Source: a virus. From it: 64,000 nucleotides of DNA. The position numbers were made by a program, and so were the translations under genes. Shown here one piece after another: positions 1 to 64,000 of this stretch; position 1 is the first letter of the stretch; every line of letters starts with the position of its first letter. The notes below the pieces were generated by a model. It had not been told where the DNA came from, made no database searches, and saw only the letters and a program-made list of their open reading frames with translations. Location of the stretch: the IMG/VR virus record IMGVR_UViG_3300008120_000139, positions 1-64,000 of that record. The stretch is one strand, 5' to 3'.

Positions 1-359
1 TTTGCAATAGATAATGTTGTTACTGCTACACTTTCTCTCGAATTTAATCCCGGGCCGCCACCACCTCCAGAAATTGTAGCCCATCCAGTGTCATAGTTTG
101 TACCGGATAATTTTACCAATGCTTGCCCAGATGTTCCACCGACAGGAACTCCTGTTCCAGTAGGACCCGTTGGACCAGTAGGACCCGTTGGACCAGTAGG
201 ACCCGTTGGACCCGATGACGCTATTACTTCTACTGCACTTGCAATATCATTTTTTAAAACATCATAAGAGACTCTTCGAACTAATTCATTATCAGTGATA
301 ACAAACCCAGTTGTTGTGTTTACTGTAGATATAAAAGGAAGTTGGGTTACTTTTGACAT
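1..359 (-). CDS. Collagen-like virion/fibre protein, 3' end cut by window edge
   Basis: The minus-strand frame opens with ATG at 359-357 and stays open to the left edge, so only the first 119 residues are seen. They begin MSKVTQLPFIST and carry a run of Gly-Pro-Thr triplets (about residues 50-67), followed by a segment ending in a GGGGG linker. Gly-x-y tracts of this kind form collagen-like triple helices in phage fibres, and the segment after it resembles spacer sequence in the fibre genes at the right of the window. It starts 4 bases after the stop of the giant gene, so it is the most distal gene seen in the baseplate operon. A role as an appendage or fibre component is inferred. The C-terminal tip that would show binding function is outside the window. 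Confidence 0.75.
   Translation of the reverse strand, partial: MSKVTQLPFISTVNTTTGFVITDNELVRRVSYDVLKNDIASAVEVIASSGPTGPTGPTGPTGPTGPTGTGVPVGGTSGQALVKLSGTNYDTGWATISGGGGGPGLNSRESVAVTTLSIA
161..214 (-). repeat. 18-bp tandem repeat encoding Gly-Pro-Thr triplets
   Basis: Three consecutive 18-bp units (161-178, 179-196, 197-214) are identical except for a change at the end of the last. Each encodes GPTGPT in the minus-strand collagen-like gene. Near-perfect DNA identity, not just protein repetition, suggests recent slippage or expansion, so copy number may vary between relatives. Confidence 0.85.
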
Positions 360-362
360 ATT

Positions 363-3300
363 TTATTCCTCTAATGATGAACCATTTTCATCATCAATTG
401 TATAATAAGAACTATCTAACATATATTTGTTTCCACCATAATAATAAACATCAGGTAAAGATGCATTCTTGTATCTTAAGAATTCAGCTTGTACTACTGG
501 ACTTGTTAATAAGGATTCAGTACCTGTCCATATAGATCCTTTCTTTTGAACAATTGTTATATCTGTACCAGTTGTTATTGACTGCTGTAAGCTTAAAATA
601 ATTTCTTGCGTTGATGTATTTACTATAAATTCCGGAGGAAGCGTTTTCAAACTTGCAGGTGTATGGTTGTATGATACTGTTAAATCATGTACAACTAAAG
701 GTGTTTTACGTAATTGACGACCACCATAATACACTTGGATTTGATCTACCGCAGAAACTCCATTTGTTAAAATAATACCATCACCAGTTAATATAGAAGT
801 CGCTGTACTAATTACATATGTATTAGTATTTGATGACGGAATTGTTTGAACGTAGGTATTTTCAACATAAGGAATTGTTTCATGCATACTTTGATCAATT
901 ACCGTAGTACCGGGTTGAGAAACTTTTGCAGGTCCTGTACCTAATGTACTTCTACGTAATTGACGTAAAATATTTCCTGATTTTTCAAAAAACTCTATTC
1001 TTTCGCCGTCAATAATAACAACTCCTGGATTGTTTAATCTTGGATCAGGCGTAATTAAACTATCTGTATTATCGACATGAATCTCTGTATCCGACGATTT
1101 TAATTCTTTTGTTAGGAATGTTGAATAATATTTTGATAATCTTCTATAAGATAATCTATCAAAAATATCCTTAAACACTCTAAAACCTAAAACTTCGTCA
1201 TTTATGGAAGGTTCCGCAAAAGTTGAAATTAAGATTTTATCAGTATCAATTGTAACAATCCATTCATTAAATTGAACTGTTCTTAAGTCAGACATTATTT
1301 CAAAATCGTGTCTATGTATTAATGGAATACCATTTTTATATACCCAAACATAATTGTCATTTAAAATAGGTCTGCTTAATGTATAACGATTAATTGCATT
1401 AGGATTAAATTTTTCTGTATGCATTAATAAATCGTCATGATCTGTGAATGTTATAACTTTAACATCAGCATTAACTAACGACGTGCTAAATGTTAATGTA
1501 TTATTATTAATGATATAGTCGTAATCTTTTAATCCCATAACTGCAACTGCATCACCATTTTGCAATAATTGATTAGTTATAGTAACTGTACAATTTGCAG
1601 TATTAACAGTATAATCAAAATTTAAGCGTAATTCAGTACCGTTTCCGTATACACGAACTTCGTTTTCTGCATAATAACCAGAAGGTCTATTATTCTTACT
1701 ATCAATACTAAATGTAAGTTGATTATTTTGAATTACATAGTAACTTACCCAAGGCGGTGATAATCTACGTCTTGTATCATCTGTTGATGTTTTTACTTCA
1801 ACAATTGCATTTGCACTTTCAGGTTTGATATTAGCAGGAGGTACAGATAATGTTAATGATCCTGCGCTAACATTTGTAAAATATTCTTCACTAAATGTAC
1901 TAAATGTATCAAAGAAAGAATTAAAGAACCATGCTTGAATATTATTAGATCCTGTAGACATGTTATAAATTTTTACACATGCTCTATTATTTTCGCTACT
2001 AACATTTGTTAACATGAATCCATAATTTGATGTTGTAGTAACTTCATTAATTCTAACACCATTAACTAATACATAGGCTATATTAACGTCGTTAATACTA
2101 GCTGCACTTTCAACTATTGTAGATGAAGTATTTTCAACAAAAATCATCCTACTGTCTAATAAGTTTTCACCACCTAAAGTCATTGCAGTATAACCAATTC
2201 TTGCCCATTCTAATTGAGGTGGAATTTTAATATTAGAACCTTCAATAAAATATTGATTTGTATCTGTGAAAGTTTCATTGTCGACTCTATTAAATATTCT
2301 GTCTCCTGAGTAAACCATTAATCCAAACGGTGATGGATCAGGGTCAACAGTTAATGTATGAGTATAGATTGTGTTTGTTGAAGAGGGGAACGCACCTGTT
2401 ACTATAACAGGAGAAGTAGTTTTATCTTTTGTATAAACATTTATACCTATACTATCTAAAGTATGTCCCGGTACTAATTCTTCGGGCCCGAAATTATTAT
2501 TAACACTTAAGAATTGTTCACCGTTTACAATATCAGGATTAACTCCGAACGCTCCTGTGAAATTTGTACCGGACCAAGAACCACCTGTTAACACAGTATC
2601 AACAATATGCGGTAACTTATTTGTTTTCCAAAATTCTATTTTTGGATCTGTAAATAGCTGAATATCTATTGTACTAGTCGGTTCAGATAATACATTAACA
2701 GTTATTATTGCTCTATTATTTGTATCTGTGGATAACACATAATACGGCGAAGTTGCCGAGTTTGCTGTAATTGTCGATGAATTAACTTTAACATCATAAC
2801 GAGAAATATTGCTTTCTCTAGTTAATGTTTGAATAATTGCTGTACTAGTATTTGTTACTGTTGTAACAACTCTATTAATTAATACAGATGTTTGCTCTAT
2901 AGTAGTAATAATACTCGAAACTTTAGCATTAGCCGATGCTAATGCCACAACTGTAGAGGTTGATAAAACGGACGATGCGGTAACAATAAATGTATCATTA
3001 CTGTCAATTCTATTAATTAGATATTGTCCATTAAATCCAGCCGGTGTTATGCCAGATAAAGTTACAATATCACCAACGTACAAATTACCATTAAATGGTA
3101 TTGTTGTTCTTACAATAATATCTGCTCCGACATTTGTTCCTGTTGATCGAGCAGTTAAAATATTATAAGACGGATTACTAATTACAATCGAGTTAGTTGC
3201 AGACGAAACTGATACAACTACAGTATCAGTTCTAATAAAATTAGTAGAGGAACTTAAAATATTTAGAACCTGACCAGGAACAATATCTGTAACTGTACTC

Positions 3301-6300
3301 AAATAAAGAGTATTTGTTCCTACTGGTGCAGTAGTAATAACCTTAGAAAATGCATATTGTTGGATTAATTCATCCCATACAAAATTTCCATATAAATTAT
3401 TAAACGTATTCCAAGGTACAGCATAACCAAAAGGCAATCCCTGAAGAATATTGTTTCCATATGTAACACCAGTCATTAACGAAGAAATTTCGTTAGGCAT
3501 TGTTTCAGTCGGCTGATAATAATAATTTATTCTTTCTACCGCATTGAACAATTCTATATTTTTAACATAAGATATTTTTAAAATTTGGTCCTGTTTTGGA
3601 ACATAATTTAAAAATTTAAAAATACAAGCTTTATTTCTTTTGCCTCTAAAAATTAATGTATAGTCTGTTGCAAAAACCAATTTTCCATCTAATTTAGGAA
3701 CAATATTTTCTTTCTTATATTCTGGCAACCAAGATAAAGTAAAGTCAGTAGTTGTGCCATCACATGTAAATGTATCAATGATTGTTTCATTTGATATTTC
3801 GTTGTCTACACTAATTCTATCAAATTTTATACCTAGTATATTTTTTCTAATTGTGTTATTTGACAATATAGCAGATGCTGTTGCAGTATTTGTTACACCG
3901 GTGCCACCGCCTGTGATTGTCACTAAAGGTTGAGATACATATCCTGATCCTGGATTTGTTACAACTATTTGATAAATGCCTCCATTTCTTAGATAGGCAA
4001 CTGCTGTTGCAGTAGTTCCATTTTCTGTATTAGGACCACTTATTGTAATGTTAGGTATATCAGTATATCCTCTACCTTGTTCCGCAACCCATACTTCTTT
4101 TACTTCATAGGTATAATAATCTGCCCAAGATTTCCAAGGGTAAACATTTGTTAATTCGTTAGTAATTGTAAATATCGATTTTGGAATATCCGTTGTTATG
4201 TTTATAGTTTTGTATTCGCCATTTTCATAATAAGCAGGTAAATCAAAATCAGTTACTTGTGTATTTGCCTGTTCAATTGTTTGGAATGCAGCTAGATAAT
4301 CTCTTATTTTTGTATGATAAGGTTTAACTTCTTTAATATATTGTTCAAAATATTGATAGCTATCTAACTTATAAACTGGCCTTTGATCTAAATTTCCAAT
4401 TATATTTTTAACTGTTATGAAAGATGTTTTGAATGCCCAGTCAAGTAATTTTTGTTCGGACATCGCATATTTTACTGCTTTAAAGAATAATAAATTCCAA
4501 TTTACTTTTAATGTGCCAACAAATATATCTTCTTTTAATGCCAATAATATATAGTTAATTTCTTGATCAGGTATTTGATCGTACAATGTTTCATCTAATG
4601 TTAAAAGGTCATATGAATATTTTCCAATATTATAATTCCATATTTTATCATTTATTTGTATTGTACCTTTTTCACTATATACAATATTATATTCAGCGGT
4701 AAAGTTTCCTGTTTGTCCATCACTTACTTTTTCTAGGATAATAAAATATCCATTACCGCTATTTTTAACTTTAACATATTCGTTAGGATTGATACCACTA
4801 ATAGCTATAGCTTCTAAGATGTCATTTGTTGAATATGTTATATTTTTGTATTGATTAAATTCAGGACTTTGCCAATCTACATAATCCCAATATAAAGTGG
4901 TATTATAGCTTTGTGTTTTAGATTTAATCCATCTTGTATCAATAGAAACAAAATTATAATTAAATTCATTTTTGGTCCATCTATTACCCGCTGTTAAATC
5001 TGTAGTAATAATAACTGTATGAGGTCTTACTACTAAAATCGGAGAGTCAACATATCCATAACCTGCATTTTTAATAGTTGCAGATATAACACTTCCAAAA
5101 TTATCAATTTGTACTTCTATTTCTGAATCAGCTCCTGATTCAGAAACAATTGTTACCTTAGGAGGATTTGTATAACCAAATCCAGGATCTATAATATTCA
5201 CAACACGTACATAGCCATTTACAGAAACAGATTCTAATTTAGCTTGTTTATAATTAGTAGTGTCTATTGCAGATAATTCTGTATTAGTATCAACAACTAA
5301 ATCATATTCTCTAGATAAAACATCAGGAATTTCTTCTTTCTTGTTTAAATTAGTAAAATTATAATTATCTGTAATTCTATTTTCTAACAATACTTTATTA
5401 GAAAATTCTATTATATTACGTAGAGCTTCTATTCTGTCTTTAAACAATGTTTGTTGAGGTCTAATACTTAAACCGTATCTATTTCTATATGATAATGATT
5501 GATCTGGTACAGTATTTCCGAATGAATCCCTACCTAACAAACTGTCTATTAGTTTCTTTTCTAATAGTGTATTTGGTACATCATTCTTATTACCTTCTTG
5601 TAACAATACCCATTCTGTGTGATGTGGTATACTATTATTTAAATTATCAATTACAACATTAGCACTTATTCTATTGCTAATTAAAGACGATTGTATATTA
5701 GCTAATGCAATTGAATCTGCAGATAGGATTTCGGCAAATTTTATACCTTCAGCAATTGGGTCAGCAATTAAAGACGCAACTTGATAAGAACTTATTCTAC
5801 GATTCTTACTATTAGGTATTATTGTTTTATTTTTGACCCAATAGTAATAAACATTTTCTAAAGAGTTAGTAATGTTATTGTAAACTTGTTTTATAGTTAA
5901 AACAGTATTATCTGGATGTTTTGGTTGTCCACTAATACCTTTTATTAACCCGTCGTTTGTATCTGCTTTAGATGCCCACTCGCTCGGTAAAAGATCAGAT
6001 TTAACCCATTCATAAACATCTATACTAGAACCAGGAAATAATTTACCCCAATTATTTTTTCTATATAAGTCATCGCCTTGTTCATACCAAATGAATTTAG
6101 CTGTACTTAGATCCCACCATAGTTCTCCTACGTGGTCGTCAATCCAAGCAGTATTTGTATCAACTACAGTTAAAGGGGTTCCTAACGAATAGATAGCAGG
6201 ATCTAATGCTAATTTATATTTTAGTTCCTGATCTGCAAGACCTGATATTTTTCCTTTTAAAGGATCGATAACATCGAGATAATCAATAATTTCTTCTTTT

Positions 6301-9300
6301 AGAGAATCTATTAAGGCTATTCTCTTGATATTTTCAACTTGTATAGTAGGAATTTGCTCTCTTAATAATTTAAATCCATTATTGGTACTGTCAATTTTAT
6401 TAAATTGATATACTTTCGAATTGTCAGGTACTTTATTGAGATTTACAATATTTCCTGAATACATTGGTGCACCAACAAAAATTGTATTGTTAGTTGCCAC
6501 TGTAGAAATTCCATATTTGCTACCTTCTAAAATATCAACATTGTTTAATTCTGTAGCAAGTACATAATTATTACCAATTTTATCGTAAAGGTATACTGTG
6601 CCAGAATCAGGAACAGTTGATACAAATCTAGTAGATTTACTGTCAAATGTTGTTTCGTTATCTGAGTTTTCTAAATCTTCAAAAAATCTCATTACTTTTG
6701 TTTTAGTTGTGCCTAATAACGAAATAGCAATTGTTGAGTTATTATTAGAAACAGATAAACTGTATCCAAATTTTAATCCGGAATCTAAGATTGGATTTTC
6801 TAAAGTTTGAGCCAACTCATAAATTCCACTAGATGATAATTTGTATAGGAATACTGCACCTTTTGCTCCTTTTGATGTTATATATTCAACTGAAGAAATT
6901 AACATCAAAGACCCGTCATCGCTGATAGTAATATCATGTCCAAATGATTCATATGAATTAACTGGTAATGATATGTTTTGTTTCCATGTTAAATTTTTAT
7001 CAAAAATTTGAACTATACCTACTCTATCAGAGTCCGTAAATGCATACTGCGGTGCACTTATAGCAATATGTTCTCCGCTTCTATCGCCTGCAATTTTGTG
7101 TCCCCATTGACTACCAGCATTTAAGCTAATCGACGATGTGCTGCTAACAACAAATTTATAAGGATTAGCACTAACTGTTGCTGTAGTGACTCCGGATATT
7201 GTATCTGTTACAGTATTAATCCAATAGGCAAAAACAGATCCCGGAGCAGAATAATCATCATTTCCCGGAGCACTTACAAGTAAAGTAGTAGCAGTGTTAA
7301 TGCTAGGTTGATTAACGTAAACTGAATGGCCGAATCTAGCATTTTCTGCGGTGTTAGGAGCAATTGCGTTAGGATGAACCAATACAAACTGCGTTTCATC
7401 TTGATTTATAAGAATATTTTTAGAGCTTACTTTAACTATACCTTCATTGTTGAAAGTTTTAATTGTACCTGTACCAGTGCTTAACAATACCGTACCTACT
7501 GTCAAACTTGCTCTAATTTTACTTGCTGTCGGGGCGCCAACTACAAACAATTTTTTATTCTCGTCGTGAGCGATAGAATATCCAAAATTTGTTAAAGAAT
7601 CAGGATCACAATAAATTGAAGTAGCTGTATTCAAACCGTATTCATATTGACGTTCAAGAACGTTATTAATTTTTCGGAATACCGTTATTCTTCCATAACT
7701 ATAATCGCCAGGTTCCTTTTTACCGGGTGATGAAATAACAACTATTGAAGAATTTTCTGATGCATGAATTTTAAAACCAAAAAATTGATCACCATAGAAG
7801 TCAAGTGTGTTATAATCTTTCGATGAATAGTTATCAATTTTTTGATAAACTTTCCATTTATCATCTAAATCTCTATCTACCCAAATTTTGTCTCCTGATT
7901 GAAGATCAATTAAGTTTATTTTTGATGCTATGTTGTCAACAGTATCGACACGAGCAGATTCAAATTTAAATAAAATTCCTAATGATAACAATTCTTCGTT
8001 AAGAATAGTCGATAATGTTGATTCTACTGTAAATTGATTTAATTTAGAAACATTTTTAACAACATAAACACCGTTAACTTGATTATTAAATCTTGCTACC
8101 GATACTACATCACCTGTGCTTAATCCGTGAGGCATGTCAGTTACAAATGTAATATCTATACCAGGTGAACTTACATATACTCCAGAAATTTTAGCAGATT
8201 GTTTAGAATATCTATAAACATCCCAACCGCCATTTTCTAAAAATCCTAACCATACTGTATCTTTATTATTGATTAAAGAATTATTTGCAATATCCAATAA
8301 ACTATTTTTATTATAAGCAGTTACCGACACATCATCTGATCTTACATAACCTGCTGTCATTAATTCGAAATTAGTGTCGTCAAATGTCCCTTCGTATGCT
8401 TTAAAAGTATTACTAGGTGAATAATTATCGGGCGATATTAATAATGAATTTGATGTAATGTAATTTATTGAAGGATCATTGTTATTCGCTACATTGTCAA
8501 CAAATTTTGTAATGTATGGATTTTCTAGCCCTATCCCTTCATCTAATGAAAATTCTATTTCATTGTATGACGAATATGAACCATAACTTCCAATTCTAAA
8601 AGCCCATTCTTCATTAATTTCTATAGATCCTTGACGGTTATAGAAATTTACTTTTGACAGTTTGTCGATTGCTTTCTTAGTTCCTTTTTCTTTAATGAAA
8701 CCTTGATAAAATTTATATTGAGCAATAGGATTAGAAAATATGTTATTCAAATATGTTCTAGGTGTATATCCTACTAAATGTTGTGCTAATTGTTGTTGCT
8801 CATAATCAAAATTATCAACATCTAAACTATAAAAATCTTCAAATTGACTAATTTTATAATCAAAATTAGGAATTAGTTTTGAATATGGTTTACTATCTAA
8901 TTTCGTCCATTGGTCGAAACTAAAATTATTTGAGCTTTCAATTTTTCCTATAGCCTGATAATATAAACTCTTATATCTTACTATTTCACCGGGGTTATAA
9001 GTTTTAAAAGGGTGCCAATCTAATATGGAAACAGAGTTATAAACAAACCCTGGACTAATAAAATCTCCGTTCCAATTTTTTGTTCTGAATCCAGAAAATT
9101 TCATTCTTTGTTGTTTATATCCAGTATCTATATCATATATAGTATCGTTGAATATTGTAGAATTATTGAAAACTAATCCATGCTCTTTTTGCACAGTTCT
9201 TAATAAAGCAAAGAATAATCCTTCATTGTCATCTAACGTAGCAATCGTACAGAAACCGTCTTCACGAGAAAAATTAAATTTATCGATCGGATATAATCTA

Positions 9301-12300
9301 CCATCTGCTTGTAATAAACTGTAATCATAGTCGTTACTGATAATATTATCAACAACAGAATCTGTAGATTCAAATTTTAAATATTCAGAAAAAGGACTTA
9401 GAGTTATTAGATCATTATTTGACCAATTTTGAGTGGTCCAATATAAAAATTCTTTAGCTGAAAATTTCCAATTTATAACTTCATTTAAATCATTATTAAA
9501 AAAGTCAAAAACAAACCCTTGATTTTCAAGCCATGCACCGTAACCCATTATAACGTCAAAGACATCTTGAATAGAATCAAATTCTGTACCGTAAGGTATT
9601 AAAGTAACATCTCTAGAATAGCTTACTGGTAATTGTGCAGAAGCACCACCTTTAATAGGTAATGATGGCAGTTGTTGGAATAATATTGGATTAAATGTAC
9701 TTTGTGCGGTATGACTTACTTTAACTCTATAGTACACATTATTATATCTAACAATTTGGCCTTGTTTATAATACCTTGTAGTAACTGAATTGGCTGTAGT
9801 TAGATCAATAGAACTTACATTTTTACTAGCGCTGTCAGTTGCTCCGCTCCATTCAGAAAACTCTTCCGAAACTCCGCCAACAACTAATGCACCTGAAGTT
9901 GCAGATTTATTAGGAGTTAATACATTAAAATAAGGTCTATATCTATCATATCCTCTAATTGTAAATTTACCATCAGATTTTTGAACAATAATACCCGAAA
10001 TACCGATCTGTTTAACTGGATTGCTTACGTTTAGTAATAAAGTATAATCTTCGGGCGGTAATATAACACCCGGACTTCTTGATACAGGATCTATAGAATC
10101 TATATTAATTTGTAATTTTTCTTTACTAGTAAATCCACCCAATTTATGAAATAAATTAAAATTAGCAAATTGTAAATCTTGTGTTAATATATCTAAATAA
10201 TTTTGATATTTTTGTTTTCCATTTTCACAAACTAATACACTAAATCCGGCTGTTTGTAATTCGTTATCAATAACTAATTTTCTTATATCTAAAAACAAAT
10301 TATCTGTGTTATATATAACTTGACCTAAAAGATTTAATTCTATTCTACTTGTATCATACATTAAAGAAAAGTAATCACAAGGTCTAGTCAATGCTGCGGC
10401 AATATTTAAGAAGTAAGGATAGAAACTACTTTTACGCCATGCTGTTTCAGCAGGAGAAAAATCTCCAAATTTCCATGACTGACTTTTATCGTAATAGGTA
10501 TTGTCTGTTACTAAGAAATCTGTTAAATTTTTTAATTGTCCTGAATTGTCAACTGGAATAATACTTAATAATCCCGGTCTTTGATATTGACTTAAAATAT
10601 ATGGGGCAACAGGATCTCTAACTAATCCATCTCTTAAATCTTCCCATAGTGCTGTATTTGTAGCAGTGTAAGGAGCTGATCCGTATTCATCTACCCACCA
10701 GTCTGGTTCTATACTAAATCCTAACATTTCCCACGGACGTAAGTGCGGAGCTTCTGTGTCATAAAACTTTTTAAATACACTTTTCCATGTACCAGAAACT
10801 GGTTCACCAAACAGTTTGTCTATTGATCCAATAAAGTTCCATGTATATTGATTTGTTTCATCAAATGTAGAATTTTTAGAATAGTCTATATCAAATCTAC
10901 CTGCCCAAGAAATAAAATCTTTTTCAAGAATTTTGTTTATATCATCTTCAAAATTATTTGTTCTAAATGCACTTATCTCGGTTTCTTTAACATCAAAAAT
11001 TCCAGAGTAAGATACTTTTATATTATTAAAAATACGTTTTTCAAATTCTAAAATAATATCATCTCTATAATCATTATATGCTTTAATTAAACTACCATCG
11101 TGCCCTCGAATCATATTCACAGGACCAGATACATAAGAAGTGTCTGAATATATTTCAGGGACAAACTTAGGATATAATCCTAGCTTTGTAGGGGTAGGCG
11201 GAACAAAACAACCTAATGTATCTTTATAATTAACAACTGAAATTATATCATTTTCATTTAATGCTTTAGAAATAATAACAGTTTGATCAAGATTATTAAA
11301 CGAATAATCTACTCCAACTGTTAACAATTCGTCATTTAAATAAATTAATACAGACTGAAAACTAAGTTTAGTTAATTCAAACTCTGTTCCTATAAAATAT
11401 TCTGTTTCACTTGAATCAACAACAGTAATATTTCTAACAGTTTTATTAACTCCATATCCGATCATATCAGATCTATAATAAGGAGAATTTATAGTTTTAT
11501 CTTTATTAATCGATTTTAAAATTTCTTCTAATGCATCTGCAGGAGTTAATTGTTCTGTTACATCTACAGCAAATTTTAATAAATTCATTTTAAATTGATT
11601 ATAATGATTTGCTATAGATCTTAATGCATCAATTACATTATGAGATTTTTTTCCTAAAAAGAAATCTACAAATGCAATAGGATTGTCATTTATAATTAAA
11701 CGTGTACCATATTTTCCATAATCGCTAATATCTCTTAAATTACTATTTCCAGGAAATGCTCCTGTGAAATTAGGAATTTTTTCAACCATTGTGCTTAAGT
11801 GATCAGTTAACTCGCTAAAAGTTAAATCAGCAATAGGTCCATTTAATGGATTATTTGTTAAACTTAATGCTGTCTGATAGTAACCATTTTCGTTAGGAAT
11901 CTCATCAGTTGTTATTTTAATAGTAACAACATCATTTGGATTTAACGATACATTTTCAACAAATGATAATACATTACTACCTGTTGTAAATGTTACTTCT
12001 TTCTTAACATTGTTAACAAATACATTTGCAGATGAAAATACAGGATTATCAATAGATTTTATCGTAACTGTTGTAGAAGTATCAGTGATTACTTGATTTT
12101 CAATTATAGGTAATTGAAATAGTTCTCCTGAATTACTCCACACATTTAACAATATACTAGATCCGTCTTCGTAATTTAATCTAGCAAATGTAACACCAGT
12201 TGATATATTAGATCCAACACCATCTATACTTTTAGAAATAGTTTCTGTAGTAAAATAGTTTTTAAAAGAATAGCTACCTATACCTACACTATTTTCTTGT

Positions 12301-13709
12301 TTTATTTTAAATCCTAAAATAGGGTCTAATACTGTACCTGTTGCATAACCAAAAATTTTACTTCCATTAAAATTATTTTTTTCATCTAAGCCTGTAAAAC
12401 TTGTACCGTCCTTATCAAATAAATCAAATAATGGGGCTTGATTTAGATATGTATGTTGTTGGGCTAATATCCATTCTCCCATAGTAGAATTGTAGTAGAA
12501 AGATTTTCCGGCACATGTATTTCCATAATTTATAGATAATGAATCTAAATTGTTCGGAGTAGAATCTGGGGCTGGTACTAGTGTAATTTTAGGAACATCA
12601 CCGGAAGTATCTAATTCGACTTGATATATTTTACCTTTAACAGTTGAATCAAGGTCGGCATTAAAAATTACTCTATGCCCTGGTTCTAGCATAATGCCAT
12701 CTACGTAATAGCCGTACGATCCATCAACTGTACTAAAAGCATTTTTAGTAGTAGTATCAAACAAATCAATATTTTGTATACCTTTACGACCAAAATTATA
12801 AAGTTGTAAATTTGGTTTAAATTCTATAATAGGTCGAACTGCTTTTGATTTAAAATCAAGATTAACTGGTATATTGTTAATAATACAAGACTTTTCTATA
12901 ACATCTTTATGGAACCAACGATTATATCTAGACCAAGAATTTAAATCAATGCTAGCTCTATTGATAGTTATGTATTCAGGAGTAAGAGGTATTTTTGAAT
13001 CGCCGTCAAATGGATAATTATCAAAATTATCTTTATCAAAAGTTTCATTATATAAAACAGATAAGTTTTGATTTCCTTCTAATAAACTAAAATCAATTAA
13101 TTTAATAGAACTTCCTACACCTTCTACTATAAATTCTTTATTTGCATAAGATGAAGGAACAACATCATCTAAGAATTTAATCTTCATGCCGTTACTTAAA
13201 TTGTAACCGTTCGGCATAAGGTATTCTGTATTTTCTAAAATTTCTGTTTCTACATCAAATGCAGCTTCAGTAATTAATATAGAAGGAGGGCCGAAAGGTA
13301 ACCAATAGTAGCATGAAAAATTAACAAATTTATCCCAATCAATAAAAGGATCAAATGAATAATATCTCGATTGAAATAAATTATTTAGATTACTAGTATC
13401 TACTCCTTGATTTGTTAATTCATTTATTAAATCATCGTAGGCAACAATATCATTAATTTCATTAACATTGTTTTTAAAGATTAATGCAGGTTCTAATGAA
13501 TAATTTTTTCTTAGGGAAGACGTTGTCCTTAAATAAAAATCAGTATTAGGATTATAGTTCGGAGTTAATTTAGAACCTATATATCCGTCAATTCTTTCTA
13601 ATTCAGGTGAATTAATTAAAGGATCAATAGTACTAGATAAAAATTTAGTATTTTTTGTAGTCCTTAAATTTTCAGGTAATAGATTAACTGATTTTTTATT
13701 GCCTGCCAT
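363..13709 (-). CDS. Giant baseplate-region virion protein (4448 aa)
   Basis: A single uninterrupted 4448-residue frame begins 3 bases after the gp6 stop, so it belongs to the late baseplate operon. The N-terminus is hydrophilic (MAGNKKSVNLLPENL). Residues roughly 1970-2420 contain repeated short segments of the type VVISSPG, FGYSIAHD, LFVVGAP, GHDITIS and FVGAP, spaced like FG-GAP/integrin-type beta-propeller blades. Near residue 2050-2900 and 3220-3270 there are GYTNPPKVTI, GYVDSPILVV, GYTDIPNITI and GYVSQPLVTI segments, a small beta motif. One MPHGLSTGDVV motif lies near residue 1870. The C-terminus (about 4190-4280) has a segment with DGERIEFF followed by RRSTLGTG. Very large proteins downstream of gene 6 occur in T4-like phages of aquatic bacteria (from memory). 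It is probably a peripheral baseplate or tail-fibre component; its exact role is unknown. Confidence 0.75.
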   Translation of the reverse strand: MAGNKKSVNLLPENLRTTKNTKFLSSTIDPLINSPELERIDGYIGSKLTPNYNPNTDFYLRTTSSLRKNYSLEPALIFKNNVNEINDIVAYDDLINELTNQGVDTSNLNNLFQSRYYSFDPFIDWDKFVNFSCYYWLPFGPPSILITEAAFDVETEILENTEYLMPNGYNLSNGMKIKFLDDVVPSSYANKEFIVEGVGSSIKLIDFSLLEGNQNLSVLYNETFDKDNFDNYPFDGDSKIPLTPEYITINRASIDLNSWSRYNRWFHKDVIEKSCIINNIPVNLDFKSKAVRPIIEFKPNLQLYNFGRKGIQNIDLFDTTTKNAFSTVDGSYGYYVDGIMLEPGHRVIFNADLDSTVKGKIYQVELDTSGDVPKITLVPAPDSTPNNLDSLSINYGNTCAGKSFYYNSTMGEWILAQQHTYLNQAPLFDLFDKDGTSFTGLDEKNNFNGSKIFGYATGTVLDPILGFKIKQENSVGIGSYSFKNYFTTETISKSIDGVGSNISTGVTFARLNYEDGSSILLNVWSNSGELFQLPIIENQVITDTSTTVTIKSIDNPVFSSANVFVNNVKKEVTFTTGSNVLSFVENVSLNPNDVVTIKITTDEIPNENGYYQTALSLTNNPLNGPIADLTFSELTDHLSTMVEKIPNFTGAFPGNSNLRDISDYGKYGTRLIINDNPIAFVDFFLGKKSHNVIDALRSIANHYNQFKMNLLKFAVDVTEQLTPADALEEILKSINKDKTINSPYYRSDMIGYGVNKTVRNITVVDSSETEYFIGTEFELTKLSFQSVLIYLNDELLTVGVDYSFNNLDQTVIISKALNENDIISVVNYKDTLGCFVPPTPTKLGLYPKFVPEIYSDTSYVSGPVNMIRGHDGSLIKAYNDYRDDIILEFEKRIFNNIKVSYSGIFDVKETEISAFRTNNFEDDINKILEKDFISWAGRFDIDYSKNSTFDETNQYTWNFIGSIDKLFGEPVSGTWKSVFKKFYDTEAPHLRPWEMLGFSIEPDWWVDEYGSAPYTATNTALWEDLRDGLVRDPVAPYILSQYQRPGLLSIIPVDNSGQLKNLTDFLVTDNTYYDKSQSWKFGDFSPAETAWRKSSFYPYFLNIAAALTRPCDYFSLMYDTSRIELNLLGQVIYNTDNLFLDIRKLVIDNELQTAGFSVLVCENGKQKYQNYLDILTQDLQFANFNLFHKLGGFTSKEKLQINIDSIDPVSRSPGVILPPEDYTLLLNVSNPVKQIGISGIIVQKSDGKFTIRGYDRYRPYFNVLTPNKSATSGALVVGGVSEEFSEWSGATDSASKNVSSIDLTTANSVTTRYYKQGQIVRYNNVYYRVKVSHTAQSTFNPILFQQLPSLPIKGGASAQLPVSYSRDVTLIPYGTEFDSIQDVFDVIMGYGAWLENQGFVFDFFNNDLNEVINWKFSAKEFLYWTTQNWSNNDLITLSPFSEYLKFESTDSVVDNIISNDYDYSLLQADGRLYPIDKFNFSREDGFCTIATLDDNEGLFFALLRTVQKEHGLVFNNSTIFNDTIYDIDTGYKQQRMKFSGFRTKNWNGDFISPGFVYNSVSILDWHPFKTYNPGEIVRYKSLYYQAIGKIESSNNFSFDQWTKLDSKPYSKLIPNFDYKISQFEDFYSLDVDNFDYEQQQLAQHLVGYTPRTYLNNIFSNPIAQYKFYQGFIKEKGTKKAIDKLSKVNFYNRQGSIEINEEWAFRIGSYGSYSSYNEIEFSLDEGIGLENPYITKFVDNVANNNDPSINYITSNSLLISPDNYSPSNTFKAYEGTFDDTNFELMTAGYVRSDDVSVTAYNKNSLLDIANNSLINNKDTVWLGFLENGGWDVYRYSKQSAKISGVYVSSPGIDITFVTDMPHGLSTGDVVSVARFNNQVNGVYVVKNVSKLNQFTVESTLSTILNEELLSLGILFKFESARVDTVDNIASKINLIDLQSGDKIWVDRDLDDKWKVYQKIDNYSSKDYNTLDFYGDQFFGFKIHASENSSIVVISSPGKKEPGDYSYGRITVFRKINNVLERQYEYGLNTATSIYCDPDSLTNFGYSIAHDENKKLFVVGAPTASKIRASLTVGTVLLSTGTGTIKTFNNEGIVKVSSKNILINQDETQFVLVHPNAIAPNTAENARFGHSVYVNQPSINTATTLLVSAPGNDDYSAPGSVFAYWINTVTDTISGVTTATVSANPYKFVVSSTSSISLNAGSQWGHKIAGDRSGEHIAISAPQYAFTDSDRVGIVQIFDKNLTWKQNISLPVNSYESFGHDITISDDGSLMLISSVEYITSKGAKGAVFLYKLSSSGIYELAQTLENPILDSGLKFGYSLSVSNNNSTIAISLLGTTKTKVMRFFEDLENSDNETTFDSKSTRFVSTVPDSGTVYLYDKIGNNYVLATELNNVDILEGSKYGISTVATNNTIFVGAPMYSGNIVNLNKVPDNSKVYQFNKIDSTNNGFKLLREQIPTIQVENIKRIALIDSLKEEIIDYLDVIDPLKGKISGLADQELKYKLALDPAIYSLGTPLTVVDTNTAWIDDHVGELWWDLSTAKFIWYEQGDDLYRKNNWGKLFPGSSIDVYEWVKSDLLPSEWASKADTNDGLIKGISGQPKHPDNTVLTIKQVYNNITNSLENVYYYWVKNKTIIPNSKNRRISSYQVASLIADPIAEGIKFAEILSADSIALANIQSSLISNRISANVVIDNLNNSIPHHTEWVLLQEGNKNDVPNTLLEKKLIDSLLGRDSFGNTVPDQSLSYRNRYGLSIRPQQTLFKDRIEALRNIIEFSNKVLLENRITDNYNFTNLNKKEEIPDVLSREYDLVVDTNTELSAIDTTNYKQAKLESVSVNGYVRVVNIIDPGFGYTNPPKVTIVSESGADSEIEVQIDNFGSVISATIKNAGYGYVDSPILVVRPHTVIITTDLTAGNRWTKNEFNYNFVSIDTRWIKSKTQSYNTTLYWDYVDWQSPEFNQYKNITYSTNDILEAIAISGINPNEYVKVKNSGNGYFIILEKVSDGQTGNFTAEYNIVYSEKGTIQINDKIWNYNIGKYSYDLLTLDETLYDQIPDQEINYILLALKEDIFVGTLKVNWNLLFFKAVKYAMSEQKLLDWAFKTSFITVKNIIGNLDQRPVYKLDSYQYFEQYIKEVKPYHTKIRDYLAAFQTIEQANTQVTDFDLPAYYENGEYKTINITTDIPKSIFTITNELTNVYPWKSWADYYTYEVKEVWVAEQGRGYTDIPNITISGPNTENGTTATAVAYLRNGGIYQIVVTNPGSGYVSQPLVTITGGGTGVTNTATASAILSNNTIRKNILGIKFDRISVDNEISNETIIDTFTCDGTTTDFTLSWLPEYKKENIVPKLDGKLVFATDYTLIFRGKRNKACIFKFLNYVPKQDQILKISYVKNIELFNAVERINYYYQPTETMPNEISSLMTGVTYGNNILQGLPFGYAVPWNTFNNLYGNFVWDELIQQYAFSKVITTAPVGTNTLYLSTVTDIVPGQVLNILSSSTNFIRTDTVVVSVSSATNSIVISNPSYNILTARSTGTNVGADIIVRTTIPFNGNLYVGDIVTLSGITPAGFNGQYLINRIDSNDTFIVTASSVLSTSTVVALASANAKVSSIITTIEQTSVLINRVVTTVTNTSTAIIQTLTRESNISRYDVKVNSSTITANSATSPYYVLSTDTNNRAIITVNVLSEPTSTIDIQLFTDPKIEFWKTNKLPHIVDTVLTGGSWSGTNFTGAFGVNPDIVNGEQFLSVNNNFGPEELVPGHTLDSIGINVYTKDKTTSPVIVTGAFPSSTNTIYTHTLTVDPDPSPFGLMVYSGDRIFNRVDNETFTDTNQYFIEGSNIKIPPQLEWARIGYTAMTLGGENLLDSRMIFVENTSSTIVESAASINDVNIAYVLVNGVRINEVTTTSNYGFMLTNVSSENNRACVKIYNMSTGSNNIQAWFFNSFFDTFSTFSEEYFTNVSAGSLTLSVPPANIKPESANAIVEVKTSTDDTRRRLSPPWVSYYVIQNNQLTFSIDSKNNRPSGYYAENEVRVYGNGTELRLNFDYTVNTANCTVTITNQLLQNGDAVAVMGLKDYDYIINNNTLTFSTSLVNADVKVITFTDHDDLLMHTEKFNPNAINRYTLSRPILNDNYVWVYKNGIPLIHRHDFEIMSDLRTVQFNEWIVTIDTDKILISTFAEPSINDEVLGFRVFKDIFDRLSYRRLSKYYSTFLTKELKSSDTEIHVDNTDSLITPDPRLNNPGVVIIDGERIEFFEKSGNILRQLRRSTLGTGPAKVSQPGTTVIDQSMHETIPYVENTYVQTIPSSNTNTYVISTATSILTGDGIILTNGVSAVDQIQVYYGGRQLRKTPLVVHDLTVSYNHTPASLKTLPPEFIVNTSTQEIILSLQQSITTGTDITIVQKKGSIWTGTESLLTSPVVQAEFLRYKNASLPDVYYYGGNKYMLDSSYYTIDDENGSSLEE

Positions 13710-13711
13710 TT

Positions 13712-16700
13712 TTATGTTCCGCTAGATGTAATAATAGTGCTTGTTGTTTTTAATTGTGTTGCTGTAATAGCATCAACAATTTCTATATCTTCTACTGTAG
13801 TTCCATTTATAAAAATTTCATCTGATTGACTTGCTATTTCATAGAAACTGCCGAATCCTGCATCAGATTTAGGAACAATAACAAAATTTGTTATGTCCGG
13901 TGTTAAGCTGTTCATAACATATGTTGCTAGTTCACTGAAGTAAAAACTTTGTCCAAAATCCCAATTTTCTAATGCAAAAAATTCTTCGATAGCAACTAGT
14001 ATTCGAGATCTTAAATTACTATCACTTGATACATTATTTGAATTTCTAACTGCTTTAAATGTTGCTCTTAAATTAGTATCTGCTTTGTTGCCAAATAAAA
14101 CTTTATATTTTACAGGATGAAAAATAATTTCATCACTAATTGCTTTAATTTCATTTAGTTTTGATCCGTAGTTAATTTCTAAATTTTGACTAGTTGGTGC
14201 TACAGGTTTTGTATCTGTAGAATTAGATAGCCATGATCTAAATTCTAAATCATACGACAAGGTTAACATATATACGTCAATTATGTTTGTTTTACTAGGA
14301 TCGATACGTCTATCATAAGTTGCATTATGGATATAATGAAATTTTAAATCTGACCTTCCTGTTTTTCCAAAATACTGATCTGTATACACTAATGAACTAG
14401 TTAATGTTGACCAATATTTCACTACATTAATTGATGGATTATAAAAATAATAAAGAGAATTATCAACAATTAACGACTGGTTAGGATTACTAGTAAAAAA
14501 TTCAACCTCTGAAGGATACGCAGTAATTTCATCAGATGTTAATTCATATCTAAGTCCGTCGGATAGTTTCTTAAAGTACAAAAATTTATCTCTATAACCG
14601 TTAGTAGATATAGTAAGAGGTTGAACAATATTATTAAATGAATCAGGATCATTAATTTGTCCTGAATTATTAAAATCATAAAAGCTTACATTAACTTTAT
14701 TTGGTTGAATATACCCGTCAGTTTCAACAATTGCGCCATCAACTTGCCATGTATAATCTAAACCAATTGATGTTGTTGACGTTGAATTATAGTTTATTGA
14801 TAATACATCAATTTTATCTTTAACAATAGAATTTGAAGAAAAATCATAGTTAATAGAATTTTTTTCTACATGGAAAGCTGTTTCAGCTTGACTTTCAAAT
14901 ACATAATTTAAAAGTCTATATCTAATTCTATATTTTTTTCCATCCCATACAAATGCAATTAACCAGCTTGAATCTAACCCCGCATCTTCAGTGTTTCCTT
15001 GATCATATAAACTAAAGCTCGAAGTTAAATTTAAATTTGAATTTAAAATTATATCCCAAGCTCTAGAATTTTTATCTATAGTTAAACCAAAGTTTCTTTT
15101 TGCAAGACAAATATTTACAATTTCATTTTCTATCGAGAAAGGCAAAATAAAAACATATTTAGGAATTATTTCAGTTGGTATTGTGCCAGTAGGAACTCGT
15201 ATAGATAAAATAATTGGCCCTGTTCCGTCGCTTAATGTTCCTGCACCGTTATTTGATCCGTCTTCAACTACCTGTGCAACATTTGCCCATACATACATTT
15301 TTCCGCCTGTAGGAATTCCTGATGTAGGAATTGATTTTAAATTATTCTTTGAATCAAGATATTTTCCATACGGTGCTTGAAATTTTACCAATGCTCCTGG
15401 TTTAAAATATTTTAAATTGTTACCTGTGTAATCACCTACAGATACAGGAGAATTTTGTGAAGTTAAATATCCTCTACTTTGTCCCGGAGTTTTATTAATT
15501 TCTGTCCAAGATAAATTTAGATCGGAAATACCTATCCTAGAAAATTTATCCATATAAAAAGATTTTAAAGAACTGCTAGCTATAATAGATGCAAGTTCAT
15601 TTTTTATGATAGGCAAAATTTGATTTCTAGAATTAAATTCAAATTCTAAATATTGTTCTTTTTCATCTTGATATAGCATACCATCTGATGCAAAGATATT
15701 AGTACTACTATACTTGCCACTAACATCTGATATGTCAAAATAACGACTTAATCCACTTGAAATTCTGTTTATACTTTTAACTTTTACAACATCTGTACTA
15801 GCAGTTAGTGGCCCTATGTTGTAGTCTTCTCCAGTTATCATTCTATTTTGAATGTAATAATTTTGAGGAGCCTTAAGTTGTATACTTGCATTTGATTCTG
15901 GACCAGAACTATTTCTTACAGAATATTGTAAACTTAAAGTAATTTGTAATGAATGTTCTTGTCCTAGTGCATTTATATAAGGAATTGTAATCAATACACC
16001 ACTCATGTTTTCAGGTTTGATTACATATGTTTGTGCATTGCTTTGTCTATAAAATAATCTAAATTCACCTTTAGGAAGATCGCCAAATACACCGTCAGTG
16101 AAATTTAAATCAATTTGATCTTCATCTCTTGTTGATACTGCAAAGATTGTTCTTATGCCTTTATTAACACTATTATAGATTATATTATTATCATTATAAG
16201 CTATAGATTGAACTAATGTCCATAGGGTAGAAAAATTACCATCCTTATCTAATTGCCATAACCAAATATCACTATTATTAATGTTAGGGGCGTTAATTCC
16301 AATAATTTCATTTGGTACAGGATTTTCAATATTAAATTGAGAAACTGCTAATGTACCTTGCCTAAAATGAATAAAAAATCCCGAGTTAGCACTAGCTGAT
16401 CCTTGATTATCGTTTCTATAAAGGAAAGAAAAAGGTGCAGCTGGTTTAGGAGTAGTTTCGTAAATAGAATCTTTACCTGTAATGGAACAGGGAACAATTT
16501 CAAAGGGCATCGAAACGCCATTGATAGATTTTGTAAATGAATAAATTGGAGTATCTACATTCGAGCTGTTAATAGCATATTGTTCAGTTAACACACCGTC
16601 AATTGTATTTCTATCTACAGGAGTACCGAAATTGCTCGACATTGACGAATTTAAAATATTAATAAATTGTTGATACCAATCAGGATTTGTAAAATCATTC

Positions 16701-17128
16701 CATGCTATAGTTGTATTTGCTAAGTTTGTCCCGTTAGAATCAAACACAGAATCAGTTGTTGATATTGCTGTAATTTTTAATAATCCGTTTGAAGGGACAT
16801 TTCTTGTAGGAGTATAACTAACTAATTGAGCTAATCGTAAGATACTATCGCGTCGTTGTGCAGTTTCTAAAAAGTTTTCTCTTGCGTTTAAATCAATTCT
16901 AAAACTTAAATTTTGCCCAAGATAAGCAATTATATCTATTAGAGCAATGTATTCGCTTGAATCAATAAAATCATTAAAATCTTCAGGATAATTTTCCTGA
17001 AGATACTGAATCATAGTGCGTCTAATTGTATCAAAATCGTAGCTTTTAAAATCGGCATTTTTAAAAGATTGATAGACTTTTTTCCAATCTTCGCCTACAA
17101 TTATTTTGTTGTTTGTTGCTGGTATCAT
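13712..17128 (-). CDS. 6: Baseplate wedge protein gp6 (baseplate J-like)
   Basis: This 1138-residue protein has the N-terminal signature of T4-type gp6: VGEDWKKVYQSFKNADF, DFDTIRRTMIQYLQENYPED, then IALIDIIAYLGQNLSFRIDLNARENFL. gp6 dimers link the baseplate wedges into the inner ring and rearrange on contraction. It is much longer than the 660 residues of T4 gp6, with extra beta-rich material in the middle. C-terminal text around residues 1040-1120 (IEEFFALENWDFGQSFYFSELATYVMN) matches the baseplate J-like end. It follows gp25 by 33 bases and precedes the giant gene by 2, so it is co-transcribed with both. No Shine-Dalgarno is evident upstream, so translation may depend on coupling. Confidence 0.93.
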   Translation of the reverse strand: MIPATNNKIIVGEDWKKVYQSFKNADFKSYDFDTIRRTMIQYLQENYPEDFNDFIDSSEYIALIDIIAYLGQNLSFRIDLNARENFLETAQRRDSILRLAQLVSYTPTRNVPSNGLLKITAISTTDSVFDSNGTNLANTTIAWNDFTNPDWYQQFINILNSSMSSNFGTPVDRNTIDGVLTEQYAINSSNVDTPIYSFTKSINGVSMPFEIVPCSITGKDSIYETTPKPAAPFSFLYRNDNQGSASANSGFFIHFRQGTLAVSQFNIENPVPNEIIGINAPNINNSDIWLWQLDKDGNFSTLWTLVQSIAYNDNNIIYNSVNKGIRTIFAVSTRDEDQIDLNFTDGVFGDLPKGEFRLFYRQSNAQTYVIKPENMSGVLITIPYINALGQEHSLQITLSLQYSVRNSSGPESNASIQLKAPQNYYIQNRMITGEDYNIGPLTASTDVVKVKSINRISSGLSRYFDISDVSGKYSSTNIFASDGMLYQDEKEQYLEFEFNSRNQILPIIKNELASIIASSSLKSFYMDKFSRIGISDLNLSWTEINKTPGQSRGYLTSQNSPVSVGDYTGNNLKYFKPGALVKFQAPYGKYLDSKNNLKSIPTSGIPTGGKMYVWANVAQVVEDGSNNGAGTLSDGTGPIILSIRVPTGTIPTEIIPKYVFILPFSIENEIVNICLAKRNFGLTIDKNSRAWDIILNSNLNLTSSFSLYDQGNTEDAGLDSSWLIAFVWDGKKYRIRYRLLNYVFESQAETAFHVEKNSINYDFSSNSIVKDKIDVLSINYNSTSTTSIGLDYTWQVDGAIVETDGYIQPNKVNVSFYDFNNSGQINDPDSFNNIVQPLTISTNGYRDKFLYFKKLSDGLRYELTSDEITAYPSEVEFFTSNPNQSLIVDNSLYYFYNPSINVVKYWSTLTSSLVYTDQYFGKTGRSDLKFHYIHNATYDRRIDPSKTNIIDVYMLTLSYDLEFRSWLSNSTDTKPVAPTSQNLEINYGSKLNEIKAISDEIIFHPVKYKVLFGNKADTNLRATFKAVRNSNNVSSDSNLRSRILVAIEEFFALENWDFGQSFYFSELATYVMNSLTPDITNFVIVPKSDAGFGSFYEIASQSDEIFINGTTVEDIEIVDAITATQLKTTSTIITSSGT

Positions 17129-17161
17129 AATGATATTTATTGAAAAAATTATCTTGGTATT

Positions 17162-17599
17162 TTATAGAGGTTGTATACCTATTTTTTGATCAAAAGCAAT
17201 TTTTAAAACTTTTGTTTCGTTTGTATCTTTTAACATTAAAACTAGTTCTATTAAATATCCTTGATCGTATTCATTAACGTTAATTTCTAATGGATATACT
17301 CTAGGATCAGAATTACAAATTCTTGTAATATCTTGAACTATTAATTGACGATTTTCTGTAGTCAATGGTTCCATTAATATTTCTTGAATAATAGAACCAA
17401 ACTCCGGATTCATTACTCTACTACCTCTACGGGTGTTGAAATGATTTAAAATATCTTGTTTAATTAAATCATAGTCATACAACTTTGAACTTTTATTACT
17501 AGGATCTATAGTACTAAATCCTTTATAAATTTGTTGTGTTTTATATGTAAAATCTTCGGTGTATTTTACAGGATTAATTTCAATGTTCTTGTAAGGCAT
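17162..17599 (-). CDS. 25: Baseplate wedge protein gp25
   Basis: The 145-residue product matches the gp25/GPW family in length and motifs: LIKQDILNHFNTRRGSRVMNPEFGS followed by DITRICNSDPR and a C-terminal beta segment (YLIELVLMLKD). gp25 sits in the wedge core, where it nucleates the tail sheath, and is related to components of other contractile systems. The RGSRVMNPEFGS segment is the conserved EPR-like core region of the family. A strong AGGAGGG lies about 15 bases upstream, inside the end of gene 5, and the 10-base gap to gene 5 supports coupled translation. The order 5-25-6 is a compact baseplate block. Confidence 0.93.
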   Translation of the reverse strand: MPYKNIEINPVKYTEDFTYKTQQIYKGFSTIDPSNKSSKLYDYDLIKQDILNHFNTRRGSRVMNPEFGSIIQEILMEPLTTENRQLIVQDITRICNSDPRVYPLEINVNEYDQGYLIELVLMLKDTNETKVLKIAFDQKIGIQPL

Positions 17600-17609
17600 A
17601 ATTTATTTA

Positions 17610-19892
17610 TTACCCTCCTGTACCAGTTTTTACAGGATTTCCATTGCTATCAGTAACAATACCGCCTGTACCAGTACCCACAGTGTTACCTTGAAGTTGC
17701 CCTAAGAAACATTCGTAAAAACCTTTTTTCTTTGCTTTAATATCAGGAGTATTAAAACCAACAGACTTACATGCTGCTTCAAAATATCCAGGATCTGTTT
17801 GAGCTACTTTACATCTATCAAGCATGTATTTTACACTTACTTCAGCAGCAATTGCTGGATCCATTAGTAATTTTGGATTTCCTATTAGATCTTGACCGAC
17901 CATTTGACCATACCTCGTGTAGTTTCCTCGACCAGTTAGCTGAATATACCCACGACCTATGAAATTAGCTCCATCACCTGGTAATGTATTTCCTAAACCT
18001 TTTCCTTTAGCTGTTGTATGTCCGTATAAAAATTCAGGTAAACTATTATTAGGATTGCCAGCATACTGTTGTGCTAGTGCCTTATCACCTTTAAATACAC
18101 TAGGAAATACTTGTAATAATCTGTCAGCAGAATAATTAAAGTTTTCTTCAACTAGTTTCCAACGACATTCACCACCTGCTATGCCTAATAAGCTTGCTAT
18201 AGCATAAGGACTTGTTAATCCATACTTTGCACATGCTGCTTTCAAAGCTGCAATACCTGCTTGAGACGCACTAGCATTTATTTCTTTAGCATATTCTGGT
18301 GTACAAGTACCTGCAACAACAGCTTCTTGATTAGCCGGAGGTTGTTCGCCTGCAGCAGGATTTGGAGCAATCCCACTTGCTGATCTATCAGCAAGTGTAA
18401 CATCAGTAGATGTAGAGCTAAATTGAACAGGGTTAAAGTTTTCATGCTGCGGCCATGGTTCGTGTGTAGGAACCCGTTGCATAATACTTTTTATATCAGA
18501 CGATTTATAGAAATTACCGTTATCCCATCCTGCATTAAATTTTCTATTTGGCAAATTAAATAATGGAAGCTCAGGGGGTTGTTCTGCAGGATCTGCACTT
18601 GCTGGGGCAGCAGCGGCTGGGCCATTAAGATCTATTCTGGTACCAGAAGCTGTAATATTTCCGTTAGCACCGAGATTCATTGTTGCTGCTGTACCAATGT
18701 TGATATTTCCTTCTGCTCCTAAATTAAGTGTATCACCTGATGTTATTTTAATAGCATCTGTTACACTTAGATTGAACAATGCTCCTACAGATATTTTAGC
18801 AGTCTCGCCTATAATTTGATCATGTGTTCCCCTAATTGCAATTTTAGAATGATCATTAACAACAAGATAATGATAACCATTAACATTTGTTTCCATATTT
18901 TTATTAGCTCTGATATTAATATTTCTACCTGCTTCTAAGTTAATATCTCTATCTGCTCTAAAATTAAAATCTGCTTCTGTATGTATACTAATACTATCTT
19001 GAGAAAAAATATCAATTTTTCCATTGCTAGTTAATTCAATCCATGCAGTACCTTTGCTATTTCCAATATAGATTAAATCTTGACTGTTATGTAATAATAT
19101 TTGATGGCCTGTTCTTGTTCTTAATCTAACTAATTCGTTTTGCCCTTGACTATCACCATCATCCATTACAAAAGTTGTTCCACCTAGTCTACTGATAGGA
19201 ATACTAAACTTTTCATCTTTATATCCAACTTGATCAGATCTACCGTTTGGATCTATTGGTCCAGGTGTACTAATTCCAAACACTTGACTAGGTACTTCAC
19301 GTCTTGCAGAACTAGACGTAACACCGCGTGTTAAATCTGCTAATAGTCCCTGTTGTCTTAATCTATCTGCAAAAGGATGTATCGGTTTCTTAATAGAATT
19401 AATATTAGGATTTGATAAAGTTTCACTAGATTTATGATATTCTGCAACTGGCAGATAATCTGTTCCATATTGTCTTCTTTGTTCTTCAGTTATATGAACA
19501 TTTTTACTAGCAGCAATCCCAGGAATCATATGATTTTGAAATTTATCTGTGATGCATCCAAACCAATATCCTTGATTAGGATCTCCATCAATAAAAATAA
19601 CCATAACTCTGGTACCTATATCAGGAGGAATCATCCAGAATCCATAACTTTTTTGTACGTCGCTGAATTTTTTCGGATCTGGTCCTTCAAACCTTATAGA
19701 TGTATTTCCTGCAAAAGGGCTAAGATACTTAACAGCGTATGTTTCTCCTTGATTTTCAACAACGTTAGAAATGCCTTTTATCAAAGCAACTTCTAAACTT
19801 CCCATGTAAGTTGTATCTAAGTGATTTGTTACTTCAGCTAAAAAAGGACCTGGAGAAGGCAATGCCCCTCTTTTTCTTGTTTCTAATGTCAT
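17610..19892 (-). CDS. 5: Baseplate hub spike gp5 with C-terminal GH19-type lysozyme
   Basis: This 760-residue central spike protein has three parts. Residues 1-160 form a gp5/VgrG OB-fold-like domain (FLAEVTNHLDTTYMGSLEV, YGFWMIPPDIGTRVMVIFIDGDPNQGYWFG). Residues about 240-420 are a repetitive beta-prism (short repeats such as DINLEAGRNINIRANKN and LNLGAEGNINIG). After a Pro/Ala linker, residues about 540-735 resemble a GH19 chitinase/lysozyme: GIAGGECRW with a candidate catalytic Glu, ENFNYSADRL, and FIGRGYIQLTGRGNYTRYG. It would puncture the outer membrane and cut peptidoglycan during injection. In T4 gp5 the lysozyme is a different fold placed between the OB domain and the beta-helix, so the C-terminal position and family differ here. 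A Gly/Thr-rich tail follows. Confidence 0.9.
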   Translation of the reverse strand: MTLETRKRGALPSPGPFLAEVTNHLDTTYMGSLEVALIKGISNVVENQGETYAVKYLSPFAGNTSIRFEGPDPKKFSDVQKSYGFWMIPPDIGTRVMVIFIDGDPNQGYWFGCITDKFQNHMIPGIAASKNVHITEEQRRQYGTDYLPVAEYHKSSETLSNPNINSIKKPIHPFADRLRQQGLLADLTRGVTSSSARREVPSQVFGISTPGPIDPNGRSDQVGYKDEKFSIPISRLGGTTFVMDDGDSQGQNELVRLRTRTGHQILLHNSQDLIYIGNSKGTAWIELTSNGKIDIFSQDSISIHTEADFNFRADRDINLEAGRNINIRANKNMETNVNGYHYLVVNDHSKIAIRGTHDQIIGETAKISVGALFNLSVTDAIKITSGDTLNLGAEGNINIGTAATMNLGANGNITASGTRIDLNGPAAAAPASADPAEQPPELPLFNLPNRKFNAGWDNGNFYKSSDIKSIMQRVPTHEPWPQHENFNPVQFSSTSTDVTLADRSASGIAPNPAAGEQPPANQEAVVAGTCTPEYAKEINASASQAGIAALKAACAKYGLTSPYAIASLLGIAGGECRWKLVEENFNYSADRLLQVFPSVFKGDKALAQQYAGNPNNSLPEFLYGHTTAKGKGLGNTLPGDGANFIGRGYIQLTGRGNYTRYGQMVGQDLIGNPKLLMDPAIAAEVSVKYMLDRCKVAQTDPGYFEAACKSVGFNTPDIKAKKKGFYECFLGQLQGNTVGTGTGGIVTDSNGNPVKTGTGG

Positions 19893-19909
19893 ATTTTTAT
19901 ACCATTATA

Positions 19910-22900
19910 TTATTTTTTAAAATTGTTCAATAATGTCTCCAAAGGACTAGTCGATGCTTTACTTCCAAAAACTGCTCCTACTGATCCTGATACTTTTTGG
20001 TCGACAGTAGATTTTATTGATGACAATTTCGATAATTGAGATTTTACTGTTGACATTTTATCTTTAATAGCATTTGTATCCACAGAATTTAATGTACTAG
20101 CTATTCCAGCAGCTACTGTTGTTTTAATTAAAGGAGATGAAATATCCGGTAAAGCATCAGGTGCTGTTCTAAAAGGCGTCAATGGGGGAATGTTGCCAAA
20201 CTTAGAAGGAGGAATCGCCGACAATGCAATACCTTGATCTAATGCTTGAGAAAGATTTAAATTTTCTGGAGTATTTTTTAAAATGTCAGTGAGTTGTTTA
20301 GGCAATTTACTTTGTAAATTATTTGATATACCCGATAATTTTGATGAATCAAGTCCTAGTTGAGCAGCAATTGCCTTAGGATCTGCTTTACTACCTAGAG
20401 ATTCACTAATTTTTGCTCCCACACCCCCTACTAGTAAATTAGCTTTATCTCCTAACCTATTCACTTGATCTAACGCATTTTGCCCTAGTTGTTGAATTTC
20501 ACCCTTTACATTGCTTATTGCATCTTTAGCAAGAGCCAATGGATTTTCAAGGGCACCTGCTTTAATATCTAATGCTGTAGGATTTAACGGTATTGTTGAA
20601 AGGGGAGGAATCAATACCGAAGCACCCTCGCCTATTCCTGAACCTACATTAGATTTTTGCAATACTTGATTTAGTGTATTTCCAATGATAGTGCCGGCCA
20701 TTGTCGATGCTACATTTTTTAAAGAAGTATTACCTGTAATAATATTAGCAGCAGCATTTATTAATCCTGCAGATGTTAAATTACTATTACCAAGGTTAGC
20801 TAATTGCGTTACATTTAATCTAATATCGGTTTGATTAACAGTTGGTAAGGCTTGTCCAATAATTCCGGCAGCAGATTGCAATACACCGTCTCGAGACACC
20901 AGTCCATAGGTTCTTGTTAACACTGATTCTCCTCCGCCTAACCCACCTACAGCAGCAGTAAAGTTTGACTCTACGTTAGGTGCACCTCGACTCAAATATT
21001 CAGCAACATCGGCAGTAGATGCTCGCTGTACTGATACTTCAGGTGCTTCGGCAGATACCGGAGCATTTTCGGGATTAGGCACTACCTTTGTAAGAGATTC
21101 CATCTTTACTTCTTTGCCTTGACCATCTAATATTTGACCGGGTCTTCTTATAATTTCTAAATTTTGTTTAAACGATCCTTCTTTAAAAGTATGCATTGCT
21201 TTAGTAACCATGTATACTCCACTAAATGGTACACGATTAGGATCAAATATCATTAGACCGCCGGATTCAAATGATCCTATGTCAATAGGATTTCTAAAAT
21301 TAATTAAGATATTAACTTCAGCATAATTCATTGCTACTTCTTTTTGTCCTACTACACCTTCTCTACTACCTGACACAGGTTTTGGATTATAGCTCCCCAT
21401 TCCACCAGTTACTAGGTAAAAAGGATCACCTAAAATTTCAATATTACCAGTTACCATACTTGCTTTAGAATTAACAACAGCATCATGCATTGATCTTGCT
21501 AATGCAGCATATGGATCATTTTGTATAGGCGTAGCAGAACCCGAATTAGGTTTAGTATCAACAGGTACTTGTCTTACTGGTGCAGGGGGATGCGATGGAT
21601 TTGTATCTGTTTGATCTTGTTTCGACGGTGCATCAATCTTAGGTTGGCCTCTCCCGTCAGGTTTTGCAGAATCTCTATAATTAGGTACATTTTGATCAGC
21701 CATTGCCGCAGGAATAGCTTCAAAATATAAAGTATTAAAATTTAATTTAAAATTAAGAACATCTACATTTTTTCCCATGTAATAATAATTGTATTCACGT
21801 AATACAAGTTTAGCAAATTCTTCTTCTTTTAATTGAACTTGACCATATCTAGGAATACGTGTAAAGTGTACTTTGAAAGGGCTAACAACAAATGTAAATT
21901 CTTGATATGGCTTCTTCGCTGTTTCATCAAATACATCTCTATTTTTAACTTCTACTTTAATAGAAAAATATTCAACTCTACCCATTTCATCAACTCTGGC
22001 TTTAGCAGTGCTTTTATCAGAACTAGCCATATCTTCTAATAGTTTACGGACATAAACACTATCTTTTATAACAGCAGAAATTACTTCGTGTACACTGATA
22101 TTTTCTGGAAAATTTATTGCAGCACCTGTAGGGTTATATTTTATGCTTTTAGGTTCTGTTCCAGGCTTATAGGCATTTTTTCCATCATTAGGTTTAGCAA
22201 ACTTATATAAAACATTATCTTCGTATAAATTTAATAAATCACTATCACCTATTTTAGATTTTACTGCGTCAATCCATCCATTGTTAGCATCCCATTCAAC
22301 AAATTTAATATTATAAGTATCTACATTATTGGGATTTAATTTTGCATCTTCGTTCGATTTTTTCAATTGTTCGTTAAAAGATTTTACAAAATTAGTTAAG
22401 ATTTCCTTAACTGATTTTCCTTCCATCTTTATAGGTTTTTTTACTACACTAGGTTGACCGAATGCTCTTTCATTATAAGGAACCGCAGAACATTGATATT
22501 TTGTTCCTCTTTCTGTAATGTCAACTTCGACATTAGTAAGGCCTATAGGAAAGTATCTATCTGCATTAGGAATTTTTTCTGCTGCTTTAAATATTTCATT
22601 ATCAGAATCAGGTATTCCCCAAAATTCAAGTTTTAGTACAAAACTAGCATTTATATATGACGTGTATCCGGCAGCAACAGCAGCTACATGTAATGCTTCA
22701 ATAAATCCATTAATACTGTATGGTTCAAATACATCAAATTTTATTTTTGTAGGTTGTGTAACATTTGATTCTTCTGAAAAAGACATTATAGTTTCTATTT
22801 CAACATCATCGATAAACATGTCAAAACGACCTGGACTTTTTTCATTAAATCCGGTTATAAGTCCTTGATTAGCAGTTAGCTTATTAGCTAACTTAGCTTG

Positions 22901-23281
22901 GTTATTTTTAGCAGAATATTTGTCAAGAACAGGTTCTTCAGTTGCACTAACTTGTGCATTTGACAATTTGTTTACATTCAGAATAGTGTTATTTCCCTTA
23001 CCACCTGATTTTAAGATCACAAGATCCATTTCTGCTTTTCTATATACATCAGGATTAGATACATAATCAGATGGTAATGCTGCTAACGTAAAATTATAAG
23101 TTATAGATCGATATCCATTTAGAACATTAGATTCAACAGGCAGTTTATATTTTTGAGTCAATTTTTCAGCCGGTTTTGCTTCTCCCGAAGGCGGAGCTGT
23201 TTTTCGTTCAACATTAGGCGAAGAAGCATCTGCTGCGGGTGTTGGAACAAATGCTGATTCGTAACCGGTATATTCACTCAT
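19910..23281 (-). CDS. Probable baseplate hub protein (gp27/gpD-like) with long C-terminal extension
   Basis: This 1123-residue protein lies between the gp53-like gene and gp5. Residues about 40-720 look like a hub protein: a segment DVFEPYSINGFIEALHVAA, an N-terminal beta domain, and near residue 690 FSGVYMVTKAMHTFKEGSFKQNLEIIRR, typical of the final beta strands in gp27/gpD-type hubs where a tail-tube-like domain ends. Residues 780-1123 are rich in Ala, Leu, Ser and Gln (QLGQNALDQVNRLGDKANLL) and probably form a helical extension not needed for the hub fold. Position next to the spike gene supports a gp27-equivalent role of trimeric hub holding gp5. No close T4 sequence match was recognised, so the assignment rests on context plus the C-terminal hub motif. 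AGGAA precedes the start. Confidence 0.6.
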   Translation of the reverse strand: MSEYTGYESAFVPTPAADASSPNVERKTAPPSGEAKPAEKLTQKYKLPVESNVLNGYRSITYNFTLAALPSDYVSNPDVYRKAEMDLVILKSGGKGNNTILNVNKLSNAQVSATEEPVLDKYSAKNNQAKLANKLTANQGLITGFNEKSPGRFDMFIDDVEIETIMSFSEESNVTQPTKIKFDVFEPYSINGFIEALHVAAVAAGYTSYINASFVLKLEFWGIPDSDNEIFKAAEKIPNADRYFPIGLTNVEVDITERGTKYQCSAVPYNERAFGQPSVVKKPIKMEGKSVKEILTNFVKSFNEQLKKSNEDAKLNPNNVDTYNIKFVEWDANNGWIDAVKSKIGDSDLLNLYEDNVLYKFAKPNDGKNAYKPGTEPKSIKYNPTGAAINFPENISVHEVISAVIKDSVYVRKLLEDMASSDKSTAKARVDEMGRVEYFSIKVEVKNRDVFDETAKKPYQEFTFVVSPFKVHFTRIPRYGQVQLKEEEFAKLVLREYNYYYMGKNVDVLNFKLNFNTLYFEAIPAAMADQNVPNYRDSAKPDGRGQPKIDAPSKQDQTDTNPSHPPAPVRQVPVDTKPNSGSATPIQNDPYAALARSMHDAVVNSKASMVTGNIEILGDPFYLVTGGMGSYNPKPVSGSREGVVGQKEVAMNYAEVNILINFRNPIDIGSFESGGLMIFDPNRVPFSGVYMVTKAMHTFKEGSFKQNLEIIRRPGQILDGQGKEVKMESLTKVVPNPENAPVSAEAPEVSVQRASTADVAEYLSRGAPNVESNFTAAVGGLGGGESVLTRTYGLVSRDGVLQSAAGIIGQALPTVNQTDIRLNVTQLANLGNSNLTSAGLINAAANIITGNTSLKNVASTMAGTIIGNTLNQVLQKSNVGSGIGEGASVLIPPLSTIPLNPTALDIKAGALENPLALAKDAISNVKGEIQQLGQNALDQVNRLGDKANLLVGGVGAKISESLGSKADPKAIAAQLGLDSSKLSGISNNLQSKLPKQLTDILKNTPENLNLSQALDQGIALSAIPPSKFGNIPPLTPFRTAPDALPDISSPLIKTTVAAGIASTLNSVDTNAIKDKMSTVKSQLSKLSSIKSTVDQKVSGSVGAVFGSKASTSPLETLLNNFKK

Positions 23282-23282
23282 A

Positions 23283-23576
23283 TTATATTCCTAACACTGT
23301 TTTCAATGTTGACAGCTTTGGTAGATAAATTTTTGTTCCCGCTACAAAATCATAAACAGGATCTTTAATATTTTTTTTATTCCTTACAGCAAATACCCAC
23401 CATAAATTACTATCTTTATATAAATCATGTGCTAATAAATCTGGTCTATTCTCGTAAGTTTTTGTAATTTCAAACAAATAATCATCTGGCTGATTAGGAA
23501 TATCCCTTAATTCCATTACATCTAAATAATTATTAACAATTGCGGTGTTAAAATAGGGACTCGCTTTGCTATACAT
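23283..23576 (-). CDS. 53: Baseplate wedge protein, gp53-like
   Basis: This 97-residue protein has the motif order YENRPDLLAHDLYKDSNLWW, then FAVRNKKNIKDPVYDFVAG, then TKIYLPKL. That is the layout of the gp53/LysM-like wedge family: a substrate-like Y-x-P-x-LLA start, a tryptophan-rich strand, N-x-I-x-DP and a final I-x-x-P. gp53 completes the T4 wedge and helps wedges join around the hub. It is shorter than T4 gp53 (196 aa), as in many marine relatives. Its start overlaps the stop of the preceding gene by one base (TAATG), indicating translational coupling. Confidence 0.7.
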   Translation of the reverse strand: MYSKASPYFNTAIVNNYLDVMELRDIPNQPDDYLFEITKTYENRPDLLAHDLYKDSNLWWVFAVRNKKNIKDPVYDFVAGTKIYLPKLSTLKTVLGI

Positions 23577-24433
23577 TATAGAAATCCTCTTGAACTATCT
23601 CTGGAACTAACAAATGATTGCACTGAAAAGTTAAGTAATTCATTTCTACTATAGATCGGAACACAATTCACTTGTATAGTTGCTTTAGTCGGTACTGAAT
23701 TTTTTCCAAAAACGTCCGACGGTGGAAAATTAAAATAATCAACATCATTAGTATAATCAACACGAAAGTTAATAATTGCTACAGGAACATTTTTTAACAT
23801 CATGTCACCGTGACCATCTAATCGACAAATCGGAGGAGGTGCTCCAGCATCGGAATCTTTTCCAAATTTCATTTTTGTTAAAGATTTTAATAAATGCACA
23901 GTAGAAAGATAATTTATTGCATCACGACGATTTTCGACAGTAAACACTCCTGATATGCTAATTTGACCAACACTACTTCTTTGATAAAAGTACAAAGTAT
24001 AATTTGAATGCATAGGGGTTTGTGCTGCATAATCTGCTTTATACTCATAACCTATTGTAGGTGTATAGGGAAATAATATGCCTCCTATTTTAACTAGATC
24101 ATCATCGTATCCCGACGTTAAATCAGTAAAATACCAAGGTGGTACTCTAATTCTAACCCTTAAATCATCAAGAACTAATTCTCCATTTTGATCTCTTGTG
24201 GTAACCATAGTAGGAGGGTTGAGCATTTTTTCTGCACCGGGCGGCACAGGAAGATCTAATCTTCTAGGATCCATGGCCGAAAATGCAGATGTTGCGCGGC
24301 CTGCACCAGCGTCACTTATACGTGTAACTTCAGCTAGAGCTGTTGCACTTATCGGAGGAATATTAGCTAAACGAGCAGGCTCAGCATACTTTGCTGCTGT
24401 TGCTGCTTCAGTTTTAGAAGGATTAGTAGTCAT
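23576..24433 (-). CDS. Baseplate/tail-tube junction protein (gp48/gp54-like)
   Basis: First gene of the minus-strand baseplate operon, 285 residues. After an Ala-rich leader, residues 90-285 read as a beta-rich tail-tube-like domain: LRVRIRVPPWYF, GGILFPYTPTIGYEYKADY, LYFYQRSSVGQISISGVFT, then near the end VPTKATIQVNCVPIYSRNELLNF. T4 gp48 and gp54, which cap the baseplate and start the tail tube, end in a comparable strand of the form PSTFTLEITMREI. That resemblance and the baseplate context suggest this role, but gp48 and gp54 cannot be told apart here. AAGGGA lies about 9 bases upstream of the ATG. Confidence 0.55.
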   Translation of the reverse strand: MTTNPSKTEAATAAKYAEPARLANIPPISATALAEVTRISDAGAGRATSAFSAMDPRRLDLPVPPGAEKMLNPPTMVTTRDQNGELVLDDLRVRIRVPPWYFTDLTSGYDDDLVKIGGILFPYTPTIGYEYKADYAAQTPMHSNYTLYFYQRSSVGQISISGVFTVENRRDAINYLSTVHLLKSLTKMKFGKDSDAGAPPPICRLDGHGDMMLKNVPVAIINFRVDYTNDVDYFNFPPSDVFGKNSVPTKATIQVNCVPIYSRNELLNFSVQSFVSSRDSSRGFL

Positions 24434-24462
24434 AAAAAATTCCCTTTACATTGTATTTAACC

Positions 24463-24470
24463 AATAAATA
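24463..24470 (+). promoter_or_regulatory. Late-promoter-like box AATAAATA
   Basis: AATAAATA differs from the T4 late consensus TATAAATA at one position and reads toward the gp55 operon. It lies 18 bases upstream of the host-type promoter, so both an early and a late start are possible for the same genes. In an AT-rich genome a single mismatch has modest weight. Confidence 0.35.
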
Positions 24471-24487
24471 AATGCTCACATAATCCA

Positions 24488-24516
24488 TTGACATTGTTTT
24501 TTTCAATTGCTATAAT
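24488..24516 (+). promoter_or_regulatory. Consensus sigma-70 promoter driving the gp55-gp47-gp46 operon
   Basis: TTGACA at 24488-24493 and TATAAT at 24511-24516 are both exact consensus and separated by exactly 17 bases. Transcription would begin near 24523. AAAGGA at 24526-24531 then serves the ATG at 24543, giving a leader of about 20 bases. It sits in the 109-base divergent gap between the baseplate operon and the replication/late-sigma operon. The match implies use of unmodified host polymerase, typical of an early promoter. Confidence 0.8.
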
Positions 24517-24542
24517 GTTTCCACTAAAGGAAAATAATAATA

Positions 24543-24920
24543 ATGACCGTAACGTCCCCTATAATAAAAAAGGTAAAATATCTAAATAATCGAGATTTAC
24601 TTGCAGAAATTCATAAAAGTAAATGTAGTTTTTCGAGCTTTAGCAAAAAAGAATATAGTCAACATGACTTAATCTTAACGGCAATAGATAAAATTAATAT
24701 ACGAACAATAGCAGAAGCTAAACGAAATAGAGCAAAAAGAATAGGTCTACATTTATTTGCAGAACTTAGAGAACAAGGCGACAAAAAAACTAAACTTTCT
24801 GAATGTATTCCAGACTATCACCAGGACGTAAGAAAACTACTAAAACTACTGCCGATAGTCACGATAAAGTTAATTTTCCTCCTTTTCAACATTGGAAATT
24901 TAATGACGAAGATGAATTAG
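24543..24920 (+). CDS. Small basic protein upstream of and overlapping gp55
   Basis: This 125-residue frame starts with a good AAAGGA and lies directly downstream of the consensus promoter, so it is the first gene of the operon. Residues 1-88 look like real protein: hydrophilic, basic, probably helical (KYLNNRDLLAEIHKSKCS, KINIRTIAEAKRNRAKR). The last 38 residues lie where the gp55 frame is also open and become hydrophobic and unlike the rest, as expected for out-of-frame reading of conserved gp55 code. The overlap with gp55 is 118 bases. Either this is a separate small protein coupled to gp55, or it is the N-terminal part of a longer gp55 that needs a -1 frame change. No function is recognised. 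Confidence 0.6.
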   Translation: MTVTSPIIKKVKYLNNRDLLAEIHKSKCSFSSFSKKEYSQHDLILTAIDKINIRTIAEAKRNRAKRIGLHLFAELREQGDKKTKLSECIPDYHQDVRKLLKLLPIVTIKLIFLLFNIGNLMTKMN

Positions 24921-25387
24921 AATGCGTAGGTAAAAGCCATTGGCGTGGTACAATTGCTAAAGGTAAATTTAGTAAAGATCATGGAAGAATTACTGAAGAA
25001 CTAGGAAAAATGTTTTTAAAATTAGCAGATAGATATGCTCAACGTGCTAATTGGAGAGGCTACACTTATATAGAAGAAATGAAGGGACAGGCTATACTTC
25101 AACTAAGTCAAATTGGTTTACAATTTGATGAATCAAAATCCGAAAATCCTTTTGCATATTATACTGCTGCTGTAACAAATAGCTTTACTCGTATCCTAAA
25201 CATTGAAAAGAAAAATCAAAACATTCGAGACGATATGCTAGAAGAAGCCGGTCTAACTCCAAGTCTGACTCGACAATATCAACAAGAATACGCAGAAGAG
25301 ACAGCACGGCAAGCTGAACTATATAAAAACTTCAGAATGCCAAAAAGTGAAGAAAATACTGATACAGAAGAAGACGAAGAACCTTGA
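24803..25387 (+). CDS. 55: Late-transcription sigma factor gp55
   Basis: A 194-residue T4-type late sigma factor. Residues 84-135 form a sigma region-2-like block: NWRGYTYIEEMKGQAILQ, FDESKSENPFAYYTAAV, then TRILNIEKKNQNIRDDML. The pattern YIDEM...F(N/D)..KS.NPFAY is diagnostic of gp55. In T4 it redirects host RNA polymerase to TATAAATA late promoters together with the sliding clamp. The C-terminus is acidic (EENTDTEEDEEP). The only in-frame start is ATG 24803, immediately preceded by an in-frame TGA at 24800 and with no Shine-Dalgarno, so initiation probably depends on translation of the overlapping upstream frame. Confidence 0.9.
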   Translation: MYSRLSPGRKKTTKTTADSHDKVNFPPFQHWKFNDEDELECVGKSHWRGTIAKGKFSKDHGRITEELGKMFLKLADRYAQRANWRGYTYIEEMKGQAILQLSQIGLQFDESKSENPFAYYTAAVTNSFTRILNIEKKNQNIRDDMLEEAGLTPSLTRQYQQEYAEETARQAELYKNFRMPKSEENTDTEEDEEP

Positions 25388-25412
25388 CTTTATTGTTTCT
25401 ACTTGCTACACT
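25384..25412 (+). promoter_or_regulatory. Candidate sigma-70 promoter for gp47-gp46
   Basis: TTGACT at 25384-25389 and TACACT at 25407-25412 are separated by 17 bases. The element overlaps the gp55 stop and lies in a 44-base gap, followed by AGGAG at 25420-25424 and the gp47 start. Each hexamer has deviations from consensus, so this is weaker than the promoter upstream of gp55. Confidence 0.45.
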
Positions 25413-25431
25413 TTAAATTAGGAGAATTATA

Positions 25432-26445
25432 ATGTCCTTGTTTAAAAAGGTAGCTTGTTTTACAGATATACATTTCGGGCTTAAATCAAACTCAACAACT
25501 CATCTAAACGATTGCGAAGAATTCGTTGATTGGTATATTGCCGAAGCAAAAAAGGCTGGATGCGAAACTGGCATCTTCTTAGGAGATTGGAGTCACAATC
25601 GTAACAGCCTTAATCTAATTACACTTGATAGTAGTATCCGCTGCTTAGAAAAGCTCGGTGCTGCATTTGAACAGTTTTTTTGGTTTCCAGGAAATCACGA
25701 TTTGTTCTATAAAGATAAACGTGATATCCATAGTTCAGCATTTGGGCGGCATATTCCAGGCGTCACTGTAGTCGAAAATGTAACTACCATAGGTGATGTG
25801 ACTTTAGTACCGTGGTTGGTAAGTGACGAATGGAAAGAAATCAGCAAAGTTAAAAGCCGATACATGTTCGGTCACTTTGAACTACCATTGTTCTATATGA
25901 ATGCGATGGTTCAAATGCCCAATCACGGAGAACTTCAACTTGAACACTTCAAACATCAAGAATATGTGTTTAGTGGTCATTTTCATATACGACAAAATCG
26001 TGGAAAAATTTGGTATATAGGCAATGCGTTTCCACATGATTTCGGTGACGCCTGGGACGATAAACGTGGTATGATGATTTTAGAATGGGGAGGAGAACCT
26101 CAATTTATTGATTGGCCTAACTGTCCTAAGTTTAGAACTATTAACCTTAGCGATCTAATTGATAAAAAAGATACAATAATGAAAAGTAAAATGTATCTGA
26201 GAATTAATCTAGATATTGATATCAGCTTTGAAGAAGCTAATTTTATTAAAGAAACATTTAGCAACGATTACGATGTTAGAGAAATTAGCCTAATACAAGA
26301 CAAAATAAGCTTAGATACCACAGTCGACGATAACCCAGATACAAAATTTGAAAGTGTTGATCAAATAGTTACAAAAAGTTTAGTTGCAGTCGAATCGGAA
26401 CAGTTTGACAAAAAAGTTTTATTAGATATCTACAATAATTTATGA
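25432..26445 (+). CDS. 47: Recombination endonuclease subunit gp47 (Mre11/SbcD-like)
   Basis: A 337-residue calcineurin-like metallophosphoesterase with all the expected motifs: D12-I-H14, GD52-W-S-H55, GN88-H89-D90, GH148-FE and GH183-F-H185. These bind two metal ions. With gp46 it forms the Mre11-Rad50-type complex that resects DNA ends for recombination-dependent replication and, in T4, contributes to host DNA degradation. Length is close to T4 gp47 (339 aa). AGGAG lies 7 bases upstream. Its stop overlaps the gp46 start as ATGA, typical of coupled subunits made in equal amounts. Confidence 0.95.
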   Translation: MSLFKKVACFTDIHFGLKSNSTTHLNDCEEFVDWYIAEAKKAGCETGIFLGDWSHNRNSLNLITLDSSIRCLEKLGAAFEQFFWFPGNHDLFYKDKRDIHSSAFGRHIPGVTVVENVTTIGDVTLVPWLVSDEWKEISKVKSRYMFGHFELPLFYMNAMVQMPNHGELQLEHFKHQEYVFSGHFHIRQNRGKIWYIGNAFPHDFGDAWDDKRGMMILEWGGEPQFIDWPNCPKFRTINLSDLIDKKDTIMKSKMYLRINLDIDISFEEANFIKETFSNDYDVREISLIQDKISLDTTVDDNPDTKFESVDQIVTKSLVAVESEQFDKKVLLDIYNNL

Positions 26446-28223
26446 GCTTCTTAATTAAAAATATTACCGTGAAAAATTTTATGAGTGTGGGTAACCAAAC
26501 TCAAGCAGTGGATTTTGATCAAGAACAATTAACATTGGTATTAGGTAGCAATTTGGACCTTGGTGGAGACGATTCTGGTTCAAGAAATGGTACTGGAAAA
26601 ACAACTATTATCAATGCATTGAGCTATGCACTTTACGGTCAAGCATTAACAAATATCAAAAAAGAAAATTTAATCAATAAAATCAATGGAAAACATATGC
26701 TTGTTACCGTTGAATTTATAAAAAATAATAAAAAATACAGGATCGAAAGAGGTCGAAAGCCTAATATCCTAAAACTGTTTGTTGATAATCAACAAATTAA
26801 GGCCGAAGATGACGACGAAAGTCAAGGTGATAGCCGAGAAACTCAAAAATCTATTGAGCAACTATTAGAACTAAGTCATACTATGTTCAAACACTTAGTT
26901 GCGTTAAACACATATACTGAACCTTTTTTAAGTATGCGAGCGGCAGATCAAAGAGAAGTAATTGAACAACTTCTTGGCATCACATTATTGAGCGAAAAGG
27001 CCGAAATACTTAAAGTTTCAGTTAAAGAAACTAAAGATGCTATACAACATGAACAATATAGAATAGAAAGTGTTAAAACTGCTAACGAAAATGTGCAAAA
27101 AAGCATTGATAGTCTTAAATTAAAAAGTTCTGCCTGGGATAAAAAGTTCCAACAGGACATAGAAAACACTGCTAAAGCCATAATGGAGTTAGAAAATGTT
27201 GATATTGAAAAAGAATTAGAAAAGCATTTACTTTTAATACAATGGTTAGCCAACGATGCAAAGCTTACAGTACTAAAAAAACAACAAGCAACATTAGAAA
27301 ATGCTGTTACTCAAGCAGGAAAAACCTGTGACAAATATTCTAAAGAGTTAGAAAAACTAAAAGATAAAACTTGTCCAGCATGTGAACAAGAACTACATGA
27401 TCATAAACATGACGAAATGGTCGCGCTGGTTCAAAAAAATCTCGAAGATGCAAATACCTATGCTAAAAAAGTTATCAACGATTACGGATTGATTGTTAAC
27501 GAAATAGAAGCAATCGGCGCATTAGGTAAAAAACCTTCTACATTTTATGAAACAGAAAAAGAAGCTTTAAGTCATAAAAATAATCTTGAGCAACTAAACA
27601 AAACTTTAGAATCAAAATTAACTGAAAAAAATCCCTATGATGAACAAATCATCGAACTAAAGAAAACAGCTATACAAGAAATATCATGGGATAAGATTAA
27701 TAATCTATCTAAATTACGTGATCATCAAGAGTTTTTACTAAAATTATTAACTAATAAAGATAGTTTTATACGTAAAAAGATTATAGATCAAAATTTATCA
27801 TATCTTAACAAAAGATTAGGATATTATATTGATAAGTTAGGATTACCGCATCAAGTTATTTTTCAAAATGACTTAAATGTTCAAATAACACAGCTAGGTC
27901 AAGATTTAGATTTTGATAATTTAAGTCGTGGAGAGCGTAACAGACTAATTTTAAGTATGAGTTTTGCTTTCCGAGATGTCTGGGAAGGTTTATATCAACA
28001 TATCAATTTATTGTTTATTGATGAATTAGTTGATTCCGGAATGGATTCTGCTGGGGTTGAATCAGCCATTGCCATCTTAAAGAAGATGGCCAGAGAAAGA
28101 AATAAAAATATCTATCTAATTAGTCACAAAGATGAGCTAATTGGTAGAGTTAATAATGTTCTACGTGTAGTAAAAGAAAACGGATTTACAAATTATTCCA
28201 ATAATATAGATTATGTCGGATGA
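26442..28223 (+). CDS. 46: Recombination endonuclease ATPase gp46 (Rad50/SbcC-like)
   Basis: A 593-residue SMC-type ATPase. The Walker A loop lies at residues 46-54 (GSRNGTGKT), within a longer insert GGDDSGSRNG. Coiled coil runs on both sides of a zinc hook, C311-P-A-C314. The ABC signature LSRGERNRL starts at residue 494, and Walker B LLFIDEL lies near residue 525, followed by a conserved SHKDEL histidine switch. It pairs with gp47 as an end-resection nuclease. Size matches T4 gp46 (560 aa). The start overlaps gp47 and the end overlaps the next gene by 11 bases. Confidence 0.96.
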   Translation: MSFLIKNITVKNFMSVGNQTQAVDFDQEQLTLVLGSNLDLGGDDSGSRNGTGKTTIINALSYALYGQALTNIKKENLINKINGKHMLVTVEFIKNNKKYRIERGRKPNILKLFVDNQQIKAEDDDESQGDSRETQKSIEQLLELSHTMFKHLVALNTYTEPFLSMRAADQREVIEQLLGITLLSEKAEILKVSVKETKDAIQHEQYRIESVKTANENVQKSIDSLKLKSSAWDKKFQQDIENTAKAIMELENVDIEKELEKHLLLIQWLANDAKLTVLKKQQATLENAVTQAGKTCDKYSKELEKLKDKTCPACEQELHDHKHDEMVALVQKNLEDANTYAKKVINDYGLIVNEIEAIGALGKKPSTFYETEKEALSHKNNLEQLNKTLESKLTEKNPYDEQIIELKKTAIQEISWDKINNLSKLRDHQEFLLKLLTNKDSFIRKKIIDQNLSYLNKRLGYYIDKLGLPHQVIFQNDLNVQITQLGQDLDFDNLSRGERNRLILSMSFAFRDVWEGLYQHINLLFIDELVDSGMDSAGVESAIAILKKMARERNKNIYLISHKDELIGRVNNVLRVVKENGFTNYSNNIDYVG

Positions 28224-28536
28224 AGAATTAAAAAAATACCAAGCATTGTATTCAAAATTTTTAGAAGAAGTAGTTAATTTACATAAAGTACATATACTTT
28301 TCTTAAAATTTTATGGTCGCAGAACCAAATTCGACATACATCGTATTAACAAGAGCATAATTACGATACAAAAAGAATTACATAAAAGTAGCACTAGAGC
28401 GTATGACGAGCATCGTAATAATACTAAAGAAAAATTGGCTAATAAACGTTTAGAACGTGCTCACAGAAAAGCAAATCCGTTAAAGCGTGGTCCAAAGAAA
28501 AAGAATGACATGGGTACATCAGAATCAAACAGTTGA
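28213..28536 (+). CDS. Small basic hypothetical protein downstream of gp46
   Basis: This 107-residue protein is highly basic and probably helical, with a C-terminal tail rich in Lys/Arg (HRKANPLKRGPKKKND). It overlaps gp46 by 11 bases and the next frame by up to 50, so it is part of the same transcript. No catalytic motif is visible. The charge pattern suggests nucleic-acid binding, possibly as an accessory to recombination, but this is inference from composition and position only. Confidence 0.6.
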   Translation: MSDEELKKYQALYSKFLEEVVNLHKVHILFLKFYGRRTKFDIHRINKSIITIQKELHKSSTRAYDEHRNNTKEKLANKRLERAHRKANPLKRGPKKKNDMGTSESNS

Positions 28537-28933
28537 TACATTACCGGAAGATTGTGTAGGTTTTGTATATATCATTACGAATCTATCAACTGGCAAAAAA
28601 TATATTGGCAAAAAATTAAGCAAATTTAGTAAAACGACCTACAAGACTGTAAAGTTAAAGAACGGCAACAAAAAACGTAAAAGAATCAAAAGCAAAATAG
28701 AATCAGACTGGCAAACTTATTATGGCTCAAACACACAATTAAACGAAGATGTAAAACAATTAGGCACAGATAAGTTCAGTAGAGAAATATTATATTATTG
28801 CAAATCAAAAGCGGAGTGCTCTTATATAGAAGCAAAACTTCAATTTGAATACCGTGTATTAGAATCAGACGATTATTACAACGGCCACATTCAAGTCCGC
28901 GTCCATGGCTCACACATAAAATCTAAAATTTAA
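28487..28933 (+). CDS. GIY-YIG-like putative endonuclease
   Basis: Up to 148 residues. The core FVYIITN (from residue 26) followed by KKYIGKK (Y39-I40-G41) fits the GIY-YIG pattern with the usual spacing. A basic segment (KKRKRIKSKIES) precedes DWQTYYGSN, and the C-terminal part has FSREILYYCKSKAECSYIEAKLQFE with a candidate metal-binding Glu. The Arg normally found about ten residues after YIG is not obvious, so activity is uncertain. ATG 28505 is an alternative start that reduces overlap with the preceding gene. It may be a free-standing homing or DNA-repair endonuclease. It lies directly before the structured noncoding stretch, which could matter if that stretch is intron-derived. Confidence 0.65.
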   Translation: MVQRKRMTWVHQNQTVDTLPEDCVGFVYIITNLSTGKKYIGKKLSKFSKTTYKTVKLKNGNKKRKRIKSKIESDWQTYYGSNTQLNEDVKQLGTDKFSREILYYCKSKAECSYIEAKLQFEYRVLESDDYYNGHIQVRVHGSHIKSKI

Positions 28934-28934
28934 T

Positions 28935-29415
28935 CTAACACTTAAGGTTGGCGGGCCAGTTTGTAATGCCGCTGTGGAAAACCCGGGGCAGAAACCGGAC
29001 ACGTAACATAGTGATGTACTCCCGTCGGTAGATCCGACTATCCTGAAAGATGGAAGTGAGTCTGAGAGCACGAACCCTTATGCTCGACACGTTGCTATAG
29101 TATGAATGTTAGCATACGAAAAACCGTGCTATAAAAACTTAAACACTAGGAACGAAGTTTAAGGCGCTTGTTAAGCGAGTCGATGTAGGTTGGGAAAGGT
29201 TAGAGCCCATTAGCAACACGGTAAAATACCTACTTCCAATGTCTTGGCTGGGTGCAACTCACATGAAAAAGACTTGATGGAACCTGCAAAAGGTTCCGTC
29301 TGACCGAAACAATCTACATGAATATTAGTTTGCTTCGTGTTACTTCGCAAAAATTCATAATAAAAAGTTGCTCTGAATCGAAGATGAAAGAGCAGGAGAG
29401 ATACTCTCTCCTTAA
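28935..29415 (+). ncRNA. Candidate large structured noncoding RNA (about 480 nt)
   Basis: No convincing gene lies between 28933 and 29459. The stretch is visibly richer in G+C than the flanks, especially 28945-29045, which is unusual for a gap in this genome. Perfect local stems include GTCGG/CCGAC (29024-29028/29034-29038), GTATG/CATAC (29100-29104/29113-29117), AGCACG/CGTGCT (29067-29072/29125-29130, enclosing the previous one), CTTAAAC/GTTTAAG (29138-29144/29157-29163), CGCTT/AAGCG (29165-29169/29173-29177), GTAGGT/ACCTAC (29185-29190/29228-29233), GGAACCT/AGGTTCC (29279-29285/29291-29297) and AGGAGAGA/TCTCTCCT (29394-29401/29405-29412). TTAAGG at 28942 could also pair with CCTTAA at 29410. 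No tmRNA, RNase P, tRNA or clear group I/II core was recognised. The strand follows flanking transcription and is inferred. Confidence 0.65.
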
Positions 29416-29423
29416 TCAGTTAA

Positions 29424-29435
29424 AATAAATAAATA
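29424..29435 (+). promoter_or_regulatory. Late-promoter-like AATAAATAAATA box
   Basis: Two overlapping AATAAATA matches (29424-29431 and 29428-29435), each one mismatch from TATAAATA, end 24-28 bases upstream of the next gene start. AGGA at 29449-29452 follows. It fits a gp55-type late promoter for the 762-residue protein, but it lies in a pure A/T tract, so chance similarity is possible. Confidence 0.4.
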
Positions 29436-29458
29436 AAATAAAACTTTTAGGACTTGCT

Positions 29459-31747
29459 ATGACTAAATTTGATACAACTATCTACAGATTCCCCTTACTA
29501 GAGTCAGTTTATAAAAATGCTAACCCAAGATTAGCACAAGATCTAGTAATAATGAGAGAGAATTTCTTAATTCCCTACTATCGTTATCTAGATAGTTTAA
29601 CTAGATTTCATATCTTTGAGGGTAAACCTGTAGAAGATACAAATGCATTATTCACTGCAATTAAGAAAGAAATCGACGGCGGTACAGGAATCCATGGTAA
29701 AGCTAATTTAACATTTATTGGAAAAATTGTTGAGAAACTAATGCCCGCAGCTATGGCAGATAAGTTTTTCAAAGGTCTTCCAGATCCTGCAACAAGTCAA
29801 CCAGTTCAAAATTACGATGCACAAGCACAAAAAGCAATTAGTGCAATGCCTCCTAAAGCCAAAGCTGATGCACAGCAACTAATTGCAGTCGGTAAGAAAA
29901 ATGCCAAATTACAAGGTTATATTGTAGGTGCGTTGACTGTAGGATCACAAATTCTTGCTAAATTTGGAGGTACTTACGGTGCTTCAATGGGCATTCCTCC
30001 ACAACTAACTGGTGCTGTCATTGGTGCAATTAGTGGTGGTTTAATTGCTGGAATTGCTGCTAAGATGTATGGCAAGCCTTGGGGTGAAGCATTTAAACAA
30101 GGTATCAAAGGTGCCCTAGCTGGCGGCGCGGCTGGTGCTTTAGGCGGATTATTAGGAGGCGGTGCAACAGGAAGTAGTGGAGGCGGTGCATCTCCTGACC
30201 CTGCCGCGTTTGATCAAGCAGATAATTTTGTACCAGATGAACCTTCAGGGTCTGCTCCGACACCTGCTGCTAGTACCGGCAGCGGTGCAGGAAGCAACAC
30301 ACCTCAAATTGCAGGTGGATCTGGCGGTACACCTGAATTAGGCCCGCCTAGTGCTACTACACCTGATCCTGCTTTACAAGGTACAACTGATAATTCTCCT
30401 GATGCTGCTGCGGCCGATCAAGCACAAGCAGATAATTACACACCTAATGAACCTGCAGGAGCTGCACCTCAGATGACGGCACCTCAAGTAATGCAATCTG
30501 ATTGGTTTAGTCAATTAAGTCCGGAAGCACAACAATGGATGGGCAGTGCTGATAAGAATGATCCTTTTATCCTTCAAAGATTAATTCAAGCAATTCCTAA
30601 TGCAGCAAGTGTTATACCACCTGAATTAATTAGTCAAGACGCTATGAATGCTGCAAGAGGTGCGGTAAATGCCGCAGGTGGGCCGAATGTTGAAGAAAGT
30701 CGAGAAATAAATGTTAATCGTTTAGTCGAGCAGGGTATTGTTGACGCCAATGCAACAATATTAACTTATCGAATTGCAGAAGCAGTTGGTCGTACAAGAC
30801 CTCGAAGTGTCCAGTTAACTAATGAAGGTATTGGTGATATGTTTAAAAAGGCAGGGTCTTGGTTAAAGACTAAAGCTCAAAATGCCACACAAACAGTAAC
30901 TGTTGATAAATTAAATCAAGCTTGGATGAAAGCAGGAAGCCCAAGCGATAGCGATCAAATTGCAGATATACTAAAAGCATCTAAAGTACCTGATACTGTT
31001 ATTGCTAAAGTATATGCAGATATGGGTCTGCCTGCACCAGGTGGTACAGGTGCAGCTCAAGGTGGCGCAGGTGCAGCTCAAGGTGGCGCAGGTGCAGCTC
31101 AAGGAGATGAGCTTGATCAAGTAAGAAAAAATGCAGGAATGGGTGCATTTGGGCAAATGGCCGGACAATTAGCATCTGCACCTACTACATCTAGCACGGG
31201 TGGCACAACAACCGGTGTTTCTGGAGTAGGTTCCGGAGTTGTTAAACATACAGCAAATCCAAATAATCCAAATATGAAAGCAGCAGCTACACCTACTAAT
31301 ACAAAAGAACCAAGTAGTGCGCCTTCCGGCGGAACAGATGCAATGCGTTCAATGATGAATTTATTAAGTCCGCAGCCACAAAAACAAGGAAATAGTGCAC
31401 CAGCAGCTCAACCAGCAGCTCCTAAACAAGCAGGCGCAATTCCAAAACCATATTCTGTACCTGGAGCAGTTACTCCTACAAATGTAAAATTTTCCGGCAT
31501 GGCTGCTGGAAAGCCTGCTGCTCAAGCACCTGCGGCGCAACAAGCAGCACCAGAAGCACCTCAAAAGAAACACACTGGCGGTAAAGTAGCTGGACAAGTA
31601 AGTCAAACTCCTAATGCAATTCGAAAGAGAGATGCACGGGCACAAAAAGCTATAGCAGCTGATAGAGAACGTTTATTACCTGATTACGGTGGTGTAAAAG
31701 AAAGTACTACTAAATTTTACAGTAAGTTTTTAGGAATAGAAATTTAA
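29459..31747 (+). CDS. Gly/Ala/Pro-rich virion-type protein of unknown function (762 aa)
   Basis: Residues 1-120 look folded (YRFPLLESVYKNANPRLAQDL, then YYRYLDSLTRFHIFEGK). Residues about 155-240 are a glycine-zipper hydrophobic stretch (GAVIGAISGGLIAGIAAK, LAGGAAGALGGLLGGG) able to insert in or cross a membrane. The rest is low-complexity Ala/Pro/Gly/Gln with islands of order: residues 345-400, and 450-510 with MFKKAGSWLKTKAQNATQT. Residues about 530-550 repeat GAAQGGA. The C-terminus is short and ordered (KESTTKFYSKFLGIEI). Glycine zippers plus late-type control suggest an injected or internal virion protein, which is inference. Its stop overlaps the convergent minus-strand gene by 4 bases. 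Confidence 0.65.
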   Translation: MTKFDTTIYRFPLLESVYKNANPRLAQDLVIMRENFLIPYYRYLDSLTRFHIFEGKPVEDTNALFTAIKKEIDGGTGIHGKANLTFIGKIVEKLMPAAMADKFFKGLPDPATSQPVQNYDAQAQKAISAMPPKAKADAQQLIAVGKKNAKLQGYIVGALTVGSQILAKFGGTYGASMGIPPQLTGAVIGAISGGLIAGIAAKMYGKPWGEAFKQGIKGALAGGAAGALGGLLGGGATGSSGGGASPDPAAFDQADNFVPDEPSGSAPTPAASTGSGAGSNTPQIAGGSGGTPELGPPSATTPDPALQGTTDNSPDAAAADQAQADNYTPNEPAGAAPQMTAPQVMQSDWFSQLSPEAQQWMGSADKNDPFILQRLIQAIPNAASVIPPELISQDAMNAARGAVNAAGGPNVEESREINVNRLVEQGIVDANATILTYRIAEAVGRTRPRSVQLTNEGIGDMFKKAGSWLKTKAQNATQTVTVDKLNQAWMKAGSPSDSDQIADILKASKVPDTVIAKVYADMGLPAPGGTGAAQGGAGAAQGGAGAAQGDELDQVRKNAGMGAFGQMAGQLASAPTTSSTGGTTTGVSGVGSGVVKHTANPNNPNMKAAATPTNTKEPSSAPSGGTDAMRSMMNLLSPQPQKQGNSAPAAQPAAPKQAGAIPKPYSVPGAVTPTNVKFSGMAAGKPAAQAPAAQQAAPEAPQKKHTGGKVAGQVSQTPNAIRKRDARAQKAIAADRERLLPDYGGVKESTTKFYSKFLGIEI
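31047..31106 (+). repeat. 21-bp tandem repeat, about 2.8 copies
   Basis: Units at 31047-31067 and 31068-31088 are identical, and a third partial unit runs to about 31106. They encode AGAAQGG-type heptapeptides within the 762-residue protein. DNA-level identity indicates recent duplication by slippage. Confidence 0.85.
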
Positions 31748-31962
31748 AAGAAAGGCATTTGAGTCTTTTTTGTTGTTTCTAAATTATCGTCAATTATTTT
31801 GCCCATAATTTCTCTATCTTCAGGGCTTAACAAGTATGATTCTGTTACTGTTAAGCCTCCTCTCATGAACCAACAAAGTCTAAACAAATCGTCTTTAATG
31901 GCTTTTGTATCTTTCTCAAACTCTTTTACAAGATTGGTAATACCTTCAATATCGAGATACAA
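31744..31962 (-). CDS. Small protein downstream of gp26-like gene, possible assembly chaperone
   Basis: This 72-residue minus-strand frame follows the gp26-like gene by 5 bases. It contains LFRLCWFMRGGLTVTESY, then LSPEDREIMGKIIDDNLETTKKTQMPFF. A short protein with a W-x-MRGG...EDR...I..NLE.TK pattern next to gp26 occurs in T4-like relatives (from memory), in the place where T4 carries gp51, a catalyst of hub assembly. It is far shorter than T4 gp51, so the equivalence is positional only. The stop overlaps that of the convergent 762-residue gene. Confidence 0.6.
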   Translation of the reverse strand: MYLDIEGITNLVKEFEKDTKAIKDDLFRLCWFMRGGLTVTESYLLSPEDREIMGKIIDDNLETTKKTQMPFF

Positions 31963-31967
31963 AAGCC

Positions 31968-32834
31968 TTAGGCGAAAAAAGTTGAAGGATCAAACACTAA
32001 AGGAATTTCTATAAAGTCTTCAGTATATCCTTGTTCTTTTAACTCATCTGTAACAGCTATACGTATTGGTTTTATTGAATTTATTTCTCGCAATTTATCA
32101 AGGTGTTTTTGAACTTTATCAAATACTTCTTTATCAGCATTATCAATAAATTCTTTTATATGAGTTAAATCTTCAGTACTGCCGATAGGTGTATCAATTC
32201 TAAAAATACTTGATTGAACAACACCTATAGTTACGGCTGTTAACTTTTGAAAACTTTCTTTAAAAATTGAAACTTTATCAGCTTCGCTTATATTTTCATT
32301 ATTAACGGCATCTATTATTTTTTGTGTTTCAAATGTTTTAACAGCACCTTCGCTTATTGTTTTATAATTTAAAGGTTTTACAAAAACTGTTATGTCGTTG
32401 TTAATAGGAACAGCAGTATCCCAAGATATTGAACTTAATAATGTATCCATAACTTGTCTAAGATCAACTGCGTAATCAACTTCTTGATCACCTAGTTTAA
32501 TAGGAGATACCATTTTTTCGCCATATGTAGCTAATCTAATAGAAATTAAGATAACATCTAAATCGATAGACGGTATTTCCCAAGCATTTTTAATGTTTGG
32601 AATACAATGCTGTATAACATCGACAACTGCTTGTCCAGTGATTAATGCGTCGGGGACTTTCAACATAAGCTCATCTTTTGCAGTCATAGAATAAACTGGA
32701 TAATCTCCTGTTTCGGAAATTATTAAACTGCCCGGGGCCCAAAATTGTCCATTGCTAGGCAATTTAATATAAATTTTTGGTTGCCTCATAAATGAAGCTA
32801 AGGGATTTACAGCAGCTGAAGGTTGGTTAACCAT
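31968..32834 (-). CDS. 26: Baseplate hub-assembly protein, gp26/T4_baseplate family
   Basis: This 288-residue protein has the family N-terminus: IYIKLPSNGQFWAPGSLII, then YPVYSMTAKDELMLKVPDALITGQAVVDVIQHCIPNIKNAWEI, then LDVILISIRLATYGEKM and a DYAVDLRQVMDTL segment. This is the T4_baseplate family (gp26 of T4), which takes part in hub assembly. The rest is more variable and helical. It heads a two-gene minus-strand unit that diverges from the tape measure gene across a palindromic control region. It is separated from the main baseplate operon by about 7.5 kb of oppositely oriented genes. Confidence 0.85.
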   Translation of the reverse strand: MVNQPSAAVNPLASFMRQPKIYIKLPSNGQFWAPGSLIISETGDYPVYSMTAKDELMLKVPDALITGQAVVDVIQHCIPNIKNAWEIPSIDLDVILISIRLATYGEKMVSPIKLGDQEVDYAVDLRQVMDTLLSSISWDTAVPINNDITVFVKPLNYKTISEGAVKTFETQKIIDAVNNENISEADKVSIFKESFQKLTAVTIGVVQSSIFRIDTPIGSTEDLTHIKEFIDNADKEVFDKVQKHLDKLREINSIKPIRIAVTDELKEQGYTEDFIEIPLVFDPSTFFA

Positions 32835-32846
32835 ATTTTGATCTCC

Positions 32847-32894
32847 GATAAATAAAAGAATAACTTAGGATAGTGTATTTATCTACGTAGATAA
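32847..32894. promoter_or_regulatory. Divergent late-promoter pair with 16-bp palindrome
   Basis: GATAAATA reads rightward at 32847-32854 (54 bases before the tape measure start). The same octamer reads leftward at 32876-32883 (42 bases before the gp26-like start). Both are one mismatch from TATAAATA. The leftward copy runs into a perfect 16-bp palindrome at 32879-32894 (TTATCTACGTAGATAA). The arrangement fits two opposed late promoters with a shared binding site between or over them. Confidence 0.5.
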
Positions 32895-32907
32895 CTAGCA
32901 AAAAACA

Positions 32908-34605
32908 ATGGCTGAAGTATTTGGACAAATTGGTAATCAACCAGTACAACTTAATAATGCTGCGACTGAAACAACTTTAAGACAGTTAGTAGAAGCTGTT
33001 CAGCAACTTGCTGGGTCTGGTGCTGCTACTCGAACAGCAAAAATTGCCAACGATGCTATTTCAAATATAAATGCTGCCGGTGAATCTCTTGGAACTGTAG
33101 CAGAATCAGCAGATGATGCTGCTAAAGCTACATTAACATTTGAACAAAGATTACAAAAAGCCAATAATGCAAGTGATCTTTTAAGAACATCGTTTGAAAA
33201 TTTAGAAAAACAATTTGGTTCTTTTATTTCAAAATTAGCTCAAGGTACAGCTAATGCTAGTGATTTGTACGGATCTTTTACGCATTTAAAGGGAGTAGTA
33301 GGATTAACTGCTGTAGTATTTCAAAAAGTTGCAGCATTTCAAGAAGAAAATTTAAAAACATATCAAGATCTTAGTTCAGCTGGTGTAAATTTTGGTGGTA
33401 GCTTAACACAGATGCGTATGGCGGCACAAAATAGCTATATGTCATTAACTGAATTTTCAAACTTAATGAAAAATAACGGTGAAGCTTTTTCTAGAATGGG
33501 CGGTACTGTTAATCAAGGTGCAATGGCTTTTACAAAGTTAAGCAACAGTTTATTAAAAAGTGAAGCAGGTGATGAATTAAGAGCATTAGGTTATACTACA
33601 GCACAAGTAAATCAAGGCATGTTAAATTATATAAACATGACCGGTGGTAGAACAAAAGAAGAATTAAAAAATACTAAAGATATTACTGCCGCTAGTGTGG
33701 AATATCTAACACAATTAGATGGTCTAGCTCAACTTACTGGTAAATCGAGAGAACAACAAGAACAAGCATTAAAAGAAGCTAATCAAAATGCTGCCATACA
33801 GCAAAAAATGGCCGGCATGGATGAAAAGCAAAAAGCAGCCTATCTTAAAGGGCTTGCTGAAATGGAAGGAAAATTTGGTAAAGCTGGTAGAGAAATGTAC
33901 CAAGCACAGGTTTTAGGAATTCCTCCAATGACCGAAGCTGCTAAAAATTTAACAGCATTAGCACCTGAAGTTGCACGAGCAAGTCAAGGTATGGCAGATG
34001 TTGCAGCTAGAGGTGGTACTGCGGCCGAAACGATGAAACATTCTGCCGAAGCAACAGAAGGTGCTGTTAAAGCTTCTGGAAGATTTACTAATGTTGCAGG
34101 TGCTTTGAGTATGCAAGGCGGCGGAGTATCTGAATCATTGATGGGGTTAATGAAAACATCAAATCAAGCGATACAACAGGGTAGAACTAGCGCAAACGCA
34201 GAATTAGCAGAAAGAGCAAAAATATTAGAAGAAGAAAAGAAACGTAAAGAGTCAGAAGCCAAATCAGCAGTCGAAGCACAAAAAGCAATTCAAGAAATGG
34301 GCCAAGCATTAATGGCTATTTTATTACCTGCTATAAAAATATTAACTCCTATTGTTAATGCTTTAACAAGCGTGTTAGGGTTTGTTGTTAAAAAATTCGG
34401 AGAATTAGAAAGTGTTGGTACTGCTCTAGTAGCAATGTTAATAGCATATTTGGCTTATCAAAAAATACGTAATGCCAAAGCTGCTGCCGATGAGGCAAAA
34501 GAAAAAGTTAAAGCTCTTACAGAAAAAGCCGGTGTTACTAGTGTCACTGGATTAGGACGTTTAGGTACATATAGTAATGCTATGTATGATATTGTAATTT
34601 CCTAA
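32908..34605 (+). CDS. Tail tape measure protein, N-terminal part
   Basis: This 565-residue protein is mostly helical, with long heptad-like stretches (residues 40-130 and 270-330). A hydrophobic block around residues 468-520 (MAILLPAIKILTPIVNALT, then ESVGTALVAMLIAYLAYQ) is typical of tape measures, which line the tail tube and can form a membrane channel at injection. The frame ends with TAA at 34603 and the next frame starts 2 bases later with the typical C-terminal half of a tape measure. No Shine-Dalgarno is clear before its ATG. It is positioned directly upstream of the portal gene instead of in the tail-completion block as in T4 (gene 29). Confidence 0.8.
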   Translation: MAEVFGQIGNQPVQLNNAATETTLRQLVEAVQQLAGSGAATRTAKIANDAISNINAAGESLGTVAESADDAAKATLTFEQRLQKANNASDLLRTSFENLEKQFGSFISKLAQGTANASDLYGSFTHLKGVVGLTAVVFQKVAAFQEENLKTYQDLSSAGVNFGGSLTQMRMAAQNSYMSLTEFSNLMKNNGEAFSRMGGTVNQGAMAFTKLSNSLLKSEAGDELRALGYTTAQVNQGMLNYINMTGGRTKEELKNTKDITAASVEYLTQLDGLAQLTGKSREQQEQALKEANQNAAIQQKMAGMDEKQKAAYLKGLAEMEGKFGKAGREMYQAQVLGIPPMTEAAKNLTALAPEVARASQGMADVAARGGTAAETMKHSAEATEGAVKASGRFTNVAGALSMQGGGVSESLMGLMKTSNQAIQQGRTSANAELAERAKILEEEKKRKESEAKSAVEAQKAIQEMGQALMAILLPAIKILTPIVNALTSVLGFVVKKFGELESVGTALVAMLIAYLAYQKIRNAKAAADEAKEKVKALTEKAGVTSVTGLGRLGTYSNAMYDIVIS

Positions 34606-34606
34606 A

Positions 34607-35128
34607 ATGGGAGCAATGGCAAAAGGAATTACTGGAGGCGTAGGTGGAATTTTAGGCGGATTTGCTTTAGATGCTGCATCTAAAAAATTAGAAGAGTCTG
34701 GAAATGAAAAAGCAGCCGCAGGCGTTGGTGTTGCAAGTGATGTTGCTACTTATGCAGGTATGGGAGCAACATTAGGTAGTGTAGTTCCTGGATTAGGTAC
34801 AGCAGCTGGCGCTATTATAGGTGGTATCGGTGGTGGTGCGTATAGTTTATATAAAAATTGGGGTAAACTTACCGGAGAAAAACCTGAAGAAGAAAAGCCT
34901 AAAATGGCAGATGGCGGTGTTGTAACTAAACCTACAGAAGTGTTAGCAGGTGAAGCAGGTCCAGAAGCAATTATACCATTGAAGCAATTTGAAAGTTTAA
35001 GAGTCGAGCTAGAAATGTTAAATAAGCAATCAGCAGAAATGATTAAGTATCTAAAAGAAACCGCAGATTATACTAAACGTAATGTTGATGCAACCAAATC
35101 TCTAAACGGAGATTTATTTAAATTTTAA
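34607..35128 (+). CDS. Tape measure C-terminal part, separate ORF
   Basis: 173 residues. Glycine-zipper segments (residues 4-22 and 51-78: GMGATLGSVVPGLGTAAGAI) precede the classic tape-measure tail motif at residues 100-127, MADGGVVTKPTEVLAGEAGPEAIIPL, and a short coiled coil. The frame is +1 relative to the 565-residue ORF. Its ATG follows that stop as TAAAATG, with no Shine-Dalgarno, and an in-frame TAA at 34595 closes the frame upstream. The two may be translationally coupled, joined by +1 frameshifting within 34598-34605, or split by an indel. Together they would make about 739 residues. Confidence 0.75.
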   Translation: MGAMAKGITGGVGGILGGFALDAASKKLEESGNEKAAAGVGVASDVATYAGMGATLGSVVPGLGTAAGAIIGGIGGGAYSLYKNWGKLTGEKPEEEKPKMADGGVVTKPTEVLAGEAGPEAIIPLKQFESLRVELEMLNKQSAEMIKYLKETADYTKRNVDATKSLNGDLFKF

Positions 35129-35131
35129 ATT

Positions 35132-36871
35132 ATGTCTTGGAAAAAGTACTTCACTTTAGTTGATACATCAGGTGCATTAAGTCCTGTTAACGGATCTATG
35201 GGTTTATCCAGAGTCGGATCTGATGCCAATCCTACCCATAGAAATTACGCTAGCTATTTGCCGGATGTTTATTCCGGGCATCCTAATCGTCTTGAGCGTT
35301 ACGGGCAATATGATACCATGGATAGTGATAGTGAAGTAAATGCTGCTTTAGATATTTTAGCTGAATTTTGTACACAAGAAAATGAAGAAAACGGAACACC
35401 GTTTCAAGTATTTTTTAAAGAACAAGCTACTAGTACAGAAATAAAAATTATTAAAAAGTTCTTACAACAATGGACAAAGTTGAATAAATTTCATACAAGA
35501 ATGTTCAAAGTTGTTCGTAATACTTTTAAGTATGGCGATGTATTTTTTGTAAGAGATCCTGAAACTCAAGAGTGGTTGTATGTTGATCCTACCAAAGTTG
35601 ATAAAATTATTGTCAACGAGTCGGAAGGTAAAAAGCCTGAACAATATATTATTCGCGACTGGAATCCAAATTTAGAAACATTAGCTACAACTCAAATCAA
35701 CCCTAGCAATGTAACAGGTGGTGGCAGTCAATATGCTAGCGGATATGCAGGAAACAATGCCGGTGTAGGAATGAGTAGAGGTATGACAGGTTCATACCCT
35801 AGTAATATTACAGGAAATAGATTTCAGCGTACAGAAAATCAATATGCTATAGATGCAAAACATGTAATTCATTTAAGTTTAAGTGAAGGTTTAGATAACA
35901 ATTTTCCATTTGGAACAAGTTTATTAGAAAGCATTTTTAAAGTTTACAAACAAAAAGAGTTACTTGAAGATGCTATTATTATCTATCGTATTCAACGTGC
36001 GCCAGAACGTCGTGTGTTCTATATTGATGTAGGTAATATGCCTAGTCACTTAGCTATGAGTTTCGTTGAGCGTGTAAAAAATGAAGTTAATCAAAGACGT
36101 ATTCCTAGTGTTACCGGTGGTAGTCAAACGGTAATTGATGCAGGATATAATCCGTTGAGTATTAATGAAGACTATTTCTTTCCGCAAACTGCTGAAGGTA
36201 GAGGAAGTAAAGTCGAAGTATTGCCTGGCGGCACTAACTTAGGAGAAATTGATGATCTTAAGTATTTTACTAATAAGTTGTTTAGGGCTTTACGTATCCC
36301 TAGCAGTTATCTCCCTACTGGACCTGACGACGGAGGAAGCAACTTTAATGATGGTCGAGTTGGAACAGCATACATTCAAGAACTTAGATTTAACAAGTAC
36401 TGCGAGCGTCTACAATCAATCTTAAATGAGCATTTTGATGTTGAATTTAAAGCATACTTGCACAATAAAGGTATTAATATTGATGGTAATATATTTGATG
36501 TAAAATTTAATCCTCCTCAGAATTTTGCTGCTTACCGTCAAAGTGAAATGGATACTGCTAGAGTTGCGACATTTGGTCAAGTAGTTCAAGTTCCGTTTAT
36601 TAGTAAACGTTTTGCATTAAAACGATTCTTAGGATTAAGTGCAGAAGAAGTTGCAGAGAATGAAACAATGTGGCGTGAAGAAAATATCGATGAAGATACT
36701 GAATTAAGTGCAAGTGCAGAATTGCGTGGTGCAGGAATTACTGCAAACGGCATGACTTCAGATATGGGAGCAATTGGCGGAGCAACAACACCACCGACAC
36801 CTCCTGCAGGCCAAGAACAAGCTGGAGGTGCTTCAGGTGGTGCACCTGCAGAGACAGCACCTCCAGCATAA
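35132..36871 (+). CDS. 20: Portal vertex protein gp20
   Basis: A 579-residue T4-type portal. Recognisable segments are RLERYGQYDTMDSDSEVNAALDIL near residue 52, VFFVRDPETQEWLYVDPTKVDKI, HVIHLSLSEGLDNNFPFGTSLLE, then EDAIIIYRIQRAPERRVFYIDVGN and the long RIPSVTGGSQTVIDAGYNPLSINEDYFFP block leading into GSKVEVLPGG. The dodecameric portal nucleates prohead assembly and later docks the packaging motor and tail. The C-terminal tail is Pro/Gly/Ala-rich. It begins 3 bases after the tape measure ORF without its own clear ribosome site. Confidence 0.95.
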   Translation: MSWKKYFTLVDTSGALSPVNGSMGLSRVGSDANPTHRNYASYLPDVYSGHPNRLERYGQYDTMDSDSEVNAALDILAEFCTQENEENGTPFQVFFKEQATSTEIKIIKKFLQQWTKLNKFHTRMFKVVRNTFKYGDVFFVRDPETQEWLYVDPTKVDKIIVNESEGKKPEQYIIRDWNPNLETLATTQINPSNVTGGGSQYASGYAGNNAGVGMSRGMTGSYPSNITGNRFQRTENQYAIDAKHVIHLSLSEGLDNNFPFGTSLLESIFKVYKQKELLEDAIIIYRIQRAPERRVFYIDVGNMPSHLAMSFVERVKNEVNQRRIPSVTGGSQTVIDAGYNPLSINEDYFFPQTAEGRGSKVEVLPGGTNLGEIDDLKYFTNKLFRALRIPSSYLPTGPDDGGSNFNDGRVGTAYIQELRFNKYCERLQSILNEHFDVEFKAYLHNKGINIDGNIFDVKFNPPQNFAAYRQSEMDTARVATFGQVVQVPFISKRFALKRFLGLSAEEVAENETMWREENIDEDTELSASAELRGAGITANGMTSDMGAIGGATTPPTPPAGQEQAGGASGGAPAETAPPA

Positions 36872-36879
36872 ATATTATT

Positions 36880-37125
36880 ATGTTTTTACGTGAATTCATT
36901 TATTTTGATAAAAGTCGACCAGATATGGTCGACGATAACCGCTATGATTCTGATAAAGATACTAGCATTTTAAGTATGGATGATACTAGAAAAACTCGTT
37001 TAACATTAAAGATGTTAAATGATTTACGTAAAGCAGGAGATGCTAGAGAAAAAGAACGTAAAGAAGAATTAGGATTAGTAAGAAAAATGTATGCAGCACC
37101 AGCTCCGGAAGCTGCTCCGGCATAA
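36880..37125 (+). CDS. Small conserved protein between portal and prohead core genes
   Basis: 81 residues, charged and helical: MFLREFIYFDKSRPDMV, then DKDTSILSMDDTRKTRLTLKMLNDLRKA, and an Ala/Pro-rich tail. A gene of this size lies between portal and core genes in T4-like relatives (from memory), where T4 has the small core genes 67 and 68. It may be a minor core or head-assembly protein, but no defining motif ties it to gp68. It starts 8 bases after the portal stop with no good Shine-Dalgarno. Confidence 0.65.
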   Translation: MFLREFIYFDKSRPDMVDDNRYDSDKDTSILSMDDTRKTRLTLKMLNDLRKAGDAREKERKEELGLVRKMYAAPAPEAAPA

Positions 37126-37159
37126 ATTTCAATAAAAAATTGTTTAAAATAAATTTTTT

Positions 37160-37185
37160 AGGTCAAAATCTCTTCTTTTTGGCCT
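37160..37185 (+). terminator. Weak hairpin in the 137-base gap before the core gene
   Basis: GGTCAAAA (37161-37168) can pair with TTTTGGCC (37177-37184), eight pairs including one G-T, around an 8-base loop. A T-rich run appears only about 13 bases further on, so it is a poor terminator and may instead be an attenuator or processing site. The rest of the gap holds AT-rich sequence and a good AAGGAG just before 37263. Confidence 0.3.
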
Positions 37186-37262
37186 GTTTCCTACGAATTT
37201 TTTAAAAACCCTTTAAATATATCACAAAGCCTTGCCGCAACCAATTAAGGAGAAAATCTGCA

Positions 37263-38282
37263 ATGTCTAAAAAGTTTGAACAACTTCTAGATCTAATTGT
37301 CAACGAAGAAATGGATAAAGCCAACGAGCTATTTCATGAGATTGTTGTAGAAAAATCTAGATCAATATACGAAAATTTAATTGCTCAAGAAGCAGAAGAA
37401 GAAGTCGAAGAATCTGAAGAAGAAGTCGAAGAATCTGAAGAAGAATTTGACGAATCTACTGAAGAAGTCGATGAAGCTGAAGAAGTCGATGAAGCTGAAG
37501 AAGAAACCGACGAATCTGTTGAATTAGAAGATTCATACATGATGGACGGTGACGACGATGAAGAAGAGCCAAGTGGAATAGAACAGACAGATGACCTAGA
37601 AGGTGATGTTTCCTCTGATGGAGATGACATGGGTGGTGATATGTCTGGTGAAGAACAAGTAGAATTTGACATCCGTGACGCCATTGAAAAATTAGAAGCT
37701 GCTCTAGCCTCTTTAGAAGGTGGCGACGAAATGGGTGGTGACGAATTCGACGACAACATGGGTGACATGGGAAGCGACGAAGAAGAACCAGAAATGATGG
37801 GAATGTACGAAGGTAAAAAGCGTATGACCCGTGAGTATGTCGAAAAAGTCGGAAATGACTGGGACAAAAATGGTTCCATGAAAACTCAAAAGCAATACGT
37901 AGGTGCTGGATCAGGTGACAAAGAAGGTGCACCCGATGAAGGTAAAAGCCCTATTGCTAGCGGTTCAAACAAGCCAGGCCCAGCCGGAGTAAACGCTAAG
38001 AATTTAAATCAAGGCGCTACAGAAGGTCAAAGCAATACCGGTACAAGTCCTGGTAAAGTTTCAAAAGGTCTAGCACCTCACTCTGGTGAAAAGTTTGCTT
38101 CTGGTGTACATAATGTAGACGGTAAAAAGTCTGGCGTTAAGACATTAAGCAATGTTAAAGGTGGTCACGGAGCTGAGAAGAAAGGTTCTAGCCCAGGTCC
38201 AGTTGGTTCTGGATCAGGTGATAAAGCCGGTCAAACTAGCACCCCTGCTGTTAAGCAATTCTTAAAGCCATACGGCAATTAA
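37263..38282 (+). CDS. 67: Prohead core protein, gp67-like with long C-terminal extension
   Basis: 339 residues. The N-terminus (FEQLLDLIVNEEMDKANELFHEIVVEKSRSIY) parallels T4 gp67, a short helical head followed by an extremely acidic tail. Here residues 42-185 are Glu/Asp-rich, with tandem repeats. Residues 200-339 form an additional Gly/Ser/Lys-rich unstructured tail (GAGSGDKEGAPDEGKSPIAS, PGPAGVNAKNLNQG), absent from the 80-residue T4 protein. Core proteins fill the prohead with gp22 and are cut to peptides by gp21. Position just before gp21 supports the call. AAGGAG precedes the ATG. Confidence 0.75.
   Translation: MSKKFEQLLDLIVNEEMDKANELFHEIVVEKSRSIYENLIAQEAEEEVEESEEEVEESEEEFDESTEEVDEAEEVDEAEEETDESVELEDSYMMDGDDDEEEPSGIEQTDDLEGDVSSDGDDMGGDMSGEEQVEFDIRDAIEKLEAALASLEGGDEMGGDEFDDNMGDMGSDEEEPEMMGMYEGKKRMTREYVEKVGNDWDKNGSMKTQKQYVGAGSGDKEGAPDEGKSPIASGSNKPGPAGVNAKNLNQGATEGQSNTGTSPGKVSKGLAPHSGEKFASGVHNVDGKKSGVKTLSNVKGGHGAEKKGSSPGPVGSGSGDKAGQTSTPAVKQFLKPYGN
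37396..37503 (+). repeat. Acidic tandem repeats in core gene
   Basis: Two 21-bp units encoding EEEVEES and then two 18-bp units encoding EEVDEA lie side by side within the core protein gene. The antisense frames here are long and open only because the repeat is so biased; they are not genes. Confidence 0.75.
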
Positions 38283-38295
38283 TTAGAGAAACAGG

Positions 38296-38925
38296 ATGAA
38301 ACTAGCTTATCTAAGAGAACATTTAAGTTTTGATCAATCTGGTATTATACTAGAAAGTGACGACAAAGATGGCAAGAGTCTTTATTTAAAAGGCATTGCT
38401 ATTCAAGGCGGTATTCGTAATGCCAATGGTCGCGTATATCCTGTTGATGAAATTGAACGTGCAGTTAAAACGCTAAACGATCAATTACAAAATGGATATT
38501 CAGTATTAGGTGAAGTTGATCATCCTGATGATTTAAAAGTTAATTTGGACCGTGTATCCCATATGATTACTCAAATGTGGATGGAAGGTCCTAATGGTTA
38601 TGGGAAGATGAAAATTCTTCCTACCCCAATGGGCAACTTAATTCGCACTATGTTAGAAAGCGGTGTAAAACTTGGTGTAAGTTCAAGAGGCAGCGGAAAC
38701 GTTGACGATTTGAGCGGTCGAGTATCCGATTTTGAAATTATTACTGTAGATGTAGTTGCACAACCTAGCGCTCCTGGTGCTTATCCTACTCCTGTTTATG
38801 AACATCTCATGAACACAAGAGGCGGAAATAAAGCATTTAGGGTTGCTACTGAAGTAAGAGAAGATCCAAAGGCCCAGAAATATTTGAAGGAAAGTCTCCT
38901 TCAGATCATCAAAGGTCTAAAATAA
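38296..38925 (+). CDS. 21: Prohead maturation protease gp21
   Basis: 209 residues, as expected for gp21 (T4: 212). The herpesvirus-assemblin-like serine protease motifs are visible: GRVYP, then LGEVDH76PDD with the catalytic His, VNLDRVSHMITQMW, and LGVSS130RGSG with the catalytic Ser. It sits inside the prohead, cuts the core proteins and trims gp23 to trigger head expansion. The gene is 13 bases after the core gene and 18 before gp22. GAAACAGG abuts the start. Confidence 0.95.
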   Translation: MKLAYLREHLSFDQSGIILESDDKDGKSLYLKGIAIQGGIRNANGRVYPVDEIERAVKTLNDQLQNGYSVLGEVDHPDDLKVNLDRVSHMITQMWMEGPNGYGKMKILPTPMGNLIRTMLESGVKLGVSSRGSGNVDDLSGRVSDFEIITVDVVAQPSAPGAYPTPVYEHLMNTRGGNKAFRVATEVREDPKAQKYLKESLLQIIKGLK

Positions 38926-38943
38926 GCCCGAGGAGAAAAGTAA

Positions 38944-40032
38944 ATGTTGGACGCATTCAAACAATTGACAGAAGCTGGTATAATCGGTGAAGATGTTAAA
39001 TCTGAACTAGAAGCCGCTCTTGCTCAAAAATTACAAGAGAATCGCGACCAAGTTACCGCTGAACTTCGTGAAGAATTTGCACAAAAGTATACACATGACA
39101 AACAAGTTATGGTAGAAGCAATTGACAAGATGTTAAGCGAAAGATTGGCCGCAGAGATGGCCGAATTGAATGACGACAGAAAAGCACTAGCCGAAGCAAA
39201 AGCACAATACAAACAACGTATCAGTGAAGATGCTAAAAAGCTAGAAGGATTCATAATCAAACAATTAGGCAAAGAGTTAGTAGAGTTCCAAGGAGATCGT
39301 AGAAAAGTTTCCGAGAACTTTGAGAAATTAGAGCAGTTTATTGTACATGCTCTATCGAAAGAAATAAACGAATTCGCTAAAGACAAACGTGATCTAGCCG
39401 AAACTAAAGTTAAACTAGTTCGCGAAGCTAAGGCAAAATTCGAATCAATTAAGCAAAACTTTGTTAAGCGTTCTGCACAAGTAGTAGAAAATGTTGTTAC
39501 ACACAAGTTAACATCTGAAATCAAGCAATTGAAGGAAGATATTGATAGCAGTCGTAATAATGATTTTGGACGCAGAATTTACGAAGCATTTGCACAAGAG
39601 TTTGCTAGTTCTTATCTAAATGAAAAATCTGAAACAAGTAAATTGTTAAAGATTATCGAGAAGAAAGAGCAGGAATTAGCAGAAGCCAAACAAGCAGTAA
39701 ATGAAAAAGCAACATTAGTTGAATCAGTACAACGTGAAATACGTGTTACTAAAGATCTAATGGAGCGTAAGCACGTTATGGCCGAGCTATTGGCACCTTT
39801 AGGTGCCGACAAGAGAGAGCTAATGAAAGAATTATTAGAGAGTGTACAAACTCCAAAACTTTCGGCAGCATTTGACAAATACCTACCCGCAGTAATGGAA
39901 GGCGAGACTAAAAAAGCAAGTAAAAAAGTTGCTTTAAATGAAAGTGTTGCCGTAACAGGCGATCGTGAAACCAAGCCAGAGGTAGGCTTAGACAACATAT
40001 TAGATATCCGCAAATTAGCGGGTCTAAAATAA
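38944..40032 (+). CDS. 22: Prohead core scaffold protein gp22
   Basis: A 362-residue protein that is almost entirely coiled coil, with heptads and dense Lys/Glu from residues 60 to 310. Its position between gp21 and gp23 is the T4 order. gp22 forms the internal core on which gp23 assembles and is later destroyed by gp21. The last residues (LDNILDIRKLAGLK) are a short ordered tail resembling the conserved C-terminus of scaffolds, which contacts the shell. GAGGAGAAAAG lies just before the ATG. Confidence 0.92.
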   Translation: MLDAFKQLTEAGIIGEDVKSELEAALAQKLQENRDQVTAELREEFAQKYTHDKQVMVEAIDKMLSERLAAEMAELNDDRKALAEAKAQYKQRISEDAKKLEGFIIKQLGKELVEFQGDRRKVSENFEKLEQFIVHALSKEINEFAKDKRDLAETKVKLVREAKAKFESIKQNFVKRSAQVVENVVTHKLTSEIKQLKEDIDSSRNNDFGRRIYEAFAQEFASSYLNEKSETSKLLKIIEKKEQELAEAKQAVNEKATLVESVQREIRVTKDLMERKHVMAELLAPLGADKRELMKELLESVQTPKLSAAFDKYLPAVMEGETKKASKKVALNESVAVTGDRETKPEVGLDNILDIRKLAGLK

Positions 40033-40051
40033 TTCAAGGAGACAATAGGAA

Positions 40052-41227
40052 ATGTCACAACTTTTAAATGAAAGATGGTCAGAGACCAAAGACGCTCTGC
40101 TTGAAGGCCTACAAGGTAACCGTCGTGCTTCTATGGGCGTATGCTTAGAGAATACACGTCGTTACTTGGCAGAAGCCGCAACAGCAGGTGCAACCAGCAC
40201 TGGTAATATCGCTACTCTAAATCGCGTTATTCTTCCAGTTATTCGTCGTGTTATGCCAACCGTTATCGCTAACGAAATCATCGGCGTTCAGCCAATGACT
40301 GGCCCAGTAGCACAAATCCATACTCTACGTGTTCGCTATGCTGACAGCGGTGACGGAGTTGTAGCAGGCGAAGAGGCATTAAGCCCATTCAAGATTGCTT
40401 CTGCTTACTCTGGTAACAACGTTGATGCTACACCTAAGGCACAAGTAACAAGTGCTTTAGAAGGTACACCAGGTAAGCGTATGAGCATTCAAATCTTGAA
40501 GACACCTGTCGAAGCCAAGAGCCGCAAACTAAGCGCTCGTTGGACATTCGAGGCTGCTCAAGACGCTCAAGCACAACAAGGTATTGATATCGAAGCAGAA
40601 ATCATGGCCGCTTTAGCTCAAGAAATTACAGCTGAAATCGACCAAGAAGTTCTATCTTCTCTACGTAGTCTAGCTAGTGTCGAAGAAACATATGACCAGT
40701 CATTAGTTTCTGGTACAGCTACATTCGTTGGTGACGAGCACGCTGCTTTAGCTATTCAGATCAACCGTGTAAGCAACTTAATTGCTCAGCGTACACGTCG
40801 TGGTTCTGCTAACTGGGCTGTTGTTTCTAACCAGGCTCTAACAATTCTACAGAGCGCAACAACTTCTGCTTTTGCTCGCACAACAGAAGGCACATTCGAG
40901 GCTCCTACAAACACCAAGTTTGTTGGAACACTAAATGGCGCAATGCGTGTTTATGTAGACGCTTATCTAAGCGACACAAGCGACAACAACCAAGTTCTAG
41001 TTGGTTATAAGGGTACAAGCGAAGCTGACGCTGCTGCTTTCTATTGCCCATATATTCCTCTAATGAGCTCTGGTGTTGTTCTAGATCCAGCAACATTTGA
41101 GCCAGTAGTTGGCTTCTTAACACGCTACGGCTATGTTGAGTTGACAAACACTGCTTCTTCTCTAGGTAACGCTGCTGACTACCTAGGTAAGGTTGCAATC
41201 ACAAGTGCAAATGTAAGCTTCAAGTAA
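40052..41227 (+). CDS. 23: Major capsid protein gp23
   Basis: A 391-residue HK97-fold capsid protein. Head-family motifs are LENTRRYLAEAA (residues 32-43), NRVILPVIRRVMPTVIANEIIGVQPMTGPV, the RYADSGDG segment, ARWTFEAAQDAQAQQGIDIEAEIMAALAQEITAEIDQEV, and a C-terminal VVLDPATFEPVVGFLTRYG. LAE41-A is a good gp21 cleavage site. It is clearly shorter than T4 gp23 (521 aa), so an insertion domain is probably reduced. Codons end in C or G more often than in neighbouring genes, fitting very high expression. AAGGAG precedes the start and a strong terminator follows. Confidence 0.96.
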   Translation: MSQLLNERWSETKDALLEGLQGNRRASMGVCLENTRRYLAEAATAGATSTGNIATLNRVILPVIRRVMPTVIANEIIGVQPMTGPVAQIHTLRVRYADSGDGVVAGEEALSPFKIASAYSGNNVDATPKAQVTSALEGTPGKRMSIQILKTPVEAKSRKLSARWTFEAAQDAQAQQGIDIEAEIMAALAQEITAEIDQEVLSSLRSLASVEETYDQSLVSGTATFVGDEHAALAIQINRVSNLIAQRTRRGSANWAVVSNQALTILQSATTSAFARTTEGTFEAPTNTKFVGTLNGAMRVYVDAYLSDTSDNNQVLVGYKGTSEADAAAFYCPYIPLMSSGVVLDPATFEPVVGFLTRYGYVELTNTASSLGNAADYLGKVAITSANVSFK

Positions 41228-41252
41228 TCAATTACTTGATTTTTACACAATC

Positions 41253-41276
41253 AAAACCCGCTTCGGCGGGTTTTTT
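41253..41276 (+). terminator. Strong intrinsic terminator after gp23
   Basis: AAAACCCGC (41253-41261), loop TTCG and GCGGGTTTT (41266-41274) form a perfect 9-bp stem with a stable tetraloop followed by a T run. It closes the portal-to-capsid block. Confidence 0.95.
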
Positions 41277-41300
41277 ATTAAATATAGTGTCTAGATTATT

Positions 41301-41340
41301 ATGCGGTACCCACCGCGTATGACCCTAGAACGGTCGCATT
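41301..41340 (+). promoter_or_regulatory. Structured 5' leader of the post-capsid gene
   Basis: Two adjacent hairpins: TATGCGGT/ACCGCGTA (41301-41308/41313-41320, one G-T pair, loop ACCC) and GACC/GGTC (41322-41325/41333-41336). ATGCG at 41302 could alternatively pair with CGCAT at 41336, closing both. They lie between the gp23 terminator and a strong AAGGAG, so they may be an RNA-stability or processing element for this transcript. Confidence 0.45.
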
Positions 41341-41356
41341 ATAAAGGAGAAAACAA

Positions 41357-42037
41357 ATGGGACGTCCAATTAAATCAAAATATTTCGGAACACGTAAAGG
41401 CCTAGGAGTTGCTGGTGAAGGTGTTCTTAGTGTTACAAATCCAGCAGGTACATTAGCAGGATTAGTAGCTGGAACTTATGCAATTCCTGCAGGTAGCATT
41501 GGTGCTCCACAAATTGCAGGAGGTTCAAAGCCATCACTAAATGTTGTAGCAACAAATTCTACTACTTATACTGTTGCAGTTGTGTCAGCAGGATCAGGTT
41601 ATACTAGTGCTCCAGCAATTACATTTAACGGTAGTATTGCTGGCGGTTCAGGAAGCGCTACACCTGTTGCTACTTTAACAACAAGTGTATTAAATATCAT
41701 CGATTGTACCGCATATATTCCTACTGTTAACGGCGGAAGCAGTGCAGTATCGGGCGATATTCAAGAACAAGTTGCTAGTAAAAAGTATCGTGTAGTAACT
41801 GCTCAAGGTACAGGTGCTTGCAAACTAGTTCCTACAGATTCATTAACAGCAGGCCAAATGTACATTGGTGCAACAGACGTTAATGGTAGTACATACTTTG
41901 TTAAAAAGTTAACTGCTCGTCGTGCGGTATTAATACAAAATGTTGTAAATGGTTCGTTTGAATTTGCAGATAACGAAGCTGCTGGATGGACTTTAGATGC
42001 TGCTTCTGCAGGTGTTGTACAAATTGATAATAGATAA
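41357..42037 (+). CDS. Virion protein downstream of gp23 (226 aa)
   Basis: A mostly beta, Gly/Ser/Thr-rich protein. The N-terminus is basic (MGRPIKSKYFGTRKGLGV). Residues 72-92 (VVSAGSGYTSAPAITFNG) carry a G-x-GY-x-x-x-P-x-I motif also found several times in the giant baseplate protein. The C-terminal part includes KKLTARRAVLIQNVVNGSFEFA. With its own terminators on both sides and a strong AAGGAG it is an isolated, probably highly expressed gene immediately after the capsid gene. A capsid decoration or head protein is plausible; this is inference from position. It has no resemblance to T4 gp24. Confidence 0.7.
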   Translation: MGRPIKSKYFGTRKGLGVAGEGVLSVTNPAGTLAGLVAGTYAIPAGSIGAPQIAGGSKPSLNVVATNSTTYTVAVVSAGSGYTSAPAITFNGSIAGGSGSATPVATLTTSVLNIIDCTAYIPTVNGGSSAVSGDIQEQVASKKYRVVTAQGTGACKLVPTDSLTAGQMYIGATDVNGSTYFVKKLTARRAVLIQNVVNGSFEFADNEAAGWTLDAASAGVVQIDNR

Positions 42038-42055
42038 AAGTTATTAACTCAATTT

Positions 42056-42081
42056 AAAAGGGGACTTAGGTCCCCTTTTTT
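42056..42081 (+). terminator. Strong intrinsic terminator
   Basis: AAAAGGGGAC (42056-42065), loop TTAG and GTCCCCTTTT (42070-42079) make a perfect 10-bp stem followed by more T. It ends the single-gene unit after gp23 and separates it from the fibre region. Confidence 0.95.
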
Positions 42082-42101
42082 GTTTATAGGTAAATAGTAC
42101 T

Positions 42102-42626
42102 ATGACATCAAATTGGGCTCTTCCATCAATAGTTGAACAATATTCACAACCTGGTGCAGAAAATGTACATGTATCATGGATTAACTTTGATAATTTTAAT
42201 AATTTAAAAACTAATAATGGAAAATCAGTAAAAACATCTCGAGATTTAATACATATTGCTCGAGACCCTCGTCACGACATAGTTGAAAAAACATATTTTA
42301 TTAAATGTGTTGGATTTAATTTTGTTAATTTACCTTTGTCACCTTCCGGTATAGAAATAAAATTAACATCAAATCGTTTTGGAAGAATTACAGATGAAAC
42401 AGTTTTGTTGACACTAAATGACGAAACTATTGGAAATAATCATGCATCGTTAGATTTAAGTCCTATTAAAACTTATGGAAATAATAACGATATGTGGAAC
42501 ACTACTCTAACAAATTCAGACTTTCAAAATAGCTCATTCGGTGTGATTTTAAGATTTCAAAGCCATCCTAACTGGCCTCATAAATGCAGTATGTTGTTAG
42601 ATGCTATTGAAATAAGAATCCATTAA
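42102..42626 (+). CDS. Hypothetical beta-rich virion protein (174 aa)
   Basis: 174 residues beginning MTSNWALPSIVEQYSQPGAENVH, with alternating polar/hydrophobic segments (YFIKCVGFNFVNLPLSPSGIE, DETVLLTLNDETIGNNH, FGVILRFQSHP) suggesting a beta-sandwich. It is the first gene after the terminator and the start of the fibre region; the start codon has only a weak upstream AGG. No family was recognised. A minor fibre-attachment or capsid-fibre role is possible from position alone. Confidence 0.6.
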   Translation: MTSNWALPSIVEQYSQPGAENVHVSWINFDNFNNLKTNNGKSVKTSRDLIHIARDPRHDIVEKTYFIKCVGFNFVNLPLSPSGIEIKLTSNRFGRITDETVLLTLNDETIGNNHASLDLSPIKTYGNNNDMWNTTLTNSDFQNSSFGVILRFQSHPNWPHKCSMLLDAIEIRIH

Positions 42627-42628
42627 AA

Positions 42629-42636
42629 AATAAATA
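42629..42636 (+). promoter_or_regulatory. Late-promoter-like AATAAATA before the large fibre gene
   Basis: AATAAATA, one mismatch from TATAAATA, ends 17 bases before the ATG of the 2228-residue gene, with GAGGA between. The distance would leave a leader of only about 10 bases, so support is modest. Confidence 0.3.
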
Positions 42637-42653
42637 CGTATGAGGATTTATAA

Positions 42654-45600
42654 ATGACTACCAATGTACTTAAGTTACCCGGCGATTATAAAATAAAAGC
42701 ACTAAATGGCTTAATTGAAATTGAAGCCGGAAATGATATTGACATTATTTCTGGTGGTACGGTTACTATAGAGGCACCTGTTGAAGTTTATGTTGATACA
42801 CCATTAACTACTTTCACAGGCGATGCAACTGTAGAAGAAAATACTATTTTAGGACTTACTACAGATAATACTATCGAAGCTAATGCACGTTTTATTACTG
42901 ATGTAGTTCCTAAAGATAGTGCTACTTATGATTTAGGCTTATCTACTAATACATGGAATAAATTAAATTCAGAAGAAGCTGAATTCTATAGCCCTAATAA
43001 TGTAGGAAATCCTTACGGTAGACCATACGATCCTGGTGATATATACGATACTGAAGCACATAGACGTGAAGGTTCTGTATATGTAACTGGCGGTATGGGT
43101 ATTGAAAAAGACTTAAACGTCGGTGGATGGATTTACGGTAGAATTGATTTTGCTAACACAACCACATTCGTATACACAACTGCTACTAATAACGACGAAA
43201 ATTATTATCTACCATTTGTAAGATATCAATATGGGACTCCTCCCGTACCTAGTCGTATTTTTGTTGACGAAACAAGTCCAGCAGTTCCAAGTGGTTTACG
43301 ATATAATCCGTCAACAGGAAAAATTACTACAGAACAAATTGATGTAGTTGGTACAGAAGATACATCGGATCCAACTACAGGTGCTTTAACGGTAGCAGGT
43401 GGTGTTGGTATTGAATTAAGCTTACAAGTTGGTGAAGATGTAACATCATCTAACTTATATGCCCAGACCGACAATACAGGGCAAATTGGTACTTCTTCTA
43501 CCCAATGGTCTGAAGCTTATATACAAAATTTATTCACGAGATACATTAAGTCAACTACTGGTACAATTCAAATTGCACCGAAAGACCCATTAACTGAAAT
43601 TATTGGCGATATTAGAGTAAGAGGTGTTAATCCGATAGGTACTGCACCCGTTGTAACTAATACATTATATGTTACAGTAGATGGCAATGATACAAATGAT
43701 GGCCGCGCACAAGATGCAAGTAGAGCTTGTAGAACTATAGGTGGCGCATTACGAAGCCCTCATTATCAACCAGGTACACAAATTTTAGTAAGCGCTGGTA
43801 GATACTTAGAAGACAATCCTCTTAGATTAAAACCTTATACAAGTATTAGAGGATCTGATATACGTACAACATTTATCGAACCTATTAATAAAACTCAAGA
43901 CTTATTCCATTTAGATAGCGGATGTTATCTAAATTACATGACTTTCTTAAATGGTAGAAGTGGACTATTAGAAGGACCTTACGAACAAGGATTTAATAGA
44001 GGCGCATATGCTACAGCATTTCCTCCATTATCAGGTGCTGATAGAATAGATTTATTCCATTCTCCATATGTACAAAACTGTACAAATCAAAGTGGTCCTT
44101 GGTTCCGCGACGGAACAATGTTTGTACCAAATCAAAGCATCCAAGTTCCGGCAATTGTAGGTACAGGTACATGGGCGTTTAATACAACAAGTATAGTTGT
44201 TAATGTAGTATCAGAACCAATTAACGGATTTATTAATGCTGGACAACCAGGATCTGGTACAACAGATTATACTGGACATTTAGAAAGCACAGTTAATTTA
44301 CAAGGTACTATACCTACTGTAAGTAGTTTACCTACTTCTCCTACACCTATATTACTCGACGGATATATTACATCAGATACTGGCGATTTATGGGTATATA
44401 CCGAAGCAACAACTATTACGCAAGGTATGTATGTAAATTCTGGACAACAAAATCCAGGATTCTTTAATGCAAGAACATTAATGCTTGCAAATAAACAATT
44501 TATACAAGAACAAGTTGTTGAATTTGTTGAGCAAACATTTAATAGCGGAAGTTTTTCATATGATGCAGTTAAATGTGAAAGAGATATAGGATTAATTGTC
44601 GATAGTATAGCAATTGATTTGCTACAAAATAGTGAAAGCGAAAGTATTTTTGCAGGTTTACAATATTGGAGACAAAGTGGATATGTTGACTCTATTGGAG
44701 ATCAAATAACTACTACTACAGATGCTATTAACTATGTTAAATCTCAGGCTATTTTAGCAGTAAGCTCACCGTTTGACGCAACAGTAGGTTCAAAATTTGA
44801 TATAATAATAGATATTTTAAACACACCCTTATCTACAATATCATCAGGTGCATTTGCAGAAACAATTACTAATTTAATAGAAGCAAACCCTAATGGTATT
44901 GCTTCAACAGATCCAGCAACTGTAGCTGCATATGACGCATTACTGGCAGCAAAAAGTACTATAGCAACAAATACCATTAATTATATTTCAATAGCGCATC
45001 CGTTATTCACTTCTTATAGTGTAGATAAGTGTACTAGAGATGTGGGTTATATGATTGATAGCGTTGCTTTTGATTTGTTACATGGCGGTAGTAAACAAAG
45101 TATTAAATCAGGAGTATACTACTTTGGTTATTCAGCTGCTCAAACTGAAGTACCAAACGAATTACCTCAAACAGTTCAAGCATATAATTTTATAAAATCG
45201 TTAGTATCTAATGTAGTACTTGCTACTCCTATTGTTAATCCATATCAAGTTGGTGTTACACAAACAACTGGATTAAATTCTGCAACAATTTACGAAGTTA
45301 ATGCGTTGGAAGATAGTATTGATTTAATTACAAAAATTATAAGAAATGGCCCTAGCGTAGTTGATGCTAGAATTCCTATTAATTTAAACCAAAGCGGAAA
45401 TACAAATGTATTAAATGCATATAACTTATTAGTTAATAATAGAGCATTTATACAAGCTGAAACTATTGCTTATATTAACAGCAGCACATTTAGCACATTT
45501 AGTAGCTATTCAAAAGAAAAGTGCTACAGAGATGTAGGTATCCTAGTTGAAAACATAGCCTATGATGCAGCATTCGGTGGTAACCAAAAAGCAATAGAAA

Positions 45601-48600
45601 GTGGATTAGCTTACTACGACGGAGTTATTAGCAGAATTGCAGGACAAGAAACTCAAACAGTATCGGCTATAGATTACTTAAATCAATTAACTCAAGATGT
45701 TATTACTAATACATCTGCACCTGATTTATTAAGTGGGTCAGGCGTCCCTCAAGTAATTAATTGGGTATTAACAAACGGTGATGTAGCTAGTGAATCAATT
45801 AATAACTTAGTTAATATTATAACTGATATAATTAATAAAGGTCCATCTGCTGCACCTACAATGTATAGTAGTACTGGTCCTGATGCTGCATTTGTTAGTG
45901 CAGAAGTTTTATTACAGGCAAATAGAGAATTTATACAACAAAATACTATTAATTATATTAATAATATTATCTACGCCGGCGGTTTACCATACAGTGAAAT
46001 TAAATGTCGTAGAGATACAGGATTGATTATTGATTCTATCGCAACAGATTTGATGCACTACACACCAGAATTTAGTCAATCGACATTTGCTGGTTTACAA
46101 TATTGGAGTCAAGATAACTATGTTGGCGATATTGAAGATCAATTAAATCCAACTGTTGCTGCAATGATATATTTAAAAGAAACAGCAGCAAAAATAATGA
46201 AAAATATTACACCTGCTGATGATCTAATTGATAGATATCATACCGGTTCGCCGACTCAAGATACATCTTTAGAAGCCGCAACAGATGCAGAAGTATTCAC
46301 AGTTAATTCTTTATTTGATTTAATCATAGAAATTGTTAACGGTAGAAAAACAGGATGGACCGATAGAATTATTTCAAACGGATTAGCAAGTCATTTACCA
46401 AGTATACAAAATGCTTATAATATTTTACAAGAAAACAAAGAATATTTAGGATATGAAATAACTGCTTACGTTGATGCAACTAATTTTGGATTTACATACG
46501 ATTTAGGAAAATGCCGTAGAGATGTCGGTTACATGATAGATGCTGTATGTTTTGATATGGTACATGGTGGTAATAGACAAAGTATTCAAAATGGTCTATA
46601 CTATTACGGATTTAGTACTTCATTATCGAATATACATGGAAATCAAAATGTTGCAACTATAGCAGCATTTAATTATCTATCATCGATATCTGGTCAAGTA
46701 ATACAAAATATTACTGTAACACCTAATCAATCTAATGCAGTACAAATATTTGGCGAAACTGTAGGTACATCTTCTGAGGCCACAACACTTGCAAATGCAA
46801 TATCTACAATTACTAATATTATTCAGAATTCACCGACTGTTGCATCACAGCCGACTCAAGTTTATTTTACAGCTTCAAATACTACGTCGACTATAGCTGC
46901 ATATAGTTTGTTGAATTCAAATAGAACATTCTTAGTAGAACAAACAATTGCTTTTATTGATCAAACATATAATCCGGGTGCATTTAACTATAACGAAGCA
47001 AAATGCTACAGAGATGTTGGATTAATTGTTGACGCAGTAAGTCAAGATATTTTATTAGGCGGAAATCAAAAGAGTATTGAAGCAGGTTTAGCATATTGGA
47101 GTGCAGGTTATAATTATGTAACTGGGCAAGAAACTACAACTACAATGGCTATAAATTATGCTTCTACAATTAGTCTACAGATTATAGCTAATCAACCAGT
47201 CGTTGTACAGTCAGGTACAACAGTAAGTCAAATTATAAATCCGTTCTTTGATTATGGTTGGGAATATGGTCCTCAAGAAGCAGTGGCCAGAAACTTTAAC
47301 ATTATTACGGATATAATAGAAAGAGGTCCGATATATGCACCTCCTGTTTATGCCGGTGGAGGCCTATTCTCTCTAACTGGTTTAAATGGTTCAGATGTTA
47401 AAATAAGTCCTCAGGTCACATCTGTTGTACCTATATCAGCAGGAACATATAGAATTGGTTTAAGTACGTCAACTATAGGATTTGGAACTAATTCTACTTT
47501 ATATTTTGGAGATACATTGATATTCCCAATAAGAGATAATCAAGTAGAAGAACAAAGTCTAAAGTACACAGGAAGTACAAGTACTTGGCAACAAAGAAAA
47601 ATTGATCCTATAGGTTCTATGGGAGGAAGTTTAGTAGACGGTGCTGTAATTAGCGATCGTAGCCCTATTCAATCGTTTGTTTATGATGCTTTCACTCAAG
47701 TTAACCAAGGTGGTAGAGGAATACATATAACAAATGATGGTTATGCACAGCTAGTTTCTGTGTTTACTATCTTCTGTTCAGTTGGGGTACAAACAGATAA
47801 CGGTGGTATTGCAAGTATTGTTAACAGTAATGCAAACTTTGGTAATATATGTTTGTTATCAAAAGGATACGGTAGACGTAAATTTAGTGGTACAATATAT
47901 AATCCTGCATTTAAATCATATCCCGATGATCCGGTATTCAATGAATTTTTCCCTGAAGGATATTGGCCAAACGGAGGAAGAGTTAGAGCATTTATTCCAG
48001 ATTTAGATGATAGACCACATATTTCTCTAGTTATGGAAATTGTTCCTCCTGACGGACATGAAAATGAACAAAACTTCCCTGGATTTTTAAATGCTACACC
48101 TAACAAAGCAGCATTAACTACAGGAACTATTACAATTACTGATATCGATACTGAAGGGATTGCTGTCGGAAATTATCTGTACGTTAGAGATCAAAATGGA
48201 TTTGAAGGAACTGGTACAATATTCAAACTATATGCAGATACAGGTACAATCGTTACTGATGTAGGGTATAGAAGTGTTACATTAAATAAAGCATTAACAA
48301 ATGGTGGATCAGATCCAGAATTTACTGATAATGATAATTACTTCAATTTATATTTCTGCGGTAATGCTTATTACACAGTATTAAGTAGTGAAGTAGGAGA
48401 TAATCCATTGCCTGTAGGTACACATGTGTTATCTGCAAATCCATATACAGGTATTACAATTGATCAAAGACCGGCTCATATTGCGTCATTACATCATTTA
48501 AGTACTATAACAAACAAAGTGATTAGTAATATTGCAGTTACTCCTTTATCTATAGGAACTACAGCTAATCAAATAATTAATCCATTAATTTTAGGTGGTA

Positions 48601-49340
48601 ACCAAGCTATTGATTTTATTAATTTAAGATTTAATGAGTTAATTAATATAGTCGACGCATTAAATCTTGCACAAGCAGAAGCTGTTATTCCGTCAAGTTT
48701 ACGTACAACAAGTGGACCAGCCGTAGAAGGTGCAAGTGCTGCTGTTCGATTAATAACAGATAACATAGAATTTATCGCAGATGAAGTAACTAATTATGCT
48801 GTAGAATGGATCAACGCTAGTCCGACACCATATACAATGACAGACTCTCAACAGGCAAAATGTAAACGAGATACAAAAATTATTCTTCAGCGATTAATTT
48901 ACGATATACAATCGGGTGGCCGTTATAATACTGTTATGAGCGGTCTAAGTTATTGGCAACGTAACGGTACACATCATATTATTCAATTAGGCGAAAATGT
49001 AAGAAGAACTGAGTTATTCCCTGACGGTTCGACAATTAATTTCTTCCAGCGTAGCTATATGAGTGCTTCTGGTTATGTATTTGAATATGTTGGAGCAGGC
49101 ATTGATTATGGTGCACTTCCTCAACGAGGAGTTGCAGATCCTAAACAAGGACAAGAAGTTGTTATGTTAGATAGCGGTAAAGTATTCTTTACTAGTACAG
49201 ATCAAAACGGTGACTTCAGAATTGGTCCAGGATTAGTAATTAGTCAGGCAACAGGCGTTCTAAGTGGTAGAACATTTACTAAATCATTGTTTGCTAATAT
49301 GACTCCATTTATATTAGCAATCGAATCCGGCGGAGGTTAA
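42654..49340 (+). CDS. Large tail-fibre/appendage protein (2228 aa)
   Basis: Residues 1-150 open with beta-repeats (IKALNGLIEIEAGNDIDIIS, EVYVDTPLTTFTGDATVE) of the fibre N-terminal type, followed by GSVYVTGGMGIEKDLNVGG. Residues about 335-460 resemble a right-handed beta-helix: VTVDGNDTNDGRAQDASRACRTIGGAL, ILVSAGRYLEDNPLRL, SIRGSDIRTTFIEP. From about residue 640 to 2070 there are seven units each containing K-C-x-R-D followed by a hydrophobic helix (KCERDIGLIVDSIAIDLL, KCYRDVGLIVDAVSQDIL). The C-terminal 50 residues (DQNGDFRIGPGLVISQATG...FANMTPFILAIESGG) recall the end of large structural proteins in T4-like phages of cyanobacteria (from memory). GAGGA precedes the start. It is probably an extended adsorption appendage. 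Confidence 0.75.
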   Translation: MTTNVLKLPGDYKIKALNGLIEIEAGNDIDIISGGTVTIEAPVEVYVDTPLTTFTGDATVEENTILGLTTDNTIEANARFITDVVPKDSATYDLGLSTNTWNKLNSEEAEFYSPNNVGNPYGRPYDPGDIYDTEAHRREGSVYVTGGMGIEKDLNVGGWIYGRIDFANTTTFVYTTATNNDENYYLPFVRYQYGTPPVPSRIFVDETSPAVPSGLRYNPSTGKITTEQIDVVGTEDTSDPTTGALTVAGGVGIELSLQVGEDVTSSNLYAQTDNTGQIGTSSTQWSEAYIQNLFTRYIKSTTGTIQIAPKDPLTEIIGDIRVRGVNPIGTAPVVTNTLYVTVDGNDTNDGRAQDASRACRTIGGALRSPHYQPGTQILVSAGRYLEDNPLRLKPYTSIRGSDIRTTFIEPINKTQDLFHLDSGCYLNYMTFLNGRSGLLEGPYEQGFNRGAYATAFPPLSGADRIDLFHSPYVQNCTNQSGPWFRDGTMFVPNQSIQVPAIVGTGTWAFNTTSIVVNVVSEPINGFINAGQPGSGTTDYTGHLESTVNLQGTIPTVSSLPTSPTPILLDGYITSDTGDLWVYTEATTITQGMYVNSGQQNPGFFNARTLMLANKQFIQEQVVEFVEQTFNSGSFSYDAVKCERDIGLIVDSIAIDLLQNSESESIFAGLQYWRQSGYVDSIGDQITTTTDAINYVKSQAILAVSSPFDATVGSKFDIIIDILNTPLSTISSGAFAETITNLIEANPNGIASTDPATVAAYDALLAAKSTIATNTINYISIAHPLFTSYSVDKCTRDVGYMIDSVAFDLLHGGSKQSIKSGVYYFGYSAAQTEVPNELPQTVQAYNFIKSLVSNVVLATPIVNPYQVGVTQTTGLNSATIYEVNALEDSIDLITKIIRNGPSVVDARIPINLNQSGNTNVLNAYNLLVNNRAFIQAETIAYINSSTFSTFSSYSKEKCYRDVGILVENIAYDAAFGGNQKAIESGLAYYDGVISRIAGQETQTVSAIDYLNQLTQDVITNTSAPDLLSGSGVPQVINWVLTNGDVASESINNLVNIITDIINKGPSAAPTMYSSTGPDAAFVSAEVLLQANREFIQQNTINYINNIIYAGGLPYSEIKCRRDTGLIIDSIATDLMHYTPEFSQSTFAGLQYWSQDNYVGDIEDQLNPTVAAMIYLKETAAKIMKNITPADDLIDRYHTGSPTQDTSLEAATDAEVFTVNSLFDLIIEIVNGRKTGWTDRIISNGLASHLPSIQNAYNILQENKEYLGYEITAYVDATNFGFTYDLGKCRRDVGYMIDAVCFDMVHGGNRQSIQNGLYYYGFSTSLSNIHGNQNVATIAAFNYLSSISGQVIQNITVTPNQSNAVQIFGETVGTSSEATTLANAISTITNIIQNSPTVASQPTQVYFTASNTTSTIAAYSLLNSNRTFLVEQTIAFIDQTYNPGAFNYNEAKCYRDVGLIVDAVSQDILLGGNQKSIEAGLAYWSAGYNYVTGQETTTTMAINYASTISLQIIANQPVVVQSGTTVSQIINPFFDYGWEYGPQEAVARNFNIITDIIERGPIYAPPVYAGGGLFSLTGLNGSDVKISPQVTSVVPISAGTYRIGLSTSTIGFGTNSTLYFGDTLIFPIRDNQVEEQSLKYTGSTSTWQQRKIDPIGSMGGSLVDGAVISDRSPIQSFVYDAFTQVNQGGRGIHITNDGYAQLVSVFTIFCSVGVQTDNGGIASIVNSNANFGNICLLSKGYGRRKFSGTIYNPAFKSYPDDPVFNEFFPEGYWPNGGRVRAFIPDLDDRPHISLVMEIVPPDGHENEQNFPGFLNATPNKAALTTGTITITDIDTEGIAVGNYLYVRDQNGFEGTGTIFKLYADTGTIVTDVGYRSVTLNKALTNGGSDPEFTDNDNYFNLYFCGNAYYTVLSSEVGDNPLPVGTHVLSANPYTGITIDQRPAHIASLHHLSTITNKVISNIAVTPLSIGTTANQIINPLILGGNQAIDFINLRFNELINIVDALNLAQAEAVIPSSLRTTSGPAVEGASAAVRLITDNIEFIADEVTNYAVEWINASPTPYTMTDSQQAKCKRDTKIILQRLIYDIQSGGRYNTVMSGLSYWQRNGTHHIIQLGENVRRTELFPDGSTINFFQRSYMSASGYVFEYVGAGIDYGALPQRGVADPKQGQEVVMLDSGKVFFTSTDQNGDFRIGPGLVISQATGVLSGRTFTKSLFANMTPFILAIESGGG

Positions 49341-49352
49341 AAAGGATATATT

Positions 49353-49745
49353 ATGGCATTAATTCCATTAAACACATTTAAAACAAAAACTTTTAGGTTA
49401 AACGATATTTCAACTCAAACAGTTTATACAGCACCTGTAGGTGTAACCAGCATCGTATTAATGGCTCAAGTTTCTAACTTGACTACAGAAACTCAAACTG
49501 TTAATTTTGTACACTATAGACGATTTCCTGTATTAGCAGATGCTCAGGGCAACGGAGCTCAACCATCCGATCAAAATAATATAGGATCATATCTTGTTAA
49601 AGATTTTTCAATTCCGGGCGGTGATGCAGCAAGTATGCTTTCTGGAAAATTAATTATTGAAACATTAAATAGTATAAGAGCAAGTGCAGTTAATAGCGGA
49701 ACATGTCAATTAGTTTTGAGTATACTTGAAACAGCTAATGAATAA
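49353..49745 (+). CDS. Small virion protein in the fibre region (130 aa)
   Basis: 130 residues, beta-rich, beginning MALIPLNTFKTKTFRLNDISTQTVYTAP and containing TSIVLMAQVSNLTTETQTVNFVHYRRFP. It follows the large appendage gene by 12 bases with AAGGA and precedes another fibre gene by 16, so it is part of the same transcript. The compact beta-sandwich look suggests an attachment adaptor or small fibre cap; no known family was recognised. Confidence 0.6.
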   Translation: MALIPLNTFKTKTFRLNDISTQTVYTAPVGVTSIVLMAQVSNLTTETQTVNFVHYRRFPVLADAQGNGAQPSDQNNIGSYLVKDFSIPGGDAASMLSGKLIIETLNSIRASAVNSGTCQLVLSILETANE

Positions 49746-49761
49746 ACCAGAGAATTAAATT

Positions 49762-51777
49762 ATGCCAAGACTATTAAGTGGATCAACATTACGTCGTGGA
49801 GGTAGCGGAGAATTCCTTGACCTTAGAGGAGCAATGCCTCAACTACCACCTTCAGAAACTACCGCAACTGGTTTTACACTTGTAACTGATTCTCTATACA
49901 GAACTACGTATAGATCAAGTTTAGGATTTATCGAAATTAAAACTGCTACAATGTATAGCAGTTTACCAGAAGGTACAATTCGTATATTGGCCACTGGAAC
50001 TTCGTTCTTGGCAACTAATACAGAATCAGGGACATTGGTTGTAAAAGGTGGCATCGGTGTCGGCGGCAACATGAATATTGCCCAAGACATTGTTGTTAAT
50101 GATTTAACTATAGGAAAAGGTTTAGAAGGTTACAATAATATTGTATTTCAAGGTACAGCAACTGCTAGAGCTAACGATTTTAATGTAGGACAACAATCAA
50201 TTACAATTGGCTACGATTCTTTAACAGGAATCGAAACGTCATTTAGAAATATTGCTATCGGTTCAAGTGCATTAAGTTCAGGAACTGACCTACGATTAAG
50301 TATAGCAATTGGGGATAATGCATTAAAAAATGTAGGGGTACCAAATTTTATTTCAGTTGCTACAATAAATGATATTGATCGTTATTTGTCATCAACGATT
50401 TCTTCAGTTTTGCAACAAAATCCGATGAGAATTATTGCAAACAATCATGGCCTGCTTAACGGATCACAAATTTATGTAACAGGTGTTGATGGAATAACTA
50501 CATCATCCATTGCAACCGGTGTTTATAGCTTAATTAATGAACAACCGTTATATGTTAATGCAATAGATATTAACACATTAGAAGCTTATTATGATCAAGC
50601 ATTAACTGTCCCTGTAAACTCTACAAATGCATCGGCTTATGTAACTGGCGGAACGGTGTATTCTCCTGTAATAATAACAGTAAATACCCCTCATCAATTA
50701 GTTTCAGGGTCATATGTACATATCGATGGAATAGTTGGAACAACACAATTAAACAACGATGATTTTTATGTAAGACAATTGTCGGCAAATCAATTTTCAT
50801 TGTTCTTAGATCCTATTTTTAAAGAACCAGTTGACGGAACACCATTCGGTTCTTACGTAAGTGGCGGTGAAGTACAAATAAGACCTCAAAGAGATGCTAA
50901 TATTGGTTATGGTCACAGTGCAGGCGAAAACTTAATAGATGGTACAAATAACGTTTTACTTGGTAATAACTCTGCTCAGAATTTAAACACAGGTTCGAAC
51001 AATATTATTATTGGAAATAATAAAGCATTTGATCTTTTTACTGGTAGTGGTATTATTAGTATCGGTGGTGATAACATTGTTAATGGAAAAAATAACCAAG
51101 TTAACATAGGATCAATATTTTATTATGACGGATCAACGACATCGACTATTAGATCTATAACTAGAATATTATCATACGAACAATCGGTAAGCACTAATAC
51201 AGGTGCATTACAAACTTTAGGCGGTATAGGTATTAATGGTAATGGGTATTTTGGAGGAATGCTACAGGTATTAGGTACCCAAACATCAACTATTACTAAT
51301 GATTTATCTGTACTAGGCAATACAACTATTAAAAAATCATTAACAGTTGATGGCTCCGATAATATTAATTTAGTACCAAACGGTGCAACAGTATATATAC
51401 AACCTGATTTAGGTGGTTCTGTAGTTATTAGAGCAGATTCTCCCGGAACGATAAACAATATCAGTATTGGTGCAACTGATGCAGAATCTGGTAGATTTAC
51501 TACTGTTCAAGTAATAAACACTACTAATTCAACATCTACTGTAACTGGTGCATTAGTAGTAGCCGGTGGAGTCGGAATTGGTGGAAATGTGTATAGCAAT
51601 AGCGGAAACGCTGATGAAAATTATTTGTTACATACTCCTCGAATATCAGTAAGTGCAGGAGTACCCCCTACTGATCCTAAAGTGGGCGATTTTTGGATCG
51701 ATTCAGCTGTTCCTGCATATTTGCAATATATTAAAGACGGTACGAATAAATTTTGGATACAAATCGGTTCCGTTTAA
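49762..51777 (+). CDS. Fibre protein with YadA-head-like and GALxVxGGxGIGG modules (671 aa)
   Basis: The N-terminus (residues 1-60) has the form MPRLLSGSTLRRGGSGEFLDL. It contains ESGTLVVKGGIGVGGNMNI near residue 90, AIGSSALSSGTDLRLSIAIGDNAL near 165-190 and NVLLGNNSAQNLNTGSNNIIIGNNKA near 395-420. The latter two are IAIG/NxxIG repeats like those of left-handed beta-roll adhesin heads. Two beta modules with HGLLNGSQIYVTG and HQLVSGSYVHIDG lie between. Two more GALxV modules are near residues 475 and 595. The end (VPAYLQYIKDGTNKFWIQIGS) resembles a small cap domain. Tail-fibre component by inference. Confidence 0.7.
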   Translation: MPRLLSGSTLRRGGSGEFLDLRGAMPQLPPSETTATGFTLVTDSLYRTTYRSSLGFIEIKTATMYSSLPEGTIRILATGTSFLATNTESGTLVVKGGIGVGGNMNIAQDIVVNDLTIGKGLEGYNNIVFQGTATARANDFNVGQQSITIGYDSLTGIETSFRNIAIGSSALSSGTDLRLSIAIGDNALKNVGVPNFISVATINDIDRYLSSTISSVLQQNPMRIIANNHGLLNGSQIYVTGVDGITTSSIATGVYSLINEQPLYVNAIDINTLEAYYDQALTVPVNSTNASAYVTGGTVYSPVIITVNTPHQLVSGSYVHIDGIVGTTQLNNDDFYVRQLSANQFSLFLDPIFKEPVDGTPFGSYVSGGEVQIRPQRDANIGYGHSAGENLIDGTNNVLLGNNSAQNLNTGSNNIIIGNNKAFDLFTGSGIISIGGDNIVNGKNNQVNIGSIFYYDGSTTSTIRSITRILSYEQSVSTNTGALQTLGGIGINGNGYFGGMLQVLGTQTSTITNDLSVLGNTTIKKSLTVDGSDNINLVPNGATVYIQPDLGGSVVIRADSPGTINNISIGATDAESGRFTTVQVINTTNSTSTVTGALVVAGGVGIGGNVYSNSGNADENYLLHTPRISVSAGVPPTDPKVGDFWIDSAVPAYLQYIKDGTNKFWIQIGSV

Positions 51778-51798
51778 CATGAACAAGAGTAAAAATAT

Positions 51799-52710
51799 AT
51801 GTCAACTTTAAATTTTCCTAGTAATCCAACAATAGGCCAAACGCATACTGTAGGATCAAGGACTTATACATGGAATGGTACTGCTTGGGTAGTATCTAGT
51901 AGTTCAGTATCTGGAACAACCGGAACTTTACAACAGCTAGTAGTTAGCTCAACTGGTTCTTTTCAAACAGTAATAATTACTGGCACAAATGCATCGATTA
52001 GTACAACAACAGGTGCATTAACTGTGGCAGGTGGAGTTGGCATACAAGGAGACGTATTTATTGGTGGAGCGTTGAGTGTCGAAGGACAGATTATATTAAC
52101 AACTTCAAGTTTTAACGTTGATATAAGTGAAGGTAACGACATTGATATTAGCGTTGATCCTATTAATAATAATTTGGTTATTTTTTCCAACATTTCGACT
52201 TTAGAAACAGTTACAGGCAGAGGAAGTTCAACTACAAATAAAGTAGTCATTCTTAATACAGAAGAGTCAACAAGTACATATACAGGAGCATTAATTGTTT
52301 CCGGAGGTGTTGGAATTTGGGGAAATGGATGGTTCGAAGGACGTGTAACTTCTGAAAGTTTAAGGATTGCGGATGCAGTTTTAGACTCAACCGTTATAAA
52401 TATAACAACTAATGCAACTGTTGTAATAGATACATATTCTTTAAATGAATATAGAGCTGCAAAGTATTTTATACAAATTTCAGAAGGCACAGGATTAACC
52501 GCAGAATTTCAAGCACAAGAAATAACACTAATTGCAAGTAATTCTGGAACAGTTGATATTAGTGTTTATGGAACAGTAACTACAAATGGTCCAACTGGCT
52601 TAGGATCATTTGATGCAATAGTAGATGGAACCGATGTAAAATTAAGATTTACTCCAGATTACGTCACTAGTAAGACAGTTAAGGTATTAAGAACAGCCAT
52701 AACAGTTTAA
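51799..52710 (+). CDS. Fibre protein with NPTIGQT attachment domain (303 aa)
   Basis: Residues 1-36 (MSTLNFPSNPTIGQTHTVG, then TYTWNGTAWVVSSS) match the short N-terminal module that begins many phage fibre proteins. Two GALxV modules follow: TTGALTVAGGVGIQGDVFIGG near residue 72 and YTGALIVSGGVGIWGNGWFEG near residue 158. The C-terminal about 95 residues (LNEYRAAKYFIQISEG to VKVLRTAITV) are a beta domain with a clear paralogue at the end of the next gene. The start has no strong Shine-Dalgarno and lies 21 bases after the previous stop. Probable fibre subunit. Confidence 0.7.
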   Translation: MSTLNFPSNPTIGQTHTVGSRTYTWNGTAWVVSSSSVSGTTGTLQQLVVSSTGSFQTVIITGTNASISTTTGALTVAGGVGIQGDVFIGGALSVEGQIILTTSSFNVDISEGNDIDISVDPINNNLVIFSNISTLETVTGRGSSTTNKVVILNTEESTSTYTGALIVSGGVGIWGNGWFEGRVTSESLRIADAVLDSTVINITTNATVVIDTYSLNEYRAAKYFIQISEGTGLTAEFQAQEITLIASNSGTVDISVYGTVTTNGPTGLGSFDAIVDGTDVKLRFTPDYVTSKTVKVLRTAITV

Positions 52711-52723
52711 AGGGAGAACGATA

Positions 52724-55700
52724 ATGGCAATAGCAAAAGATTTTATTACACGATATGGTGTATATGTACAAGGCTCGACAGCAGTAACTAGCTCAACTGC
52801 ACAAACGGGAGCGTTACAAGTCGACGGCGGTATTGCTGTTGCAAAAAATTTAATAGTAGGTCAAGCATCTACATTGTGGGGAGCAACTACATTAAAAAGT
52901 ACGCTCACTGCTGAAAAACCTGTAACATTAAATGAAACATTATCGGTTACTGGCATTTCGACAGTAGGAGTATTGACTGCTACTGGCACACTATCTGTTA
53001 GTGGTGCAACATCTTTAGGAAGCACACTTGCTGTTACAGGTGCTACTACATTAAACAGTTCGTTAAGCGTTACTGGTACTTCGTTGCTAGTAGGACCGTT
53101 AACAGCAAACACATCAACATTTAATGGTCCTGTATCAGTAGCAGGGTCAAATACATTTTCTGTAGGCACAGGAGCTTCGACATTAAACGGGACTTTGACT
53201 GTTGCAGGAAATGCTGCATTTACTAGTACAACAGAAGCTGCAACTACTCCGGCGGGTGCTATAGTCGTTTCCGGTGGAGCATATGTTGGTAAACGTTTGA
53301 TTGTAGCAAGCACCGATGCAAATACAGGAACAAATACAAGTAATGCATTATATGTAGCAGGTGGTGCATGGATCGATAAAACTTTTGTTGTATCAGGTGA
53401 TACAACATTCAGGGGTAACGTAACATTTAACGGCACACAAACTAATGTATATTCTACTAATACAGTTTATACAGATAACTTATTAAATCTACACACACCT
53501 TCCGGTAGTATAGGATCGGATCATTCTTGGACATCAAACGATGGAAAAGATATAGGTTTCATGTTCCATTACTATAAAACTACTGATAAAGATGCTTTCT
53601 TAGGTTTATCTAACAGTAGTGGATATCTTGAATTTTATTCTGATTCAACTGAAACAACTGCAAGTGTAGTTACACCTATTGTATATGGTACTTTCAAAAC
53701 AGGTAGTATTATATTAACTGACACAACTACTGCTACAAGTACTAACACTGGTGCATTGCAAGTTGTTGGAGGAATAGGTGTAGGTGATAAAATTTATGCT
53801 GGTGGTAATATCAGCGGCGGTACAGTAACTGCAAGAAATTTAACACAAGGTAGAATTGTTTTTGTAGGTTCCGGGGGACAGTTAACAGACGATGCCGAAT
53901 TAACATATGATGGTTTAACTAATTTATTAAGCGCTGATGTTACCAGCGCAAATTCTGCAACAAATATTAAAAACGGTGGTCCAGGCCAACTTGTTTATCA
54001 AATAGCAGCTAGTCAAACTGCCTTTGTTGCAACAGGTACTTCAGGTTACATTCTACAAGCAAATGGTGCATCTGCTCCGACGTGGGTCCCAGTATCTGGT
54101 GTTTCTGCAGGAGTAGCAACCACTGCTAGTAATTTGGCCAACGGAACAACAGGGCAAATTCCATATCAAAATGCTGCAGGCAGCACTACATTTTTTGGTC
54201 CAGGTAATGCAGGTCAATTATTAGTGAGTAATGGTGCAGTAAGTGGTGGTCCGTCATTTGTAAACACAGGTAATATATTTGTTGGAAGTGCCCTTGCTGC
54301 TATAAACATTTCAGGAGGCGCTGCCGGACAACTTCCGATTCAAACTGGTCTTAATACAACAGCATTTATTCCAGCAGGTACTGCTGGTCAAATATTACAA
54401 GCACAATCAGGTAACACTGCTACTTTTGTAAGTACAAGTACATTAGTTGTCGGAACAGCACTAGTTGCAAATAAATGGACCACTGCTCGTACAGTTACAT
54501 TCACAGGTGATACAACTGGTACATTTACAATAGATGGTAGTGCTGATGTAACAAACGTTAATTTAACTATACAACCAAACAGTGTTGCACTTGGAACAGA
54601 TACAACAGGTAACTATGTTGGAACTGGTGCTACAAGTGGATTCGGTATTAGTGGTAGTGCAACCGGCGAAGGTTCTGCATTTACAGTTACTGCTAATTCT
54701 ACTAGTTCTAATACTACAAGTACAATTGTATTTAGAGATGCTTCAGGTAATTTTAGTGCAGGTACAATAACTGCATCATTAGCAGGTAATGCAACAAGTG
54801 CTGATAAATGGGCAACAGCAAGAACTTTAACATTAGCAGGTGATTTAGGCGGTACAGCAACGTTTGATGGAAGTTCAAACTTTACATTAACTGCAACTAT
54901 TCAAGCTGATAGTGTAGCACTAGGTACCGATACAACTGGAATATATGTAGCTAGCGGTGCAGTAAGTGGACTTGGATTAAGCGGATCGGCTAATACCGAA
55001 GGATCAACATTTACTGTTACATCAAATGCTACAAGTGCAAATACTACAAGTACACTTGTATTTAGAGATAGCTCAGGTAATTTTAGTGCAGGGACAATAA
55101 CTGCAAATTTAAATGGCACAGCAACATTTGCAACAACTGCAACTAATTTAAGAGATGGTACGACAGGGCAAATTCCTTATCAAACTACTGCAAGTACTAC
55201 TGCGTTTACTGGTCCAGGTAATGCAGGTGAAATTTTAACTAGTCGTGGTGCAGGACAACCGCTATATCAAAATACATTAACTTTAGCAGGTACAACAGAC
55301 TCTGCAGGTACTAATTCAGGTGCATTGCAAGTTATCGGTGGTGTCGGAATTGGTAAAACAGTTTATGTTGGCGGAAAAGTTATAGTAAACGACACAACAG
55401 ATTCTGCTGCAACAAATCAAGGGGCAATTCAAACACTCGGTGGTGTTGGAGTTGCTAAAGATTTAACAGTTGGTGGTGACATTACAGTTGGATCAGTAGC
55501 AGCAAGTACTGTTACTCCGATGATTTTCAGTAACAACTTGTTAATAGCAACTTATACAAGTCCTGCCATAACAACTACTGCAACTGTTAATTTAGATGTG
55601 TTTACCGGAAACGTTTTCAGAACTGCAAAATATACTGTTCAAATTTTTGATTCAGGTAACACTAACATACATGTTTCAGAAATTTTAGTTTCACATAACA

Positions 55701-55867
55701 ACAGTTCTGCATATATAACTGAATATGCGGTTATTGCTAATAACGGAATATTAGGTAGCTTTGATGCAACATATGCAGGTGGTAGCGGTAATGTAACATT
55801 AACATTTACTCCAACTACAGTTTCTTCAATGGTAATTAAAGTAGCAAGATTTGGTATATCAGCATAA
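52724..55867 (+). CDS. Large modular tail-fibre protein (1047 aa)
   Basis: At least six G-A-L/I-x-V-x-GG modules punctuate the sequence (QTGALQVDGGIAV near 27, NTGALQVVGGIGVGDKIYAGG near 343, NSGALQVIGGVGIGKTVYVGG near 865). Residues about 50-150 are repeats of the form TLSVTGxTxLxGTL. Residues 228-335 hold a module NVYSTNTVYTDNLLNLH...NDGKDIGFMFHYY shared with the following gene. Residues about 590-800 contain a tandem duplication: DKWATARTLTLAGDLGG...LGTDTTGIYVASG...VFRDSSGNFSAGTI. The C-terminal 95 residues match the end of the preceding gene. GGGAG precedes the ATG. Very likely a trimeric fibre. Confidence 0.75.
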   Translation: MAIAKDFITRYGVYVQGSTAVTSSTAQTGALQVDGGIAVAKNLIVGQASTLWGATTLKSTLTAEKPVTLNETLSVTGISTVGVLTATGTLSVSGATSLGSTLAVTGATTLNSSLSVTGTSLLVGPLTANTSTFNGPVSVAGSNTFSVGTGASTLNGTLTVAGNAAFTSTTEAATTPAGAIVVSGGAYVGKRLIVASTDANTGTNTSNALYVAGGAWIDKTFVVSGDTTFRGNVTFNGTQTNVYSTNTVYTDNLLNLHTPSGSIGSDHSWTSNDGKDIGFMFHYYKTTDKDAFLGLSNSSGYLEFYSDSTETTASVVTPIVYGTFKTGSIILTDTTTATSTNTGALQVVGGIGVGDKIYAGGNISGGTVTARNLTQGRIVFVGSGGQLTDDAELTYDGLTNLLSADVTSANSATNIKNGGPGQLVYQIAASQTAFVATGTSGYILQANGASAPTWVPVSGVSAGVATTASNLANGTTGQIPYQNAAGSTTFFGPGNAGQLLVSNGAVSGGPSFVNTGNIFVGSALAAINISGGAAGQLPIQTGLNTTAFIPAGTAGQILQAQSGNTATFVSTSTLVVGTALVANKWTTARTVTFTGDTTGTFTIDGSADVTNVNLTIQPNSVALGTDTTGNYVGTGATSGFGISGSATGEGSAFTVTANSTSSNTTSTIVFRDASGNFSAGTITASLAGNATSADKWATARTLTLAGDLGGTATFDGSSNFTLTATIQADSVALGTDTTGIYVASGAVSGLGLSGSANTEGSTFTVTSNATSANTTSTLVFRDSSGNFSAGTITANLNGTATFATTATNLRDGTTGQIPYQTTASTTAFTGPGNAGEILTSRGAGQPLYQNTLTLAGTTDSAGTNSGALQVIGGVGIGKTVYVGGKVIVNDTTDSAATNQGAIQTLGGVGVAKDLTVGGDITVGSVAASTVTPMIFSNNLLIATYTSPAITTTATVNLDVFTGNVFRTAKYTVQIFDSGNTNIHVSEILVSHNNSSAYITEYAVIANNGILGSFDATYAGGSGNVTLTFTPTTVSSMVIKVARFGISA

Positions 55868-55873
55868 TATAAT

Positions 55874-55881
55874 TATAAATA
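55874..55881 (+). promoter_or_regulatory. Late promoter TATAAATA (exact)
   Basis: An exact match to the T4 late consensus, in the 57-base gap before the 965-residue fibre gene. The box ends 43 bases before the ATG, leaving a normal leader of about 35 bases with AAGGGA near the start codon. Confidence 0.65.
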
Positions 55882-55924
55882 TATACAAATGCTTTTTTAA
55901 GCCGTTTAGTGGAAAGGGAAACTA

Positions 55925-58822
55925 ATGGCAATACAAATGGACTTCAGGGTCAAAAATGGCCTTGTGGTTGCTACTACCGCAACTATACTTGGAACAACCA
56001 GCTCAACATCAACTACTACTGGTGCTTTGATTGTATCGGGCGGCACTGCTATCAGTGAAAACTTAAATGTTTTTGGCAATGCAACTGTAGGAACGTCGAC
56101 TAAAAGTTCTTTATTAACTGTAAACAACACTGTTACCAGTGCAATCAATGTTCGGTCAAATGCAGCGTTCATAAGTCCAAATAGTGTAAACACAATAACT
56201 GTTAGAATGTTAAACAGTGATGTATTAACATTTAACGGAGCATCTGGTCAATTATTTTCCATTAGTGATAGTTTTACTGGTACTATATTTGCAGTAAATG
56301 ATATTTCTGGTGTACCTAGTATAGAAGTATATGACACAGGATTAGTTAGTTTAGCAGAATTTACTGGTAATGTTGGTATAGGAACTACTTCAACAACGGC
56401 TAAATTAACAGTTAATGGTGGTGTTAGTATATCTGGTATTACTACTATAACAAATACTTCTAATGCAATATCGACTACCACTGGTGCTTTACAAATTATA
56501 GGCGGTGCCGGTATAGGACGAGATGTTTGGATAGGTGGCTCACTTAATGTTGCAGGAGGAATTACTGCATCAGTTTCGGGTGTTATTACTACAGCTTCGA
56601 CGGTTAACACAGTACTTCAAACATCTACAGCAACACACTTTTTAACATTTGTTGACTCAAATAATTCTGGTGCTACTGCTGAAAGTTTATATACAACTAG
56701 CAGTTTTGTTATTAATCCAGGTACAGGCAATGTAGGTATTGGGACAACTCCTACGACAAGTAAATTAGAAGTTGCAGGCAACGTTAGAATAACTGGTATT
56801 ACTACAGTTACTGATACAACAAATGCAACATCTACAACTACAGGTGCTTTACAAGTAGTAGGCGGCACAGGCATCGGAAGAGATCTGTGGGTCGGTGGTA
56901 ATATTAATGTTGCTGGTGTGGTTACAGGAGCAATAAGTCAAGTACAAACTACTGCACAAACAAGTACTGCTAGTTACTATTTGACATTTGTTGATACGAA
57001 TAATTCTAGTGCCGCTGCTGAATCATTATTTACAACAAGTTCCTTTACTGTTATTCCAAGTTCCGGTAACGTTGGTATCGGCACAAATGATCCACAAAGA
57101 AAATTAACAGTTAGAAGTGATAGTATCGGAACTGTTACAGTAATTGCACTATATAATGCTGATACTACAAATGGAAATGGTTCAGTTGTATCTTTTAGAG
57201 CTAATACAACAGGAACAAGTTCTGCTACATTCCACGAAGTTGCCGGGTTTCAAATAGCAACAACAGAACATAATCATCTAACAAGAAATACTAATTTTTC
57301 TATTTTTACAGATAGTTCGTCTACAGGATTAACAAGTAAAGTAACAATAACAGGCGACGGAAAAGTTGGTATTAACACAGCTTCTCCTACAAGCACTTTG
57401 ACTGTTAGTGGAACTGTGTCGATTAATAGTGATACTGTTGTTACAGGCGGCAGTTTACAAGTTAGAAATGGTATTCCAATCTATCTATGGAATTCTGATA
57501 CAACTAATTACTATTATTTAGATAATACCGGAGCATCTGGAAGTACTAACGGTAAATTAAGATTCCTTCAAGGGAATGTTGGAACACGAGTAATATTTGA
57601 TAGTGATGGCAATGTTGGTATCGGAACAAGTAGTCCAACATTTAAAGTAGACGTTGCACTTGGCTCTGTTAATAATAATTCAACTAGCTTTGGTTACAAT
57701 GTATACGCAGATGCTACAACAAATGTTGGATACGCCGGTTATAGTTTTACACTTACTAATTCGACATCTACTGCAACAGGTTTTATACGATTAGCAAGAA
57801 CTGCAAGTACTGTATATCTAGGGATGGAGATACAGAGTCAAAGTAGAGATGGTATTAGATTCTTAACAGGAGCAACAACTCCAACTGAGGCTGCACGTAT
57901 TAGTGCGGCTGGTATTGTTACTATTACAAGCACAACAAATGCAACATCAACAACTACAGGTGCTTTACAAGTAACTGGTGGCGTCGGAATTGGCGGCAAT
58001 TTATATGTCGGTAATAGCGCAACAATATTAAGCACAATAGCAAGTACAGGATCTGTTCAACAAAATGCATTATATGTAGCAGGCGGTGTTGGTATTGGAA
58101 GTTCTCTATATGTTACAGGTCCTGCTGTGTTCAATAATAACGTTACATTTTCAGGGACTTCTACATATGTTTACTCAACTAACACAGTTTATACAGATAA
58201 CTTAATAAATATTCACTCACCGGCAGGCAGCACAGGAACTAATCATACTTGGACAGTCAACGACGGAAAAGACATAGGTTTTATATTTCATTATTACGAT
58301 ACCGCAGATAGAGATGGATTCTTAGGTCTAGCAAATGATACAAAATATTTAGAATGGTATGATAGAGGCGCTGAGTCTACAACTGGTACCTTTACTGCTT
58401 CAAACTATGGTATATTTAAAACAGGTGGAATACAATTAGTTAATACCACTGCAAGTAGTTCTACTTCTACTGGTGCACTAACTGTCGCGGGCGGAGTTGG
58501 TATCGGAGGTGATCTTTATGCCAGAAATATCTATACTAATGGTTCTCAAGTAATTCCTTTTAAAATGGAAGAATTTACTGCTACAGGTAGTCAAACGACA
58601 TTTACTGTAACAGGTGGTTATATAGCAGGAACTGTAATGGTATTTGCAAACGGTATTTTTTTAAATTCTGGAGACTTTACAGCAAGCAATGGAACTACTG
58701 TTGTATTAAATTCAGCACGTAATGCAGGAGATATTATTAAAATTATTGCAGGTGGAACAAGCTCTTCGTCTAATCAACAACAATCATTCTCAATTGCAAT
58801 GAGTGTTGCATTGGGTATGTAA
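55925..58822 (+). CDS. Large modular tail-fibre protein (965 aa)
   Basis: The N-terminus is MAIQMDFRVKNGLVVATTATI, then TTGALIVSGGTAISENLNVFG. Further modules are TTGALQIIGGAGIGRDVWIGG (near 183), TTGALQVVGGTGIGRDLWVGG (near 305), TTGALQVTGGVGIGGNLYVG (near 677) and STGALTVAGGVGIGGDLYA (near 848). Between them are repeated GNVGIGT stretches. Residues about 735-840 share the YVYSTNTVYTDNLINIH...DGKDIGFIFHYY module with the preceding gene. The last 85 residues (FTATGSQTTFTVTGGYIAG to SIAMSVALGM) are nearly duplicated at the end of the next gene, making this a likely shared tip or trimer-forming domain. AAGGGAAAC precedes the start. Confidence 0.75.
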   Translation: MAIQMDFRVKNGLVVATTATILGTTSSTSTTTGALIVSGGTAISENLNVFGNATVGTSTKSSLLTVNNTVTSAINVRSNAAFISPNSVNTITVRMLNSDVLTFNGASGQLFSISDSFTGTIFAVNDISGVPSIEVYDTGLVSLAEFTGNVGIGTTSTTAKLTVNGGVSISGITTITNTSNAISTTTGALQIIGGAGIGRDVWIGGSLNVAGGITASVSGVITTASTVNTVLQTSTATHFLTFVDSNNSGATAESLYTTSSFVINPGTGNVGIGTTPTTSKLEVAGNVRITGITTVTDTTNATSTTTGALQVVGGTGIGRDLWVGGNINVAGVVTGAISQVQTTAQTSTASYYLTFVDTNNSSAAAESLFTTSSFTVIPSSGNVGIGTNDPQRKLTVRSDSIGTVTVIALYNADTTNGNGSVVSFRANTTGTSSATFHEVAGFQIATTEHNHLTRNTNFSIFTDSSSTGLTSKVTITGDGKVGINTASPTSTLTVSGTVSINSDTVVTGGSLQVRNGIPIYLWNSDTTNYYYLDNTGASGSTNGKLRFLQGNVGTRVIFDSDGNVGIGTSSPTFKVDVALGSVNNNSTSFGYNVYADATTNVGYAGYSFTLTNSTSTATGFIRLARTASTVYLGMEIQSQSRDGIRFLTGATTPTEAARISAAGIVTITSTTNATSTTTGALQVTGGVGIGGNLYVGNSATILSTIASTGSVQQNALYVAGGVGIGSSLYVTGPAVFNNNVTFSGTSTYVYSTNTVYTDNLINIHSPAGSTGTNHTWTVNDGKDIGFIFHYYDTADRDGFLGLANDTKYLEWYDRGAESTTGTFTASNYGIFKTGGIQLVNTTASSSTSTGALTVAGGVGIGGDLYARNIYTNGSQVIPFKMEEFTATGSQTTFTVTGGYIAGTVMVFANGIFLNSGDFTASNGTTVVLNSARNAGDIIKIIAGGTSSSSNQQQSFSIAMSVALGM

Positions 58823-58824
58823 CC

Positions 58825-58832
58825 AATAAATA
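58825..58832 (+). promoter_or_regulatory. Late-promoter-like AATAAATA
   Basis: One mismatch from TATAAATA, ending 40 bases before the 644-residue fibre gene, the same distance as at the exact boxes nearby. AGGA follows close to the start codon. Confidence 0.45.
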
Positions 58833-58872
58833 TTAGTAATTGAAGGCATTAAAGAACTTTTAGGATTATCAG

Positions 58873-60807
58873 ATGAGCAGCATCGCAACTCAATTATCAT
58901 TTTCGAGAGCACGTAACATTGTCGGTGGCAATCTTGGTAGTATTCCTTATCAAGATGCTACTAGCTCTACTGTTTTTATTCCAATCGGATCGAATACTTT
59001 TGTTTTAACTAGCAATGGTACAACAGCTACATGGACAAATCCTAGCACTTTATCAGTAGGCGGATCAAGTGCACAAGTTAACACAGTTCTTCGAACAACT
59101 AGTGCCGACCATTTTTTAACTTTTGTAGATAGTAATAATCCAAGTGCTACAGCAGAATCGATCTATACAACAAGCTCTTTTGTAATTAACCCTGGTACTG
59201 GTAATCTAGGTATCGGCATCAGCCCCACTTCAAAATTGCATGTATCGGGTGATGTAAGAATAACAGGTATTACTACTGTTACTAATACAACAAATGCAAC
59301 ATCAACTACTACAGGTGCTTTAATTGTTTCCGGTGGAGTGGGAGTAGGTGGAAATTTATATGTCAATGGTCCTGGTACTATTGCAAGTCCTGCAACTATA
59401 TCTGTCTCGTCGGATTCAACAAGTACAGGCGGTGACGCACAAATTTTAATAAGTCAAAATCCATCTAGTAATGATTTAAAAATTTTAGTTGCAGGAGTTG
59501 ATACTAGAACAGACGGATTAATTGCAAACGATCAATATATCATTGCAGGACAAAGATTAAATTTAAACAGTAAGGGCAACGGAACTCTTACAAATACAGC
59601 AATTCTTTTAGGTGGAAGCGGTATAAGTCCCTATAGCGATATAATATTTTATACAGCAGTACAAAATGCTAGTGGAACCGAAAGAGTAAGAATAGATTAT
59701 TTAGGAAATGTTGGTATTAACATAAATCAACCAACATCTACATTACACGTTGCTGGCACAACAAGAATAACAGGTATAACAACAATTACTAATGCTACTG
59801 CTGCTAGCTCAACAAGCACAGGTGCATTACAAGTAACAGGCGGAGTAGGCATCGGTGGAGCATTATGGGTAGAAGATTCTATCTATGTTAAAGGTGGAAA
59901 TATTGAGATAAGAGATGAAACTACTTCTAGTATCGTTCTTGCAAGGCTCAATCAACAAGCGTCTACAGCAGTTTTTGAACTTGGTAGATTTGATGGAATA
60001 GCATCTTCTCCAGCAATTGACTTTCATTCTAGCGGTGGTAACATTGATTTTGATGCTCGAATTATTTCAGTAGGCGGTAGTACATCAACAACAGGTCAAG
60101 CAAGGCTAGATTTACAAGCAAATCAAGTTTATTTAAATAGTACTCAATCAGCAACATCAACAACAACAGGAGCGTTAGTTGTTGTTGGTGGAGTTGGTGT
60201 AGGTGGAAACATTCATTTAGGTGGCGATTTACAAGTTCAAAATGCTTCCTATATTAGAGGTAGGACCACTAGCGGCAATTCTACACGCATGATGGGAATT
60301 AATGCCGTTGACACATTCTACGTAGGCAGTGTTGATACACCAATTTCCGGTGGAATAATTTTAACTGTAGGTAACAATAGAAACGCACTTACAATTAGCA
60401 GCAATGATATTGTTGCAGTAACTACAAATACAAATGCAACTTCTACGACAACAGGTGCATTGGTTGTAACAGGTGGTGCCGGTATCGGCAGAGAATTATA
60501 TGTAGGCGGAGATATTTACAGTAGAGGATCTCTTGTTCTTCCTCAACGTATACAAGAATTTATAGCAACAGCAAGTCAAACAACCTTTACAGTTACTGGT
60601 GGGTATACTGTTGGTTCAGTTCAAGTATTTGCAAACGGTATTCAATTAGGTAGTGGAGCATTTGTAGCTTCGAATGGCACTACAGTGGTGTTAAACAGTG
60701 CTCGTGATACTGGAGATATTATTAGAGTAATATCCGGTGGAACAAGTAGTGCAGTTAATAATATTCAATCATTTTCATTAGCTATGTCAGTAGCATTTGG
60801 TGTGTAA
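58873..60807 (+). CDS. Tail-fibre protein (644 aa), paralogue of neighbours
   Basis: The N-terminus, MSSIATQLSFSRARNIVGG then GSIPYQDATSSTVFIPIG, is repeated almost exactly at the start of the partial gene at 63773. Modules: TTGALIVSGGVGVGGNLYV near 150, STGALQVTGGVGIGGALWV near 322, TTGALVVVGGVGVGGNIHLGG near 434 and TTGALVVTGGAGIGRELYVGG near 530. The last 85 residues (FIATASQTTFTVTGGYTVG to SLAMSVAFGV) duplicate the end of the preceding gene. The protein is thus a head and tail shared with different partners around variable middle modules. Adsorption fibre by inference. Confidence 0.75.
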   Translation: MSSIATQLSFSRARNIVGGNLGSIPYQDATSSTVFIPIGSNTFVLTSNGTTATWTNPSTLSVGGSSAQVNTVLRTTSADHFLTFVDSNNPSATAESIYTTSSFVINPGTGNLGIGISPTSKLHVSGDVRITGITTVTNTTNATSTTTGALIVSGGVGVGGNLYVNGPGTIASPATISVSSDSTSTGGDAQILISQNPSSNDLKILVAGVDTRTDGLIANDQYIIAGQRLNLNSKGNGTLTNTAILLGGSGISPYSDIIFYTAVQNASGTERVRIDYLGNVGININQPTSTLHVAGTTRITGITTITNATAASSTSTGALQVTGGVGIGGALWVEDSIYVKGGNIEIRDETTSSIVLARLNQQASTAVFELGRFDGIASSPAIDFHSSGGNIDFDARIISVGGSTSTTGQARLDLQANQVYLNSTQSATSTTTGALVVVGGVGVGGNIHLGGDLQVQNASYIRGRTTSGNSTRMMGINAVDTFYVGSVDTPISGGIILTVGNNRNALTISSNDIVAVTTNTNATSTTTGALVVTGGAGIGRELYVGGDIYSRGSLVLPQRIQEFIATASQTTFTVTGGYTVGSVQVFANGIQLGSGAFVASNGTTVVLNSARDTGDIIRVISGGTSSAVNNIQSFSLAMSVAFGV

Positions 60808-60816
60808 TATACTATC

Positions 60817-60824
60817 TATAAATA
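60817..60824 (+). promoter_or_regulatory. Late promoter TATAAATA (exact)
   Basis: An exact consensus in the 36-base gap before the 967-residue gene, ending 19 bases before the ATG with AAGGAAAT in between. The expected leader is short, about 12 bases. Confidence 0.6.
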
Positions 60825-60843
60825 ATACAAAGGAAATTTAAAA

Positions 60844-63747
60844 ATGGCAAAAAATTTAATTAGACAGTACGTGTTTAGTCCAGGAGCAGCTGGCGTTGGA
60901 TTCGTAAGAATCCCCGGCCGCTTTACACACGAACAAATAATGTTGATAACAAACACTACTAGAAATCAAATTATTTACAACTTTGCAGATGCTGCTCATA
61001 GCGGAACTACTGTAGTTTTTACATCAGGTAATGATGCAACTAATTTTCCTACATTAGCACAAAGAGCTGATGGGTATACTACTATAACTTTGGCCGCTAG
61101 TACAGTAGGACAAAATGCTAACGATAGACTTCAAATATTAGTTGAAGAATCAGAAAATGGAATGCGTATTCGACCTTGGGCATTTGGTACTGATGCTATT
61201 GAACGTATGCGTGTAAGTAACCCTCGTTCAATGATCGACGCTGACTTTGAATACGGGCTACAGCCTACAAAATGGGCAGGATACGGACTATTACGTGGAT
61301 ACCCGTCTGTATATGAATTTCCAGGTGTTGACTTAACAGTAAGTACAATAACTACAGATTTTACTACAACAAGTGCTAGTAATAGTTTAATAACTATCAC
61401 TACATCTGCCGCACACGGAATTACTGCTGGACAAGCTATTAACATCACAAGTTTAAATCCGGCAATCTCCGGATTTAGTCGAGCAGACGGTAGTTTTATT
61501 GTATTTGACGTACCAAGTGGAACACAAATTAGATATTTTGCAAATGGAGTTGTAGGAACTGCTTCCGGGCAGAGCTTATTAACAGATGCTACAACTTTAA
61601 AAAGAGGTAATATATATACAGGTGCTGCATTAGCATCTACTACTGCATCCGGTAACGGTGCTAACCCTACTATTGTAACTGTAAACTTTTCAAGTACTCA
61701 CGGATTACTTCCAGGAACACCGATTTATGTAAGTATGGCCGGTGGTACAAACCCTACTAACGCAACAGGACAATTCTTTGTTAATACAGTTCCTAGTTTA
61801 ACTAGTATTACATTTACAGCAAGAACTGGAGCAATAGTTACTCCGGGAACTCCTACAGTATATGCGTTATCAAACAGCTCAGTTACACATAGACCCTTTG
61901 ACGGCGGCGTTATTTTGTCGTGTAAAACACCAGCTTTTGGAGCATCGACTGTTCGAGTAAGCAAACGTTACTTCCGATATCAATCAGGTAAGGGATTATT
62001 GTGGTCAACTGGAACAATGTTTAAACCTAGTTATGATGTCCAAACTATAACTGCTTCTGGTACCACAGTTGGATCTACTGTTACTGTTAAAACAGACGAC
62101 ATTGACCACGGATTACAAATCGGTGCTCAAGTAACTTTATCCGGTGTTACTACATCTGGATACAACGGAACATATACTGTTAATGGAATTACAGACGATT
62201 ATACGTTTACATTTTTAGCAACATCTGTATTAGGAGCAACAACAGCTATTTTAGATTTAAGATGTCAAGTTTCAGTAGCAAGCTGGCATGGCGCAGTTGT
62301 TCGTGCAGGTTGCTTTGATGATCAAAACGGTATGTTTTGGGAATTTGACGGGACTAGATTAAATATTGTTCGCCGAAACGCTACACAACAAATTACAGGA
62401 ACGATTAGTATAAACAGCAATTCTAACGCTGTTACTGGTACAAATACTAGATTTACTACTCAGGTAAGAGTAGGAGATAAAGTTGTTATACGAGGAATGA
62501 CTCATTATGTAACACAAGTATCTAGTAACACCGCAATGACTGTAGCACCAGATTATCGTGGAACTACCAATGCTTCCGGAGTTAAGGCTAGTTTAGTTCA
62601 AGAAACTAGAATTACACAAAGTAATTTTAATATTGACAAACTAGATGGCACTGGTCCTAGTGGATTTGTAATTGATACTGCTAGAATGCACATGGTAGGT
62701 ATTCAATATACTTGGTACGGTGCAGGATTTATTGACTTTATGGTCAGAGGCGGCGACGGTAATTGGATTTACGCACATCGTATTAAAAACAATAACGTAA
62801 ACACAGAAGCACATATGAGATCCGGTAATTTACCAGTTCGTTATAGTATCGATAACGACGGTAGCCCAGCTCTGGCGTTTTTAACTGCCGACCCTGGTGC
62901 AGGTGGAACGACACTTAATGTTAGTGATACAACATATTTTCCAACAGCGGGTACGTTGTATATAGATAATGAACTTATTAGTTACACTGGAAAAACCGCA
63001 ACAACATTTACAGGATGTACACGAGCAGCTACGTTAACACAGTATACTGGTGGTAGTTCACGAAGTTTTACTGCCGGCACAGCAGCAGCCCATGCTATTA
63101 ATACTGGCATAATTCTTATATCTAACACTTGCAGTCCAACACTTAGCCACTGGGGAAGTGCACTTATAGCCGACGGTGGATTTGATGAGGATCGCGGATA
63201 TATTTTTAATTATCAACGAACTGGGTTATCAGTTAGTACTACTGCTGTAACAGCGTTCTTAATTAGACTTGCTCCTAGTGTTAGTAACAGTGCTGTGGGA
63301 GATTTAGGTAGTAAAGATTTGCTAAATCGAAGTCAATTACTGCTAAATGCTGTAGGTATACAAGCTTATGGTAATCCAGCAAGTGCTACTCAAGGATCTA
63401 TTATTGTTGAAGGTGTTCTAAATCCTAAAAACTTTTCCAATGCAACTTGGAGCACATTAAACTTAGAAAGTCAAGGCGGACAACCGAGTTTAGCACAGGT
63501 AGCAACATCAGTAACATGGTCAAGTGGCACATCGGCTACACCAGGAGAAACAGTTTTTGCGTTTGCAGTAACTCCAAATAGTGATGGCAGATTAGAACTA
63601 ACAGAACTGAAAGAACTAACAAATAGTCCGTTCGGTGGAGTCGGTGCGTATCCAAACGGGCCTGATGTGTTAGCAATAAATCTTCGTTGTGTTCTTGGTA
63701 CGCAGGTAGCATCTGTGTTATTAAGATGGGGCGAAGCACAGGCGTAA
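60844..63747 (+). CDS. Large virion structural/fibre protein (967 aa)
   Basis: This protein lacks the GALxV modules of its neighbours. Residues 1-160 begin MAKNLIRQYVFSPGAAGVGFVRIPG and include GMRIRPWAFGTDAIERMRVSNPRSMIDADFEYGLQPTKW, a segment recalled from large structural proteins in T4-like aquatic phages. Three beta modules follow with AAHGITAGQAINI, THGLLPGTPIYVSM and DHGLQIGAQVTLSG (near 195, 280 and 420). Residues about 465-720 contain WHGAVVRAGCFDDQNGMFWEFDG and FMVRGGDGNWIYAHRI, possibly a beta-propeller or lectin-like fold. An exact late promoter and AAGGAA precede it. Exact tail position is unknown. Confidence 0.7.
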   Translation: MAKNLIRQYVFSPGAAGVGFVRIPGRFTHEQIMLITNTTRNQIIYNFADAAHSGTTVVFTSGNDATNFPTLAQRADGYTTITLAASTVGQNANDRLQILVEESENGMRIRPWAFGTDAIERMRVSNPRSMIDADFEYGLQPTKWAGYGLLRGYPSVYEFPGVDLTVSTITTDFTTTSASNSLITITTSAAHGITAGQAINITSLNPAISGFSRADGSFIVFDVPSGTQIRYFANGVVGTASGQSLLTDATTLKRGNIYTGAALASTTASGNGANPTIVTVNFSSTHGLLPGTPIYVSMAGGTNPTNATGQFFVNTVPSLTSITFTARTGAIVTPGTPTVYALSNSSVTHRPFDGGVILSCKTPAFGASTVRVSKRYFRYQSGKGLLWSTGTMFKPSYDVQTITASGTTVGSTVTVKTDDIDHGLQIGAQVTLSGVTTSGYNGTYTVNGITDDYTFTFLATSVLGATTAILDLRCQVSVASWHGAVVRAGCFDDQNGMFWEFDGTRLNIVRRNATQQITGTISINSNSNAVTGTNTRFTTQVRVGDKVVIRGMTHYVTQVSSNTAMTVAPDYRGTTNASGVKASLVQETRITQSNFNIDKLDGTGPSGFVIDTARMHMVGIQYTWYGAGFIDFMVRGGDGNWIYAHRIKNNNVNTEAHMRSGNLPVRYSIDNDGSPALAFLTADPGAGGTTLNVSDTTYFPTAGTLYIDNELISYTGKTATTFTGCTRAATLTQYTGGSSRSFTAGTAAAHAINTGIILISNTCSPTLSHWGSALIADGGFDEDRGYIFNYQRTGLSVSTTAVTAFLIRLAPSVSNSAVGDLGSKDLLNRSQLLLNAVGIQAYGNPASATQGSIIVEGVLNPKNFSNATWSTLNLESQGGQPSLAQVATSVTWSSGTSATPGETVFAFAVTPNSDGRLELTELKELTNSPFGGVGAYPNGPDVLAINLRCVLGTQVASVLLRWGEAQA

Positions 63748-63772
63748 TATTATTATAATTTAGGAAATATGA

Positions 63773-64000
63773 ATGAGTACTGTAGACGTTCAATTATCTT
63801 TTTCGCGAGCAAGGAATATTGTAGGCGGAGTCATCGGAAGTCTCCCTTATCAAAATGCTACTAGTGCTACATTATTCATTCCTATTGGGGCAAATAGTAC
63901 CGTTTTACAATCAAACGGTACTACAGCAACTTGGGCAACATTAGGTAGTTTAACTGCCGGTGCAGCAAGTCAAGTTAATACAATACAAAGAACAACGAAT
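63773..64000 (+). CDS. Fibre protein N-terminus, cut by right edge
   Basis: ATG at 63773 with AGGA 7 bases upstream opens a frame that runs off the window, so 76 residues are visible. They start MSTVDVQLSFSRARNIVGG and continue GSLPYQNATSATLFIPIG, VLQSNGTTATW and SQVNTIQRTTN. These are close paralogues of the N-terminus of the 58873 gene, in the same order and spacing. An ATG at 63769 is in another frame that loses this similarity. The array of fibre genes therefore continues to the right. Confidence 0.85.
   Translation, partial: MSTVDVQLSFSRARNIVGGVIGSLPYQNATSATLFIPIGANSTVLQSNGTTATWATLGSLTAGAASQVNTIQRTTN

Follow-up and report, generated by a model that had tools for sequence, protein, structure and literature searches.

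The window, a stretch of 64,000 bases of viral DNA, carries in its right third, with a probability of about 75%, a locus of fibre genes from a T4-superfamily phage, made of two unrelated repeat systems; the host is probably a cyanobacterium. One system is a 34-residue module, GALxVxGGxGIGG (the GAL module), and the other is a helical repeat of ~160 residues that makes up most of the giant slot A fibre and is predicted to share the phycobiliprotein fold. The window covers positions 1-64,000 of the 71,657-base record IMGVR_UViG_3300008120_000139, an incomplete 71.7-kb contig.

The fibre locus

Slots A to F and gene 60844-63747 match PHROG tail and virion families (Table 1). Judged from sequence, the products of slots A to F are supported as fibre proteins, and their presence in the virion as trimeric fibres is predicted. 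A search of the region against phages for near-identity returned no matches. A tblastn search of 58873-60807 against phages also had no match at 1e-5, for which low complexity is probably to blame. Gene 60844-63747 served as the anchor for finding relatives, a set of 11 with 88-96% capsid identity. The 130-residue gene between slots A and B is found in all 10 relatives whose sequence reaches that point.

Table 1. Features of the fibre locus, in window coordinates
Feature	Position	Strand	Basis
Slot A giant fibre gene, 2228 aa	42654-49340	+	ORF; PHROG tail fibre families
GAL module, partial (8.9 bits)	43083-43136	+	HMM
GAL module	43344-43445	+	HMM
Phycobiliprotein-fold repeat 1, C-x-R-D	44436-44894	+	HMM
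Phycobiliprotein-fold repeat 2, C-x-R-D	44895-45356	+	HMM
Phycobiliprotein-fold repeat 3, C-x-R-D	45384-45848	+	HMM; PF00502 15.3 bits at 45501-45719
Phycobiliprotein-fold repeat 4, C-x-R-D	45867-46349	+	HMM
Phycobiliprotein-fold repeat 5, C-x-R-D	46374-46838	+	HMM
Phycobiliprotein-fold repeat 6, C-x-R-D	46866-47333	+	AlphaFold2 model of 46836-47348
Phycobiliprotein-like repeat 7, divergent, C-x-R-D kept	48708-49148	+	HMM
Small conserved gene, 130 aa, phrog_1276	49353-49745	+	
Slot B fibre, 671 aa, N-terminus LLSGSxLRxGGSG, 3 GAL copies	49762-51777	+	
GAL module	50011-50073	+	HMM
GAL module	51166-51267	+	HMM
GAL module	51511-51603	+	HMM
Slot C protein, 303 aa, N-terminus LNFPxNP, 2 GAL copies	51799-52710	+	
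GAL module	51976-52074	+	HMM
GAL module	52249-52350	+	HMM
Slot D fibre, 1047 aa, 5 clear GAL copies, a weak one (53303) and other repeat types	52724-55867	+	
GAL module	52787-52864	+	HMM
GAL module	53222-53299	+	HMM
GAL module, weak (3.5 bits)	53303-53404	+	HMM
GAL module	53714-53812	+	HMM
GAL module	55286-55381	+	HMM
GAL module	55385-55486	+	HMM
Slot E fibre, 965 aa, 6 GAL copies	55925-58822	+	
GAL module	55985-56080	+	HMM
GAL module	56447-56545	+	HMM
GAL module	56807-56908	+	HMM
GAL module	57923-58024	+	HMM
GAL module	58067-58123	+	HMM
GAL module opening tip common to slot E and fibre F	58436-58534	+	HMM, DNA comparison
Fibre F, 644 aa, 4 GAL copies	58873-60807	+	
GAL module	59278-59373	+	HMM
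GAL module	59785-59886	+	HMM
GAL module	60133-60234	+	HMM
GAL module opening fibre F tip, common with slot E	60418-60519	+	HMM, DNA comparison
phrog_5838 virion structural protein, 967 aa, no GAL copy	60844-63747	+	PHROG

Parts of the fibres are common to several slots. Slots D and E have a 'GKDIG' domain in common. The C-terminal tip of slot E (55925) recurs in fibre F (58873) at 67%; the N-termini of the two differ, and the likeness starts inside a module. The N-terminus of fibre F is in turn common with the next fibre, which lies outside the window (record positions 63773-64867; 69% over 125 residues). Fibres 55925, 58873 and 63773 thus hold the combinations slot E N-terminus with tip 1, fibre F N-terminus with tip 1, and fibre F N-terminus with tip 2. 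Residues 366-631 of slot E, a single stretch, match the Bdellovibrio mosaic adhesive trimeric (MAT) fibre Bd2133 (E 5.9e-5).

T4 gp9 is a baseplate protein that connects the long tail fibres. The C-terminal beta domain of slot C resembles it (match to 1qex, E 5.3e-6). Variation in slots B and C is confined to the interior, the ends being conserved, and slot C carries this gp9-like domain at its C-terminus, so some of these proteins may serve as connectors in the baseplate rather than as receptor-binding tips. Beyond the right edge of the window, a small lectin-like protein matches PF07953 (clostridial toxin receptor-binding), a match that was set aside as likeness of lectin fold only.

A cyanobacterial host is suggested by the slot A repeats and by gene 60844-63747, which is 51% identical to that of cyanophage S-CAM1. 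The assignment draws on these two only, because the closest isolates by capsid are jumbo phages infecting proteobacteria.

The GAL module

A profile HMM trained on the window's own copies and applied to all six frames finds 23 GAL modules between 43083 and 60519, which bears out the original prediction of at least 23 copies; its range of 43380-60490 was essentially exact. Scores are 13.7-57.4 bits in 21 copies, 8.9 at 43083 and 3.5 at 53303. All copies above 8 bits lie on the plus strand inside fibre genes, and nothing in the first 41 kb reaches 1 bit on either strand. Two further copies occur past the window in the record (64427 and 70536). The claim that the module takes up the entire right third was overstated: the modules total ~2.2 kb out of 21 kb, 42654-49340 (6.7 kb) has two copies and 60844-63747 has none.

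Against Pfam, 18 of 19 copies have no family and one has a chance-level match to DUF4900 (E 0.029). No relative of solved structure was found for the module, and no description of it in the open-access papers searched. In the AlphaFold2 model, made as a monomer, the GAL stretches have a pLDDT below 50. The module would be a joint within a trimeric beta shaft.

Variation and exchange of fibre genes

The order of the fibre slots is constant in the 11 relatives, and the length of the fibre proteins varies up to fivefold with 1-18 modules per protein. Comparison of gene order between relatives, which the original prediction had proposed, found differing lengths and module counts, so gene structure is not identical across all relatives. 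Slot D ranges over 677-1928 residues with 4-17 GAL copies and slot E over 307-1723 residues with 1-18; both have conserved N-termini and C-termini that are not conserved. Slots B and C vary in the middle and are conserved at both ends; orthologues of slot C have gained or lost entire blocks of module plus linker. In a related fibre (L167/L193) a block of three modules is tandemly duplicated, 84.6% identical over 949 bp. The fibre genes change module by module, and their tips probably set the host range.

The original prediction attributed such change to recombination between repeated DNA copies, which would swap the intervening receptor-binding domains. Module-wise change of the fibre genes holds up; repeated DNA as its driver is not supported, and this explanation is unlikely. 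The similar DNA reported near 56820, 57935, 59290 and 60430 is real, but the similarity is modest: 86% over 65 bp (56793/57909), 81% over 99 bp (57911/59266) and 73-75% over 74-77 bp against the 60430 copy. Conservation of the protein together with codon usage accounts for most of the likeness in module DNA (70-86%). Codon identity of modules is 0.42-0.43 within genomes against 0.36-0.37 expected, with synonymous sites near saturation, and 0.362 between genomes against 0.347 expected. No module pair in the window is unusually alike (maximum, P=0.74; variance, P=0.53), and exact identity between two separate copies extends over 24 bp at most. In favour of module DNA as a substrate, the tip common to 55925 and 58873 starts in a module, and in the best-resolved sets homology ends fall at modules about twice as often as under uniform placement (0.41-0.48 vs 0.15-0.25), a weak enrichment that comes from only 8-11 independent family-sides. 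However, more than half of the homology ends between fibres lie outside modules. Near-identical fibre segments between contigs amount to only 10 pairs, none of which shows a clear recent crossover within a module, and for the 'GKDIG' domain of slots D and E the AU test (p-AU 0.144) leaves duplication within the genome unrejected. Module-driven exchange by repeated DNA is not supported.

Ordinary vertical inheritance, in which old duplications are many and exchange is almost absent, would agree with the constant slot order and with the age of the likeness within the genome (70-80% DNA). It is very unlikely, since the fibres of phages with 88-96% capsid identity vary widely in module number, length and tip.

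The preferred explanation is that the slots hold their order and N-terminal ends, and that units of joint plus domain change number fast. In slots B to F the GAL module would link other small domains as a standard joint, and the C-terminal tips of slots D and E would be replaced. Exchange could proceed by rare or illegitimate recombination together with selection for working joints, for which identity of module DNA would not be needed.

Helical repeats of the giant fibre

From its N-terminal part, which holds two GAL copies, the slot A fibre continues with six helical repeats in tandem, another region and a seventh repeat, and it closes with a C-terminus that is conserved in relatives (87%). 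These repeats are of a type distinct from GAL. Their number in relatives ranges over 3-11, which means that the shaft is lengthened or shortened in steps of complete domains; it would be a string of ~160-residue domains of the bilin-binding globin fold.

Phycobiliproteins are light-harvesting proteins of cyanobacteria, and several lines of evidence predict that the repeats share their fold. The AlphaFold2 model of repeat 6 (pLDDT 91.8, pTM 0.86) has phycobiliproteins as all 50 of the PDB matches listed, with probability 0.99-1.00, TM up to 0.68 and 13-20% sequence identity. All 14 PDB sequence matches to the repeats are phycobiliproteins as well. The whole slot A protein scores 39.4 bits against PF00502 (curated cut-off 22.2). 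The window's best single repeat, at 19.3 bits, is below this cut-off, and single repeats exceed it in three relatives (G003, G015 and G018). A profile comparison with hhalign gives a probability of 93% and a score of 47.6, while 30 shuffles reach at most 15.7 and 0.5%. The phage repeat profile also matches the phycocyanin alpha gene in three of six cyanobacterial genomes. In the hhalign alignment C-x-R-D is in register with the bilin-attachment motif, which is present in all 156 cyanobacterial phycobiliproteins read, a set gathered using a phycocyanin fragment as query.

The PF00502 match begins at position 21-25 of 155, leaving the N-terminal part unmatched, and the repeat model has only two helices before the C-x-R-D helix. 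Phycobiliproteins have four helices there, and their N-terminal X/Y helical hairpin serves subunit pairing. Because this hairpin is not matched, the repeats are classed outside phycobiliproteins proper. Convergence of an all-helical domain would fit the unmatched N-terminal part and the low sequence identity, but it is highly improbable, as fold, sequence profile and motif register concur and shuffled or reversed profiles yield nothing.

The repeats probably descend from bilin-binding globins and now have a structural role only, with C-x-R-D serving folding or contacts between repeats; they appear to be mainly a structural shaft. Their tandem arrangement inside a fibre gene is consistent with this, as are the 5 of 126 repeats without Cys, the C-x-D-D of 3 of 36 isolate repeats, and the lack of a lyase gene in 16 clade records, all of them fragments. 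On the other side, the three residues bind or contact bilin in phycobiliproteins and bilin biosynthesis-associated globins (BBAGs; PMC10151467). Of the 126 repeats, 121 retain the Cys, and C (96%), R (96%) and D (98%) are among the five most conserved columns, whereas the five adjoining GAL-bearing genes (49762-60807) have no Cys in 3630 residues.

It is quite unlikely that the repeats are functional biliproteins, with host or phage bilins on the Cys and with bilin genes of the phage, among them the lyase gene cpeT, serving the phage's own fibres. If true, cyanophage tail fibres would carry rows of bilin pigments. Isolated phages with these repeats are all cyanophages, and T4, KVP40, GAP32, Phosso, Pelagibacter phage HTVC008M and cyanophage P-SSM2 have none. 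The gene cpeT lies within ~4 kb of the giant repeat-bearing fibre in 18 named Kyanoviridae phages. A universal link between repeats and bilin genes is not seen: the repeats occur in 313 records and cpeT in 60, and the repeats are absent from P-SSM2, whose bilin reductase genes are the subject of discussion in a review. The same review describes the reason for bilin genes in Prochlorococcus phages as unclear (PMC2984593), a question on which the slot A finding bears. A fibre built on the host's light-harvesting fold with the pigment motif kept poses a testable question, namely whether it binds bilin. No report of phycobilisome domains in phage fibres was found in the open-access papers searched; Pfam or InterPro pages may already flag some of the proteins.

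Comparison with known systems

The slot A repeats have the predicted fold, a profile match and C-x-R-D in common with phycobiliproteins and BBAGs (PF00502; PMC10151467). They differ in being tandem in a viral fibre, in the unmatched N-terminal hairpin, in having no known bilin and in lying outside the antenna. The C-terminal domain of slot C is like T4 gp9, from which slot C differs in its N-terminus and in having GAL modules. The slot E fibre is predicted from its one homologous stretch to work like the MAT fibres, which share shafts and vary tips (Bd2133, 8ond; PMC10769870). It is not claimed as a member, as Bd2133 is a cellular protein of a predatory bacterium and the GAL module is unmatched to it.

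The T4-like Kyanoviridae phages S-CAM1, S-PM2, Syn1, S-RSM4, S-WAM2 and P-SSM4 carry repeats of the slot A type in giant genes annotated as 'short tail fibre' or 'tail fibre', and none of the annotations seen names the phycobiliprotein fold. The GAL module is also present in P-SSM2 and P-SSM4, and the anchor gene has its S-CAM1 counterpart. Compared with these cyanophages, the clade of the window has a jumbo-like capsid and far more GAL copies, and beside its capsid gene the slots follow an order of their own. As markers that can be counted and aligned, GAL modules can trace how cyanophage fibres gain length and new tips, with slots conserved and interiors interchangeable.

Giant fibre of predicted phycobiliprotein-fold repeats

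Within the coordinates of the GAL modules (34-aa GALxVxGGxGIGG repeats) lies a more surprising feature, a giant fibre (slot A) of repeats with a predicted phycobiliprotein fold and a conserved bilin-attachment motif. In this protein a ~160-aa helical repeat occurs seven times, with six of the copies in tandem and one near the end; relatives have 3-11. The whole protein scores 39.4 bits against the Pfam phycobilisome model (cut-off 22.2), and single repeats exceed the cut-off in three relatives. A 90-repeat profile has 14 matches among PDB sequences with E no higher than 1 (best E 0.0073), and every one is a phycobiliprotein. The AlphaFold2 model of repeat 6, based on an alignment of the 90 repeats, has a pLDDT of 91.8 and a pTM of 0.86. 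Its best 50 PDB fold matches (best E 6.2e-4, TM up to 0.68) are phycobiliproteins of cyanobacteria, red algae and cryptophytes, named so in all but one entry. Alignment of a 126-repeat profile with 156 cyanobacterial phycobiliproteins by hhalign results in a probability of 93% and a score of 47.6, compared with at most 0.52% and 15.7 in 30 column shuffles, and places the C-x-R-D motif of the repeat on that of the phycobiliproteins. Against six whole cyanobacterial genomes, the best match of the phage profile is the phycocyanin alpha gene in three (E 0.008-0.05), with nothing found in the other three. The predicted fold relationship is well supported by these models and profiles. No statement of it was found in the open-access papers searched, which is not proof of its being unknown.

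The motif cysteine is kept in 121 of 126 repeats, and in 36 of 36 from eight isolated cyanophages; C, R and D are within the five most conserved columns. The five GAL-bearing genes of slots B-E and fibre F contain no cysteine in 3630 residues. In phycobiliproteins and some bilin biosynthesis-associated globins (BBAGs), this cysteine is the bilin-binding residue, with R and D in contact with the bilin, and BBAGs bind bilin without lyases (PMC10151467). A structural role of the repeats is likeliest, and putative bilin binding is a testable possibility. One relative (G017) has, where slot B would be, another giant fibre, with 10-12 phycobiliprotein-fold repeats.

All isolated phages found to carry slot A-type repeats are cyanophages (133 records in one search, 313 in another), except for one unassigned marine virus among the 313. 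The repeats were found in P-SSM4, S-CAM1, S-PM2 and DSL-LC03; they were not found in cyanophage P-SSM2, nor in T4, KVP40, GAP32, Phosso or Pelagibacter phage HTVC008M (filed in Kyanoviridae). The lyase gene cpeT adjoins the repeat-bearing giant fibre, within ~4 kb, in 18 named cyanophages (S-CAM1, S-CAM3, S-CAM4, Sf-FP1, Sf-CH3, Sf-FR1, S-RIM32, S-RIM44, S-RSM4, ACG-2014e, h, i and j, S-H9-1, S-H9-2, Syn1, S-WAM2 and S-PM2), with the repeats confirmed by profile in six. Records showing this adjacency include NC_020837, NC_015288, NC_013085 and NC_023587 (among loci L239-L246). Since the 18 phages are related, it may be one inherited arrangement. The majority of repeat-bearing records showed no cpeT, and it was not found in any of 16 records of the window's clade, all fragments.

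GAL module

A profile from the window's own copies gives 23 GAL modules, all in fibre genes, in agreement with the original prediction in count and coordinates; the remainder of the record has another two. It was too strong to call the whole right third of the window devoted to the module; slot A holds a pair of copies close to its beginning and consists mostly of the other repeat, and the phrog_5838 gene has none.

At the DNA level, the best pairs of copies are 70-86% alike. Where two copies encode the same residue, the codon is also the same in 42-43% of cases within a genome vs. 36-37% expected from codon usage, and in 36.2% vs. 34.7% between genomes. In the window, the most-alike pair (P 0.74) and the spread (P 0.53) are both within the range of a shuffle with column composition preserved. 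The longest exact tract common to two separate copies is 24 bp; a longer one was discounted as the overlapping flanks of two neighbouring copies. With codon identity near expectation, no outlier pair and this short maximum tract, the DNA likeness mostly reflects conservation of a protein motif. The small within-genome excess may reflect old duplication.

The module has neither a Pfam model nor a solved relative, and gave no confident structure model as a monomer. Its length, glycine pattern and position between small beta domains suggest a joint in a trimeric beta shaft as its most likely role. Slot B also carries GTNNVLLGNNSAQNLNTGSNNIIIGNN-type repeats which, judged by eye, look like the YadA-type head of trimeric adhesins. 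A 122.6-kb viral contig (G016, IMGVR_UViG_3300027708_000034) has 63 GAL modules, of which several dozen lie within a single 3082-aa frame and the adjacent ones.

Fibre slots and exchange

Reading 80 loci related to the phrog_5838 gene and 120 stretches with the GAL pattern gave 773 copies in 155 loci. Eleven records with 88-96% capsid identity, followed rightwards from the capsid gene, have a constant order: capsid, small protein, 174-aa protein (in most), slot A, 130-aa protein, B, C, D and often E, followed by variable genes. The N-terminal 45 residues of slots B-E are 45-62% identical among relatives, and the last 110 residues 48-49% in B and C and 26-33% in D and E, compared with ~90% for the capsid. 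The orthologues in slot C vary in units of one GAL module plus linker.

Coordinates of features (window and record numbering unless a locus is named), with N-termini, lengths and GAL copies among relatives
Feature	Coordinates	Strand	N-terminus	Length (aa)	GAL copies
4448-aa gene	363-13709	-			
Major head protein	40052-41227				
Slot A	42654-49340				
23 GAL modules	43083-60519	+			
Slot B	49762-51777		LLSGS	378-840	1-5
GTNNVLLGNNSAQNLNTGSNNIIIGNN-type repeats	~50930-51080				
Slot C	51799-52710		LNFP	216-361	1-3
Slot D	52724-55867		DFVTKNG	677-1928	4-17
Slot E	55925-58822		DFKVKNG	307-1723	1-18
Fibre F	58873-60807				
phrog_5838 virion structural gene	60844-63747				
Next fibre, beyond window	63773-64867				
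Five paralogues	64870-70218 (L006 1871-7219)	+			
STSTSWTTSVSTS-repeat gene	71192-71656 (L006 8193-8657)				
Duplicated block	L167 491-1984				
Second giant fibre	G017 (L221) 11329-18642, from capsid end				
63 GAL modules	G016 73940-116773				

Slot E and fibre F differ in their N-termini and have a common C-terminal tip (67%), the likeness starting inside the last GAL module of each. Fibre F and the next fibre have 125 N-terminal residues in common (69%) and differ in the rest. The fibres thus form a mosaic of N(E)+tip1, N(F)+tip1 and N(F)+tip2. Over all loci, the homology of inter-module domains ends at a GAL module in 41-48% of cases vs. 15-25% under uniform placement, counting each family once and well-resolved matches only, a figure carried by 8-11 family-sides; the enrichment is absent with laxer cut-offs. 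Movement between slots of a domain common to D and E was looked for and not demonstrated. In two loci (L167 and L193), a ~573-bp block with three GAL modules is tandemly duplicated inside one fibre gene (84.6% over 949 bp), which is array growth in register with the modules. Of the proposed fibre swapping through repeated code, the fibre locus, the repeated module and module-wise change are real, and the DNA-templated mechanism is not borne out by the codon test and the 24-bp tract.

Phage affinity and known systems

The record is an incomplete contig of 71,657 bases, of which the window covers 1-64000. Its last gene is a low-complexity one of STSTSWTTSVSTS repeats, at which assembly probably broke off. 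Directly after the fibre genes are five small paralogous proteins with the N-terminus NGLVxHxDxAN or similar, four of which have a lectin-like Laminin_G_3 domain. Beside the baseplate genes, a short part of the 4448-aa gene matches the carbohydrate-binding model CBM_5_12 (E 1.9e-6); GAL modules and slot A repeats were looked for in this gene and not found.

The gene content is that of the T4 superfamily (portal, major head protein, baseplate wedge and hub genes, SbcC/SbcD-like genes). For the major head protein, the closest matches are jumbo phages (Sinorhizobium phage Phosso, Vibrio phage 2.275.O and the GAP32 group; 68-70%), and for the phrog_5838 gene, Synechococcus phage S-CAM1 (51%). A capsid like that of proteobacterial jumbo phages together with cyanophage-looking fibres suggests that this may be a lineage of jumbo cyanophages. 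Part of slot E is similar to the Bdellovibrio MAT fibre Bd2133 (PMC10769870). The C-terminal domain of slot C is like T4 gp9, and slot D has a weak PF23618 match; therefore, slot C, and perhaps slot D, may connect the fibres to the baseplate.
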